This document shows positions 1 to 64,000 of a stretch of DNA of 64,000 nt, one piece after another (position 1 is the stretch's first letter; each line of letters begins with the position of its first letter). The DNA is from Impatiens glandulifera. Lineage: Eukaryota; Streptophyta; Magnoliopsida; Ericales; Balsaminaceae. The DNA lies in NCBI RefSeq assembly GCF_907164915.1, contig NC_061869.1, positions 1 to 64,000 on the forward strand, given 5' to 3'. The notes under the pieces were generated by a model. That model saw nothing but the letters and a program-made list of their open reading frames with translations. It was not told where the DNA came from and did not search any database. The translations under genes were made by a program, and so were the position numbers.

Positions 1-212
1 ACCAAGACAGCGCTTTCCCTTCCTTCTTCTCCAAGTCCAACACGCACCAGACGCTCCTTTCCATTTTCAGCTTCGTCTATTCTTTTCTCTCACCTGGAGG
101 AGGATCGCGAGGCGGCCGAAGAAGAAATATAAGATAAAGGGGGAGAACGGTGTGGTTCTAAGGGGGGAGACTTGAGCGATTTTGGCAAAGGAAAGCTCGA
201 ATAACCTCTTTT
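1..212 (+). repeat. Inverted duplicate of right-arm 41340-42455; empty hAT site
   Basis: Bases 1 to about 212 match the reverse complement of about 42455 to 41340 almost base for base, except that the right-arm copy carries a 903-bp hAT-like insertion. AAAGGAAA at 187-194 is the undisrupted target site of that insertion. The stretch looks like a 5' untranslated region or first exon of some gene (pyrimidine-rich, then purine-rich GAGGAGGATCG), but I do not recognise a product. The match is cut by the window edge at position 1. Confidence 0.85.
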
Positions 213-807
213 TCTGATGCATTAGAGGTAGATCCCCCTTTATTAGCTCTAGGGATCAGCAATATTGTCTCCTTTGTGAACCTGTAAGTTCATATGCTTT
301 TGATTCCGATTAACATATGGGTTTGTGTATTGGATTTCCAAAAACTGATTGAATAGAAAATTGTCTTCCCTTTTCTATAACTTTGTTTCTTTTGTTCTGA
401 TCTTAGAGTAGAACACGAACATTTCTGTATTGTTGAATTAGATTAAAAAAAACGAATTTAAATTTGCTTCTGGCTGTGCAGGTACTGTGTTTGAACTGGT
501 TTCATTTCTACCTGTTGTTATTAAATGCATCAAACCGATGATTTAAGAATTTTAAAAATATGAAGAAGAACTGTATGCTTCTGTCTTAAGATCACCATTT
601 CGTTTCGATTGAAGCTATATATTTTGTTTCTTTCATTTTCATTTTCATTTTCAATTAGGTGATGCAAGGAAGCCAGATGAGATGAATGTGTTTGGAGTGA
701 CTAAGAACACCCTCTCTACATGTTGATAGTTGGACTAACAATTAGGTGTAGTGTTCAATTACTTTAGTATCTGTGCATAAGAGCAGTAATCAAAAGGTGT
801 TAAGCCA

Positions 808-2507
808 TATTTTTGGAACAGCAGAAAAGTTTCATTCTTTTGGTTTCCACTTTTCCTCTAATCTGTCATGTAATGCAAGCTTTTCACGGCACATTTTGAG
901 CCTATTTGAAAACTAGTTTTTTCACAATCACAATCTTGTCAAACGTTGCCAAAGTTCAATCTGATTTTTTATTGTTTAGACTAAATTCTAAACCCTGCTT
1001 CTTGACTATCCATAATTAGTTTATTTTAGTGGAAATCATAGGATGTTATGGAATCTGATTCAGTAATTAGTTTAGCATGCCTAACCTCTGAAGCTGTTGG
1101 AAGTTTCTTGCATTAATCTTAATATTGCTTCCTTAGTTATTTATCTTTAAAGGGTTTGAATAATTTAGAGGAAACCTTATCATTGCAGTGCATTGCTTCT
1201 TGATTATTTGAGCTGCATATCTGAATTGGATCTACCAGTTTATTTTGGAGCAGCAGTTGTTGACATTTTTATGAGAGTTTTATTGTATGTTCAGTTAAAA
1301 TATATGTTCAGTCATTTAATTTGTTCTTGATTTGTATGAACTACCTCTGGCTTTTCAAAAATGTGAAATCTGTGTACACTTATACTGAATTATAGAGTTG
1401 ATTATAAGCTATTACTGGTCATGTTGCTTCAGACCCATGCATAATGAAGTTCTAACGTATCCTTTTCTTTTTCTATCTACATTAAGCTTCAGAGTGATGC
1501 CCTGAGAGAAGCTATTACTCAGATATCAATTGATGCTAAGGAGAAGAAGCGCAACTTCACTGAAACTGATGAACTGCAGATTGGGTTGAAGAATTATGAT
1601 CCCCAGAAAGACAAGCGTTTCAGTGGTTCAGTAAAGTTGCCTAATATTCCTCGCCCCAAGATGAAGGTCTGCATGCTTGGTGATGCTCAGCATATTGTAG
1701 AGGTAATTGTGTTGTTGATGTTTCTGAAATTAATGGATGCGAAGAATAGGGAACTTTATAAAATTATGTATCTATTTTATAAAACTATTTGATGATTCCA
1801 TGGACCTTTATATTTTTCAATGTGCAAGTGATTTAAAACTTTGTTTCACAGAGTGACTGCTCTTATCAAATTTAGCCTTTTGGTAGCATGATCAACAAAA
1901 TTTTCAAAAAGATCATGACATGCAAAGAACATGACTTAATAAACACCTATGCTAAGCAATTCTCTGGTGATGCAATATCTACAGTTAATTTCATTGTTTC
2001 ATTTCTCCAATCTAGTCTTTGCTATTATTGGAGTTATTGATTACTTTGGTATCTTCAGTTCACATCTGGCTCGACCAACTGTCATTTTGTTCTATCTATC
2101 TGAAGCATAAATCTTATTAATCCAATTAGTCATTCTATTCCCATGGACCGCTTCATGCATCTTTTATTTACACAATGAGATTTTCATGAGTTCTCTTGCA
2201 ATATCTACAGTTATTTTCATTGTTTCATTTCTCCAATCTAGTCTTTGCTATTATTGGAGTTAGTGATTACTTTGGTATTTTCAGTTCACATCTGGCTCGA
2301 TCAATTGTCATTTTGTTCTATCTATTTGCAGCATAAATCTTATTAATCCAATTAGTCATTCTATTCCCATGGACTGCTTCATGCATCTTTTATTTTTGGA
2401 ACAGCAGAAAAGTTTCATTATTTTGGTTTCCACTTTTCCTCTAATCTGTCATGTAATGCAAGCTTTCACGACACATTTTGAGCCTATTTGAAAACTAGTT
2501 TGTTCAC
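808..2507 (+). repeat. Locally duplicated segments around the RPL10a exons
   Basis: Two short segments each occur twice in the same orientation. About 115 bp at 810-925 recurs at 2393-2507 (it contains GGAACAGCAGAAAAG). About 200 bp at 1967-2165 recurs next to it at 2195-2393 (it contains TCCAATCTAGTC). Together with the doubled RPL10a exon (1483 and 3594) this indicates tandem duplication of an intron-plus-exon block followed by rearrangement, because homology between the two blocks is not continuous. Position 213-807 holds no feature I can support. Confidence 0.75.
1483..1702 (+). pseudogene. RPL10A: 60S ribosomal protein L10a (uL1) exon 2 fragment, copy 1
   Basis: Reading from 1483 gives [14 protein letters not shown], then [20 protein letters not shown], then [14 protein letters not shown], the N-terminal part of the large-subunit protein L10a/uL1. 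About 73 of the usual roughly 216 residues are present. The exon ends at a plausible donor (AG|GTAATT at 1702/1703), but no downstream exon follows. Just upstream, the 3' splice site reads CTACAT where copy 2 has CTACAG, so the acceptor of this copy is destroyed. Identification rests on the near-invariant RFSGSVKLP and [14 protein letters not shown] segments. It is a captured, truncated exon and cannot encode a functional ribosomal protein. Confidence 0.9.
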
Positions 2508-3593
2508 GTTCACCTAAGGTTCGACTTGCTTTTGTTTAAGCTGCTCTTGTATTATCTGAATTGTTTCGTTCTCAGTTTGTATTCGAACAAAGCATCCGTC
2601 CTCAAATCTTGTATTATCTTAAATATGATGTTGGCGTATTTAGCTATCATGTGTCGAATTACTTGACTAGGAACCGATTGTATCGTATTCGTTTGTGGAG
2701 ATTTAATTCATTCATCAATCTATTTTGCTGATTAATTTACGACTTGTTCATTCCTGGACGAATTGGTGATTTATTTTCTAGGTTTTGTTTCAGCAATCTA
2801 TGTAATTTGTTACAGCTATATCTAGATCACTCTAGCTTGGAAAAATTCGAACTATGCTCGTGACAAGCAGTTGAATCTCTGCTTTTGTTTTGATAGAGTA
2901 TTTGAAGACTTTTTTTTTCGTTTCTGTAACTATTGGAAGTTCTTTGGAAATGAATTTAAGCAATAATATTGATTGAACTTTAGTTATGAACTACTATCTA
3001 AATTATAGAAAATGATGATGAACTTCAGATTTTACTCCTTTACATTCCATTTTTATGCTGTCTTCTAGACGATTGTCAACTGATTTGTTGTTGCCGACTA
3101 ATTTGATTGTATGTTTCTTTCTGTTTTTTTCAGTGTGCTAATTTGAGCCTAGGACGGAGATTCAGCCCTGAGGTACTTCTTCGCATCCTTTGTTTGGTTA
3201 CGCTTATTATGTACTGATCAGTTCGTCAGGCTTATTGGTATTCGATCAAGTAATTTCATCAAATTTATGGTTCATTTTATGTGGAGGATTGCTTAAGTGG
3301 CTTCCTTAGACTTGGCATGTCATTTCTAACTTTTGAGCGAAATTTCTGAATGATCTTTGTTTAATGGTATATCCTTACATGAGGATCAGATGCTAATTGT
3401 GGACTGCTTTGATATATGATCAGATTTATACTCTCATGCTTATAAATGTTAATTTAGTACTTTGATTCACTATTTAATGGATAATCTACATTTTTCTATA
3501 TTGTTCTTGTCTTGGAAGAAGTCTCTGGATCTCTTCCTTTTTTGCTCACTTGTTTTCATTATTAATAGTATCTTTTTCATTTTCTATCTACAG

Positions 3594-3813
3594 TAAGCTT
3601 CAGAGTGATGCCTTGAGAGAAGCTATTACTCAGATATCAACTGATGCCAAGGAGAAGAAGCGCAACCTCATTGAAACTGTTGAACTGCAGATTGGGTTGA
3701 AGAATTATGATCCCCAGAAAGACAAACGTTTCAGTGGTTCATTAAAGTTGCCTCATATTACTCGCCCCAAGATGAAGGTCTGCACGCTTGGTGATGCTCA
3801 GCATATTGGAGAG
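3594..3813 (+). pseudogene. RPL10A: 60S ribosomal protein L10a (uL1) exon 2 fragment, copy 2
   Basis: Second copy of the same exon, about 2.1 kb downstream and in the same orientation. The acceptor CTACAG is intact and the reading frame is open through the exon and into the intron (ORF 3550-3948). Changes from the family sequence sit in conserved positions: [13 protein letters not shown] where L10a has [13 protein letters not shown]. The donor GAG|GTAATT is kept at 3813/3814, but the remaining exons are missing, replaced after about 3.97 kb by importin-5 sequence. The two copies share extended intron homology, so they arose by local duplication after capture. Confidence 0.88.
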
Positions 3814-4093
3814 GTAATTGTGTTGTTGATGTTTATGAAATTAATAGATGCGGAGAATAGGGAAACCTTGTTCCGATTATGTATCTATTTTATAAAATTA
3901 TTCGATGATTCTATGGACCTTAATATTTTCAATGTGCAAGTGATTTAAAACTTTGTTTTACAGTGTGCACAAAAGAAATAATTTACCTTATTTTACCACA
4001 TTATCGTTAGTTGTGGGCTCGTTACACTTATGATATGAACATTGCACGATGTTGGTGGAGTTGCCCAGAAAATGACGCACATTTTTTTGCAGG

Positions 4094-5090
4094 TGTTGAT
4101 AAACAATTTTGAACCGATAGTCAAGATGGTTCTGGGTTCATTTCAAGAACCTCACCCTCGGGTCAGGTGGGCAGCCATCAACGCTATTGGACAACTGTCT
4201 ACAGACTTGGGGACAGACTTGCAAGTTCAGTACCACCAACAGGTTTTACCAGCTTTAGTCAATGGATGATTTCCAGAACCCTCGTGTACAGGTTTGTATT
4301 TTAATCTTGAGATTGAACTTTTGGCCTTTCTGTTTATGTGACTTTTGGCAGAAAATTTGCTTTGTGACTTTTGTGTATTTGTTCTTTTATGAGATTTCTA
4401 TCCATTGGATGATGGTCTGATGTAGTTGATTCTATGAGCTGGGAAATTCTTTGAGGTGTTAATCTAATTTTACATTTACCAGATTCTATATCTTGTTATT
4501 TTTTTATACAGGCACACATGTTGCCTCAGCACTGCTAAATTGCAGTTAGAATTGTACCCCAAACATTTTGACACCATATTTGGACGAGTTGGTCAGCAAA
4601 CTGCTTATACTTTTGCAGGTATTTTCTGAATACATGTATTACATACTGTTACTAATTTTATTTTTATTTAATACAGACAAATATGAATTAGCATAATGTA
4701 AACATACAGATCATCATGTTAATGAACCAATTCCCTCTTGTTGTAATTTTGTGTGTGCTCAGAATGATAAAGAAATGGTACAAGAAGGTGCCTTGACAGC
4801 CTTAGCATCAGATGCTGATTCATATAAGGTAATTTTAGCAGTTGGTTTGTGCATTACTTATTGTGCTACTGTGTTTTGTGTTTGTCTTGCTAGGAATGGC
4901 ACTGCTTCTAGCTGCTGCCTTTTTTGAGTTATTTTCCATTCTCTATAGTTCTATTTCATATACTGATGAATGCTGTAAATGATTCACTGATTGCTCATAG
5001 GTGATGAAAACCAGATAAAGTGAAATGGAGGATTTATTAAGAGAAAGCTGATAGGACAAAGGCTGAAGACTTTGACGCTGAGGAGAATTC
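4094..5090 (+). pseudogene. Importin-5-like (beta-karyopherin) gene fragment
   Basis: Several exons of an importin-5/RanBP5-type nuclear import receptor (HEAT repeats) lie in order with introns between them. Exon 4094-4288 reads EPHPRVRWAAINAIGQLSTD, with a one-base frameshift before DDFQNPRVQ. Exon about 4513-4618 is a degraded version of the HAASALLN and LVSKLL segment. Exon about 4763-4828 reads KEMVQEGALTALAS. About 5040-5090 reads RTKAEDFDAEE, which belongs much further along the protein, so a large internal part is missing. The conserved tail sequence starts about 30 bp later. Frameshifts and missing exons make it a pseudogene. A second piece of the same gene lies at 21632-21917. Confidence 0.88.
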
Positions 5091-5122
5091 AGTGAGGATG
5101 AGTCCGCTAAAGCTATGGATCA

Positions 5123-5346
5123 CTCTCAGTTCTGTAGTTTAGTTCAGCTTACTTTTTTTTTTTTTAATGTAAGGCAAAGTTTGTTCCCACATCGTTACTT
5201 TACAAAAGAAATAGTATGTATATAAGTGATTAGAATTCTCTATATTATACTTATAATATGGGCCTGTGACCCATGTGGTGGTAATTATGCCCATTGGAAG
5301 TCAGTTCAAACGGGTCCTCACCAAAGGGTGGGCGGTAATTTGGGTT
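5123..5346 (+). repeat. Subtelomeric tail repeat, copy A
   Basis: This is the reference copy of a repeat seen 11 times in the window. In order it shows CTCTCAGTTCTGTAGTTTAG, a T12 run, AATGTAAGGCA, TTCCCACATCG (about 5190), a TATATAAGTGATTAGAATTC segment, GGGCCTGTGACCCATGTGG, CGGGTCCTCACCAAAGGG, and the terminus GGGTGGGCGGTAATTTGGG followed by TTTAGTGTTAGGTTTG, which looks like degraded telomere repeat. It follows the importin-5 fragment directly. No terminal inverted partner or target-site duplication is evident. I do not recognise a known transposon family. Confidence 0.8.
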
Positions 5347-6266
5347 TAGTGTTAGGTTTGTTTGTATGTAAAGAGTTATTCTTTCTCTAATTATAATACA
5401 CTTGTTATTTCTATTCAAATTGAAGTTTTGGCATTTTTTCGTTTTAGAATTTATTAAACCGTATATTATATTTATAGAATAGTAAATTAATTAAAAAACA
5501 CTAAATTATTATAAGTTTGGTTCATTAATTTAAACATATTTTAAGAGATGTATATAAACAATATTGAACCATTTTATTTATTATTTTTTTTGTATTTTAT
5601 GAATTGTGGCTTTAAAGTTTTAACAATAAAAATCATTCTCAATAATTATATATTTTTTTATCTCATTTTACTTAAATTTCATTCATGACCAAATTCTAAA
5701 GACAACCTTAGTAGACCAAATTTATTATTGTAGACCAAATTTATTATTGTCTTAGCTCTTTATAATGGATTGTCGTGGAAACTTTCACACAAAATATTTA
5801 AGTTCTTTTGGCCTATTATCAATATCAATCAATTTGGCCGTTAATTAGACATGAGAACTTGACTTGAAATTTTTACCATTTTATAAATTAAGTAACGTAA
5901 TTTTGAATAGTAAAATCAATTAAATTATAGTTTTAAAAAAGAAGACAACTTATAAATATAATTTTAAGAAATTAAACTTAAAATTAGATTAACAATTAAA
6001 TTAATATTAAATAAATAATCTTCATAGTTTTTTTCACCAATTAGTTTAGTCTAACATCATTTTTGAATAAAAAAGTAATTATTTTGAATTTATAAAATAT
6101 CATTTTGAATCTTGACTGCATATCATCAATGCATGTCATCATTTGAATTATTTTGGTATAATTTGTTTTTAAAAAAAATTGTTTGTGAAAAAAAGTAATT
6201 ATTATAACCCATTAATATTAAGTATTTACATTTTTATTAATAAAAATTTTATGTGATAAACAGTAG

Positions 6267-6341
<75 letters not shown>

Positions 6342-7620
6342 CTAATTTTATGAGTAATAATTTAAATCCAAACATTATTCTAAATATTATTAAAATAAGA
6401 CAATTTCAAACACCACACTTTTATAATTATGTATTTCAAATTCTACACTACTATCAATCATATTCAACTCTTTTTGTTTTAATTTTATTTTTTAAATATA
6501 GAACCATAACACCAATAAAATACTATTTCAATAAAAAAAAATTAAATCAGTACATATGCATTATGATATAAAGTAATTATATAGTAGATTCATAAAAATA
6601 AAAAATAAAAAATAAACTCCACCAAAATCGCATAAAATACTAGAATGGGAACATCAAATTTAGAATTCATAATATAACAAACTTATGAGAACAAGTTAAG
6701 AAACTAGTATCAAAATAAATTAAGGAATCATTCCATTCATCCTATTTAAAGCATTAAACTGTCATCACATTATTAATAATAATGACAAGTTTTAAGTTCT
6801 AACTTTTTCAAAAACTCACATTTGCCCTTTAAAATAACTAACCCCCAAATGTTCACTTGAAAATAAAATAAAATTAAATCAAATTATACAATATTATTAA
6901 TATTATAAAATAAATAAATAATCAACCTTCTCTATAAAGATTTAATATTTTCCTTCAACTTAGGAGATTCAAAAAACTGATTCCCACAATTTGATATATT
7001 CACCGTTTCTATCGGAAACTCCTGTTTACCGCCATACACATAAAGTATAATTTTCTATTACACCTATTTGAAAATATTCTTAATGTGTTAGTCAAAAAAT
7101 CGTGATTAAATTTTATTACAATTATATATTTTAAATATAAAAAAAAAATATGTAATAGAATTATACCTTTTGAAAATGAACAAGATTTGAGCTCTTAAGT
7201 ATGTTATATAATGTTCAGATCCTAAATTGAATTCATACCAACATTACCTTAAAAATAATAATGTTTCTTATTTTCATTTTAAAAATTGTATTCTAAATCT
7301 ACAATAAACACAAAAATAACTCATGTATAGATCAACCAAGTTAAACATGTCTTTCTCCTATCACATTTTTTATTAACCACAAGCACATAAAAAAAAGCCC
7401 AAATGACTAGAAATAATATATTTTAATTTCATATAATCTTGTCCACAAATATTCAAAACAGCATGTAGTACATGTATATGTAAATGTATGGATATATATA
7501 TAAGCATGTAGTACATATACATATAAATATTTGTATTATAGACTTTAATTATATAGTTTTAAAACAATTAAATAAAGTATTTTCTAAATGAGAGTAAAAT
7601 TTGAGTTTGGTTATTGTTAT
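5347..7620. other. AT-rich intergenic stretch, no gene seen
   Basis: About 2.3 kb of AT-rich DNA between tail copy A and the GIGANTEA fragment. It contains a long (TA)n microsatellite at about 6273-6339. ORFs here, such as 6350-6571, have low-complexity N/I/Y composition and match no protein I know. I see no similarity to the AT-rich module repeated at 12.7, 17.5, 36 and 59.6 kb. Confidence 0.7.
6273..6339. repeat. (TA)n microsatellite
   Basis: About 67 bp of uninterrupted TA dinucleotides inside AT-rich DNA. Confidence 0.95.
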
Positions 7621-7638
7621 TAAGTTTGAAGTTTAACT

Positions 7639-8112
7639 AAATCTATGGTTGCGGCTCATATCTCCGAACTCTTCAGCCAATCAAAAGCGTGCATGCGTGC
7701 TCTCTCTACCTTGATGCGGTGCAAGTGGAATAATGAAATCCGTGCAAGGGCTTCATCACTTTACAACCTCATTGATATACACAGTAAAACTGTAGCATCA
7801 ATTGCCAACAAAGTTGCGAGCCTTTTTGGAAGCAAACCTGATGCATGCACCAGTTTGAAAAGATCGTCGTGTTAATGGAAGAAAACCGAATATGTATGCA
7901 GGAGGTCTTGGAATTGACGTGTTAGAACAGAAACATGTCTATGAGGAGAAGTCTAGTAGGTCTTTCGATAATTTTAAAGGAACTTCAGTGGAACATTCCA
8001 CTGAAGGTGGCGTCTTGGGAAACAACAGCATGGGAAAAGGCATTGCAGGTTTCCTATTTGATGATGCCTCAGATTTGGATAGACATATTGGGTTAAATTG
8101 CAGTCCACCCAT
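7639..8112 (+). pseudogene. GI: GIGANTEA fragment 1 (middle region of the protein)
   Basis: GIGANTEA is a large plant-specific nuclear and cytosolic protein of the circadian and flowering pathway. The reading VAAHISELFSQSKACMRAL, then MRCKWNNEIRARASSLYN and LIDIHSKTVASIANK, matches its conserved middle region. A TAA stop at 7873 interrupts it. After a frame change, GKGIAGF, DASDL and DRHIGLNCS follow, and the segment normally lying between DASDL and MDRHIGFNCS is missing. No flanking exons are present. The fragment is followed within about 100 bp by the boundary of the inverted duplication at 8213. A different part of GI is found on the right arm at 52.5-53.0 kb. Confidence 0.85.
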
Positions 8113-8383
8113 TGATAGCTTATCTCCATTTTTTTCTACTCTAGAATTAAAATTCTATATATAAATGAGTCCTCATAAAACATGAGAGTTCTACTGTTTC
8201 TTCAAGTCATCCAGCCCACCTATATCATCATCATGACTCAAAACAAATACAAGAACTACACAACAATATTAGGCATTTTTATGTTTGTTTGTAATTTTGT
8301 GGGTAGGGGAAAAGCATGTATATCCAACAGGTTGTACTTGAGATGATAAAGAAGTGCCTTTTTTTGTTTATGGTTTGTTCTTA

Positions 8384-9638
8384 TCAGATCTTGTCATCAA
8401 GTTTTGAGGAATCCGAAAGTCCCTCGCGCTGCTTCTGTTGACTGACTGACATCTTGCTTTTCTTCCCACCTGGTTTAGAGGAAGCATTACCGTACCATAC
8501 CATCCCAATCACCGCTATTGTCATTCCTATAACCACTTGTAGATTTAGGCCCTCTTTCCCAAAGAACAAGAATCCTAGTATTAATACTAGGATTGTCTTC
8601 ATATGCCCAAAGACTTGAAATGATACGGCAGTGAATCTTTCTATGCATATGAACTGGCTAAGGTTAGTCCCTACTACAATCGTGCAAGAAAGGACGATAA
8701 ATACCTGAAACAACAAACAAAAAGATGAAATGAAAAGTGAAATCCTAAACTCTAAACTATTTTTTTTTCTATTTTTTTTACTTACAATAGATGATAGGCT
8801 GTACTCAAATGCATCAACTCTTTTGGTCGTGAGGCAATAATCAAGTAAGAGGGCAATAAGCAGCAAACTTGTAGCCTGAGATGGTGCGGTGTGCCCCAAC
8901 AAATTGAAAGAACTAAGAGAGTTTTTCCTCTGAAGGAAATGCACATAATATTGTTGCAGAGCAGTACTCAATACTACAATAAACGCAGCTATGAAACCTC
9001 TTCCATTTACACTAACATCAGTAACTGTGCAAACTCCTACCCCCTCAGAACAACTGCAATACTAAGTTTCGTGTTTCTTGAGTATCGAATCTTGTCAAAA
9101 ACCACTTCAAGTAAGCACGACACAGGTATCATGCTCAGCTTTGCAATCTGTGTATACGAAATTCAATATTTCATTCCAAAAAAAAAAAAAAAAACAACTA
9201 CAATCTGTCATGACCTGATAGAATCCTACAGAATTCCACATGAGACTAACATTCATACCAGCAATTGAGAAGTTAGCGACTATAACAAATTTCAGTAGGT
9301 CGGTGACTGGTAAATGTGAAGCTTGTATGTAACCCAACCACCTCAGAATAGCAGTCATCAATGTTGTCGTAGCAAAATGCAGTCGAGTCAATGTTGTAGC
9401 TGCATGCATTATCCATTGATTTGTCAAATAACAGAGTCGTCAAGGTTGTCCTAGTAAAATATATATATAAAATGATTTGATTATGAACAAAAATAAAGGA
9501 AATTGACCAAAAACTGAAACCATATGTAGCCATTAATGCTTTATTGACTAGAATGATTCCAACAGATGTGACGACATTTAACATCCATGCAGCTGCATCA
9601 ACTGCATCCTTCTTCTCAGCCTTGCAAGAAGGTGCCAT
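8384..9638 (-). pseudogene. UDP-xylose-transporter-like nucleotide-sugar transporter pseudogene, left copy
   Basis: A minus-strand gene of the drug/metabolite-transporter superfamily, most like plant UXT Golgi UDP-xylose transporters (multi-pass membrane antiporters, about 350 residues). The start reads [20 protein letters not shown] and [13 protein letters not shown]. Later exons read [82 protein letters not shown] and [15 protein letters not shown], ending at a stop at 8384. Exon order and splice sites are largely kept. One G is missing in the run encoding the stretch before [12 protein letters not shown] (about 9045), causing a frameshift shared with the right copy. A T16-17 run lies in the intron at about 9179-9195. 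It lies antisense to the tail repeats of this arm. Confidence 0.87.
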
Positions 9639-9908
9639 TTTCTATAACCACTTCCTTCCTTAAATTATTATATATCAATCAATTGCACCAAAATCTTCAC
9701 CATTCCTCCTCCTCCATAATAACTTGTCAATTTCAACACCTGCTGGTGGTTCAAGGTGTGTATGTGTGTGTGTGGAATCAACGACACTTCCACGGAAACC
9801 CTGAAAGAAGATATAATCAAGAACTAATATCATCATGAACATACTCAAACAAACTAGTCACAAAGCCATCATCACAGCACTAAAGGTTAATAATTTTCTT
9901 ACCATCCT

Positions 9909-10244
9909 ACTAATGGACTTGTTGGTCCATTGTCTGCAAACGCAGTTTCAGTTCCATATTTTCAGATGCCAGACCACTTGTATCTCTCTGTCAAAGTTAG
10001 AACAACACAAAATTGTCAAAATCATAAATATTAAATAGCCCCAACTTCTTGCCATGAAAACAGAAGATGGAAAAACAAAACACATTATGTTGTGCTAGAC
10101 CATCTACATACTTGCACCAGGGTTAGCTGAGTGGACAATGAAGTTGATTCTGTTTGCAGAGTTTGAACCTTCCGTTCAAGCTCATTAATATACCTCATCT
10201 TCCTTTCCTTAGACCTGGCAGCTGACTGTCGGTTTCCCCAGATC
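9909..10244 (-). pseudogene. bZIP transcription factor fragment (group I / RSG-VIP1 type), left copy
   Basis: Two minus-strand exons. Exon 10111-10244 reads [20 protein letters not shown] then [19 protein letters not shown], the basic region plus leucine zipper with the N-x7-R signature (NRQSAARSK). Exon 9909-9989 reads RDTSGLASENMELKLRLQTM DQQ, the distal zipper. This spelling is typical of plant group I bZIP proteins (bZIP29/bZIP18/VIP1 relatives). Activation-domain and C-terminal exons are not seen. The unit sits between the UXT-like pseudogene and unrecognised exons, and has a nearly identical inverted copy at 39347-39682. Confidence 0.85.
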
Positions 10245-10623
10245 CTATAATAAGTCAAGATGATTGATGTTACAAGTGTGAAGGCAAACATAAGTTAGCA
10301 TAAAATCATTGATGACTGATTATCTCTGTTGGATGTAGTAAGTACTTCCAGCAAGGGACTAGGGATAAAATATGCATTCAAGCAAATTATTGCTACATAC
10401 ACATTAACAGAGACAATATTCAAAACCCATAGGCTTTATATAACAAGATTTAACTACGCATTTAAAGGATAAATTGTCAGCACAAATAGATTATTATTAC
10501 TGTTTCATTGGTGCACCATAATATGTCACAGCACATAGGTCAATTTTTATATCAATCATACAAGCAAGTCCATCACTCTTTTTGCAAACAAGAAAACGAT
10601 TAGAGCCAGCATCCCATGATATC

Positions 10624-11515
10624 CTAGAGAGCAACCAGTATTTCAGTGACACAATTCCATGCAATGCAAATACATTGCATCCACATCAAACAGACAATAA
10701 CCAGGCTCCACTGCAAAAAAAAAATAGGAAAATAGATATAACTTGAGCTTAAATGTACATGGAAAAGAATAAAAAAATAACTATTGAGGAAGGTGAATAC
10801 TGCTAACAAATACTTAGGTTAAGTTGACTTGAATCAACACAGTAATCAATCCAAGTCCAAAGAAATGAGATACGCCTATAACTAAATAAGTCGAGGATGT
10901 CTCTTTCGCACAGAATGAAGCAAGACCAGTTGAGGATATTTCTGCATTATTCTTATTGCCAGCATCAACTTAAAATCTGTTCTTAGACTTGATCGGAACA
11001 TGAACTTTATTTCCAGAATTTGAGACTAATTCATCCATAACCTGTTCCTCAAATGAATTTTGCATAATATTTCCATTCTCAATAGCAGAATGTATTAATG
11101 TAGAATTTTTTTTCACCTGCAGCACCTCCATTAGAAATTAAATCAGTTGCATTTCCATTAGAATTTTCACCGTTTACAGCATTAACATTGTCTTTCCTTT
11201 TTATTTCTGAATTAAACCAGAAGCATACTCTAATCAAACAGCAGAAAAATCATCAGTCATATTAAAAGCATGGCCTTCAAACTCAATTCCTGCAATCTTC
11301 ATCAGGTTAGGCTGAACCACAGCAGTCTTAAAAACATTAACCTCAGTCTCTGTTTCAGATTCTTGATCCACATCAACATATCCCAAATCGTTAAGACTAG
11401 ACAGGTCCAGATTACTCAGAATTTGCTGTTCAACCTCAGTGTTAAAAATGGAGTCCTCATTCAGCCCAATAGCATCTGCAGAACCAGTATCACCAGCAGA
11501 ACTATTTTCCAGCAT
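10624..11515 (-). pseudogene. Unrecognised captured exons (minus strand)
   Basis: The reading 11234-11515 gives a 93-residue acidic stretch with LNEDSIFNTEVEQQILSNLD, DVDQESETETEVNV and GIEFEGHAFNMTDDFSAV before a stop. About 10.55-10.71 kb reads VSLKYWLLSRISWDAGSNRF and LACMIDIKIDLCAVTYYG. Both are conserved in the inverted right-arm copy (38310-38432 and 38881-39095). That reflects recent duplication, not selection. They look like coding exons of unknown genes between the bZIP fragment and tail copy H. I cannot name them. Confidence 0.45.
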
Positions 11516-12524
11516 ATCAGAACCCTTAACAACAACAACATAAGATTCAAATGCCTAGAATCAAACATCATTTCATCATCGACTCCAATAGGAATATAAA
11601 CAGCCATCATTTATACCAAAACTTCATTTCATTGCCTTTAAAGGGAAATATATTACAAACTAAACAGCTAAACTAGGAATAGGAACAATTTAGGTCATTA
11701 CATTGTTTGTACTCATCTCAACAAGCCATTAAAAAACTGTAATTGGACCTTGGATTGATGTCAATGCTGATGAAGCAAATAAAGTTGAAGAGGATGGCAG
11801 GATGCTTTCCTTAGAAGCAGCAGCAGCTCTCTCAATTCCCTCTCTGTGTATGAAGAATTTACATTGATTTCCTATCTGGAATGGGAATGCTCATTCTCAA
11901 CTCCTCCTTTCGTTCGTCCAAAGTTCTTTTATATAGGGCTTCAGCAAGGGATTCCTTGGAGAAGGGGGATCCATAATCGAACGGCCCTCCTTCACCTTAA
12001 ACAACGGGCAGCGCTTTGGGCAGAGATAGAAGGATCGAGTTTTCAGATTAGAGAATTGCCCTTTGCCTCATGAGCCAACCAATCTCTCGAGTAATAGAAA
12101 GAAATATACTATAAGAATGAATTTTTTTGAGATTGTTTCATGATCCAACTCTTTTTCATGTATTTGGTCACATCCTGAGATTCAACAATCAAATGAAAAA
12201 AGAGTTAATTGTTGAGTTCTTCATTCAAACCTAATGAAAATAGATTTGATCCATAGTAACTATGAAGCAAAATCTAATGAAATGAAGGCTTAGGGATTTC
12301 AGATCCAAGTGATTTGATGATGAAACATACTTACTTGATGGCAGAACCAGTAGCGATCGTCGATTCAGTTGAGGTGCTGTTCGGGCTTGGTGAAGTTAAC
12401 AAACTTTGGTTCTTCAATATTCTCGTAGATCTCTTCATTATTTTCTCGATCTTCCGTAATGAACAATCATATTTCATATTCCCCTGCAAAAGAAAACAAT
12501 CAAAGTTTGTTAGGAAGAAAGGAG
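11367..12524. other. 1.16-kb segment absent from the right-arm copy
   Basis: Comparing the two inverted duplicates, the right copy passes directly from the sequence equivalent to 12525 (CTGTACTTT at 38290) to that equivalent to 11367 (GATCAAGAATCTG at 38310). The left-only segment includes the 5' part of the acidic exon and several short ORFs (11846-12073, 12314-12568) with no recognised family. I see no terminal repeats marking it as a transposon, so a deletion on the right is the simpler explanation. Confidence 0.7.
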
Positions 12525-12540
12525 AAAAGTACAGGAAAGA

Positions 12541-12692
12541 ATTCCCACATCGATATATTACAAAGTAAATTATATGAATATAATGGCTTAGAATTTAGTT
12601 AGTAATTGCTGGGCTGAATAATATGTGACTGTGACCGAACGGGGTAAAACTATGTTGCCAGATGATCTGGGTGGGTGGCAATTTGGTTTATT
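12541..12692 (+). repeat. Subtelomeric tail repeat, copy H (left)
   Basis: A degraded plus-strand tail: TTCCCACATCG, TTATATGAATATAATGG, GGGCTGAATAATATGTGACT, then TGGGTGGGTGGCAATTTGG ending in TTTA. It is the mirror copy of 38110-38290 inside the large inverted duplication. It is followed at once by the AT-rich module. Confidence 0.75.
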
Positions 12693-14810
12693 TTTGTGGA
12701 CTAATTAAAATCATTGGATTAAAATATTTTTTAAGACTAAAAATTTCTTTATGTCAAAGCTCTAATACAATTCATTAAATCAAACTATTAAAACATATTA
12801 CAAATCAACTCTAAATACAAAATGAGCAAATCAAACCTAGAGAATTTGTCCAATTACAAGATTATGGTCCCTTTTTATCAATAGAGAATATGATTCTTGA
12901 ATGATATGAAAAAATGCCCATTATCTTTTTTTTTTCTTTTTTTTTTGTAATGATGAAGATTATGTGTTTAATGATAAGAAATGAATTGAAAATGAAGGAT
13001 CATATGGTAGACATGCAAATGTTTTAATATAATGGGATTGGAAAATTTTGAGCCACAAGATTGATTACACATGTTGATGCAAGTAAATGGTCACATTCTA
13101 CCTAACATTTATATATTGTCAAATACAATGAGTATTTTATTTGTTACTTACCATTTTAAATAATAATATATATTTTTTTAATTTCTCATGTATTTTTTTT
13201 TATGAAATATGATTATTTACGTGATGCTAATTCAATATAACGAACTTAACTTAAAATAATTTTATTGAGAATTGAATATAAAAATTATAGTCTTTTAAAT
13301 AAAAAAAAATTTATCTTTTTAACTAGTAAATTATGTTATAACTAAATTATGATTGACCTAAAATTAGTAATTATATGGTTGTGTTTGTGTTAAAATATTC
13401 AAGTGAATGAGATTATTCTTCACAATAGAACTATCATATAACATATTAACAGAAAAAAAGGAAAAAATATATATTTAATAAACTAATATAACAAACAATA
13501 AGAGATCAAACCTTATACTAGTTTTATATTTGAACAGAAATAATAATAATTTTATTACCAAATAAATAAAAATTCATTGCTATTTAGAACTCAAACTATG
13601 ATCATTTTTTATAAAATGAGACTCAGAACTTTAAACTTTGCTTTATAATACTTCAATTATTAAAAATTTTATCATTAATTTTTTTTTCCCACTTTCTTAC
13701 TTTAACATAATATTTTTTTTTCTTAAATAATTTATCACATTTGTAAAGATAAAATATCAATTCTTTTTTTTTTCTTCGATTTTTCCAATTATTCTCACTT
13801 ATTATATATATTTTTTAAGGTATTATAACAATATTCGACAGTTTTGAACACATATATTTTGAAAAATACTCAATTTAAAACATAAATACGTCTAAATTGG
13901 TAAACAAAACACAAAGTTGTGTCTTTATGAATATTTTTTAAAAATAAATACAAAATATTTCTCTTTTTAAATTTTCTTAAATATTTTTTTAGTTACTTAA
14001 ATCTAATTCGACAAATTAAAATGCGTAAATATCGAAAACAATACTCAATTTTAAAAAAATATGTTCAAAACGTTTCTAAATATCATTTAATTTAATTTTA
14101 AAAAGTGAAAAATTAATTAGAAAAACGAAATATTACATTAAAATAAGATATGGACATTTTGTTTATTTGAAAAAGATTTCTAATGACTAAAATTTTGGAT
14201 AGTTCAACCTCATTTGACTCGTAAAAATATTCAATCCAAGTATCAAAACCTAATTAATTAGGTGAAAATGATAAAATAAAAAAACAAATTAACTATGTCT
14301 AGTGAGACACTATGTCTAGTGATATATGCACGTGGGAGATCTTGAGGCATGAAAAAAATTAATTATCTCACTAAGAATATTAAATTGTATAGACGAAACC
14401 ATACTAATTGGTGCATGCTTTTTATTTTATTTTATTTTTATAACAAAAGGAAACATACCATTACTAATTCCTCTTGTTTATATTCCCATACCTACTTCTA
14501 TTTAAATGTCAAATTTTGTCAGTGTTAATTAATAGAAGATTACATCATCTATTTAAATGTGACATATTTCTTTTTTTTTCATATTATATGTATAAAATAG
14601 TGTTAGATTGTAATAAAATTGGATAAAAAGTTTTTATCATATATTAATATCATAAGTAAATGTAAACCTATTTGGAAATTGTTATTTTGATATTATTTAT
14701 GCTGAAAATTTGTCAAAATAAATAACTCAAGCAATTATTTTAATGACTTCAGATTTTTTTACTATATTTGTATTCCCTTTCAATATTTGAATTTGTTACT
14801 ATTTTACACT

Positions 14811-14884
<74 letters not shown>
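12693..14884 (+). repeat. AT-rich subtelomeric module, longest left copy
   Basis: About 2.2 kb of AT-rich DNA lying between a tail terminus and the RD-rich fragment. Matching copies are at 17527-19735 (direct), 36000-38105 and 59620-60862 (inverted). Diagnostic segments include CGACAGTTTTGAACACATAT, ACCTAATTAATTAGGTG (a near-palindrome), CACTATGTCTAGTGAGACAC and CATACTAATTGGTGCATGC. It ends in a (TA)n tract at about 14814-14884. No gene is seen. The copies are cut at different points on their tail-proximal side. Confidence 0.85.
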
Positions 14885-14899
<15 letters not shown>

Positions 14900-14904
14900 A
14901 TACC

Positions 14905-15237
14905 AAATTGACTAAACCTTAAATCGAGAGGTCGATCATGAAGATAGAGAGAAAGATTTCTCTGAAGATCGCGATCGAGGATAAGCACCGGTCCAGTAGG
15001 CACAAATCATTCAAAGATGACCGCGATGATAAATAAAGGCATCGCTCAAAGTACGACAAGCACCGGGGGACGACGATGGCGGCGGTGACCGCCGAAGGAC
15101 CCGAGAGCATTCTTCGGAGCGTGAGAGATTTCGTGAAGGGAAGATGGATATGGAAGATAACAGGGAGATGCAATCCGATCGTCGCGATAAGCGCAAGAGA
15201 TCTCATGAACCTAAGAACGATCGAGGAATGATTACTC
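14905..15237 (+). pseudogene. RD/RE-rich protein fragment, truncated left copy
   Basis: After the (TA)n tract comes a GC-richer stretch whose best plus-strand reading is a charged, RS/RD-like protein: EREEHSSERERFREGK-type sequence, then MDMEDNREMQSDRRDKRKRS and HEPKNDR. Such tracts occur in splicing-associated proteins, but I cannot name the gene. This copy stops at 15237, whereas the copies at 19740, 35400 and 59000 go on to PLD-zeta. Overlapping ORFs in other frames are shadows. Confidence 0.5.
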
Positions 15238-16482
15238 ATTTGCTAGTGCTTCCTAGGAGAACGAAAGCGTGAACCATCACCGATCGATCTGCACGCTGTT
15301 CATCTGCATCGTCTTTTCAGGTTTATTTATCTTCTCCACTACATTTCGATTACAGTACTGATTTAGGCTTCGTCTTGTATCCAATGTTTGAAACGCCAAG
15401 GGCAGCTTGAACTCCCATCTGAGTTATACCCTAACCTTAAGCTAAGGTTAGGTAGGGTTTATTGAATTCGATTCGTCGTTTCCTGTTGTAGTAAATTCAT
15501 GTCAATGTCACATTGCTTTGTGTTATGTAGGCTTCTTTCTCAACATGAATGGTGATATTTCGCTCTATAGATCATGCTTAGCAAGATCATCACCGTATCA
15601 ATATTACTTTTCCAGATCTATAGTTTTATGGCTATCGATCGGAATAGAATCAATGCGGTTACAGATCGGAATAGAAGTTTATCTCATCATTCATGCTTTA
15701 ATACAGGTTTTAAAGATGGTTCCACCAATTGAGGCTCCAGTCAAAGTTCAATATTCTCACAAAACTTCTCATGCTCCTCTCAACGAAAGGCTGCTTTCAT
15801 CTCTAACTAGGAAATCAATTGCTGCACAATCTGATATCCTCAAATGTTAACCAGGATATCAGTGAGTCAAAACTACCGAACCTCAAATGATAACCAAAGT
15901 AACATGCCTTTCTCTAGTTGACGTTCAAATGATTGAATTACTGTGCATATTATTCTAGAAGAAGAAGAATGAATGCATAAAAAGAATATTTTTTTTTGGG
16001 TCAACTTGTAACCACCTCCTCTGTTACAAGTCGGAATTTCCATCGACGTCGACGACAAAGGTAAGATGGTAAACGGCGAACATGGTGTATGATTCTGGAG
16101 GTGTAACTTTGAAGGCCTTTCTTTAAATGGATAAAAAAGGAATTTAGTTTATATGATTATTGCTTCAAATTTTGCAAGATATGTTGTGGGTATTCATTCA
16201 ACTTTGCAAATTATCATGAAATTGTATGCTATCAATCTTGTGTCTATATTGATATTAATTTGGTGTGAATTGTTACAATCAAACATGATGCAAGATTGAA
16301 TCACATAACCAAGAGCTTTAAGGCATATTGGACAATACACTAAAACAAACACTTAAGTTAATGAATGATACTTGTTTATGAATTTCTATCAATTATTTTA
16401 ACTAGTTATACTTTATTTGACATTATAATCAATATATTATAGCAATTAATAAAATTATGATTTTATACAGAATTCACAAAAG
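15238..16482. other. Patchwork stretch with unrecognised pieces
   Basis: Apart from the pyrophosphatase piece, this region holds intron-like and promoter-like AT-rich sequence and two small pieces that may be untranslated exons (about 15240-15320 and 16018-16062). No further gene is supportable. Confidence 0.5.
15718..15834 (+). pseudogene. Soluble inorganic pyrophosphatase N-terminal exon fragment
   Basis: The reading MVPPIEAPVKVQYSHKTSHA then PLNERLLSSLTRKSIAAQ fits the variable N-terminus and the conserved [20 protein letters not shown] motif of plant cytosolic inorganic pyrophosphatases. An intron acceptor (TACAG) precedes it at about 15707. The catalytic core is absent. The downstream sequence to 16.06 kb includes a short GC-rich piece (about 16018-16062) I do not recognise. 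The short length limits confidence. Confidence 0.55.
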
Positions 16483-17232
16483 ATGAGAGAAGATCGAAAA
16501 TGGATGGATTACAGAACATTGCCTGATCGTCAAGGATGGAATGAAGATTTTTTTGAAGGGGTAGAAGACTTTTTGAAATTTGCTACTAGTAAAGCTGCAT
16601 ACATGAATGGTGACAAGATCAGGTGCCCATGTTCAAAATGTGTAAACATGAAATGCAAAGATTTGGACGATTGTAGAAATCATCTCTACGAATTCGGTTT
16701 TACTGAAAATTATTATACTTGGATATTTCATGGTGAACCGCATCAGCAAATACATCCTTCTCTAAATGAAGTTGCAATTGTTAAAGATGAAGAATTGAAT
16801 GCGTTCCATCCTAGCTCTACATCGCAAATTGATAACGCTGATTCAGAAAATGCTGAAAAAGATAGTTCTAGTAATTTTTTGAAAGTCTTGCAAGCTTCTT
16901 ATCAACCACTTTGGGAAGGTCATCCACATCATACTCAGCTATCAACTTCATTAAAGTTGGTAAATTTCAGATTTGAACATAATTTGTCTGAGACTGTTAT
17001 GGATTCTCTTCTTGACTTGGTGTGTGAGTTATTGCCAGCTGATAATAATTTACCAAGAAACTCTTTTGAAGCAAATAAGTTGCTTACAGATTTGGGGTTG
17101 CCAATTGAAGACAGAGATGATAAAGATGACTCTGAAAATGATACATATGATGATGAAGATTGCTCTGAAAATGACACTGATGATGAAGATTGCTCTGAAA
17201 GTGACACAGATGATGATGGTTATGCATTTTAA
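16483..17232 (+). CDS. CACTA (En/Spm) transposase-associated domain ORF, captured fragment
   Basis: An open frame of 249 residues, the longest in the window. Residues about 5-85 read WMDYRTLPDRQGWNEDFFEG, then KIRCPCSKCVNMKC, LDDCRNHLYEFGFTENYYTW and IFHGE. This is the transposase-associated (TAD) zinc-binding domain at the N-terminus of plant CACTA TNP2-type transposases, with the CPCSKC cysteines and downstream NHLYEFGF preserved. The middle (about 115-190) retains the linker region. The DDE catalytic part is absent. The C-terminus is acidic and repetitive, with DDEDCSENDTDDEDCSES. An intron acceptor (ATACAG) lies just upstream at 16470. A tail copy starts 12 bp after the stop. It may be a captured transposon exon that stays open by chance or youth; a domesticated role is unproven. 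Confidence 0.75.
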   Translation: MREDRKWMDYRTLPDRQGWNEDFFEGVEDFLKFATSKAAYMNGDKIRCPCSKCVNMKCKDLDDCRNHLYEFGFTENYYTWIFHGEPHQQIHPSLNEVAIVKDEELNAFHPSSTSQIDNADSENAEKDSSSNFLKVLQASYQPLWEGHPHHTQLSTSLKLVNFRFEHNLSETVMDSLLDLVCELLPADNNLPRNSFEANKLLTDLGLPIEDRDDKDDSENDTYDDEDCSENDTDDEDCSESDTDDDGYAF

Positions 17233-17244
17233 GATAATTTCCTT

Positions 17245-17515
17245 TAATGGAAACTATCCTCTAGCGGATCGGATCGTGACGGATTTTAAAGGGGTCAAGA
17301 GCTGTGGGAATTGTTTGAACTGAAATATTGTTTAGAACAAGAAAAAGAAAGAATTTCCACATTGCTAGTTTAATAGAAAAATTATATGAATATAATGGAC
17401 TATTATTCATTTCATGTTCGACGGGCCTGTAACTTTGGGCTTGGGCTGGCTTGTGTTTGTGGGGAGATTATATATGATGGATAATGGGTTAAACCCTAAA
17501 AGGGTGGGTTTTGTG
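17245..17515 (+). repeat. Subtelomeric tail repeat, copy I
   Basis: Plus-strand tail preceded by a 5' module (GGAAACTATCCTCTAGC, GGATCGTGACGG, GTCAAGAGCTGTGG) that is also found on the right arm at about 51560-51645. Then come TTTCCACATTGCTAG, TTATATGAATATAATGG, GGGCCTGTAACTTTGGGC and a terminus containing AAACCCTAAAAGGGTGGG. This terminus diverges from the other copies. Confidence 0.7.
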
Positions 17516-17526
17516 TTTCTAATGTA

Positions 17527-19674
17527 TTTTTTTTTCATAATTTTATAACTAAATTATGATTGACCTAAAATTAGTTATTATATCGTTGTGTTTGTGTTAA
17601 AATATTCAAGTCAGAAAAAAAGGAAAAAAAAATTTAATAAACCAATATATATAACAAACAATAAGAGATCAAAACTCATACTAGTTTTATACTTGAACAT
17701 AAATAATAATAATTTTATTACCAAATAAATAAAGGTCAATGGCTATTTAGAACTCAAACTATGATCATTTTTTTATAAAATGAGACTTGAACTTTAAACT
17801 TTGTCCTATAATTATTCAATTATTAAAAATTTTGTCATTAATTTTTTTTTCCACTTTCTTACTTTAACATAATATTTTTTTTCTTAAATAATTTATCACA
17901 TTTGTAAAGATAAAATATCAATTCTTTTTTTTTCGATTTTTCCAATTATTCTCACTTATTATATATATTTTTAATGTATTATAACAATATTCGACAGTTT
18001 TGAACACATATATTTTGAAAAATACTCAATTTAAAACATAAATACGTCTAAATTGGTAAACAAAACACAAAGTTGTGTCTTTATGAATATTTTTTAAAAA
18101 TAAATACAAAATATTTCTCTATTTAAATTTTCTTAAATATTTTTTCAAATTACAATTTTTTTAATTACTTAAATCAAATTCGACAAATTAAAATGCGTAA
18201 ATATCGAAAACAATACTCAATTTAAAAAAGATATGTTCAAAACGTTTCTAAATATCATTTAATTTAATTTTAAAAAGTGACAAATTAATTAGAGAAACGA
18301 AATATTACATTAAAATAAGATATGGACATTTTGTTTATTTGAAAAAGGTTTCTAATGACTAAAATTTTGGATAGTTCAACCTCATTTGACTCATAAAAAT
18401 ATTCAATCCAAGTATCAAAACCTAATTAATTAGGTGAAAACGATAAAATAAAAAAATAAAAAAATAAATTAACTATGTCTAGTGAAACACTATGTCTAGT
18501 GAGACACTATGTCTTGTGAGACGGGACAAATGAAGATATATGCACGTGAGAGATCTCGAGGCAAGAAAAAAATTAATTATCTCACTAAGAATATTAAATC
18601 GTATAGACGAAACCATACTAATTGGTGCATGTCTTTATGAATATTTTTTAAAAATAAATACAAAATATTTCTCTATTTAAATTTTCTTAAATATTTTTTC
18701 AAATTACAATTTTTTTAGTTACTTAAATCAAATTCGACAAATTAAAATGCGTAAATATCGAAAACAATACTCAATTTTAAAAAGATATGTTCAAAACGTT
18801 TCTAAATATCATTTAATTTAATTTTAAAAAGTGACAAATTAATTAGAGAAACGAAATATTACATTAAAATAAGATATGGACATTTTGTTTATTTGAAAAA
18901 GGTTTCTAATGACTAAAATTTTGGATAGTTCAACCTCATTTGACTCATAAAAATATTCAATCCAAGTATCAAAACCTAATTAATTAGGTGAAAATGATAA
19001 AATAAAAAAATAAAAAAATAAATTAACTATGTCTAGTGAGACACTATGTCTAGTGAGACGGGACAAATGAAGATATATGCACGTGAGAGATCTTGAGGCA
19101 AGAAAAAAAATTAATTATCTCACTAAGAATATTAAATCGTATAGACGAAACCATACTAATTGGTGCATGCTTTTTATTTTATTTTATTTTTATAACGAAA
19201 GGAAACATAATTTAGCAGATGAGTCTAACCTAACCTCACCATTACTAATTCCTCTTGTTTATATTTCCATACCTACTTCGCATAAATAAGTCAAATAATT
19301 CCTCTTATTTATATTCCCATACCTACTTCGCATAAATAAGTCTAATTTTTTGTTAGTGTTAATTAATAGAGGATTACATCGTCTATTTAAATGTGACATA
19401 TTTCTTTTCTTTTCGTATTATATGTATAAAATAGTGTTAGATTGTAATAAAATTGGACAAAAAGTTTTGATTTGATCTATGACAATGCAATTTTGAGTCT
19501 ATTTTAATTGAATAATCACATATTGACCTATTTGGAAATTATTATTTTGATATTATTTATGCTAAAAAATTGTCAAAATAAATAACTCAAGCAATTATTT
19601 TAATGACTTTAAGATTATTTTACTATATTTGTATTCCCTTTCAATATTTGAATTTGTTACTATTTTACACTCAT

Positions 19675-19719
<45 letters not shown>

Positions 19720-19735
19720 TACCAAATTGACTAAA
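17527..19735 (+). repeat. AT-rich subtelomeric module, second left copy
   Basis: Direct copy of 13320-14884, starting abruptly after tail copy I. It contains an internal tandem duplication: 18076-18629 (554 bp) is repeated from 18630 to about 19170, joined at TGTCTTTATGAAT. It ends with a short (TA)n/(ATA)n tract at 19675-19722. The ORF at 19077 is a chance reading. Confidence 0.85.
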
Positions 19736-19739
19736 CCCT

Positions 19740-20296
19740 AAATCGAGAGGTCGATCGTGAAGATAGAGAGAAAAATTTCTCTGAAGATCGCGATCGAGGT
19801 CATAAGCACCGGTCCAGTAGGCACAAATCATTCAGAGATGACCGCGATGATAAATAAAGGCATCGCTCAAAGTACGACAAGCACCGGGGGACGACGATGG
19901 CGGCGGTGACCGCCGAAGGACCCGAGAGCATTCTTCGGAGCGTGAGAGATTTCGTGAAGGGAAGATGGATATGGAAGATAACAGGGAGATGCAATCCGAT
20001 CGTCGCGATAAGCGCAAGAGATCTCATGAACCTAAGAACGATCGATGAAAGTGTGAGAAGTCTTACGATAAAGATAATAAGTCAGATCGGGATAAACGTG
20101 AGAAATCGTATGAGAGAGAAGGGAGTAGGGAAATGCAGACGGAGCCACCTTTCTTCTCCAACACGTTGATGACCTGGAGTCGACTCCAATTTTCGATGAG
20201 TTGCCCACGGCCAAAATCGTGTCCGTTTCTCGGCCTGACGCTACCGATATTAGTCCAGCACTCCTTTCTTACACCATCGAGTTCCAATACAAATAG
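19740..20296 (+). pseudogene. RD-rich fragment joined to phospholipase D zeta exon 1
   Basis: First comes the RD/RE-rich reading (HEPKNDR, YDKDNKSDRDKREKSYERE). Then, in another frame from about 20146, comes HVDDLESTPIFDELPTAKIV then SVSRPDATDISPALLSYTIE FQYK, the first-exon end of plant phospholipase D zeta (PX/PH-type PLD, lipid signalling) just before its PX domain. The codon after FQYK is TAG where the family has Gln, directly before donor GTATGA. All PLD copies in the window carry this stop. No exon 2 is found on this arm; homology with the right arm ends at about 20654. Confidence 0.8.
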
Positions 20297-21631
20297 GTAT
20301 GATCTCTTTTAACTGATCATAGCTTGTTTGTTTTTGCTCTTGCTCTTGTTTATTGCGAGTGAATATGTGAATTGCGATTCTGAATATTGAGGTGATAAAT
20401 AGACAAGTGTTTGAGCTAAGTTTCTACTGCTTGTGGGGGTTTGAAAGTATAAAATGTTTTTTAATCTTACTAGAAATATGTGGAGCTAACTGCTAAGCTG
20501 TTTGGTTTCAACTTTGCATACGACTTTGATTAATAGAAATAGGCTCTACATACTATTGTAATATATAAGTGGAAACTGACATTAGAACCTTATTGAAACG
20601 GTTTCACAAACAAAACATTGGATCAAGCTTTCATTAATGGCACTGAGTTCTACATTAGTTGTTTCTATTACTAAAGCTATGTTTCCGTCTGCAACAATGG
20701 GTAATGACCCTATTGGTGGAATCATATGCGAATACAATAATAGAAAGTATTGAGCTAGTTACTAATTTAATGTGATTACTATTGTAATATGTTTTAATAG
20801 AAAGGGTGTTTTGATTTACCTGTTAGATTTACCAAGTGATACAATTTTAATATTATCTTTTGCTACATTAGTGTGGAACTTTGCTAAGTCTTGTACCATT
20901 AGATTTTGTAGTGCTATGGCATCATAATTGTAGACGGACAAGGTTCTTTACTTTTATTCATCACAAACTTGATTAAATGAGCATGAGTGTTAGCATTCCT
21001 ATTTTGAACATCTGAAACACATTTGTAACCATAGTTATTACCTATTCTTACTGAGCAAAGCATCAAGTTTTCTTTACAGTATAAAACCTAATTTTGCTAG
21101 GGATGAAAAGTGTAAGCCCTCAAGGGCTTGCAAACCACATCAGCAATAAGATACTCATGCTTGCTAAGTCTTTCCTCTTTATTGCACTCGACATATCCTC
21201 CTTTTTTCTCTGGGTTCTAGGATGTGCTACCCCCTGTTCTTCTTTATCTTCATGGTTCTAGGATATGCTACCTTCCTATTCCTCTTTATCTTCTCCTCAA
21301 CTGTAGCTCAAAATTGGGGGGAGTTAAATTGTGGCTTCATTTGGAAACACTTTTTATGTCAGTGGATATGATCTAGATGAGATCACGTCTAAAATCAGAA
21401 CTTAGTAAGATAGATCCAGAAACATAAAGTGTATCCAAATAGTCCATGTAACATGCGTATGAATGTCTATCTAGTTCTATATGTATTTGTGAAATAAAAT
21501 GGAAAGGTAATAGAGCTGGCATAGCATTTGTTTGATTATAGGAATTATGACAATTTGGAAGTGATAGATTTCTGCAGCCACTGTTGATGATGTGGTGTGT
21601 GTGGCCCAAAATTTGTTTAGCTCTTGAGGTT
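20297..21631. other. Intron of the PLD fragment and unassigned sequence
   Basis: 20297-20654 is the intron also present at 35000-35400 and 58650-59000. From 20655 to about 21630 I see intron-like T-rich DNA with no recognisable exon. Confidence 0.6.
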
Positions 21632-21917
21632 GAAGTTTTGGCCTTTCTGTTTATGTGACTTTTGGCAGGAAATTTGCTTTGTGACTTTTTTGCATTTGTT
21701 CTTTTGTGAGTTTTCTATCCATTGGATGATGGTCTGATATAGTTGATTCTATGAGCTTGGGAAATTCTTTGAGGTGTTAATTTAATTTTACATTTACCAG
21801 ATTCTATATCTTGTTATTTTTTTATACAGGCAACATGTGCCTCAGCACTGCTCAATTGCAGTTAGAATTGTACCCCGGACATTTTGACACCATATTTGGA
21901 CGGGTTGGTCAGCAAAC
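21632..21917 (+). pseudogene. Importin-5-like fragment, second copy of the 4.3-4.6 kb piece
   Basis: A direct repeat of about 4312-4611, covering the intron (GGATGATGGTCTGAT) and the exon with CTCAGCACTGCTCAATTGCA and GACACCATATTTGGACGGG. The exon is degraded in the same way as the copy at 4.5 kb, so the two copies share an already broken ancestor. It ends in CAGCAAAC, where a 26-bp inverted repeat begins. Confidence 0.85.
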
Positions 21918-22184
21918 TGCTCCTATGCCTATGCGCATCGTTACGCCTATGCTCAACCTCTACTCTGAACCCTAATTCTCCTCCGATGGATCCTCAGGTG
22001 ACTCAAATCCATGAAATACTTCCCTCACAAGCCCCACCACCTCTATAATCTCTTGCACACTTTCTCTCTAGATCTCTCCAAGTTCCACATGCAAATCAAT
22101 GGTCGCCATTTCCATTCCTTCTACTTCTCTCCTCCTTTTCGCGGCCTTTTCCTCTCTATAACGATGCGCATAGGCATAGGAGCA
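21918..22184. repeat. 267-bp foldback: perfect 26-bp inverted repeat around a 215-bp core
   Basis: Bases 21918-21943 (beginning TGCTCCTATGCC, ending GCGCATCGTTA) are exactly the reverse complement of 22159-22184. The core reads partly as a 5' untranslated or coding piece (ATGGATCCTCAGGTGACTC at 21985) and is pyrimidine-rich near the right arm. No clear target-site duplication is visible. It could be a small non-autonomous transposon or a hairpin-capped rearrangement joint. Confidence 0.8.
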
Positions 22185-22378
22185 CCCCAAGGCTACAATC
22201 GCCTCGCGCCGATTATCGCTCTTGCTGCGGCAGTCTGCAAACGACTCTAATTTCACAACTCCATTTCAGCAGTGCTTCCTTGTTTGACTAATTCCTCTAC
22301 GGTAAGGACGTATTATTATTATTCTCTCTTTAGCATAAGTTCGAGCAATACATTAACCACGTTACCTAATTCTAATCT

Positions 22379-22813
22379 ACAGACTACGGTCGGGGGAGAT
22401 TTTGTGGATAGAAAGACACGTTTACTAGTTGTGAAGCCAACTACAACAGTTGAGGTAATTATGATCAAAGTTGCCTGTTCTTATGTTTTTGTTGAATAAA
22501 ATTTTCGGAAATGAGATCAGATGAAGAGCCATTGCCATAATTTGGAACATAACTCTTTTGCTCGACTTTGAATTGGTTCTCTATATGAATTTAGGTTCAG
22601 TGATCTAGATTCCAGCTTGTGCAGGGAATTATATCAAAATGACTATTCAGTTTTCAATATTCAGTTATGTATGTTTATAAGCCACTAATGTATAACCCTT
22701 TTCTCTGTAAAACTGTCCTTAGGTTCTATTACAGCCAGATCCATTTCTCAATGAGCTTACCAGTATGTTTGAGCGCAATACAAAGACAAAATCTGTTTGG
22801 GTTACTCTAAAGC
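22379..22813 (+). pseudogene. SRP14: SRP14 exon fragment and an unrecognised upstream exon
   Basis: Exon 22723-22813 reads VLLQPDPFLNELTSMFERNT KTKSVWVTLKR, the N-terminus of the 14-kDa subunit of the signal recognition particle (Alu domain, elongation arrest). It ends at a donor GTGAG. The family start is MVLLQLDPFLNELTSMFE, so the initiator Met would lie in a preceding exon. The exon-like piece at 22379-22453 (TTVGGDFVDRKTRLLVVKPT) is not recognised and may belong to another gene. The remainder of SRP14 is missing. The first 20 bases of this exon recur at 23982 and, inverted, at about 61060. Confidence 0.8.
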
Positions 22814-22912
22814 GCTGTGAGTTGATGATCATGTTTATGTTTTTGCTTCTTAAATTACTTTGTGTGATGCTGATTACATTTTGACTCTCTTTTCTTATGC
22901 TACTGAAGCTGT

Positions 22913-23716
22913 ACAGGAATGCTGTGGAAATTTAGAGGGTAGAGGGGAGAGAGGATTTGTCCCGATAAATGCTCTGCTTTGATGAGTAGAATCCAGAGAC
23001 TCACCAAGCACATACTCGTTCCCCCAAAAGAAAAATTCCTGCTTTGAATGATGTGCCGGGCCATCAACGCAGTCTTTCTGCAGATGATGATGTAAGTTTC
23101 ACCCTCTTGGTCTATCCTATGGCCTGCTTGTACTGATTTTACATTTTGGATTCTTTTAACATTTCTTGGTGATTGTTATTTGTGCTGGATCAGAAACTTG
23201 AGCTTCTATGTGATGGTTTGCTCTTGGAAATTGGAAATCAAAAGAATTCTTTGTCTTCTACATTTTCAAATTAATTTAAACAGACGGTCTTTGAGCAAGT
23301 GGACAGATGATCTATCATGCAATATGTTTTCTGTTCTAGTGATCCTGTTTTTATGTTCTCACCGTCATCATATGTTTTGTTTGTATTTTGTTCCAGGCAT
23401 GGGCCAGGCTCTGCAAATGCCTGGGTCAGGACTTTCTACCTTATATGAGTGTTGTAATGCCACCCGCTCCTATCTGCTCAACTTAAACCTGATGTTACTA
23501 TTACATTAGCAGATTCTAATGATGAAATTGATGAATCTGATGACGAAAGGTTTGGCATTCTACCTTATAATTTTTTTTCAAAGTTTTAGTTTGATATTAG
23601 AATATGACTCTGTTACTGTCATGGAGGATCATGTTGGACCTAAGATCCTGTACTTGCATCAAAGGCAGCAAGCCAAGAGGAGCAATTTTCTGTTTGTGGA
23701 GGAAGGCAAGTGGTGA
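22913..23716 (+). pseudogene. Importin-5-like exon with neighbouring unrecognised exon pieces
   Basis: Exon 23396-23549 reads AWARLCKCLGQDFLPYMSVV MPP, then (after a small scramble) KPDVTITLADSNDEIDESDD E, which is a mid-protein segment of importin-5 (HEAT-repeat nuclear import receptor). It lies downstream in the protein of the fragment at 21.6 kb, so the two may be parts of one captured gene with other sequence inserted between. The piece at about 22990-23092 (PALNDVPGHQRSLSADDD) and that at about 23640-23729 look exonic but are unassigned. Confidence 0.75.
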
Positions 23717-23822
23717 AAAGATGCCGAGGTAATGCAATGACATGTTTAGTTTGTTGCTTTTCTAGTGTTTTTATCTTCGTTTGCTGATTGACCCTTAACT
23801 GTTGGTGTTATTCTAATTTAGG

Positions 23823-23926
23823 ACCCTCCCAGCTGCCAAAAGAGTAAGGTCTCTTGCTTTCTATAGGGACTTTACTTTTGCTGCATATGGAAACAATATT
23901 GCTGTTTTCAAACGTGCTCATCAGGT
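23823..23926 (+). pseudogene. UTP21/WDR36-like exon fragment (U3 snoRNP, ribosome biogenesis)
   Basis: One exon between AG and GT sites reads LPAAKRVRSLAFYRDFTFAA then YGNNIAVFKRAHQ. This matches the first WD40 blades of the U3-snoRNA-associated protein 21 (UTP21/WDR36 family), where YRDYTFVAYGNEIAVFKRAHQ is typical. No other exon of the gene is seen. A truncated second SRP14 exon start (VLLQPN) follows at 23982. Confidence 0.75.
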
Positions 23927-24329
23927 TAGTTGTTTAGATTCTTTTTTTAATGTAAAGACGTACATGCTTTTATTAACTTTAGGTTCTATTACAGCCAAAT
24001 CTTAAACCCTTTCCTCTATAGGAGGAACAATGAGAAACCATAACCTTTATTTATGACTATACAAACTTTTCTTTATTAAAAATTAATAATAAGGCTGACT
24101 GAGTAGAGCTGTCATTTGCATGCATATTTCCCTGTGTATTGTAGTCTTTTTGGCCATTTTATAATTATTTTTATTTTCATGTACTGTTATCTTTAATTAA
24201 AGTGAATTAATATTGTTGGTATTATTCATCTAACTGTTAGTAACAAATATTTATAGAAATTATACAGTATGGGCTGATAATATTTTATTTATTTAAATTG
24301 ATAATGAAATGAGTCATATATGAGTACAA

Positions 24330-25062
24330 ACATGGCACTCGGTAAGAATAACACGTTAACAACTCTATGTCTTTAACATGCAACATTATAGTGACACGTG
24401 TCTTGCCTGCATGATCAGTGATGAATTATTTTAAAATAAATAAATTAATATTAATTAAAAAGCAAACACACGCTACATACGTGTTTTAACAATATCGAGA
24501 GATAAGCTTTTAATCTTGATATAAATATATATTTTTAATTTAATGAGAAGAGAGGTAAAACGTACATATAAGAAGCGAAAACTCGAAAGGACGCGAAACT
24601 TCAAAGCGGTTTCTGATTTATTCGTGTAGAAACAAACCCTCATCCCTTTCCCTCCACATCAAGAACACGACGGCGAACTTTCTGGAAACGATAGCTCAGT
24701 TATTCATTCAATTTACTGTTACTGTTTACTGTATTTCACTTAATTTGTATTTTCTCTTGTTTTGTATTTTCTCTTGTGTTTTAGAACCATTTAGACTCTC
24801 TCTGCATTGTCTTCCTCATTAAGAACTAATCAGCCTGTTGTCAATCTGTATATTCGATTGATTTGCTTGATTGAGCAGGTAGTTAGGTCATTTGTTAATT
24901 TCATTATCTACTACGAACACATGATTACTGATCAATATTCGTCCGGTGTTATTTTATATCTCTCTCGCGACAGTTAGAAAAACAAAAGGGAAATGAAAGA
25001 GACATCCAACTCTTCCCCGTATCGGCGGCACCGGGACGACGACGTCGAGGCTGGGAACAACG
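24330..25062 (+). pseudogene. Captured 5' region, possibly of an ACA8/10-type Ca2+-ATPase
   Basis: This looks like a promoter and 5' untranslated exon with an intron (about 24600-24980), followed at 24993 by MKETSNSSPYRRHRDDDVEA GNNAYVHEED. The SSPYRR...D(V/L)EAG pattern resembles the N-terminus of plant plasma-membrane autoinhibited Ca2+-ATPases (ACA8/ACA10), and another part of such a gene lies at 53.3-54.2 kb. The reading then runs directly into the Ran C-terminal exon in the wrong frame (ORF 24993-25226). The assignment is tentative because this N-terminus is poorly conserved. Confidence 0.4.
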
Positions 25063-25331
25063 CCTATGTTCACGAGGAGGATCACAAGATCCGAACCTTC
25101 ACTTTGTTGGGGAAATTGCTCTGGCGCCTCCAGAAGTTGCTATTGACATGGCTGCACAACAACAGTGAGTTTTTTTCCCTCACATGTGAACTGATGTGTA
25201 ATATTATTTGGTATATAGCTTCTTGAATGTAACTTTATGCCCGAAATAACTCTTTGTGCAGGCTTGAAGCTGAGTTGATTAATGCTTCCGCACAGCCTTT
25301 ACCAGATAATGATTATGATCTGTTTGATTAG
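25063..25331 (+). pseudogene. Ran GTPase C-terminal exons, left copy
   Basis: The piece 25084-25164 reads, in the Ran frame, PNLHFVGEIALAPPEVAIDM AAQQQ. After a short intron, 25263-25331 reads LEAELINASAQPLPDNDYDL FD and a stop. This is the C-terminal helix and acidic DEDDDL-like tail of the small nuclear-transport GTPase Ran. No GTP-binding motifs are present. It is fused upstream to a different gene's first exon. The 3' region to about 25579 matches the right arm (31883-32372, inverted). Confidence 0.8.
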
Positions 25332-25579
25332 AAGAAATCTTTTGAACGGGCTTTTCCTCTTTTGGCCTGCCTCTTCTTACTTAATGAACGGGATCCTTCT
25401 TCTGTGAGCACGCCTTACCTTCTTCATAAGAGTAGGCTCAATTTATCTTTGACTACAGCAATTTGGTTTGATTCTTGTTCGATTGTATAAACTGCTATGC
25501 TGCTGGACTTTAAAGATCATCATCTCCAATAAAAGTAGTTCCTCCTACACAGCAGCAAGGACACAGATGATGATGAGTT

Positions 25580-25700
25580 ATTTAATAGCATGGATGATGA
25601 TGATGCTTCTAGAATACAGATCTTAAAGAGTTGAAGAAACTATTCATATCTCCCATCAGAATGATATTGGACCGATACTTGTGGTGGAGAGCTGGCTGAG
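25580..25700. other. Unassigned piece between Ran 3' region and tail B
   Basis: Short, GATGATGATG-rich, possibly an acidic exon. Not recognised. Confidence 0.4.
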
Positions 25701-25918
25701 ATTGACTTAGTTTAGTTCCTCTTATTTTTTTTTATTTAAGGCAGAATTTATCCCACATTGCTTCTTTACAAATGTAAGCATCTGTTTATAACTGATTATA
25801 ACTCTTAGTACATTAAAAGGGCTTATTACATGGGCTGTGGCCCATGTGGGTAAAACTATATTCTTCAAAAGGCAGTCCAACCCGGTTCGCCCGAAGGGTG
25901 GGTGGGTGGTAATTCGGG
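25701..25918 (+). repeat. Subtelomeric tail repeat, copy B, fused to the telomere
   Basis: ATTGACTTAGTTTAGTTC, a T9 run, ATTTAAGGCAGAA, TATCCCACATTGC, a TTATAACTGATTATAACT segment, the hairpin-forming ATGGGCTGTGGCCCATGTGG, CCGGTTCGCCCGAAGGG and the terminus GGGTGGGTGGTAATTCGGG, which passes without a break into TTTCGGG repeats. Copy A (5123-5346) has the same order of segments. Confidence 0.85.
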
Positions 25919-26051
25919 TTTCGGGTTTCGGGTTTCGGGTTTCGGGTTTCGGGTTTCGGGTTTCGGGTTTCGGGTTTCGGGTTTCGGGTTTCGGGTTTCG
26001 GGTTTCGGGTTTCGGGTTTGGGGTTTAGGGTTTAGGGTTTAGGGTTTCGGG
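25915..26051 (+). repeat. Variant telomere repeats, proximal zone of the left telomere
   Basis: Fourteen TTTCGGG units after the tail's own TTCGGG, then one TTTGGGG, three TTTAGGG and one TTTCGGG before the canonical array. An ORF encoding VSGFGFR repeats here is an artefact of the 7-bp periodicity. Confidence 0.95.
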
Positions 26052-28550
26052 TTTAGGGTTTAGGGTTTAGGGTTTAGGGTTTAGGGTTTAGGGTTTAGGG
26101 TTTAGGGTTTAGGGTTTAGGGTTTAGGGTTTAGGGTTTAGGGTTTAGGGTTTAGGGTTTAGGGTTTAGGGTTTAGGGTTTAGGGTTTAGGGTTTAGGGTT
26201 TAGGGTTTAGGGTTTAGGGTTTAGGGTTTAGGGTTTAGGGTTTAGGGTTTAGGGTTTAGGGTTTAGGGTTTAGGGTTTAGGGTTTAGGGTTTAGGGTTTA
26301 GGGTTTAGGGTTTAGGGTTTAGGGTTTAGGGTTTAGGGTTTAGGGTTTAGGGTTTAGGGTTTAGGGTTTAGGGTTTAGGGTTTAGGGTTTAGGGTTTAGG
26401 GTTTAGGGTTTAGGGTTTAGGGTTTAGGGTTTAGGGTTTAGGGTTTAGGGTTTAGGGTTTAGGGTTTAGGGTTTAGGGTTTAGGGTTTAGGGTTTAGGGT
26501 TTAGGGTTTAGGGTTTAGGGTTTAGGGTTTAGGGTTTAGGGTTTAGGGTTTAGGGTTTAGGGTTTAGGGTTTAGGGTTTAGGGTTTAGGGTTTAGGGTTT
26601 AGGGTTTAGGGTTTAGGGTTTAGGGTTTAGGGTTTAGGGTTTAGGGTTTAGGGTTTAGGGTTTAGGGTTTAGGGTTTAGGGTTTAGGGTTTAGGGTTTAG
26701 GGTTTAGGGTTTAGGGTTTAGGGTTTAGGGTTTAGGGTTTAGGGTTTAGGGTTTAGGGTTTAGGGTTTAGGGTTTAGGGTTTAGGGTTTAGGGTTTAGGG
26801 TTTAGGGTTTAGGGTTTAGGGTTTAGGGTTTAGGGTTTAGGGTTTAGGGTTTAGGGTTTAGGGTTTAGGGTTTAGGGTTTAGGGTTTAGGGTTTAGGGTT
26901 TAGGGTTTAGGGTTTAGGGTTTAGGGTTTAGGGTTTAGGGTTTAGGGTTTAGGGTTTAGGGTTTAGGGTTTAGGGTTTAGGGTTTAGGGTTTAGGGTTTA
27001 GGGTTTAGGGTTTAGGGTTTAGGGTTTAGGGTTTAGGGTTTAGGGTTTAGGGTTTAGGGTTTAGGGTTTAGGGTTTAGGGTTTAGGGTTTAGGGTTTAGG
27101 GTTTAGGGTTTAGGGTTTAGGGTTTAGGGTTTAGGGTTTAGGGTTTAGGGTTTAGGGTTTAGGGTTTAGGGTTTAGGGTTTAGGGTTTAGGGTTTAGGGT
27201 TTAGGGTTTAGGGTTTAGGGTTTAGGGTTTAGGGTTTAGGGTTTAGGGTTTAGGGTTTAGGGTTTAGGGTTTAGGGTTTAGGGTTTAGGGTTTAGGGTTT
27301 AGGGTTTAGGGTTTAGGGTTTAGGGTTTAGGGTTTAGGGTTTAGGGTTTAGGGTTTAGGGTTTAGGGTTTAGGGTTTAGGGTTTAGGGTTTAGGGTTTAG
27401 GGTTTAGGGTTTAGGGTTTAGGGTTTAGGGTTTAGGGTTTAGGGTTTAGGGTTTAGGGTTTAGGGTTTAGGGTTTAGGGTTTAGGGTTTAGGGTTTAGGG
27501 TTTAGGGTTTAGGGTTTAGGGTTTAGGGTTTAGGGTTTAGGGTTTAGGGTTTAGGGTTTAGGGTTTAGGGTTTAGGGTTTAGGGTTTAGGGTTTAGGGTT
27601 TAGGGTTTAGGGTTTAGGGTTTAGGGTTTAGGGTTTAGGGTTTAGGGTTTAGGGTTTAGGGTTTAGGGTTTAGGGTTTAGGGTTTAGGGTTTAGGGTTTA
27701 GGGTTTAGGGTTTAGGGTTTAGGGTTTAGGGTTTAGGGTTTAGGGTTTAGGGTTTAGGGTTTAGGGTTTAGGGTTTAGGGTTTAGGGTTTAGGGTTTAGG
27801 GTTTAGGGTTTAGGGTTTAGGGTTTAGGGTTTAGGGTTTAGGGTTTAGGGTTTAGGGTTTAGGGTTTAGGGTTTAGGGTTTAGGGTTTAGGGTTTAGGGT
27901 TTAGGGTTTAGGGTTTAGGGTTTAGGGTTTAGGGTTTAGGGTTTAGGGTTTAGGGTTTAGGGTTTAGGGTTTAGGGTTTAGGGTTTAGGGTTTAGGGTTT
28001 AGGGTTTAGGGTTTAGGGTTTAGGGTTTAGGGTTTAGGGTTTAGGGTTTAGGGTTTAGGGTTTAGGGTTTAGGGTTTAGGGTTTAGGGTTTAGGGTTTAG
28101 GGTTTAGGGTTTAGGGTTTAGGGTTTAGGGTTTAGGGTTTAGGGTTTAGGGTTTAGGGTTTAGGGTTTAGGGTTTAGGGTTTAGGGTTTAGGGTTTAGGG
28201 TTTAGGGTTAGGGTTTAGGGTTTAGGGTTTAGGGTTTAGGGTTTAGGGTTTAGGGTTTAGGGTTTAGGGTTTAGGGTTTAGGGTTTAGGGTTTAGGGTTT
28301 AGGGTTTAGGGTTTAGGGTTTAGGGTTTAGGGTTTAGGGTTTAGGGTTTAGGGTTTAGGGTTTAGGGTTTAGGGTTTAGGGTTTAGGGTTTAGGGTTTAG
28401 GGTTTAGGGTTTAGGGTTTAGGGTTTAGGGTTTAGGGTTTAGGGTTTAGGGTTTAGGGTTTAGGGTTTAGGGTTTAGGGTTTAGGGTTTAGGGTTTAGGG
28501 TTTAGGGTTTAGGGTTTAGGGTTTAGGGTTTAGGGTTTAGGGTTTAGGGT
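26052..28550 (+). repeat. Left telomere array (TTTAGGG)n
   Basis: About 2.5 kb, roughly 357 units, almost perfect, with one 6-base TTAGGG unit near 28208. The G-rich strand is the plus strand and runs 5' to 3' into the gap, as expected for a chromosome end pointing right. Confidence 0.98.
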
Positions 28551-28650
28551 NNNNNNNNNNNNNNNNNNNNNNNNNNNNNNNNNNNNNNNNNNNNNNNNNN
28601 NNNNNNNNNNNNNNNNNNNNNNNNNNNNNNNNNNNNNNNNNNNNNNNNNN
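28551..28650. other. Assembly gap of exactly 100 N
   Basis: A round 100-base gap of unknown true size between two telomere arrays of opposite orientation, which points to a scaffolding join. Confidence 0.98.
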
Positions 28651-31169
28651 AACCCTAAACCCTAAACCCTAAACCCTAAACCCTAAACCCTAAACCCTAA
28701 ACCCTAAACCCTAAACCCTAAACCCTAAACCCTAAACCCTAAACCCTAAACCCTAAACCCTAAACCCTAAACCCTAAACCCTAAACCCTAAACCCTAAAC
28801 CCTAAACCCTAAACCCTAAACCCTAAACCCTAAACCCTAAACCCTAAACCCTAAACCCTAAACCCTAAACCCTAAACCCTAAACCCTAAACCCTAAACCC
28901 TAAACCCTAAACCCTAAACCCTAAACCCTAAACCCTAAACCCTAAACCCTAAACCCTAAACCCTAAACCCTAAACCCTAAACCCTAAACCCTAAACCCTA
29001 AACCCTAAACCCTAAACCCTAAACCCTAAACCCTAAACCCTAAACCCTAAACCCTAAACCCTAAACCCTAAACCCTAAACCCTAAACCCTAAACCCTAAA
29101 CCCTAAACCCTAAACCCTAAACCCTAAACCCTAAACCCTAAACCCTAAACCCTAAACCCTAAACCCTAAACCCTAAACCCTAACCCTAAACCCTAAACCC
29201 TAAACCCTAAACCCTAAACCCTAAACCCTAAACCCTAAACCCTAAACCCTAAACCCTAAACCCTAAACCCTAAACCCTAAACCCTAAACCCTAAACCCTA
29301 AACCCTAAACCCTAAACCCTAAACCCTAAACCCTAAACCCTAAACCCTAAACCCTAAACCCTAAACCCTAAACCCTAAACCCTAAACCCTAAACCCTAAA
29401 CCCTAAACCCTAAACCCTAAACCCTAAACCCTAAACCCTAAACCCTAAACCCTAAACCCTAAACCCTAAACCCTAAACCCTAAACCCTAAACCCTAAACC
29501 CTAAACCCTAAACCCTAAACCCTAAACCCTAAACCCTAAACCCTAAACCCTAAACCCTAAACCCTAAACCCTAAACCCTAAACCCTAAACCCTAAACCCT
29601 AAACCCTAAACCCTAAACCCTAAACCCTAAACCCTAAACCCTAAACCCTAAACCCTAAACCCTAAACCCTAAACCCTAAACCCTAAACCCTAAACCCTAA
29701 ACCCTAAACCCTAAACCCTAAACCCTAAACCCTAAACCCTAAACCCTAAACCCTAAACCCTAAACCCTAAACCCTAAACCCTAAACCCTAAACCCTAAAC
29801 CCTAAACCCTAAACCCTAAACCCTAAACCCTAAACCCTAAACCCTAAACCCTAAACCCTAAACCCTAAACCCTAAACCCTAAACCCTAAACCCTAAACCC
29901 TAAACCCTAAACCCTAAACCCTAAACCCTAAACCCTAAACCCTAAACCCTAAACCCTAAACCCTAAACCCTAAACCCTAAACCCTAAACCCTAAACCCTA
30001 AACCCTAAACCCTAAACCCTAAACCCTAAACCCTAAACCCTAAACCCTAAACCCTAAACCCTAAACCCTAAACCCTAAACCCTAAACCCTAAACCCTAAA
30101 CCCTAAACCCTAAACCCTAAACCCTAAACCCTAAACCCTAAACCCTAAACCCTAAACCCTAAACCCTAAACCCTAAACCCTAAACCCTAAACCCTAAACC
30201 CTAAACCCTAAACCCTAAACCCTAAACCCTAAACCCTAAACCCTAAACCCTAAACCCTAAACCCTAAACCCTAAACCCTAAACCCTAAACCCTAAACCCT
30301 AAACCCTAAACCCTAAACCCTAAACCCTAAACCCTAAACCCTAAACCCTAAACCCTAAACCCTAAACCCTAAACCCTAAACCCTAAACCCTAAACCCTAA
30401 ACCCTAAACCCTAAACCCTAAACCCTAAACCCTAAACCCTAAACCCTAAACCCTAAACCCTAAACCCTAAACCCTAAACCCTAAACCCTAAACCCTAAAC
30501 CCTAAACCCTAAACCCTAAACCCTAAACCCTAAACCCTAAACCCTAACCCCAAACCCTAAACCCTAAACCCTAAACCCTAAACCCCTAAACCCTAAACCC
30601 TAAACCCTAAACCCTAAACCCTAAACCCTAAACCCTAAACCCTAAACCCTAAACCCTAAACCCTAAACCCTAAACCCTAAACCCTAAACCCTAAACCCTA
30701 AACCCTAAACCCTAAACCCTAAACCCTAAACCCTAAACCCTAAACCCTAAACCCTAAACCCTAAACCCTAAACCCTAACCCTAAACCCTAAACCCTAAAC
30801 CCTAAACCCTAAACCCTAAACCCTAAACCCTAAACCCTAAACCCTAAACCCTAAACCCTAAACCCTAAACCCTAAACCCTAAACCCTAAACCCTAAACCC
30901 TAAACCCTAAACCCTAAACCCTAAACCCTAAACCCTAAACCCTAAACCCTAAACCCTAAACCCTAAACCCTAAACCCTAAACCCTAAACCCTAAACCCTA
31001 AACCCTAAACCCTAAACCCTAAACCCTAAACCCTAAACCCTAAACCCTAAACCCTAAACCCTAAACCCTAACCCTAAACCCTAAACCCTAAACCCTAAAC
31101 CCTAAACCCTAAACCCTAAACCCTAAACCCTAAACCCTAAACCCTAAACCCTAAACCCTAAACCCTAAA
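28651..31169 (-). repeat. Right telomere array (CCCTAAA)n
   Basis: About 2.5 kb with the G-rich strand on the minus strand, so the chromosome end points left into the gap. It has a few off-length or variant units (near 29181, 30545, 30583, 30777 and 31070), more than the left array. Confidence 0.98.
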
Positions 31170-31225
31170 CCCCAAACCCCAAACCCCAAACCCCAAACCC
31201 CAAACCCCAAACCCGAAACCCGAAA
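31170..31225 (-). repeat. Variant telomere repeats, proximal zone of the right telomere
   Basis: Six CCCCAAA units (31170-31211) and two CCCGAAA units (31212-31225) next to the tail terminus. The order and type differ from the left arm, where TTTCGGG dominates. Confidence 0.95.
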
Positions 31226-31445
31226 TACCACCCGCCCACCCTTTTAGGTGGATTCCGTTAATCCCAAACTTTAAAACCCACCCAATAAACACATGCAAAT
31301 CACAAGCCCATGATACAGGCCCATGCTATATGCTTAATTATAATATATTATATACATATCATTTCTTTTCTTCTCTAGCAATGTGGGAAAAAACTCATTA
31401 CATAAAAAAAAAAATAGGCTGAATACAGCAAAGGGTTTATGATTA
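31226..31445 (-). repeat. Subtelomeric tail repeat, copy C, fused to the telomere
   Basis: Read on the minus strand: CTGTATTCAGCC, a T11 run, ATGTAATGAG, TTCCCACATTGCTAGAGAAG, TAATTAAGCATATAGCATGG, GGGCCTGTATCATGGGC, and the terminus AAGGGTGGGCGGGTGGTATT followed by TCGGG repeats. Its closest relative is copy G at 60865-61040, which shares the GCTAGAGAAGAA and AATTAAGCATATA segments. Confidence 0.85.
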
Positions 31446-31882
31446 TGCTGTATACATATCAGGAGGTGATCCATAGTCTTCCATGAATGCAGAATCACCC
31501 ATTCTTCACCTTCACCTGCAACATCAGACGATCCTATACACAACAATCAAGTAATTCAATCAAAACTCAACATTCAAATTCATTTCCTATACAAAATGTG
31601 ACGGTCCAAGGAAGAATGGGATAAGACAAGGTTTGGTTAGCGGAATAGGTTTTGGGCTATCTTTTACCTTGCTGTTTTGTGTCTACGCATTAAGCTTCTC
31701 TGTTGTACAAGGGTCCATGCACTTGATGATGTAGTATAAGCTGCAGAAGAGAAGCAAACGCAAAATTAGTCATATTTTTAAGAAGACATTTGCTGCAGAC
31801 TGAAGTCATCTTTACTTCAGAGATAAACTAACTCTAGCAAGTGCAGCCTTGAGATCAACCCAGGGATGAGAACTTGACTCAT
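31446..31882 (-). pseudogene. Unrecognised captured exons
   Basis: Minus-strand exon-like readings: VVPPTQQQGHIDDDESSSHP then WVDLKAALAR (about 31835-31925), [20 protein letters not shown] (about 31670-31742), and MGDSAFMEDYGSPPDMYTA (about 31452-31512). They are joined by intron-like sequence with plausible AG/GT borders, suggesting one gene of unknown family downstream of the Ran 3' region. I cannot identify it. Confidence 0.4.
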
Positions 31883-32130
31883 CATCATCTATGTGTCCTT
31901 GCTGCTGTGTAGGAGGAACTACTTTTACTGGAGATGATGATCTTTAAAGTCCTGCAGAAGCATAGCAGTTTATACAATCGAACAAGAATCAAACCAAATT
32001 GCTGTAGTCAAAGATAAATTGAGCCCACTCTTATGAAGAAGGTAAGGCGTGCTCACAGAAGAAGGATCCCGTTTCATTAAGTAAGAAGAGGCAGGCCAAA
32101 AGAGGAAAAGCCCGTTCAAAAGATTTCTTC

Positions 32131-33718
32131 TAATCAAACAGATCATCATCATCATCTGGTAAAGGCTGTGCGGAAACATTAATCAACTCAGCTTCATGCC
32201 TGCACAAAGAGTTATTTCGGGCATAAAGTTACATTCAAGAAGCTATATACCAAATAATATTACACATCAGTTCACATGTGAGGGAAAAAAACTCACTGTT
32301 GTTGTGCAGACATGTCAATAGCAACTTCTGGAGGCGCCAGAGCAATTTCCCCAACAATGTGAAGGTTCGGATCACTGTGGCATGTCACACAGAAGTTATG
32401 ATATCAAACAACAAACGAACATACTTGGGGTTATTTTACTATTTTTGGCATGAATTTGAGAAGAAAAGAACAGAGTAACCCATTCATACCCTGAAAACTT
32501 CATAGCAAGATATAAGGCTTCTCAAAGTTGTAGTTACTCTTTGCAGAAATCTCATAGTATTGAAGATTTTTCTTTCTGTGGAAGGTAACCTGCTTTGCCT
32601 TGACCTGTCTATTCTTGACATCAACTTTGTTTCCACAAAGAACAATCGGGATATTCTCACAATCTCACAAACCCTGATGATTATAAGATATAACAATATT
32701 TCTTATTAAATAAAGATAAAACTTATGTGCTTCATACATATAATTGTTATAAAAACAAACCTGCAAAGATCCCGATGCCATGTAGGAACATTTTTTTAAG
32801 TCAGTCGTGCAGTAACATCAAACATTATGATTGCACATTGTCCATGAATACTGCAATATTGAAAAGAATATGAACTAGGTAGGGTAGTATTGACTTGTTT
32901 ATTTAGCAAATATTTCACAATTAAGACTTTGACGACCGACCCACCCACCCACCCTATAAGTTACTATAAGTGAAGTGGCTTTGTAATAGTATTGATATCT
33001 ATCTATCTATCTAGTTGAGTAATCATTATCTAAAGATTGCATGTCTTTAACAGAAAATATAACATCTTATGACAGATAAGTTGGATTGAGTAGAAAATAA
33101 AAAGGAATTGACAAGGAAGAAGTAAAAACAGTGGGTAACGTACTAGTAACCATCTCTTAGACCTCCGAATTTCTCTTGGCCGGCAGTGTCCCAGCAGTAG
33201 AACCTTATCTTGCCACAATTCGTGGTGAAATCCAATGGATGAACTTCCACACCAATAGTCGCTGCAAACCAAGCGAGAAGATGTTAATATGTGTTTGCAT
33301 AATTAAGATAAAACGAAGAATAAGGAAAAACAAAAACAAGAAGAGATGGCGCTGCTTACGTTCGTATTTCTTCTCGAATTCTCCAGTGAGATGGCGTTTA
33401 ACAAAAGTTGTTTTACCTGTTGTATTCAGAACAAACAATCATATCATATAAAGATAAAATCTAATAATAAGAGGCAAATGAAAATACTGGAGAATCCAAG
33501 ATAGGTTCTATAACAATATTATTAGTTGGGAAGAAATGAAAGATGAAGAAAATAGAGAGCAATCAGATACCTGTGCCGCCATCGCCGACGATGACAAGCT
33601 TGAAGCTCGGATAGTCGACAGTTTGTTGATTAGGAAGTGCATGCGATGAAAAACTAGATGTTAAAGATGGACATGAAGAAATAGTACAAATTCAGAGAGA
33701 GAGAGAGAGAAACTACCA
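32131..33718 (-). pseudogene. RAN: Ran GTPase pseudogene, right arm
   Basis: Nearly the whole gene for the nuclear-transport GTPase Ran, in order with introns: [20 protein letters not shown] then [42 protein letters not shown] then [28 protein letters not shown] then [31 protein letters not shown] then [55 protein letters not shown] and a stop. The P-loop, WDTAGQE and NKVD motifs are visible. Lesions: TAA in place of Tyr after VTARLT (about 32805), an extra TTGTGAGA duplicating 8 bases before NIPIV (about 32665), a scrambled segment after FEKP, and loss of the AG acceptor before ALPNQQ (possible first exon is the ATG at about 33716-33718). Sense strand agrees with the tail orientation. Confidence 0.9.
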
Positions 33719-33902
33719 TGGGTGATTTTTGCGATTGAAAATTTGAACGAGTAGAAGAATGAGGCAGAAATAGATGCGCTGATTGCTTTAAGTATAAATA
33801 GTACGTGTTACTTACTGCTTTTATTCAACGCGAAGATGTGCGCCGTCCGATGAGATCCCACCACTAACAAATAAAATTTGCAAATCTGTAGTCAGAAGAA
33901 AC

Positions 33903-34195
33903 AACCCTTTCGGGCGAACCTGTATGGAACAGTTTCCCAAATTCCATTATCTCCCCCATTTGGGTCACAGGCCCAGATTACCTAACCCATCAAATATAGG
34001 TAGATAATTAATGATATATATACATAACAAAATCTTCATAACTTGGCGAGGTGGGAAAAACATAGTTTTACAATAAAAAAAAATATAAGGCTGAACAAAA
34101 CTAAGTGAAAGTTCAGGCAGAACTGAAAGAAATCCGTTGGGCAGTTGCTTTTGATTCTGATGCTTCAATGGTTGCTTTTGATTCTGTGTCAATTT
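33903..34195 (-). repeat. Subtelomeric tail repeat, copy D, with terminal-exon-like module
   Basis: On the minus strand, an exon-like module (about 34195-34110; reading ESKATIEASESKATAQRISF SSA and a stop) runs into TTTCAGTTCTGCC, TTTGTTCAGCC, a T9 run, TTCCCACCTCGCC, TATGTATATATATCATTAAT, GGGCCTGTGACCCAAATGG, and CAGGTTCGCCCGAAAGGG at 33903. The same module precedes copy F at 52.4 kb. The G-rich terminus is lost at the junction with the Ran promoter-side sequence. Confidence 0.75.
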
Positions 34196-34357
34196 TACAA
34201 TAGAGAATGAACAATAGAAATAACGATCAATGAAATAGCCAATACATACAACATAGAAAGAATCCTAGTACAACCTAAGAGATTATAGATGAAATCACAA
34301 AACATGGTCAACAAAGAATAGGAGCCCATGTCTAACATAGAAAGTTAGCATACCTGT

Positions 34358-35560
34358 TCCTGTTTCTCCTGAACTTCCTCTATAAATGTTCGCCTCTTCA
34401 AAGCGAAATGTAAATAAAACACTTGTGCAGCTTTCTTATGCAACTATTAAAATAGAAAGAAAAAAAGTATTATTCATATGTACCATTTAGTTGGTCCAAA
34501 ATACGTTCATTCTCACAGTGAAACTATATTGAGTTCAACTTTATGAAAAGGAAGGATTACAAATGATCCTCTAGCAACCACTCTCATTTTCCACAATAAG
34601 AATACTATCATTTTCCACAGTCAGAAATCAATGTGCTGAAAACATGACTAATAAACTCGCCTAGAAGACTAACATCAACTGAAACTACTGAAATTAGACA
34701 ACATATAAATAATCTGAAATCTAAGTACTTCTTGATATGTGAAATGAAACAATACCAAACAAAAGGTGCATGATAAGATTAGCCACACAAACTAATCCAA
34801 TTTTTCATCCCATCAATGAGAAAAATGCAAATCCTTCATTTGATTATATATGTAACTCTGGTGTAACTCTAGGCTTTCAGTTACAGGAATCAATCAATAT
34901 TAATAATCAAATCAAAGCAACTTGGAAAAGACTTTAGTAACCATAGTAATTTTCCTAAGCTGATAATATAATAAAATAATACCATTCATGACTAGTATTA
35001 GTATGGAAGTGAGTGAATTATGCCAGGAGTCTGAAATTCAAGTGGCTAACTCATCATTGAGTAGAACTCAGTCCCATTAATGAAAGCTTGATCCAATGTT
35101 TTGTTTGTGAAACCGTTTCAATAAGGTTCTAATGTCAGTTTCCACTTATATATTACAGTAGTATGTTGAGCCTATTTCTATTAATCAAAGTCGTATGCAA
35201 AGTTGAAACCAAACAGCTTAGCAGTTAGCTCCACATATTTCTAGTAAGATTAAAAAACATTTTAGACTGTCAAACCCCTACAAGCAGTAGAAACTTAGCT
35301 CAAACATTTGTCTATTTATCACCTCAATATTCAGAATCGCAATTCACATATTCACTCGCAATAAACAAGAGCAAGAGCAAAAACAAACAAGCTATGATCA
35401 GTTAAAAGAGATCATACCTATTTGTATTGGAACTCGATGGTGTAAGAAAGGAGTGCTGGACTAATATCGGTAGCGTCAGGCCGAGAAACGGACACGATTT
35501 TGGCCGTGGGCAACTCATCGAAAATTGGAGTCGACTCCAGGTCATCAACGTGTTGGAGAA
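34358..35560 (-). pseudogene. Phospholipase D zeta fragment, exons 1-2, right copy 1
   Basis: Minus-strand exon 1 end (about 35550-35414) reads HVDDLESTPIFDELPTAKIV then SRPDATDISPALLSYTIEFQ YK, followed by TAG and a donor. Exon 2 (34449-34358) reads LHKKAAQVFYLHFALKRRTF IEEVQEKQEQ before GTATGC, the start of the PX domain of PLD-zeta (PLDP1/PLDP2 type). The exon begins at LHKKA, while the family has FKWQLLKKA, so the 5' part of exon 2 is altered. Downstream catalytic HKD domains are absent. The remaining sequence between exons is intron. Confidence 0.82.
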
Positions 35561-35965
35561 GAAAGGTGGCTCCGTCTGCATTTCCCTACTCCCTTCTGTC
35601 TCATACGATTTCTCACGTTTATCCCGATCTGACTTATTATCTTTATCGTAAGACTTCTCACACTTTCCTCGATCGTTCTTAGGTTCATGAGATCTCTTGC
35701 GCTTATCGCGACGATCGGATTGCATCTCCCTGTTATCTTCCATATCCATCTTCCCTTCACGAAATCTCTCACGCTCCGAAGAATGCTCTCGGGTCCTTCG
35801 GCGGTCACCGCCGCCATCGTCGTCCCCCGGTGCTTGTCGTACTTTGAGCGATGCCTTTATTTATCATCGCGGTCATCTTTGAATGATTTGTGCCTACTGG
35901 ACCGGTGCTTATGACCTCGATCGCGATCTTCAGAGAAATCTTTCTCTCTATCTTCACGATCGACC
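35561..35965 (-). pseudogene. RD/RE-rich protein fragment, right copy 1
   Basis: Same RD-rich reading as at 14905 and 19740 (MDMEDNREMQSDRRDKRKRS, HEPKNDRGKCEKSYDKDNKS), on the minus strand and joined in frame to the PLD-zeta segment. It marks the 5' side of the PLD unit in every copy, next to the (TA)n/(ATT)n tract. The gene of origin is not recognised. Confidence 0.5.
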
Positions 35966-35989
35966 TCTCGATTTAGGGTTTAGTCAATT

Positions 35990-38105
35990 TGGTATATTAT
36001 TATTATTATTATTATATATATATATATAATAAGTGTAAAATAATAACAAATTCAAATATTGAAAGGGAATACAAATATAGTAAAAAAATCTTAAGTCATT
36101 AAAATAATTGCTTGAGTTATTTATTTTGACAAATTTTCAGCATAAATAATATCAAAATAACAATTTCCAAATAGGTTTAAATTTAGTTATGATATTAATA
36201 TGTGATTATTCAATTAAAATAGATTCAAAAGTGCATTGTCGTAGACCAAATCAAAACTTTTTGTCCAATTTTATTACAATCTAACATTATTTTATACCTA
36301 TAAACAAGGAATTAGTAATGGTATGTTTCTTTTTGTTATAAAATAAAATAAAATAAAAAGCATGCACCAATATGGTTTCGTCTATACAATTTAATATTCT
36401 TAGTGAGATAATTAATTTTTTTCATGCCTCAAGATCTCCCCCACGTGCATATATCACTAGACATAGTGTCTCACTAGACATAGTTAATTTATTTTTATAT
36501 TTTTTTATTTTATCATTTTCACCTAATTAATTAGGTTTTGATACTTGGATGGAATATTTTTATGAGTCAAATGAGGTTAAACTATCCAAAATTTTAGTCA
36601 TTAGAAACCTTTTTCAAATAAACAAAATGTTCACATCTTATTTTAATGTAATATTTCGTTTTTCTAATTAATTTGTCACTTTTTAAAATTAAATTAAATG
36701 ATATTTAGAAACGTTTTGAACATATTTTTTTAAATTGAGTATTGTTTTCGATATTTACGCATTTTAATTTGTCGAATTTGATTTAAGTAACTAAAAAAAT
36801 TGTAATTTGAAAAAATATTTAAGAAAATTTAAAAAGAGAAATATTTTGTATTTATTTTTAAAAAATATTCATAAAGACACAACTTTGTGTTTTGTTTAGC
36901 AATTTAGACGTATTTATGTTTTAAATTGAGTATTTTTCAAAATATATGTGTTCAAAACTGTCGAATATTGTTATAATACCTTAAAAATATATATAATAAG
37001 TGAGAATAATTGGAAAAATCGAAAAAAAAAAGAATTGATATTTTATCTTTATAAATGTGATAAATTATTTAAGAAAAAAAATATTATGTTAAAGTAAGAA
37101 AGTGAAAAAAAGAATTAATGACAAAATTTTTAATAATTAAAGTATTATAGGACAAAGTTTAAAGTTCGAGTCTCATTTTATAAAAAATGATCATAGTTTG
37201 AGTTCTAAATAGCAATTGACCTTTATTTATTTGGTAATAAAATTATTATTATTTCTGTTCAAGTATAAAATTAGTATGAGTTTTGATCTCTTATTGTTTG
37301 TTATATTAGTTTATTAAATATATTTTTTTTTCCTTTTTTTTCTGTTAATACGTTATATGATAGTTCTATTGTGAAGAATAATCTCATTCACTTGAATATT
37401 TTAACACAAACACAACCATATAATTACTAATTTTAGGTCAATCATAATTTAGTTATAACATAATTTACTAGTTAAAAAGATAATTTTTTTATTTAAAAGA
37501 CTATAATTTTTATATTCAATTCTCATTAAAATTATTTTAAGTTAAGTTCGTTATATTGAATTAGCATCACGTAAATAATCATATTTCATAAAAAAAAATA
37601 CATGAGAAATTGAAAAAAATATATATTATTATTTAAAATGGTAAGTAACAAATAGAATACTCATTGTATTTGACAATATATAAATGTTAGGTGGGATGTG
37701 ACCATTTACTTGCATCAACATGTGTAATCAATCTTGTGGCTCAAAATTTTTCAATCCCATTATATTAAAACATTTGCATGTCTACCATTTGATCCTTCAT
37801 TTTCAATTCATTTCTTATCATTAAACACATAATCTTCGTCATTATAAAAAAAAAAAAGAAGATAATGGGCATTTCTTCGTATCATTCAAGAATCATATTC
37901 TTTATTGATAAAAAGGGACCATAATCTTGTAATTGGACAAATTCTCTAGGTTTGATTTGCTTTGTTCATTTTGTATTTAGGGTTGATTTGAATTTGTAAT
38001 ATGTTTTAATAGTTTGATTTAATAAATTGTATTAGGGTTTTGACATAAAGAAATTTTTAGTCTTAAAAAAAATTTTAATTCGTCTAGATATCACTGACTG
38101 TCAAA
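35990..38105 (-). repeat. AT-rich subtelomeric module, right copy 1
   Basis: Inverted counterpart of 12693-14884, with the same internal landmarks (CATGCACCAATATGGTTTCG, CTCACTAGACATAGTGTCTC). Block 34199-37135 recurs as a direct repeat at 57801-60862 on the same arm. Confidence 0.85.
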
Positions 38106-38109
38106 TAGT

Positions 38110-38300
38110 CCACAAAATTAAACCCAAATTACCACCCACCGGGTAAACCCGATCATCTGGCAACAAAGCTTTACCCCGTTGGGTCACAGTCACATATTAT
38201 TCAGCCCAGCAATTATTAACTAAATTCTAACCCATTATATTCATATAATTTACTTTGTAATATATCGATGTGGGAATTCTTTCCTGTACTTTGTAACCCG
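38110..38300 (-). repeat. Subtelomeric tail repeat, copy H' (right)
   Basis: Minus strand: TTCCCACATCGATATATTAC, TTATATGAATATAATGGG, TGTGACTGTGACCCAACGGG, ATGATCGGGTTTACCCGG and TGGGTGGTAATTTGGGTTTA, so it keeps a better terminus than its left mirror copy. The GGGTTTA end equals one telomere repeat. Confidence 0.8.
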
Positions 38301-38309
38301 ATCAAGAAT

Positions 38310-39095
38310 CTGAAACAGAGACTGAGGTTAATGTTTTTAAGACTGCTGTGGTTCAGCCTAACCTGATGAAGATTGCAGGAATTGAGTTTGAAGGCCATGC
38401 TTTTAATATGACTGATGATTTTTCTGCTGTTTGATTAGAGTATGCTTCTGGTTTAATTCAGAAATAAAAAGGAAAGACAATGTTAATGCTGTAAACGGTG
38501 AAAATTCTAATGGAAATGCAACTGATTTAATTTCTAATGGAGGTGCTGCAGGTGAAAAAAAATTCTACATTAATACATTCTGCTATTGAGAATGGAAATA
38601 TTATGCAGAATTCATTTGAGGAACAGGTTATGGATGAATTAGTCTCAAATTCTGGAAATAAAGTTCATGTTCCGATCATTCTGTGCGAAAGAGACATCCT
38701 CGACTTATTTAGTTATAGGCGTATCTCATTTCTTTGGACTTGGATTGATTACTGTGTTGATTCAAGTCAACTTAACCTAAGTATTTGTTAGCAGTATTCA
38801 CCTTCCTCAATAGTTATTTTTTTATTCTTTTCCATGTACATTTAAGCTCAAGTTATATCTATTTTCCTATTTTTTTTTGCAGTGGAGCCTGGTTATTGTC
38901 TGTTTGATGTGGATGCAATGTATTTGCATTGCATGGAATTGTGTCACTGAAATACTGGTTGCTCTCTAGGATATCATGGGATGCTGGCTCTAATCGTTTT
39001 CTTGTTTGCAGAAAGAGTGATGGACTTGCTTGTATGATTGATATAAAAATTGACCTATGTGCTGTGACATATTATGGTGCACCAATGAAACAGTA
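38310..39095 (+). pseudogene. Unrecognised captured exons, right copy
   Basis: Inverted counterpart of 10550-11367. It reads GIEFEGHAFNMTDDFSAV (to 38432), then NSTLIHSAIENGNIMQNSFE (38537-38791), then VEPGYCLFDVDAMYLHC or, in another frame, SWDAGSNRFLVCRKSDGLAC (about 38881-39095). No family is recognised. Confidence 0.4.
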
Positions 39096-39346
39096 ATAAT
39101 AATCTATTTGTGCTGACAATTTATCCTTTAAATGCGTAGTTAAATCTTGTTATATAAGGCCTATGGGTTTTGAATATTGTCTCTGTTAATGTGTATGTAG
39201 CAATAATTTGCTTGAATGCATATTTTATCCCTAGTCCCTTGCTGGAAGTACTTACTACATCCAACAGAGATAATCAGTCATCAATGATTTTATGCTAACT
39301 TATGTTTGCCTTCACACTTGTAACATCAATCAACTTGACTTATTAT

Positions 39347-39682
39347 AGGATCTGGGGAAACCGACAGTCAGCTGCCAGGTCTAAGGAAAGGAAGATGAGG
39401 TATATTAATGAGCTTGAACGGAAGGTTCAAACTCTGCAAACAGAATCAACTTCATTGTCCACTCAGCTAACCCTGGTGCAAGTATGTAGATGGTCTAGCA
39501 CAACATAATGTGTTTTGTTTTTCCATCTTCTGTTTTCATGGCAAGAAGTTGGGGCTATTTAATGTTTATGATTTTGACAATTTTGTGTTGTTCTAACTTT
39601 GACAGAGAGATACAAGTGGTCTGGCATCTGAAAATATGGAACTGAAACTGCGTTTGCAGACAATGGACCAACAAGTCCATTA
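39347..39682 (+). pseudogene. bZIP transcription factor fragment, right copy
   Basis: Inverted duplicate of the left bZIP piece. Exon 39347-39482 carries [20 protein letters not shown] and the proximal zipper heptads; exon 39605-39682 reads RDTSGLASENMELKLRLQTM DQQ then a stop. The exon sequences are nearly identical to the left copy, so no independent selection can be inferred. It lies 5' to the UXT-like pseudogene on the same strand, as in the left block. Confidence 0.85.
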
Positions 39683-39954
39683 GTAGGATGGTAAGAAAAT
39701 TATTAACCTTTAGTGCTGTGATGATGGCTTTGTGACTAGTTTGTTTGAGTATGTTCACGATGATATTAGTTCTTGATTATATCTTCTTTCAGGGTTTCCG
39801 TGGAAGTGTCGTTGATTCCACACACACACATACACACCTTGAACCACAAGCAGGTGTTGAAATTGACAAGTTATTATGGAGGAGGAGGAATGGTGAAGAT
39901 TTTGGTGCAATTGATTGATATATAATAATTTAAGGAAGGAAGTGGTTATAGAAA

Positions 39955-41153
39955 ATGGCACCTTCTTGCAAGGCTGAGAAGAAGGATGCAGTTGATGCAG
40001 CTGCATGGATGTTAAATGTCGTCACATCTGTTGGAATCATTCTAGTCAATAAAGCATTAATGGCTACATATGGTTTCAGTTTTTGGTCAATTTCCTTTAT
40101 TTTTGTTCATAATCAAATCATTTTATATATATATTTTACTAGGACAACCTTGATGACTCTGTTATTTGACAAATCAATGGATAATGCATGCAGCTACAAC
40201 ATTGACTCGACTGCATTTTGCTACGACAACATTGATGACTGCTATTCTGAGGTGGCTGGGTTACATACAAGCTTCACATTTACCAGTCACCGACCTACTG
40301 AAATTTGTTATAGTCGCTAACTTCTCAATTGCTGGTATGAATGTTAGTCTCATGTGGATGGAATGAAATATTGAATTTCGTATACACAGATTGCAAAGCT
40401 GAGCATGATACCTGTGTCGTGCTTACTTGAAGTGGTTTTTGACAAGATTCGATACTCAAGAAACACGAAACTTAGTATTGCAGTTGTTCTGAGGGGGTAG
40501 GAGTTTGCACAGTTACTGATGTTAGTGTAAATGGAAGAGGTTTCATAGCTGCGTTTATTGTAGTATTGAGTACTGCTCTGCAACAATATTATGTGCATTT
40601 CCTTCAGAGGAAAAACTCTCTTAGTTCTTTCAATTTGTTGGGGCACACCGCACCATCTCAGGCTACAAGTTTGCTGCTTATTGCCCTCTTACTTGATTAT
40701 TGCCTCACGACCAAAAGAGTTGATGCATTTGAGTACAGCCTATCATCTATTGTAAGTAAAAAAAAGAGAAAAAAAAATAGTTTAGAGTTTAGGATTTCAC
40801 TTTTCATTTCATCTTTTTGTTTGTTGTTTCAGGTATTTATCGTCCTTTCTTGCACGATTGTAGTAGGGACTAACCTTAGCCAGTTCATATGCATAGGAAG
40901 ATTCACTGCCGTATCATTTCAAGTCCTTGGGCATATGAAGACAATCCTAGTATTAATACTAGGATTCTTGTTCTTTGGGAAAGAGGGCCTAAATCTACAA
41001 GTGGTTATAGGAATGACAATAGCGGTGATTGGGATGGTATGGTACGGTAATGCTTCCTCTAAACCAGGTGGGAAGAAACGCAAGATATCAGTTAGTCAAC
41101 AGAAGCAGCGCGAGGGACTTTCGAATTCCTCAAAACTTGATGACAAGATCTGA
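39955..41153 (+). pseudogene. UDP-xylose-transporter-like nucleotide-sugar transporter pseudogene, right copy
   Basis: Inverted counterpart of 8384-9638. It shares the missing-G frameshift (about 40494), which therefore predates the duplication. It has a private deletion of about 53 bp at 40358, removing the end of the exon coding NSVGFYQ and the following splice donor and T-run (sequence passes from CTCATGTGGA straight to TGGAATG). The C-terminal exons remain open: [51 protein letters not shown] and a stop at 41153. Family reasoning is as for the left copy. Confidence 0.87.
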
Positions 41154-41355
41154 TAAGAACAAACCATAAACAAAAAAAGGCACTTCTTTATCATCTCAAG
41201 TACAACCTGTTGGATATACATGCTTTTCCCCTACCCACAAAATTACAAACAAACATAAAAATGCCTAATATTGTTGTGTAGTTCTTGTATTTGTTTTGAG
41301 TCATGATGATGATATAGGTGGGCTGATGCATTAGAGGTTATTCGAGCTTTCCTTT

Positions 41356-42258
41356 TAGGCATGGCAAAATGGAACCAACGGTTCGGGTACCCGAAGGAAC
41401 CGAACCGATCGGTTCGGATAATTTGTTTACTTTTCGGTTCCGGGTAATTTCGGGTCGGAACCGATCGGTTCCGGTTCGGGTCCGAGTCGGTTCCGGATAC
41501 CCGAAAAATAATAAAATTGTTTATAATTTTTTTTTTTTTCTCTCTGTTCGGCTTTAATGTCCCTTTTCCATTTATACAGGCTGCTGTAGCTATTCTGCTC
41601 ATAGAAACCAAATTACCTAATTCCAACTATTCTGCTCATGGAAACCAAATTATCTAATTCTAATATAGAGTTTAGGTCAACACTCAATATCCCATTTAGC
41701 TTAAGCATTAGAAAATTAAAGGAAATAATAATAATATTACCAGGCGGGAAAATAGAAATTGATTTCCCTTCTTTAACTGAGGTTAAAATTGCGACAAAAT
41801 CCGAAAATGATAGAGAATAAGAGATGAGGAAGAGAGGATGATAGGTTAGAGAAAATGATATTTTTTTTAATATATATATATATTTTAAAATATTATTAAT
41901 ATATATATAATATATAATATATCACTGTTTTTTTAAATGGAATATTTATAATTGTTTTTATTAAATAATTTTTTAAAGCTTAAAATAACTGATTTTTTTA
42001 ATGTATCTTTTAAAATATTAAAATTTTGTTTAATTTTATCCAAATTTAAAACATAGGTAAAATTTAAAAATATATTAATGGGTTAAAATTAGTTAAATAA
42101 GTAAAATATAAATTATTTTAAAACATCGGGTCCGGTTCGGGTCGGGTACCCATCGGTTCGAACCGATATTTCGGGTAATTTAAATACCCGTTTTTTCGGG
42201 GCAAAATCGGGTCCGGTCCGGTTTGGGTCTCCCCAAACCCGGAAATTTGCCATGCCTG
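41356..42258. mobile_element. Non-autonomous hAT-superfamily element
   Basis: A 903-bp insertion with terminal inverted repeats TAGGCATGGCAAA and, at the other end, TTTGCCATGCCTG, flanked by the perfect 8-bp target-site duplication TTTCCTTT (41348-41355 and 42259-42266). Subterminal regions are rich in GGTTCGG, CCGAACC and GGGTACCCG motifs, as in many plant hAT elements. No transposase is encoded. The inverted left-arm copy retains the empty site at 187-194, so the insertion is younger than the duplication. Confidence 0.93.
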
Positions 42259-42266
42259 TTTCCTTT

Positions 42267-42455
42267 GCCAAAATCGCTCAAGATTCTCCCCCCTCAGAAC
42301 CACAACGTTCTCCCCCTTTATCTTATATTTCTTCTTCGGCCGCCTCGCGATCCTCCTCTAGGTGAGAGAAAAGAATAGACGAAGCTGAAAATGGAAAGGA
42401 GCGTCTGGTGCGTGTTGGACTTGGAGAAGAAGGAAGGGAAAGCGCTGTCTTGGTG
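42267..42455 (-). repeat. Inverted duplicate of left-arm 1-186
   Basis: Matches the first 186 bases of the window in reverse complement, with small differences. The copy stops at or beyond 42455 because the left partner is cut by the window edge. Confidence 0.85.
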
Positions 42456-44690
42456 CCTTGCTGCCTTGGCCCCGTTTGATTTGAGACATTTTTTCTTCTT
42501 CTTTAATCTGCAAAACGACACAAGCAAATTAAAAAAAATATATAATATCATTTCAAGTTATTTTTAATTTGTTGATTTATTTATTTTATTAGAATTAAAA
42601 AAAAATATAATAACATTTTAAGTTATTTTTAATTTGTTGATTTATTTAATGAGACCTAAATTTAAATGATAAGTTTGGTGTAAAATGGGAGGTCTATAAT
42701 TATATATTAATTATATATTATAGATTTATAACATGTTCGAGAGGTGTTGTTAGTTAAATTTAAAAAAAATTATAACTTAATTAATAAATTTTGATTTTTA
42801 TAACAAATATATCAAAATAAAAAATAAAATATTATAAAGTTGGAAATAAACTAAAATTATGTAGGAATATTTTAAAATTTTATTTTCAGATTAAATAACC
42901 CTTATTATTTATAACATTATATTTATTTATTCCTATATTCTTGTTTGACCATCATTTTATTTCTTTTTTTCTTAACTATAGAGTAATGTATTAATTTTTT
43001 GTTTAATAAACCAAATAATTTGAATACCCATCTAAAGAATAAAGAAAAAGATAAAGTTAGTTGATTTTATTGATTTTACTAAGTTTGATGAGTTTATCAA
43101 GTTAACTCGTCATTAATACATGACTCGATCTTCAAGATTTTACTCGCAACTTTGACAACTTTACTATGATTAATGATATTTGGGAAACATATTTGATTCA
43201 ATTGTATATTGATATATTGGTTGAGACTATTCTCAAGTAAAATCGTCACTATATCATATAAATCAATAGTTTTCTATAATTTTCCATTTTATTATATCAA
43301 ACAATAATTTCTATCATTTTAGGTCTAATATATTTTTGTTGACATAGGTTCCTAATCATATAAGAGAATAAGGCCTCAATAATGAATTATGGAGAGTAAT
43401 TAATTAAACACTTGGCTAATTATACAATTTTCATTTTGATACCTAACCTGACAAAAAAAAAATTGTTATCCTGATAAGACCTTGACTAAAAATTTTATTT
43501 TTATTCTCTTTAAATTAATTGGGGGCATGGATTCTAGGTATGACAACAAAATTTTATAAACAAATTTTTTTAATTACTAATTTAATTAAAATGTGTCACT
43601 TAACTTGAAATTTTACTATGTTTCAATCTCCAAAAATTTTAAAATTTTAAAATTCAAATTAGATAAAATATCAAATGTGTGAATTGCAATTGAGAGCAAT
43701 ATAATTCTAATTGAGTTAAATACTCTCCCATGTAATATCTTTTTTATTTTTAATGACATTTTTTTCTTTACACTCAATCATAGTATTTCTAAACATGATT
43801 ATAACTACACTCAATTTATTTTTTATGTCAGATTTTATTAGTAACCTAAGGATAAAGATAAAGACTATCCGATTCATAATAAAGCAAAATTATATTTATC
43901 TAATTCCTTATATAAATTGTTATATTAATTAATATAAATTAAATTAAGTATGAATCCATACTAACCCAACTTTAATTATTAATTAATAAATATATATATA
44001 TATATTATGAATTAATTAAATATATATATTTTTTTATCCATTATACTAATATTTTTAATATATATTAAAAAAGTTTATATATTATAATTTTACATTTTAT
44101 TTTTATTAAAAAAGTTAATTAGTATAAAAAATCTTTTTTTATTGGGGTCAATTTTTGTGGCAGATAATACAATTTAATTATTTTTTTATCGCATTGTTTA
44201 ATTTTATTTTACTAATTACTAATTAATATGTTAACTATCGTATTTTTTCTTTAAATAATATATTATTAAAAAAAGATAATAATATATATTTTTTTATAAT
44301 TAATTTATTTGATCAGTAATAATAAGTGTAGGATGATACATTCAATAAGTCTATTTAGTAATTTTAAATTTTTTTTTTTATTAAAAACATGACTTTTATT
44401 TATGTTTTAATACATACTCTTTAATTGACTAAGTTTGAAAAAAAAAAAAAAAAAAATTGTTATCGAAAAATAGTTGTGGACTATTTGATAAAAAAAAAAG
44501 ACAAAAATATTTTATTGAAATATAGTATGACTTTTTGGTTAGAGTAAAGTCCTACAGATTCAGCTACATGGACTGTTTTCTTGAATATGAGAGATTTGCA
44601 GTTTTTAGTTCTAAGTGGTGAAAAGGGAAGAAATTGATAGAAGTTCTTTGGCAATCACATTAGGATGGTTTGATATTCCCGACAAAATTA
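42456..44690. other. AT-rich stretch, no gene seen
   Basis: About 2.2 kb of AT-rich sequence with homopolymer runs (for example A17 at about 44438) and no recognisable coding or repeat family. Around 42531-42640 there is a short local repeat (AAGTTATTTTTAATTTGTTG twice). Confidence 0.7.
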
Positions 44691-44695
44691 ATAGA

Positions 44696-45030
44696 ATAAT
44701 ATTAATAGATGTTTAGGGTTTATCGAAAATTCATACAAGGAGATCTGTTGCATAAGCTTGACTGAAAAGTTCAAACTATCACCCAGTCCTGCAGCTAGAA
44801 CTTTAAGGAAATCTTTAAGATTCTTTATCTCTTGAAATGCTTTGTCTAATTTGCAAGAAAAATTCCTCTGAATGTCCAAAAGATCATCCTTCTCTTTTTG
44901 TAAATTTTTTTCTGATATCCTCAAATGTTTTATATCGTCTTACTTCAACCTCAAACCGAGATCCAAGTCTTCCATCTTTGCATTCAATATTTCGGTATCT
45001 GATCTATAAATTGCTTTCTGACCACAGTAA
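44696..45030 (-). pseudogene. Coiled-coil protein exon fragment
   Basis: Minus-strand reading DTEILNAKMEDLDLGLRLK, stop, DDIKHLRISEKNLQKEKDDL LDIQRNFSCKLDKAFQEIKN LKDFLKVLAAGL. Heptad-like spacing of L/I residues indicates a coiled coil. One in-frame stop lies in the exon. I do not recognise the family. Confidence 0.45.
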
Positions 45031-45706
45031 CTGAATGTAAAACAAGCAAGACATTGCAAAAACAAGTTAATTTGCAAATGCAGAGCCGAGTAGTGCATAA
45101 TATCAATGTATTTTCCCAGTAATCAAACATTCATCATTAATCAAAAAAATAAAGTGACTTCCTCTAAAACAAAGTTCAACTCTGCAAGTGTGCTCTCTTC
45201 TTATAGTGATTGAGAACTTTTACTTAAATCTTACTTTACTGAATTCAACTAGATTGCCAATCTAGGGATTAGAGCAGGTATTATAAATTTTAATTCATCA
45301 TGATTCTTCTTCTATATTGTAAAAGTTGATTTTTGACATAAAAATTACAACAAATTTCATCATTCTCAATTAATTCACAACATATGCTAGATACAAATTC
45401 AAGGGTTTTACTAAAATACAGCATATGTATCATTAATTTTCTATTATTGCAAATATATGTATCAGCTCCGAATTCAAATATAGCATGATTCATTAAGCTA
45501 TCTATTCGTTCATCAAAACACATGACTGAGATTTCAAACTATTCCTTTATATATTATATTATCTTAAAGAAAAACAAAACAAAAAACTATTTACCTTGGT
45601 AAATATAAACAATCTACATAATAATAATATTCCATGGGTTGGTTGGTGTTTTTCTTTATATACAGTATGTGATTATATTCTGGAGATAAAATCAAGGGAA
45701 ATAATT

Positions 45707-45898
45707 CTATGACCAGGAATGTGGTTTTTGTAGGTGATTTCTGATCAAAAGCTGTGCATAGAGGAGCTCATTCCAAGCATCAGGCACACCAACCAACCCG
45801 AAAGCTAGTTCGCCACCAAGTGTAGCCCCACCATTCGCTAAAATGCACTTCTCAGACCGCGAAAGCGGAACTGCTTGACGCTGCATATTCGAACTCAT
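45707..45898 (-). pseudogene. Unrecognised short ORF next to tail E
   Basis: A 63-residue reading with LSRSEKCILANGGATLGGEL then VPDAWNELLYAQLLIRNHLQ. It looks like an authentic exon and begins about 30 bp beyond the terminus of tail E, but I cannot place it. 45035-45706 holds nothing I can support. Confidence 0.35.
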
Positions 45899-45924
45899 TA
45901 AATTTAGACTGACTTATGTTGAGC

Positions 45925-46105
45925 ATAATTACCCCCACATGGGTCACAGGCACATGTTTTAAGCCTTTACATGATAAGAAGAATTCTAATCAGTTATATA
46001 CATTCTATTTCTTTTGGAATATGGCGATGTGGGAACTAATTTTTCCTTACATAAAAAAAAAGTAAGCTGAACTAAACTACAGAACTGAGAGAGAGATATT
46101 TTCTT
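45925..46105 (-). repeat. Subtelomeric tail repeat, copy E
   Basis: Minus strand: CTCTCAGTTCTGTAGTTTAG then TTCAGCTTAC, T9, ATGTAAGG, TTCCCACATCGCC, AACTGATTAGAATTC, TGTGCCTGTGACCCATGTGG and GGGTAATTATGC. It is closest to copy A on the left arm and shares the same 5' boundary. It lacks the distal part after GTAATTATGC. Confidence 0.82.
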
Positions 46106-46850
46106 TGTTTTTGAAGGGGTTTCTTGGTCGCAGTCCCATACGTAGATTTGAGCATCTTCACTTGTTGAGATAATGTGTCTTCCGTCCATGGTAAAGGAAG
46201 CTTTTATTTGACTTCCAAGATTTTTTCTGGCTGAAAAATGAATTAGACTAACTCAGTATATAATTTAAAAATATATAATTTGTAATGTTTGTAAAGAATA
46301 ACAATACTAATCATCTATAAAACTATGTGTATCATAATCATGAAAAGAAAAATCTATACCATTTACCAAATAAAGTAAGAGGATACACTAATTACAGAAA
46401 ACTAGTCCCTAGTCTAGCAGAGATGTCTCATCAATAGACATATGTACCCTACTTATAGAACAGATACTATTCAAGTTAAGTCGTAGAAAAAAAAACATTG
46501 TCTTTGGCGATTTTTCGATGGGATCGTGATGGTGACAAAATATCAGTTTCAAAATAGGTTCAATGCAGTTCAAATATTACAATTTTTAGAGAGAAAAGAC
46601 ATTTGGTGTCTTACCCGTAAATTTGAAGATAATATTGCAGCCAGATAGTAGTCGAATTTGTGAATTGGCGGAAGTGACGAGCACTTTACTCGGGTCAACA
46701 GGAGAAAACTGAAAATACAAAATGGGTACAATGTGAAGGATGGAGATAAAATTCTGCTACAGTTATAGGAGTGCAAAAATTTTACCTGAAACCCAATTAT
46801 TCTCTTGCAGGATAACTTCTTTTTCTCCTTCAAACATGTTTGACTATTTA
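46106..46850 (-). pseudogene. WDR44-like WD40-repeat protein fragment
   Basis: Minus-strand exons in order: KKLSCKRIIGFQ (about 46830-46795), FSPVDPSKVLVTSANSQIRL LSGCNIIFKFTG (about 46708-46616), and KNLGSQIKASFTMDGRHIIS TSEDAQIYVWDCDQE (about 46215-46110). This matches the C-terminal WD40 blades of the plant WDR44-like family, where GFQFSP...VTSADS and ASF..DG.HII..SED..VYVW are typical. The N-terminal region is absent and the last exon runs into tail E after KTKKISLS. Sense strand agrees with the tail. Confidence 0.75.
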
Positions 46851-47149
46851 GCTGCAAGTGATTATCTGTCGAATATATATTATAGTTTAGTAATCAGTTA
46901 GAGCCATCTTGAATCATAAAAAAATCAATGTTACTAAACAGGAAAATTAGAGGGTAAAAAAGATATTTTGTAAATTGGCTACTAATGGTTAGGCAGTAGT
47001 TGAATAATTCAATATTTAAGGTGGAAACTGATGAATAATTTGTGATGATGTGCATCGAACAAGGGAGAGAAAGCAAGGACTATAACGTGTACCACTTCTC
47101 ATCAAACCTTTAAACACCATTTTTGGGCAAGAGGCCGATGGTAGAAGAG

Positions 47150-47405
47150 TAGTGAAAGGTAGGAGAAGACTCCCAAGGAAGATCAGACTATTATCGATGA
47201 GAAGCTTGATTACCCCTTTTGGCGGAATAAATGATAAAAAAATTGTCTCTGAGATTGTTCAGAGTACGATACAAAAGGAAGCTAAAATTGCAAAATCTAA
47301 GCTTGGAAAAAAGAGAGACAGACTTTATAGCAGTGTCAACTACACATTCCTGACACTCTCAAGAAACTCAAGCTTAAGATCAACCTCAGTTCATTTTGAA
47401 AACTG
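47150..47405 (+). pseudogene. Unrecognised charged exon fragment
   Basis: Plus-strand reading EKTPKEDQTIIDEKLDYPFW RNK in one frame, and KEAKIAKSKLGKKRDRL in another, suggests a frameshifted lysine-rich exon, ending near IPDTLKKLKLKINLSSF. Not identified. 47406-48400 shows no supportable feature. Confidence 0.35.
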
Positions 47406-48403
47406 ATTTAGAGCTTTAAGTGTTTGAGGCTTTCATTTTCTTGGAGGTCTTTGTTTGATTAATTCATGTAGACTGTTGTTATGATTTGTATTGCTTTGAT
47501 TTGGATTTTACCAATGCCAGTTTCACTTTGACTGTGGATCAATGGAAAGATTCTCACTTTTCAAAAAAGAAAAATTAAGGTGGAAACCTTCTTCAAATGA
47601 GAGAAAGAAAAACCAAGACACCTTGCTCAGTCAAAGATCTTCTGTCATATCAATGTACAATTATAATGTCTTTCTTTCTCCAAATGATCTCTTACAGTTC
47701 TAACAAGTATGGTGCATGAACAAAATCATTTCTCTCAAAAAGGAGGATTCTCACTAGATATGTTATAAAGGAATGAGATCTATATGAATGCAAAAGGGTG
47801 CCCAGCCAGCTTTTCGCGCACTAGATATATAGTCAGAATCCTTGTATTAGTGATTCTCATGAATATCTCAGAATTTCTTTTCATCTTAGGGCTTAGGCCA
47901 TTCTAATTAATCCTCTAATTCTCTCCTTAAGAACTCTAGGTTACATATTTGGATCATAACATAATCATAGAATTTTTACATTTAGCTCTAAACAAAAAAT
48001 ATCAACCAAAACAGGTAAAGCTCCACCATACCTACAATGTCATAGAAACAACAACTCCCATCCATCAATCCCACAACTGCGCCCTAAAATCATTAAGAGT
48101 TTTGAGTGTCACCAATAAACAAATTGACACACATAATAATAGCAAGTTTCTAGAGAACAGATTGAAATCACCAACCTTTCCATTTGGGTAATAAGCCATA
48201 CCATCCCACCCAAAGTCCCAAACAAACCACACAAAAAGACAAACATATTGGGATTGAAGTCTAACAATCATTTATTATATCATTTCCTACAAATCAAAAT
48301 ATAACAATATTCCATTGCAATTTGTAAATTGCAGCTAATTCATGTAAGTAATCAAAGATATATATAAATGAGATCATATAAGATTCCTTCTTAACTTAAC
48401 TTT

Positions 48404-48748
48404 TTAATTAATAACATATATTATAGAATCGTGTGAAAGCTGGAAAAGTGTGTTTTGTAAGAGAACCCACCTGATCAATCTCGTTGTACATCCTTCATCT
48501 CCAAAAGAAGAAGAAGAAGAAGCTTCAACATGACCCACATGGAGATTAATGTTCCGTTCTTCAGCACCCCCTTCAACCTTGCTGATCTCCGATTGAATTC
48601 CCAAACAATTAAACGAGGCGGTTGGTCCAATAGACCTAGAATTCATAGAACCAATTACTTTCGAAGTAGTAGTCGTCCTGGAATCAAGAGTAGATTTAGA
48701 TAATCTAGAAACCCTCCTCCTTCTCCCCTTTCTTAAATACCCAACCAA
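48404..48748 (-). pseudogene. Unrecognised basic/serine-rich ORF
   Basis: 114-residue minus-strand ORF with RKGRRRRVSRLSKSTLDSRT and VEASSSSSFGDEGCTTRLIR W. The middle resembles a real exon (about 48470-48735) bordered by a GT-like site. Family unknown. Confidence 0.35.
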
Positions 48749-48954
48749 CTAATTAACTAATATTTAAGTTCATGTCCTCTTTTATTTAATCAAAATAACT
48801 AACATCAACTAATAACATTTTAAAATATTAACAACAAATGATATTTTAGTCAATTAACCAAATTATCCCAAGTAACAGCTTTTCCCCCAAATTGTTTTTA
48901 CATCAAACAAGTCTGAGCAAAAATGTATATGGCCTTCACATGAGGACATTTACT

Positions 48955-49900
48955 AACCTGGCCATGACAAAAAGTTACTTGACCATACAGGATCCCTCCC
49001 CAATAGCCTACAATCAGTATGATGAGCTACTGCTCTAGACAATAGCGTTTTCCCAGTACCAGGTGGTCCATACAGTAGAACCCCCTATTTGAAAAGTGAA
49101 GAAAATTTCATGAGCATGAAAAATTTCCAATTAACAAAGCAACTAACTTAGAAATGTATAAAGCCTTCAGCATTTGAAGCTGAGAACAATTAAAACTGGT
49201 AAAAAATAAGCATCCACAAAATGGTAAAAACTATAAATTATACTCAAACAATACTTCCAAATCAAGAGATCCAATCCAAATAAAAAAGATCAACTTCTGA
49301 AGAATCCTCAATACATTGTAGCTTCAAAAAAGAGAGAACAGATAAAAAAAAAAACCTTATGTCTAGTGGAATCCAGGATGAGATATCAATGTGGATATAT
49401 ATCAAACTCATCCTATCAAGTGGAAATAGAACTATATAATGAAGTTAATAGAAAGTCGAGACTTGCCTTCACAAGAACTTTACATTTCCCTATGACTTTG
49501 ACAAATTCACCAACATATGATCGATCCAGGCTCCTGTAGAAGTTCTACAGCTCTTCCTTCAGCATCCTCACTAGACAGTGGATAAAAAATTCCACCATTA
49601 ATGGCTACCATAGGTCATAACAACTTCGAACAACAGAAGTATCAAGTGAAAGTACAATACTAGACAATCAATAAGATAAACACATGGATTTACCTTTGGA
49701 ATTCAAATCATTTCTATGAGCTTCGAGACGGTTGAGATTGTGAGTCTTCTGTCGAACCTGAAGCTGAAGATCGTGTATGTGTTGCTAGTAGTACTGTCTC
49801 AGTCCCTCTCCCTGTTTCGAAGTTCCCGTCTTCGCCGACCAAGCATCGCCGGAGGATGTCAGATCGGAAACGCGGTGATCGATTGTTGCAGTAGCCATGG
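48955..49900 (-). pseudogene. RPT6: 26S proteasome ATPase RPT6 (regulatory subunit 8) fragment
   Basis: Minus-strand pieces of the AAA+ ATPase RPT6 of the proteasome base. Exon 1 (about 49900-49697) starts MATATIDHRVSDLTSSGDAW and reads KQGEGLRQYY, then TAG instead of Leu, then QHIHDLQLQVRQKTHNLNRL EAHRNDLNSK. Exon about 49590-49465 reads ELLQEPGS and, after a frameshift, VGEFVKVIGKCKVLVKA. About 49083-48957 reads [25 protein letters not shown] with an intact Walker A motif, then departs from the family. Stop, frameshift and missing exons make it a pseudogene. Confidence 0.88.
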
Positions 49901-49920
49901 TTGAAATTCTGAAAATGGAG

Positions 49921-51425
49921 AAGATGATGAAACCCTAGAGCTTAGGGAAACATCGTGTGCTCGGTGTTTTAGTTTGTCCTCGACAAGTTATGCCTCAGGA
50001 ATAAAGTTCCCTCTTGCCCTCAACTTATTATCACTTGAGCGTTTTTACCCTTAACTTTTCTTCCATTTTGTCTATATGATTTCTTATGCTTTATTTTCTT
50101 TTCTTGCAAAGCTTACTATGCAACTTGATCATGCATTTTAATCGAAATTATGGGCTTAATTCCAATTTTATTAGGTTTTAGTAAACAAAAAATAACATTA
50201 AAATTGAAATTCCAACAAACACAATGTAATTTTACCATTCTTAATTTTATTTTTATTTTTTAAATAATTTTGATTTCTCGAAGAGTGCTTTATTTTTATA
50301 TATAATTTGTTAATTTAATAAGTTAACTCAAATATGTAACCATTAAAAATCAATTAAAAATTTTACCATCAACTGAAATTTTAAATTTATTGAAAAATTT
50401 ATGTCAAATATTTAAATTGTTTTTTCTTAAAAAAATAGATTTTAGTTTATAACCTCAAAGAACACTTTATTAATTTCTTTCTTCTTTTTACTATTCATAA
50501 CTTTCCGTTTAACAAAATCAAACACTTAAAAATAAAAATTAAATTAGAGAATTGGCAACATACTTTTAATTAAAGTTACAAATCTTTGTAGAGTTATTCT
50601 TTAATTTTTATCACTATTTTATAATCTTTAAAGTTTTCTTTTTATTATTATTATTTTGAATAATAATTAAGTTAGTATTAAAGTGTAAATCGAATTAGTT
50701 CGGTTATTTGAATAAAATATATATATCCGATCACAATTAATCAAAACATTATATAGCTCTATATTCGATCGATAGAACGTTATTCGGCTCGGTAAGTATA
50801 ATGATTTGACGGTTGAGATCGGTTAAATTGTGGAACTTAATTGACAAGATGATTTGAGACTTGACAATGTTAATGTTACGATATTTTTAGAGTTTTTTTT
50901 TTTTTGTAAGATTGAATTGTAATTATATCTTCTATAAGTTAGTAAAAAATGGTTATTTATATAAATTTGTATAATTAATAAAATGTTAAGATCATGGAAC
51001 ATAGTTGTATAATTCATTGTCAAACTTTGATATAAGATCATTTGATTGTTTAATGTATATGGTTTACGTTGTTTCATATATATATATATATATGATTTCA
51101 TCAAATCATTTAGTTGTCTAATATATATATGCATGAAAGATTTGTTCAAACTCAAGTTCTCACTTGGCCTTGAACCTACCACGGTCCACTATTCGGATTC
51201 ATTTATTCTTCTTGAAGATGCAGTTGTTCCAAAACCAATTTTGCCCCTTCCACAAACCATCTAGTTCCAGCATAAAAAAATAATATTAGTTCATAATACT
51301 AGAATCTGAAACAATATAGCCACACCATTGCATATCCCCATCTACAAATGTAACATTCTTTCTTTCATCATGACCAATTATACATCATCTAACAATATAA
51401 TAAAGAAATATCCGAACCCATTAAC
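49921..51425. other. AT-rich stretch, no gene seen
   Basis: Mostly AT-rich with short TATATA tracts. The overlapping ORFs at 50823-51264 do not match a known family; a short piece at about 51140-51262 (GLEPTTVHYSDSFILLED) could be exonic. Confidence 0.6.
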
Positions 51426-51429
51426 CAAC

Positions 51430-51650
51430 CATATTATTTCCCCACTTGGGGGTAAAAACCTATATTACTAAGCCAAACAATTATATGTTCAATAATAATC
51501 AATTATATACATAACATTTTCTTCCTAGTCTAGTAATATATCCTTATCCCCTTGTTATAAGTAATATTACAGAACAATTTCCACAACTCTTGACGGCTCT
51601 TTTAAAACCGTCACGATCCTGCTAGACGATAGTTTCCTTGTCGTTGATTT
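51430..51650 (-). repeat. Subtelomeric tail repeat, copy F2 (degraded)
   Basis: On the minus strand it shares the 5' module of copy I (GGAAACTATCGTCTAGC, GGATCGTGACGG, GTCAAGAGTTGTGG), followed by TATGTATATAATTGATTATT, AAGTGGGGAAATAATATGG. The TCCCACATCG core is eroded. Orientation agrees with the other right-arm tails. Confidence 0.6.
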
Positions 51651-51799
51651 GCCCGATACTGATCCCCGGGTTCAGAGAAATGTTAAGGTATTCTAGCCTG
51701 AACAAATAACTGTCGCTTGGGGACCACAGGCCTATTCCGAAATTCTTACCCTCCCAGATGACCTCAACTTTGATACCTATATTGGGGTTGTAGCTGGAT

Positions 51800-52012
51800 T
51801 TGACGGCCCTTCTCTCTCTGATGGATTATAATGGTACTGTGATGCCACAAAAGTCTATTAACAAGGCTCCTAATCAGGAGGTTAGGTCGATTATATCCAT
51901 GCTTTGCGGTGATGTTAAGAATGTTGTTTTTATTGTGAGTGGACAATTCGGGATAGTTTGGGCAAATGGTTTTTTCTTTGCATGAAGATTGGAATTGCTG
52001 CTGAACATTAAT
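51800..52012 (+). pseudogene. Class II trehalose-phosphate synthase fragment (TPP-like domain)
   Basis: Plus-strand reading [20 protein letters not shown] then APNQEVRSIISMLCGDVKNV VFIVSG matches the start of the C-terminal phosphatase-like domain of class II TPS proteins (LLLDYDGTVMPQ...VFIVSGR). The DYDGT Asp motif is altered to DYNGT. After VFIVSG a frameshift leads to RDSLGKWF and KIGIAAEH. It lies antisense to the two tails that flank it. Sequence at 51650-51799 ([20 protein letters not shown]) is unassigned. Confidence 0.8.
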
Positions 52013-52194
52013 AATGATAATTATTTGTTATGCTTTAATTTGGTAAATATTATTGTACAATAAATTTATTTATATTTTTAAGATGAGAGTTAAAATAAAA
52101 ACAAAAACCCTTTTATTTATATTTTAAAGATGACAGTTAAAATAAAAACAAAAACCCTTTTATTTATATTGCGAACATATTTAAACCAATTTTT

Positions 52195-52445
52195 CAAATT
52201 TCATTATTTCCCACTTAACCTAAAGGCCTAGGCTACTTAGCCCATCTAATATAAACATATAACTAATCACATATATACAGAACAATATCATCCTAACATA
52301 TCCTAACATATCGATGTGGGATAAAACTCAGTATTACATAAAAAAAAGGAGCCTGAACTAAACTAAGTCAAAATTAAGGCAGAACTGAAAGAAATCCGTT
52401 GGGCAGTTGCTTTTGATTCTGGTGCTTCTATCTGTGTCAATTTTG
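52195..52445 (-). repeat. Subtelomeric tail repeat, copy F
   Basis: Minus strand: terminal-exon-like module shared with copy D (GAATCAAAAGCAACTGCCCA, CGGATTTCTTTCAGTTCTGC), GACTTAGTTTAGTTCAGG, T8, ATGTAATACTGAG, TATCCCACATCGATATG, TATATGTGATTAGTTATATG and AAGTGGGAAATAATG. The G-rich terminus is missing. Confidence 0.78.
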
Positions 52446-52516
52446 AAGTTGCAAGGATCATTCAACAAAGATGAAACAATGAACAGGAGATGTTCAAAGC
52501 AAAAATTAGCATTCAA

Positions 52517-52962
52517 CTAAAAAAGGAAATGTAATGTAAAGGAAGGGAAGCATTTGTGAACAGAAGATGATGCATAGCTATCCAAATATTCATAATGAAC
52601 TTCAAATCCTTCAACTTGCCTCAGTGGAGGAAAAAACAAAACAGGCTGTGAAAGTATGCAAAATAGCAGACCTGCTGCTGCATCTGCAGCAATACATATT
52701 CTCATGGACATTGCCGTCCCAATTGCACGCAAAAAATGTAAATGCATCTAGTTCCTTGGAAGCTAAAGATAAAAACAGAAAAATGTGAAGCTTCACTCTA
52801 TTTCTTAGAGAACTTTCTTGCTACTGACATCTAAACATACCTATGATGATCCAACTTACTCGCATTCCAGATGCATAATCTTCTGCAGTTCTTAGGAGTT
52901 CCATCAGTTGTACAGCAGCGTCAAGTGCATCTGGATCCCACGATGGCGGTACTTGAATGACT
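52517..52962 (-). pseudogene. GI: GIGANTEA fragment 2 (N-terminal third)
   Basis: Minus-strand exon about 52962-52862 reads VIQVPPSWDPDALDAAVQLM ELLRTAEDYASGMRV. Exon about 52747-52560 reads MHLHFLRAIGTAMSMRICIA ADAAAGLLFCILSQPVLFFP PLRQVEGFEVHYEYLDSY. Both are consecutive N-terminal exons of GIGANTEA, where the family reads RAGIAADAAAALLFRILSQP. Substitutions at otherwise invariant positions and loss of the rest of the gene mark a pseudogene. It does not overlap in protein coordinates with the GI fragment at 7.6 kb. Confidence 0.87.
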
Positions 52963-53308
52963 ACAATTACAGAGAGAATACTATGAATCGATGAAATCCT
53001 AGATTAATAAATTAAGTACAGATCCTCACCTAGCTAGCAAGAGAAATTTGAAGTGTGGAAGACATCAGTTGAAAGGAATAGAATTAAGATCACACAATCA
53101 CAAATCAAAAGGCTATCATCCAAATGTGTAAAAATGATGCTAAGAGTAAGTTTCAAGTCCCTATACATCTATAGTTTCATAAGACAACATCAAAACACTA
53201 AGAAATACTTAGAATGATTCAAAAGAATGCGTATAATAATGAAAGTTTAACACTACTTTATAGTTTAACAAATTATTATCTATAAATACATTATATTGTA
53301 TTACCAGC

Positions 53309-54213
53309 TTCAATGCAACACCTTCGCATTTCTTATCCGAGTTGAATGGAAATGCGTGGAGGATGGAAGTAGCTTTTCTAATTCCTTCAAAGTCCAACAT
53401 AATCTACAATTGTGAAACTACAGTAAGGTTCTCTATAAACTGAAATAACAAATCATATATAAATTATCAATCATACGTTGACACCCCACTAGAGAATGAC
53501 TTTTTCTGTAGGGGATCAAGAAATTTCTACATTCACACGACCCTGAAAAACAGCATGAACAGAAGAAAATTTGTCTTGTCTTTTAAAGGGCTAAAATACT
53601 GAAGTTATAATAACCCTAATGAACCTAACCAGTAACAGAAAAATTGACCAAACAAAGCTTATCTTTGACAAATTATTGATTCCGATTCTCATACTGTATT
53701 CTGTGCAATACCTTGGACAAAAATACGCTACTAGTTGTATTCTGTGCAATACCTTCAACAAGCAAAGAGGTGAGGGTGGGAGATAAAAGTGACTTGTTGT
53801 CCGGAGGGTCCATTTTCTTAAGTGAAATGAAGGACTCAACCACAGTCATCTGCAATAGTTAAATCACTGATCAACCCTCATTATTTTAAAATTTTACATG
53901 CTGAAGTTGCCCAAGGTAAGGGAGATAAACTTGAACAAACCTGATTCAAAGTTAAGGTTCCTATTTTATCACTACAAATTGTAGTAGCAGAACCCATGGT
54001 TTCGCAAGCAGACAACCTCCGGACCTGCAATTCAACATTTTAAGGGCGATAGAATGCACAAACTTCTCTAACTAAGAGACAATTTTTATTTTTATTTTAA
54101 AAAAAACTAAGAGACAATATGCGATAAAGGAATTAAGAAATATTTTTAAAAGGATAAATAGTGCAAACCAAAGCCTTGTCCGCCATCATCTTTCTCATGG
54201 AGTCTGCAAGCCT
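53309..54213 (-). pseudogene. Plasma-membrane autoinhibited Ca2+-ATPase (ACA8/10 type) fragment
   Basis: Minus-strand exons of a type IIB P-type Ca2+ pump, in order: DSMRKMMADKALV (54213-54170); [27 protein letters not shown] (54027-53941); MTVVESFISLKKMDPPDNKS then LLVEGIAQNTTSSVF (53850-53728); LDFEGIRKATSILHAFPFNS DKKCEGVALKL (53400-53309). The phosphorylation motif DKTGTLT appears as DKIGTLT, with the Asp kept and the Thr changed to Ile. A short local duplication (CTGTGCAATACCTT twice, 53700-53757) disrupts the exon end. Transmembrane regions and the ATP-binding remainder are absent. Confidence 0.88.
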
Positions 54214-54663
54214 GCCAAATTTTGAATGTGCACACACTAAGGAACATAGATAGCAGAATTATAGACAAATTAAAAAGTAAAGTGAAACAGTAAGCTTCAA
54301 GAAGTTAACTGAAAAATCAATTAAATAAATGATGTCTCGATAAACAACTATTCACTGTATATTAACCGAGAGACATGTCCATAGTTTTGCAAACGATTGC
54401 ATGGCATTGCAAGCTGTAATGTTTGCATCTTGCCAGCACCTTCCATTCCTAGCATGAAGAACACATAGCAAATAGCACATAGCACAGTAGCAAGTTAGCT
54501 GTATGGTTCCATATGAAGATATCTTATCACTCACCGGACTTGCACGTTGTTACTCTAAATTCAGTAGGGAATTACGTATGCCAGAAGCCATTGATCAAAT
54601 TTAATAACATTCTTTTCCATAAGTTATCAGATAACACAGGAAAGGAGTTGGGTCAATTTGAGA

Positions 54664-54788
54664 TGACGCACCAGTATTTGATCTACATAATCAAGTCGAT
54701 CAGGATGCACATGCAAAGTGAATGTTAGAAGAGATGAGTATAAAGCCACAACTCCAGCATCGGGCATGTCAACCTGTGCTTCAATCAC
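54664..54788 (-). pseudogene. VPS35: VPS35 (retromer core subunit) exon fragment
   Basis: Minus-strand reading VIEAQVDMPDAGVVALYSSL LTFTLHVHPDRLDYVDQIL matches a central alpha-solenoid segment of plant VPS35, a retromer subunit for endosomal sorting (family: VTLYSSLLTFTLHVHPDRLDYVDQVL). After VDQIL it departs (VRHLKLTQ). No other VPS35 exon is seen nearby. Junction sequence with the Ca2+-ATPase piece lies between 54.21 and 54.66 kb and is intron-like. Confidence 0.82.
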
Positions 54789-55369
54789 CTATATTAAAAC
54801 AACATTTTCAGTTAACAGAAAGAGTTGGATGAATGTCATAATCGCCCAAAAGAACTGACTGAATCAGAACCTCTAGTTTCAAAGAGAGGTAAACAGGTTA
54901 TTATGTTTACTACGAGGAAACTGAAGTTGAGCAATGGTAATTCAAAATATTCCATGAGGGACTCTTTGGTTATTCCAATCAGTCTATAATAAGGATATTT
55001 TATAGAAAGGGATAACCTGCATCTACTACCGCTAACAAATAAAATTTGCAAAGCTTTCTACTAGCCATCCGTAGTCAGAAGAAATAAAGGAAGAAACAGA
55101 TAATACAAGCCAAGAAAATGACAAGATCTAAAACCAGATATTACAAACAACATATCATTCTCAACATAATTTGCATCTGAGCTGAAAACATTCCAGTTTC
55201 CACCCTAAAACTTTGGATTTACAGAAGAAAAGAAACTGAAAAACATATTTATGCAACCCACAAGATGTATCAGTTCGAAAGACCAAGATCTTATATGCTA
55301 ATAGAGCATATAAGATACAGGAAAAATAAGCAATAGAGCATTCGGTAATCGGATTTAAGTAGATGTAAC

Positions 55370-55500
55370 CTGGCGAGGGTGTGGCAGTCGCAGAACTCAT
55401 TGGAGTCGACTATCTTGCTTGGATCGTGAGCGATTATTAACAGTCGGTCGGAGACGGTGGCTATTCGCCGTAAGTTCATCGGAAAATCTTCGTCTTCTTT
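55370..55500 (-). pseudogene. Unrecognised exon with possible start codon
   Basis: Minus-strand reading KEDEDFPMNLRRIATVSDRL LIIAHDPSKIVDSNEFCDCH TLAR ending at a donor-like AGGTTAC. Looks like a first coding exon, but I cannot name the gene. 54789-55369 is otherwise intron-like. Confidence 0.4.
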
Positions 55501-55739
55501 ATCTGATTTCCACTTTTTCTTCGACTGAAGCTTATATTCGATGTATTTTTTCAATCCTGAGTCGTTTTGAAGTTTTTGAAATCTGCTGCGAAAGATGAAA
55601 AGGCCACCAAATATAAATATTTGCTTGATTTCGTCCTCAGACTTTTTTGAATGTAATTTTGAGGACTGAACTCTTATACAAACTAATTTAGTTATTGATT
55701 TTGGACTTAAAAAGTAAAAATCCATCTTCAAAATAGAAC

Positions 55740-56575
55740 AAACTAATTTAAACCCTTTTACTAAAATTTAGTCTGATTTATTATGAACAAGTCATTTTAT
55801 TTTTCTTTATCATTCTCCCGACAGTCCCCACTTAGATTCCCGTCCCGTTAGCATTTCCGATTCGAGATAAGGGATTACTTCGTCTTTTTGGAATTGTCCA
55901 GTTACCTTATGATAATTTTTTAAAACTTAAATTAGATGTGTGATTTGATATTACTTCAATAAAAAAAAACTAACTATAGAATATTTTTAAAATGGATAAT
56001 AGATATATTTTTTCACTATATATAATTTTATTTGAAATTACTCTTTTTTTATGTTTGTTTTAAATTGTTCGTTATATATTTATTATTATTTGAAATAGTT
56101 AGCTTTTTCAAATGATACAAAATAAATAATTCCAACTAAATTAGAGCTTATTTTTATTAATAGACTCATTTTGTCTTCAAATTAAATTACATTCATTCAA
56201 ATAGGAGATAACTATTATTTTGGTGTAAAATTTTGTATAATCGATCTATTCAAGTATATTAAGATATCATATTTTATATTTTGTAATCTCTATCATATTA
56301 TTTACATTTTAACTATATGATTATCAGACATCTTTCTCTAATTCAATATCAATATTCTTTATGGTTTAAAAGTGATTTGGGGTGCACAACACAAATACAC
56401 AATATCTAAATATTAAGAAGACGAATGAGTTATAAATGTGTTGTCGCCTTAGTCTGCAATATCTTTGTTTGGAAATATAATATAATGGATTTGTCGTCGT
56501 TTGAGAATGGGGTTAAAGAAGTCATCTCAAGACAAATGTGAAAGTTGTATTTGTAGTAGGACTTAAAATATATAT

Positions 56576-56661
<86 letters not shown>

Positions 56662-57560
56662 GAATTTGTGCATATTTCTAACACAAATTAACGAATTTAT
56701 AATATTTTAAATGATTTTGTTGATCTTTGGAAGATCACTTCTTAAGCATTGCAAGAGCTTATTTATCAAATTTATGTGATAAATAATCACTTAGAGTGTG
56801 CTTTTTAAAATAATCAATCTATTTTAATTCTAATACATTGTTTATGAAATTAAATAATATGATCATTGTTTATTAGATCAATTATAATAATTGTTTCGTG
56901 TAGTCATTTAGATTTCTTATGTCATATTCTTAATAAATCAAAAAAAAATTGTTTGTTGAATCTTCAACATTGAATTATTTTGCTTTATTAATTTTTAGGT
57001 GTTATTTGTTAAAAATAACACCTAAAAATCCATTATATTATATTTCCAAACTATGTCGTCAAAGTCTTATATGTGTTGTCGTCTTAGTCTGCAACATCTT
57101 TGTTTGGAAATATAATATAATGGATTTGTCGTCGTTTGAGAATGGGGTTGAAGAAGTCATCTCAAGACAAATGTGAAAGTTGTATGTGTAGTTGGACTTA
57201 GAAAAAAATATACGAATTTATAATATTTTAAATGATTTTAGATATTTATGGTATAAATTCAAATAAAAATAAATATATAAGAACCAAATTTAAATAAAAA
57301 TAAACAATTTCAAACAAAAATAAACAAAATATTTGTTGATTTTGTCTCTCAGTACATCTTTAAGAGACCACTTGTTAAGATTGCAAGAGCTTATTTATCA
57401 AATTTATGTGATAAATAATCACTTAGAATATGCTTTTTAGAATAATCAATCTATTTTAATTCCAATATATTGTTTATGAAATTAAATGATATGATCATTG
57501 TTTATTAGATCAATTCTAATAATCGTTTTGTGTAGTCATTTATATTCACTAATAACATTT
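55740..57560. repeat. AT-rich region with a tandem duplication of about 620 bp
   Basis: Segment 56431-56552 (TTTGTTTGGAAATATAATAT, GGATTTGTCGTCGTTTGAG) recurs at 57060-57183, and 56718-56905 (GCAAGAGCTTATTTATC) recurs at about 57340-57530. The first unit contains a (TA)n tract at 56577-56658. No gene is supported; the repeated 'ORF' 56949-57176 arises from the repeat. Confidence 0.8.
56991..57122. repeat. Perfect 17-bp hairpin plus nested inverted repeat
   Basis: ATTTTTAGGTGTTATTT at 56991-57007 is followed after 5 bases by its exact reverse complement at 57013-57029. Directly after, 57030-57050 (CCATTATATTATATTTCCAA) is the reverse complement of about 57103-57122. Confidence 0.85.
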
Positions 57561-57939
57561 TGCCAATTCTTCTTCAACAGTGAAACGAGAAAGTTAGTTC
57601 ATTTGCACATTTTGGAACAACTGCTTCTCTTCCATGCTTAGGTTCCCAACAGCAACACCCATGCACAGAACCTTTTTCAATTGGAACTTAACTGTTGCCT
57701 TGATCTCGTTCACTTTCTCTTCAAATCATGCCCAATCCTCTTACATACACTACAAGAATGCTTTAATTTTTCTAACTGCAAAAACATGTAAGTAAAACGA
57801 TTAGAGAATGAACAATAGAAATGACGATCAATGAAATAGCAAATACATACAACATAGAAAGAATCCTAGTACAACCTAAGAGATTATAGATGAAATCACA
57901 AAACATGGTCAACAAAGAATAGGAGCCCATGTCTAACAT

Positions 57940-59600
57940 AGAAAGTTAGCATACCTGTTCCTGTTTCTCCTGAACTTCCTCTATAAATGTTCGCCTCTTC
58001 AAAGCGAAATGTAAATAAAACACTTGTGCAGCTTTCTTATGCAACTATTAAAATAGAAAGAAAAAAGGTATTATTCATATGTACCATTTAGTTGGTCCAA
58101 TATACGTTCATTCTCACAGTGAAACTATATTGAGTTCAACTTTATGAAAAGGAAGGATTACAAATGATCCTCTAGCAACCACTCTCATTTTCCACAATAA
58201 GAATACTATCATTTTCCACAATCAGAAATCAATGTGCTGAAAAAATGACTAATAAACTCGCCTAGAAGACTAACAGCAACTGAAACTACTGAAATTAGAC
58301 AACAGTATATAAATAATCTGAAATCTAAGTACTTCTTGATATGTGAAATGAAACAATACCAAACAAAAGGTGCATGGTAAGATTAGCCACACAAACTAAT
58401 CCAATTTTTCATCCCATCAATGAGAAAAATGCAAATCCTTCATTTGATTATATATGTAACTCTAGGTGTAACTCTAGGCTTTCAGTTACAGGAATCAATC
58501 AATATGAATAATCAAATCAAAGCAGCTTGGAAAAGACTTTAGTAACCATAGTAATTTTCCTAAGCTGATAATATAATAAAATAATACCATTCATGACTAG
58601 TATGGAAGTGAGTGAATTATGCCAGGAGTCTGAAATTCAAGTGGCTAACTCATCATTGAGTAGAACTCAGTGCCATTAATGAAAGCTTGATCCAATGTTT
58701 TGTTTGTGAAACCGTTTCAATAAGGTTCTAATGTCAGTTTCCACTTATATATTACAGTAGTATGTTGAGCCTATTTCTATTAATCAAAGTCGTATGCAAA
58801 GTTGAAACCAAACAGCTTAGCAGTTAGCTCCACATATTTCTAGTAAGATTAAAAAACATATTATACTTTCAAACCCCCACAAGCAGTAGAAACTTAGCTC
58901 AAACACTTGTCTATTTATCACCTCAATATTCAGAATCGCAATTCACATATTCACTCGCAATAAACAAGAGCAAGAGCAAAAACAAACAAGCTATGATCAG
59001 TTAAAAGAGATCATACCTATTTGTATTGGAACTCGATGGTGTAAGAAAGGAGTGCTGGACTAATATCGGTAGCGTCAGGCCGAGAAACGGACACGATTTT
59101 GGCCGTGGGCAACTCATCGAAAATTGGAGTCGACTCCAGGTCATCAACGTGTTGGAGAAGAAAGGTGGCTCCGTCTGCATTTCCCTACTCCCTTCTCTCT
59201 CATACGATTTCTCACGTTTATCCCGATCTGACTTATTATCTTTATCGTAAGACTTCTCACACTTTCCTCGATCGTTCTTAGGTTCATGAGATCTCTTGCG
59301 CTTATCGCGACGATCGGATTGCATCTCCCTGTTATCTTCCATATCCATCTTCCCTTCACGAAATCTCTCACGCTCCGAAGAATGCTCTCGGGTCCTTCGG
59401 CGGTCACCGCCGCCATCGTCGTCCCCCGGTCCTTGTCGTACTTTGAGCGATGCCTTTAGTACTTTGAGCGATGCCTTTATTTATCATCGCGGTCATCTTT
59501 GAATGATTTGTGCCTACTGGACCGGTGCTTATGACCTCGATCGCGATCTTCAGAGAAATCTTTCTCTCTATCTTCACGATCGACCTCTAGATTTAGGGTT
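57940..59600 (-). pseudogene. PLD-zeta exons 1-2 with RD-rich fragment, right copy 2
   Basis: Direct repeat of 34340-35965. Exon 2 at about 57951-58040 again encodes HKKAAQVFYLHFALKRRTFI EEVQEKQEQ; exon 1 ends at about 59013 with FQYK followed by TAG; RD-rich reading follows to about 59416. Near 59440-59480 a 21-bp segment (GTACTTTGAGCGATGCC) is tandemly duplicated, absent from the other copies. Confidence 0.82.
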
Positions 59601-59619
59601 TAGTCAATTTGGTATATTA

Positions 59620-59623
59620 TTAT

Positions 59624-59667
<44 letters not shown>

Positions 59668-60862
59668 AGTGTAAAATAGTAACAAATTCAAATATTAAAA
59701 GGGAATACAAATATAGTAAAAAAATGTTAAGTCATTAAAATAATTGCTTGAGTTATTTATTTTGACAAATTTTCAGCATAAATAATATCAAAATAACAAT
59801 TTCCAAATAGGTTTACATTTACTTATGATATCAATATGTAATTATTCAATTAAAATAGACTTAAAAGTGCATTGTCATAGACCAGATTAAAACTTTTTGT
59901 CCAATTTTATTACAATCTAACACTATTTTATACATATAATATGAAAAGAAAAGAAATATGTCACATTTAAATAGATGATGTAATCCTCTATTAATTAACA
60001 CTGACAAGAAATTTGACTTATTTATGCTAGGTATGAGAATATAAACAAGAGGAATTAGTAATGGTGAGGTTAGGCTCATCTGCTAAATTATGTTTCCTTT
60101 CGTTATAAAAATAAAATAAAAAGCATGCACCAATTAGTATGGTTTCGTCTATACAATTTAATATTCTTAGTGAGATAATTAATTTTTTCATGCCTCAAGA
60201 TTTCCCATATATCTTCATTTGTCCCGTCTCACTAGACATAGTGTCTCACTAAACATAGTTAATTTATTTTTTTATTTTTTTATTTTATCATTTTCACCTA
60301 ATTAATTAGGTTTTGATACCTGGATTGAATATTTTTATGAGTCAAATGAGGTTGAGCTATCCAAAATTTTAGTTATTAGAAACCTTTTTCAAATAAACAA
60401 AATGTCCATATCACTTTCGATATTTCGTAATATTTCGTTTTTCTAATTAATTTATCACTTTTTAAAATTAAATGATATTTAGAAACGTTTTGAACATATC
60501 TTTTTTAAATTGAGTATTATTTTCGATATTTACGCATTTTAATTTGTCGAATTTGATTTAAGTAACTAAAAAAATTGTAATTTGAAAAAATATTTAAGAA
60601 AATTTAAATAGAGAAATATTTTGTATTTATTTTTAAAAAATATTCATAAAGACACAACTTTGTGTTTTGTTTATCAATTTAGACGTATTTATGTTTTAAA
60701 TTGAGTATTTTTCAAAATATATGTGTTCAAAACTGTCTAATATTGTTATAATACCTTAAAAATATATATAATAAGTGAGAATAATTGGAAAAATCAAAAA
60801 AAAAATTTATAATTTATCTTTACAAATGTGAAAAAAAAAATTAATGACAAATTTTTTAATAA
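59620..60862 (-). repeat. AT-rich subtelomeric module, right copy 2 (truncated)
   Basis: Matches 36000-37135, with a (TA)n tract at 59629-59664. On its tail-proximal side it ends at 60862, much earlier than copy 1 (38105), directly against tail G. Confidence 0.83.
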
Positions 60863-60864
60863 TT

Positions 60865-61040
60865 GAAGTATCCATTAAACTGACCCAATATACCAACAAT
60901 TCATAAGCCCAAGATACGGGCCCATGTTATATGCTTAATTATAATCCATTATATAAATAACATTTTCCTTCTTCTCTAGCAATGTGGGAATATACTTATC
61001 ACATAAAAAAAAATTAGCTGAATACAGAGCAAAGTGTTTA
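60865..61040 (-). repeat. Subtelomeric tail repeat, copy G
   Basis: Minus strand: CTGTATTCAGC, T9, ATGTGATAAG, TTCCCACATTGCTAGAGAAG, TAATTAAGCATATAACATGG, GGGCCCGTATCTTGGGC and ATTGGGTCAGTTTAATGG. Closest to telomere-capped copy C. The G-rich terminus is absent. Confidence 0.8.
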
Positions 61041-63420
61041 GCATTTGGCTGTAATAGAACCTAAAATGCATCTGTGCTGCTCAATACAACATATAGTATA
61101 GAATATGTTAGCAATTGATACCAGTACATTTCCTGCTTTCCATAATTTATGTAAGTGCTTTTCTGCACTAGGCAATGTCCAAAGGAAAAGAAGACATACA
61201 CAAGGAAAAAACAACATTCAAGTAAAGTATACCTTTCGAATTTCATGATTCTTGTATAGGACCACACTTGTTCCTTTTGGAGCCAATCCATACTTGTGTA
61301 CATCAACAGACATCGAAGTTACTCCTTGTACCGTAAAGTCAAAAAGAGGTATAGGGTACCTAAAAGGTAGTTCATACCTAACAAAGTTAGAGAGACAAAT
61401 TCCAATATTCCATACACAATGTTAATACTATCTGGAAAATACTTAACAAAGATATGTTAGTCAAAAGGTCTCCAAAGGAATGGAAAAGTATCAAAGTTTG
61501 GATGATTAAGAAAACTGAGGACAAATCTTATTTAATAACCTCTTGGGAAATTTTAGTAAAAGGTTCTTTTCCCAAAAAAACAATGCAAGATACTTATTGT
61601 AAGCTAATGGCTTGGTAATTAAGTTTGAACAGAAGCTATGAGGTTCTGGTTTGGATATTACGTTGCTTAGCCATAAATGAGGTTATCATATGTAACCATT
61701 TTTCTATTTAAACACTTCTCAGGTTATTGGAGATCATTAACAAGTCATTTTCTTAAGATCTCAAAGTTAAAAGACACAAATTTCAACATCTAGTGTCTTA
61801 TCCAGAGGGATTACCAACTGAACTATAATATGGAAAGAACAATTCAAACAACTTCACCATTTATATAACTATAAAGACAATATTTTACTTGTCTGCTTTA
61901 GTGGAACAAAATGAACACCTCAGTGGTCAAAGTTTCATATCATATTGTTCTACCAAAGTAATACTCCAGATTGAATGAGAAAAAGAAAAGAAAACAAACA
62001 CAGTAAGAAACTAATAGGATATATCAAGTGAATTGAATGAGGTAAAAAAAGTCAACACTTGGAGAAGGAAATAATCTCTAATAGATCATTGAAATTGAAC
62101 TTGAATGAGTCTCAATTTTCTACACTAAACTCAAATTGGCTCAATTTAGCCATTAAACTATGTTATTGAACATACCCAAGTTTACTAGCAAAGGGCAATA
62201 CAAAACCTCCAAGACACAGATCAACATGTAAGCATATATCGTAGCTAAGAGCTAATTTGCCAAGCTCCTACATGAATCCAAAGAAGAGTCAATTTAGTGC
62301 TACTAGTAATTAAGCCAACAAGACTATTTCCAAAAAAAAGTAATTAAGTCGACAAGAAGTAGAGATTTCAGGTGTATCCACATACTTCAATAGGATCTAT
62401 GATGCCATGTGGGAAGCCAGGAGCTGATCCAACTATCTGTTTTAATTATAAAAAAAAATAACAGTTCCTTGATCACAATACATAAGTTTAAGTCGCAAAT
62501 AACAAAACCTCGTATTAGGCTAACAATTTCAAGAGTACAAATCATGGAAGTTAAGTTAGATGACATCTTAATGTCTTCAATGGGTGTAAGTACCAATATA
62601 GTGTTTTTGTTGACATATCGTCTAATTGATGCAGTATCTGCTTGAAAGTGTGTAAGGAGCAGTCTAGTGAATCAGCTTTTAGATAGAACATATGAGGGTA
62701 GTATGCGTACATTTCTGGTCTTACAATACCCTTCCTAGCTTTCATGAAGTCGCGAGATGACTTTACGGCTAACAGTATGCTTTCAGTTCCTCCAGATGTC
62801 ATGTTACCACAAATTTGTCCTCCATAAGATTTCTCTTGGCTTCCCATGAGTGCAGCTGTCATGGCAACCACTTCTGCCTCAAATTTGACAACACTGTAGA
62901 ACACATCCATGTGTAATGGATTGGTGTGAGCAAACCTGAGAATTCGTTCAAATTTGAGCATGGTTCATCAAACAAAACACAATAATAATAATAATAATTG
63001 GCATCTCTAAAACAGAGAGGTGTCTTACGCACATGGAGCATGCCTCATTTATCAAAGAAAAATGCCCTTCAGTTTCACTACCTCCAATATAACTACATAT
63101 ATACAGGGTCAAAAACATTAACACATGTCAAAACGACTATGGACTCTTGAGTAACAAAGAGCATGTGTTGTTGATTGAATAACTTTACAAAACGTACACT
63201 GTACCAGAGCATTTGCCTTGCCAAACCACATCATTTCTTTTGTCCTCTCTCATTTTCTCAAGAACACCTACTCCTAACCCTACCACAGGTAACTCTGTTC
63301 TCCAACCATTCCCACTTTTAGATTTACTATTGGACTGCAACTTATCTACTACCTGCACAATTAAAATTCTTTGAACATCCCCCAATGGCAGAAGAAGGGT
63401 GCAAGCTGGAAGGACTTGGA
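61041..63420 (-). pseudogene. Sphingosine-1-phosphate lyase pseudogene (DPL1-like), truncated at the 3' end
   Basis: A PLP-dependent ER lyase of sphingolipid breakdown, read on the minus strand: VVDKLQSNSKSKSGNG and LGVGVLEKMREDKRNDVVWQ GKCSGTVYV (63355-63190); YIGGSETEGHFSLINEACSM (about 63094-63035); FAHTNPLHMDVFYSVVKFEA EVVAMTAALMGSQEK then GGQICGNMTSGGTESILLAV KSSRDFMK (62940-62730); RRYVNKNTIL (about 62625); QIVGSAPGFPHGIIDPIE (about 62440-62390); ELGKLALSYDICLHVDLCLG GFVLPFASKLG (62270-62180); DFTVQGVTSMSVDVHKYGLA PKG (61370-61245) with the cofactor lysine in SVDVHKYG. The exon with the family's SAHSAYDKA segment is not found, and everything after LYKNHEIRK is missing, replaced by an SRP14 exon start at about 61060 and then tail G. 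N-terminal exons may lie beyond 63420 or past the window. Confidence 0.87.
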
Positions 63421-64000
63421 AGACCAGACAACTTCTAAGATTAATAGAAATTAATAAAGTATCTGAGTATTTTAGTTCTCCGGATATTCTATAAGTCAAA
63501 GAATAAATAGAAACTAAAGAAGAAGAATAAGAGAAGAAGAAGACAATACTCTCAGTGGATAAGAGAAGGTCTTTACTTAGGTAAATCATCACAATAATTA
63601 TACAGTGATTACTAAGTAATGACAGTATGGGCTTTGAGTTCAAGAAAGTTAAATGATCTAAGTTCTCATGGAAAAACAGAAAATTGAGATAAGATCTTGG
63701 TCATTCATTGCATGATCAATGGAAAAGTGGATAACAGAAGGTAGGATGTGCAAGTTTAAACCAAGCAAATACATACTCCAATAAGGACCATCACTAAAAA
63801 ACACATAGAAATCCACCAAGAGTTTTTTGCAGCAACAAAAAATCCATGAGATAAGTATCAGAGTTAGGCTTTCTGAAGTATTTTTCTAGATGCAAATATT
63901 ATCAGCTTGAGTTTCTCTATTACAAAGTCAACTGCCAAATATAGCACTCCATGTATCAGGTATCTGCAATAATTGTATTTTATTTTTACTACAAGGATTT
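63421..64000. other. Intron-like sequence upstream of the S1P lyase exons
   Basis: No exon is recognised between 63421 and the window end; the sequence is AT-rich and purine-rich (GAAGAAGAATAAGAGAAG). The ORF at 63185-63643 is exon plus read-through of intron. Confidence 0.5.

What the first reader, a model, noticed from the sequence alone, without database searches (positions are those of the whole stretch)
5123..61040. A tail repeat present 11 times always points to its own telomere
Seen directly: tails A, H, I and B on the left arm (about 5.1, 12.5, 17.2 and 25.7 kb) are all on the plus strand. Tails C, D, H', E, F2, F and G on the right arm (about 31.2, 33.9, 38.1, 45.9, 51.4, 52.2 and 60.9 kb) are all on the minus strand. 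The order of segments is T-run, TCCCACATCG, GGGCCTGTGACCCATG and, in better-kept copies, GGGTGGGTGGTAATT. Ordinary transposition should give mixed orientations. Inference: each internal tail is a fossil chromosome terminus buried by later addition of terminal DNA, or the tail is the distal end of an element that is added only at chromosome ends. I do not recognise a described family.
Basis: partly seen in the sequence, partly recalled or inferred. Interest (0 to 1): 0.92.

Follow-up and report, generated by a model that had tools for sequence, protein, structure and literature searches.

The report
Telomere-facing promoter repeat at plant chromosome ends
A short repeat next to two plant telomeres, with nine more copies further inside, all facing their telomere, looks like a small-RNA-type promoter aimed into the telomere, so it is a candidate start point for plant telomere RNA.

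Summary
A profile finds 11 copies in the window (4 plus, 7 minus), each facing its own telomere; leave-one-out models recover the 10 anchored copies. Polarity alone is not special: all 34 duplicated alignments scored share it, as terminal exchange predicts. B and C abut the two telomeres present. By eye, buried copies stop at, or within about 45 bp of, that junction, so 'fossil chromosome end' is well supported. Spacing is 24 bp in 10 of 11 copies and 34 bp in one through a 10-bp duplication; neighbouring spacings vary more. It points outward along the G-strand. Copy B has no TTTT terminator before the gap; copy C has one, at about +47. Best reading: a telomere-junction element carrying a candidate TERRA promoter, in role like human TAR1. 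No transcription data were available, and the genome-wide scan did not complete. The plant is Impatiens-like.

The parts
5120..5342 (+). Tail A (buried). USE 5185-5194, TATA 5219-5225; ends GGTAATTTGGGTTTAGTGTTAGGTTTG, read by eye as a degenerate telomere stub
12526..12690 (+). Tail H (buried). USE 12543-12552, AATATAA 24 bp on; ends GGCAATTTGGTTTA
17335..17490 (+). Tail I (buried). USE variant TTCCACATTG at 17355, AATATAA 24 bp on
25690..25914 (+). Tail B (present end, left arm). USE 25751-25760, TTTATAA 25785-25791; runs straight into GGGTTTC/GGGTTTA
25915..28550 (+). Telomere array of the left arm, TTTAGGG with proximal TTTCGGG variants, no TTTT
28551..28650 (.). 100 N scaffold gap between two chromosome ends
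28651..31225 (-). Telomere array of the right arm, proximal TTTGGGG variants, no TTTT
31223..31452 (-). Tail C (present end, right arm). USE 31379-31388, TATA 24 bp on; one TTTT about 47 nt after the estimated start
33915..34169 (-). Tail D (buried). USE variant TCCCACCTCG at 34047-34056
38125..38292 (-). Tail H' (buried), 96% identical to H; ends GGTAATTTGGGTTTA
45908..46094 (-). Tail E (buried), 84% identical to A; by eye joined to what reads as a WD40-like coding piece on its proximal side (no search run)
51414..51560 (-). Tail F2 (buried). USE decayed, TATA kept
52184..52385 (-). Tail F (buried). 10-bp tandem duplication makes USE-TATA spacing 34 bp
60865..61053 (-). Tail G (buried), 81% identical to C

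Best explanation
The tail is an element of about 225 bp that sits at the subtelomere-telomere junction of both chromosome ends seen here. SHOWN BY SEQUENCE: it carries the elements of a plant snRNA-type (type-3) promoter, USE TCCCACAT(C/T)G then 24 bp then a TATA box, directed into the telomere. INFERRED: SNAPc and TBP recruit a polymerase, Pol III judging by the spacing, and transcription starts about 25 bp after the TATA box. It runs out through the element and, at present ends, into (TTTAGGG)n, which has no T4 stop, making UUUAGGG (TERRA) RNA. SUPPORTED BY ANATOMY: the nine internal copies are former termini. A telomere was lost or eroded, and a terminal piece of another chromosome end (gene segment, tail, telomere) was joined or copied on. 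Such terminal exchange keeps polarity, so all copies face their own telomere. Buried copies meet TTTT soon beyond the tail and could give only short RNAs.
For: 11 copies, one polarity. Exact USE only in tails (8 of 8). USE-TATA spacing 24 bp in 10 of 11 copies and 34 bp in F (F2's by alignment, its USE being decayed), against four lengths for TATA to GGGC (11 copies) and four for T-run to USE (the 7 copies with a T-run). Centre to centre that is about 32.5 and 42.5 bp, three and four helical turns (my arithmetic). Column identity in 9 copies: USE 93%, TATA 88%, spacer 68%, upstream 55%, downstream 72%; 2 of 71 circular shifts reach the USE+TATA mean. Published USE is RTCCCACATCG, in soybean RTCCCACA(T/C)(T/C)G with TATA-like GTTTATA; B has GTTTATA. 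In plants Pol III genes have USE one helical turn closer to TATA than Pol II genes at four turns, and the distance decides the polymerase. B and C abut telomeres. No TTTT in B from the estimated start to the gap (2,735 nt), none in either array. All 34 duplicated alignments share polarity.
Against: No RNA, chromatin or binding data. Only two present ends are in the window; the genome search did not complete, so copies elsewhere could not be scored. C has a TTTT about 47 nt after the estimated start, which should stop much Pol III there. The first USE base is T, not R, in 8 of 10 USE-bearing copies. A strict TWTATAW scan meets the 24-bp site in only 6 tails; H, H' and I have AATATAA. The conservation contrast is modest and the copies are related. 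The 24-bp figure was compared with published descriptions, not with this plant's own U6 genes; base counts for known U6 genes are recalled only, and the review puts USE at -70, a few bases further than here. [quoted passage not shown] The transcribed part shows no shared fold (4 pairs, -0.02 kcal/mol, 9 copies; single folds z -1.1, +0.65, -2.6 for B, A, C).
Confidence: 0.45

Rival explanations
1. Passenger: one chromosome end once carried a USE-type small-RNA gene promoter, and ordinary subtelomeric exchange spread it. It is now an inert telomere-associated sequence with no role in telomere RNA.
For: All 34 duplicated alignments scored, not only tails, have one polarity. Subtelomeric spread needs no function. 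Some copies are decayed (F2 lost USE, F changed spacing), and C has an early TTTT.
Against: USE, TATA and the 24-bp spacing are better kept than the sequence around them although copies are only 50-71% alike outside the close pairs, and both present ends keep them intact.
Confidence: 0.33
2. A short RNA gene or SINE-like unit: USE/TATA makes a small noncoding RNA that ends before the telomere, and the telomere contact is incidental.
For: Type-3 promoters normally drive short RNAs; USE is reported in U-RNA, MRP, SRP, telomerase RNA and SINE genes. C and the eight anchored buried copies have TTTT 47-176 nt after the estimated start (F2 not tested).
Against: Rfam: no match in the window at gathering; tail A at permissive E-value gives none and tail B one hit far below its cut-off (14.5 against 50 bits). 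No shared fold. B has no terminator at all.
Confidence: 0.12
3. The tail is one terminus of a DNA transposon (Helitron, MULE or similar) that carries gene pieces.
For: A/E and C/G share the tail but not the proximal flank, with edges at nearly the same place (-65/-60 and -64/-64 from USE). One proximal segment encodes a transposase-associated domain (PF13963).
Against: No opposite-facing copy in the window and no inverted GGGTGGGTGGTAATT. At B and C the far end runs into telomere repeats. D/F and I/F2 break elsewhere (-113, -106).
Confidence: 0.05
4. TGGGCY plus telomeric (telo-box) repeats act as a Pol II promoter firing inward, making C-rich ARRET RNA.
For: TGGGCY lies within 100 bp downstream of TATA in 9 of 11 tails, 13 sites in 1,100 bp, against 14 in 56,545 bp outside tails and arrays; copies are related. 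ARRET is known in plants.
Against: USE and TATA are well conserved and face outward; pairing of TGGGCY with telo-boxes in promoters is recalled, not tested.
Confidence: 0.05

Closest known systems
Human TAR1 element (TERRA promoter next to most telomeres)
   Same: Next to telomere repeats; in human it encodes the TERRA promoter and most ends are directly adjacent to one (passages of preprint PMC13174434). Telomere arrays here also show proximal variant repeats.
   Different: TAR1 carries CTCF sites and is in print as a TERRA promoter; here the promoter is USE plus TATA with Pol III-like spacing and its function is untested. Sequences were not compared.
Plant type-3 snRNA promoters (U6, U3, SRP, MRP, telomerase RNA)
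   Same: USE consensus and TATA box in the same order, with one short fixed spacing (passages).
   Different: No recognised small-RNA gene follows; what follows at present ends is telomere.
Arabidopsis telomere transcripts TERRA and ARRET
   Same: Telomere-directed transcription in a plant; the 2R gene-promoter region can fire weakly into the telomere (passages of PMC2883606).
   Different: No repeated dedicated promoter was described in the passages seen; for tobacco the authors assume start sites of unknown sequence within the telomere (passages of PMC4219495).
Yeast X and Y' subtelomeric elements (recalled)
   Same: Repeated terminal elements with one polarity, spread by terminal exchange, with copies left inside.
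   Different: Recalled; not compared here.

Membership tests
Plant type-3 (USE plus TATA) promoter | USE, RTCCCACATCG or soybean RTCCCACA(T/C)(T/C)G | tested here: met
   Exact TCCCACAT(C/T)G in 8 of 11 copies, one mismatch in I and D, lost in F2. The first base is R in only 2 of 10 (B, F).
Plant type-3 (USE plus TATA) promoter | TATA box at a fixed short spacing | tested here: met
   24 bp in 10 of 11 by alignment, 34 bp in F; box is TATATAA, TTTATAA, TATATAT or AATATAA.
Plant type-3 (USE plus TATA) promoter | Spacing of the Pol III class, one turn shorter than the Pol II class | tested here: inconclusive
   24 bp fits three helical turns against four, but this plant's U6 and U2 genes were not available; a U6 control pattern found nothing in genome contigs.
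Plant type-3 (USE plus TATA) promoter | Transcription by Pol III from the predicted start | not testable with these tools
   No RNA data held.
TERRA promoter (TAR1-like role) | Lies at the telomere boundary facing the telomere | tested here: met
   2 of 2 ends in the window, B and C.
TERRA promoter (TAR1-like role) | Present at many chromosome ends | not tested
   The genome search gave no answer in 12 requests; n is 2 ends.
TERRA promoter (TAR1-like role) | Drives G-rich telomere RNA | not testable with these tools
   No RNA data; only absence of TTTT was checked, met in B and not in C.
Telomerase RNA or other known small-RNA gene | Match to a known RNA family | tested here: not met
   0 gathering matches in the window; nothing near a cut-off for tails A and B, the two tried at permissive E-value.
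DNA transposon | Inverted terminus | tested here: not met
   No opposite-strand copy of core or end motif in the window.
DNA transposon | Target-site duplication | not tested
   No empty site was available for comparison.

The most novel reading that the evidence does not exclude
This plant has a dedicated, snRNA-type (SNAPc/Pol III) TERRA promoter built into a conserved cap at each chromosome end. Broken ends are healed by gaining this short cap, perhaps copied from its own telomere transcript: in four pairs (A/E, C/G, D/F, I/F2) the sequence shared upstream of the USE is at most 113 bp, as if only a short terminal piece is transferred. The fifth pair, H/H', shares more upstream sequence beyond an indel of about 1.16 kb and so reads as an ordinary larger duplication.
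Probability: 0.1. Interest if true: 0.9.

Novelty: new variant of a known kind. Interest (0 to 1): 0.62.

Why it matters
Plant telomere RNA is known, but in the passages seen its start sites are assumed to be of unknown sequence (tobacco) or are a weak side product of one gene promoter (Arabidopsis). A repeated, recognisable promoter at the telomere junction would make TERRA start sites and polymerase directly testable in a plant. A Pol III-type promoter would be unlike the Pol II account given for yeasts, vertebrates and plants. Buried copies would also give a countable record of past chromosome ends.

Tried and rejected
Polarity as evidence of a special mechanism: rejected, since all 34 duplicated alignments share it. 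The 10-mer alone: not above chance at 2 mismatches. T-run as the poly-A end of a retroelement: rejected, since sequence upstream of the T-run is shared across A, B, C, D, E, F, G (19 of 55 pairs above z 4.5 in -75..-2, against 3 of 55 in -260..-70; the T-run itself adds to those z values, but TTAGTTCAGC next to it is found within 3 mismatches in 6 tails and nowhere else). A shared RNA fold in the transcribed part: not found (9 of 11 copies aligned, F2 and G left out). Known RNA family: none. Telomerase RNA relation: the CCCTAAA-like piece in tail I is not shared in that form by the other copies (by eye). A uniform proximal edge: A/E and C/G agree, D/F and I/F2 do not, and H/H' is interrupted by an indel. 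The USE-like site at 32787 with 24-bp spacing has two mismatches and reads by eye as part of a Ran-like coding stretch; taken as chance. Interstitial telomere pieces: weak 12-13 of 14 matches occur in both orientations, and only A's (5339) follows a tail directly, so they do not by themselves prove fossil telomeres. Searches outside: 0 matches in viral contigs; 0 for a plant U6 control pattern in genome contigs, so the spacing rule could not be checked on real U6 genes. Waibel and Filipowicz 1990 is not held.
Full report
What the window is. Bases 25915-28550 are a TTTAGGG array and 28651-31225 its reverse complement, with 100 N between: two plant chromosome ends placed head to head in a scaffold. 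The best hit of each of two protein searches is named Impatiens glandulifera: a UDP-rhamnose/galactose transporter copy (177 identities of 192 ungapped positions, the gap read as an unspliced intron) and a sphingosine-1-phosphate lyase exon (97% over 55% of the query). The plant is thus Impatiens-like; the species was not fixed.

The repeat is real. A profile of 10 copies finds 11 places, 4 on plus left of the gap and 7 on minus right of it, none reversed, E 2.7e-13 or better. Leave-one-out models find each of the 10 anchored copies at 7.3e-15 or better. Exact TCCCACAT(C/T)G occurs 8 times, all in tails, against a mean of 0.05 and a largest of 2 in 60 Markov simulations.

Polarity is shared by all duplications scored. 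I compared the window with itself, arrays masked. All 34 alignments of 60 bp or more at E 1e-5 (23 segments, 11 tails) keep the same direction relative to the telomere. Terminal exchange between chromosome ends, by recombination, break-induced copying or end joining, gives this (established knowledge). Independence is also less than 11: A/E, C/G, D/F and H/H' are pairs, and I and F2 share their upstream flank.

Former ends. B and C run straight into telomere repeats. By eye, buried copies end at or close to the same point: A and H/H' keep GG(T/C)AATT followed by about one TTTGG(G)TTTA unit or a little more; I, D and F stop within about 20 bp; F2, E and G within about 25-45 bp. The profile needs the core, so copies cut back further would not be counted. 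Then comes unrelated, mostly AT-rich DNA (GC 0.18-0.23 in several 1-kb bins distal to tails). H/H', I and G are followed by the same segment of about 3 kb, meeting the tail at different internal positions, which suggests separate joints or later deletions at the joint. Proximal flanks mostly differ: of 55 pairs, D/F and two weaker ones, A/I and I/B, share something in -260..-70. H/H' is different: both copies share upstream sequence too, but H has about 1.16 kb more between it and the tail. All this fits serial loss of a telomere and gain of a new terminal piece. It does not show which repair pathway did it.

What the tail contains. Reading toward the telomere: a shared stretch and T-run (7 copies), then TCCCACAT(C/T)G, 24 bp, TATATAA or a close variant, a variable AT-rich piece, TGGGCY motifs (9 copies), in the fuller copies a G-rich end like GGGTGGGTGGTAATT, then, at B and C, telomere. 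USE RTCCCACATCG plus TATA is the core of plant snRNA-type promoters; Pol III genes have the two one helical turn closer than Pol II genes, which have four turns (passages of PMC9845283). The distance decides the polymerase in land plants (passages of PMC9841428). Soybean U6 genes show RTCCCACA(T/C)(T/C)G and GTTTATA (passages of PMC4448504). Telomerase RNA genes have USE, TATA and terminator (passages of PMC6765143), and U-RNA, MRP, SRP and SINE genes also carry USE (passages of PMC12133305).

Is the promoter constrained? Spacing is 24 bp in 10 of 11 copies; the exception, F, has exactly 10 bp more through a tandem duplication, one helical turn. Centre to centre this is about 32.5 and 42.5 bp, three and four turns (my arithmetic). 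TATA to GGGC has four lengths among 11 copies and T-run to USE has four among the 7 with a T-run. Column identity, for 9 copies with H' dropped as near-identical, F2 left out and F's duplication removed, is 93% in USE and 88% in TATA, against 68% in the spacer, 55% upstream and 72% downstream; 2 of 71 circular shifts do as well. This is suggestive, not decisive, because the copies share ancestry. Against it: the first USE base is T, not R, in 8 of 10 copies. The stretch downstream has no shared fold.

Where it points. Transcription would run outward and give the G-strand sequence, UUUAGGG RNA, at present ends. Pol III stops at T runs. From the estimated start (65 nt after the USE start) to the gap, B has no TTTT in 2,735 nt; C has one at about +47 and no other; the eight anchored buried copies first meet one at 83-176 nt (F2 not tested). 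C is evidence against efficient Pol III read-through at that end.

Comparison. The closest role is that of human TAR1, which lies next to most telomeres and encodes the TERRA promoter (passages of preprint PMC13174434). Plant TERRA exists (passages of PMC4219495 and PMC2883606): for tobacco the authors assume start sites of unknown sequence, and in Arabidopsis one gene promoter fires weakly into the telomere. [quoted passage not shown] My searches for USE or TERRA promoters with telomeres, subtelomeres or Pol III listed 20 of 188, 1 of 1, 15 of 19, 15 of 39 and 12 of 267 papers; none of those listed describes such an element in its title or the start of its abstract. I did not read most of them, and the library lacks most subscription journals.

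Limits. The claim 'at each chromosome end' rests on two ends. No expression data were available. I put the composite reading at 0.45 and the passenger reading at 0.33.

Noticed in passing
28551-28650: Two telomeres meet head to head across 100 N, which looks like a scaffold join of two separate chromosome ends.
   Followed up: partly
52184-52385 (-): Tail F has an exact 10-bp tandem duplication between USE and TATA, which would move it from Pol III-like to Pol II-like spacing.
   Followed up: yes
12700-15228, 17537-20653, 34201-37464, 57802-60835: An AT-rich segment of up to about 3 kb follows tails H, I, H' and G, meeting the tail at different internal points; AT-rich blocks also follow other buried tails.
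   Followed up: partly
25915-26060 and 31160-31225: The innermost telomere repeats are variants: mostly TTTCGGG on the left end, mostly TTTGGGG on the right.
   Followed up: no
16453-17232: ORF with a transposase-associated domain (PF13963) just proximal to tail I, ending in an acidic repeat.
   Followed up: no
8212-11368 and 38300-41325: A stretch with a UDP-sugar transporter gene copy is shared by both ends at about 99% identity, a recent exchange between these two subtelomeres or their relatives.
   Followed up: partly
11369-12525: About 1.16 kb next to tail H is missing beside its near-identical partner H', with the edge 17 bp before the USE.
   Followed up: no
tails, about 24-47 nt after TATA: TGGGCY motifs in 9 of 11 tails: 13 in 1,100 bp, against 14 in 56,545 bp outside tails and arrays.
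   Followed up: partly
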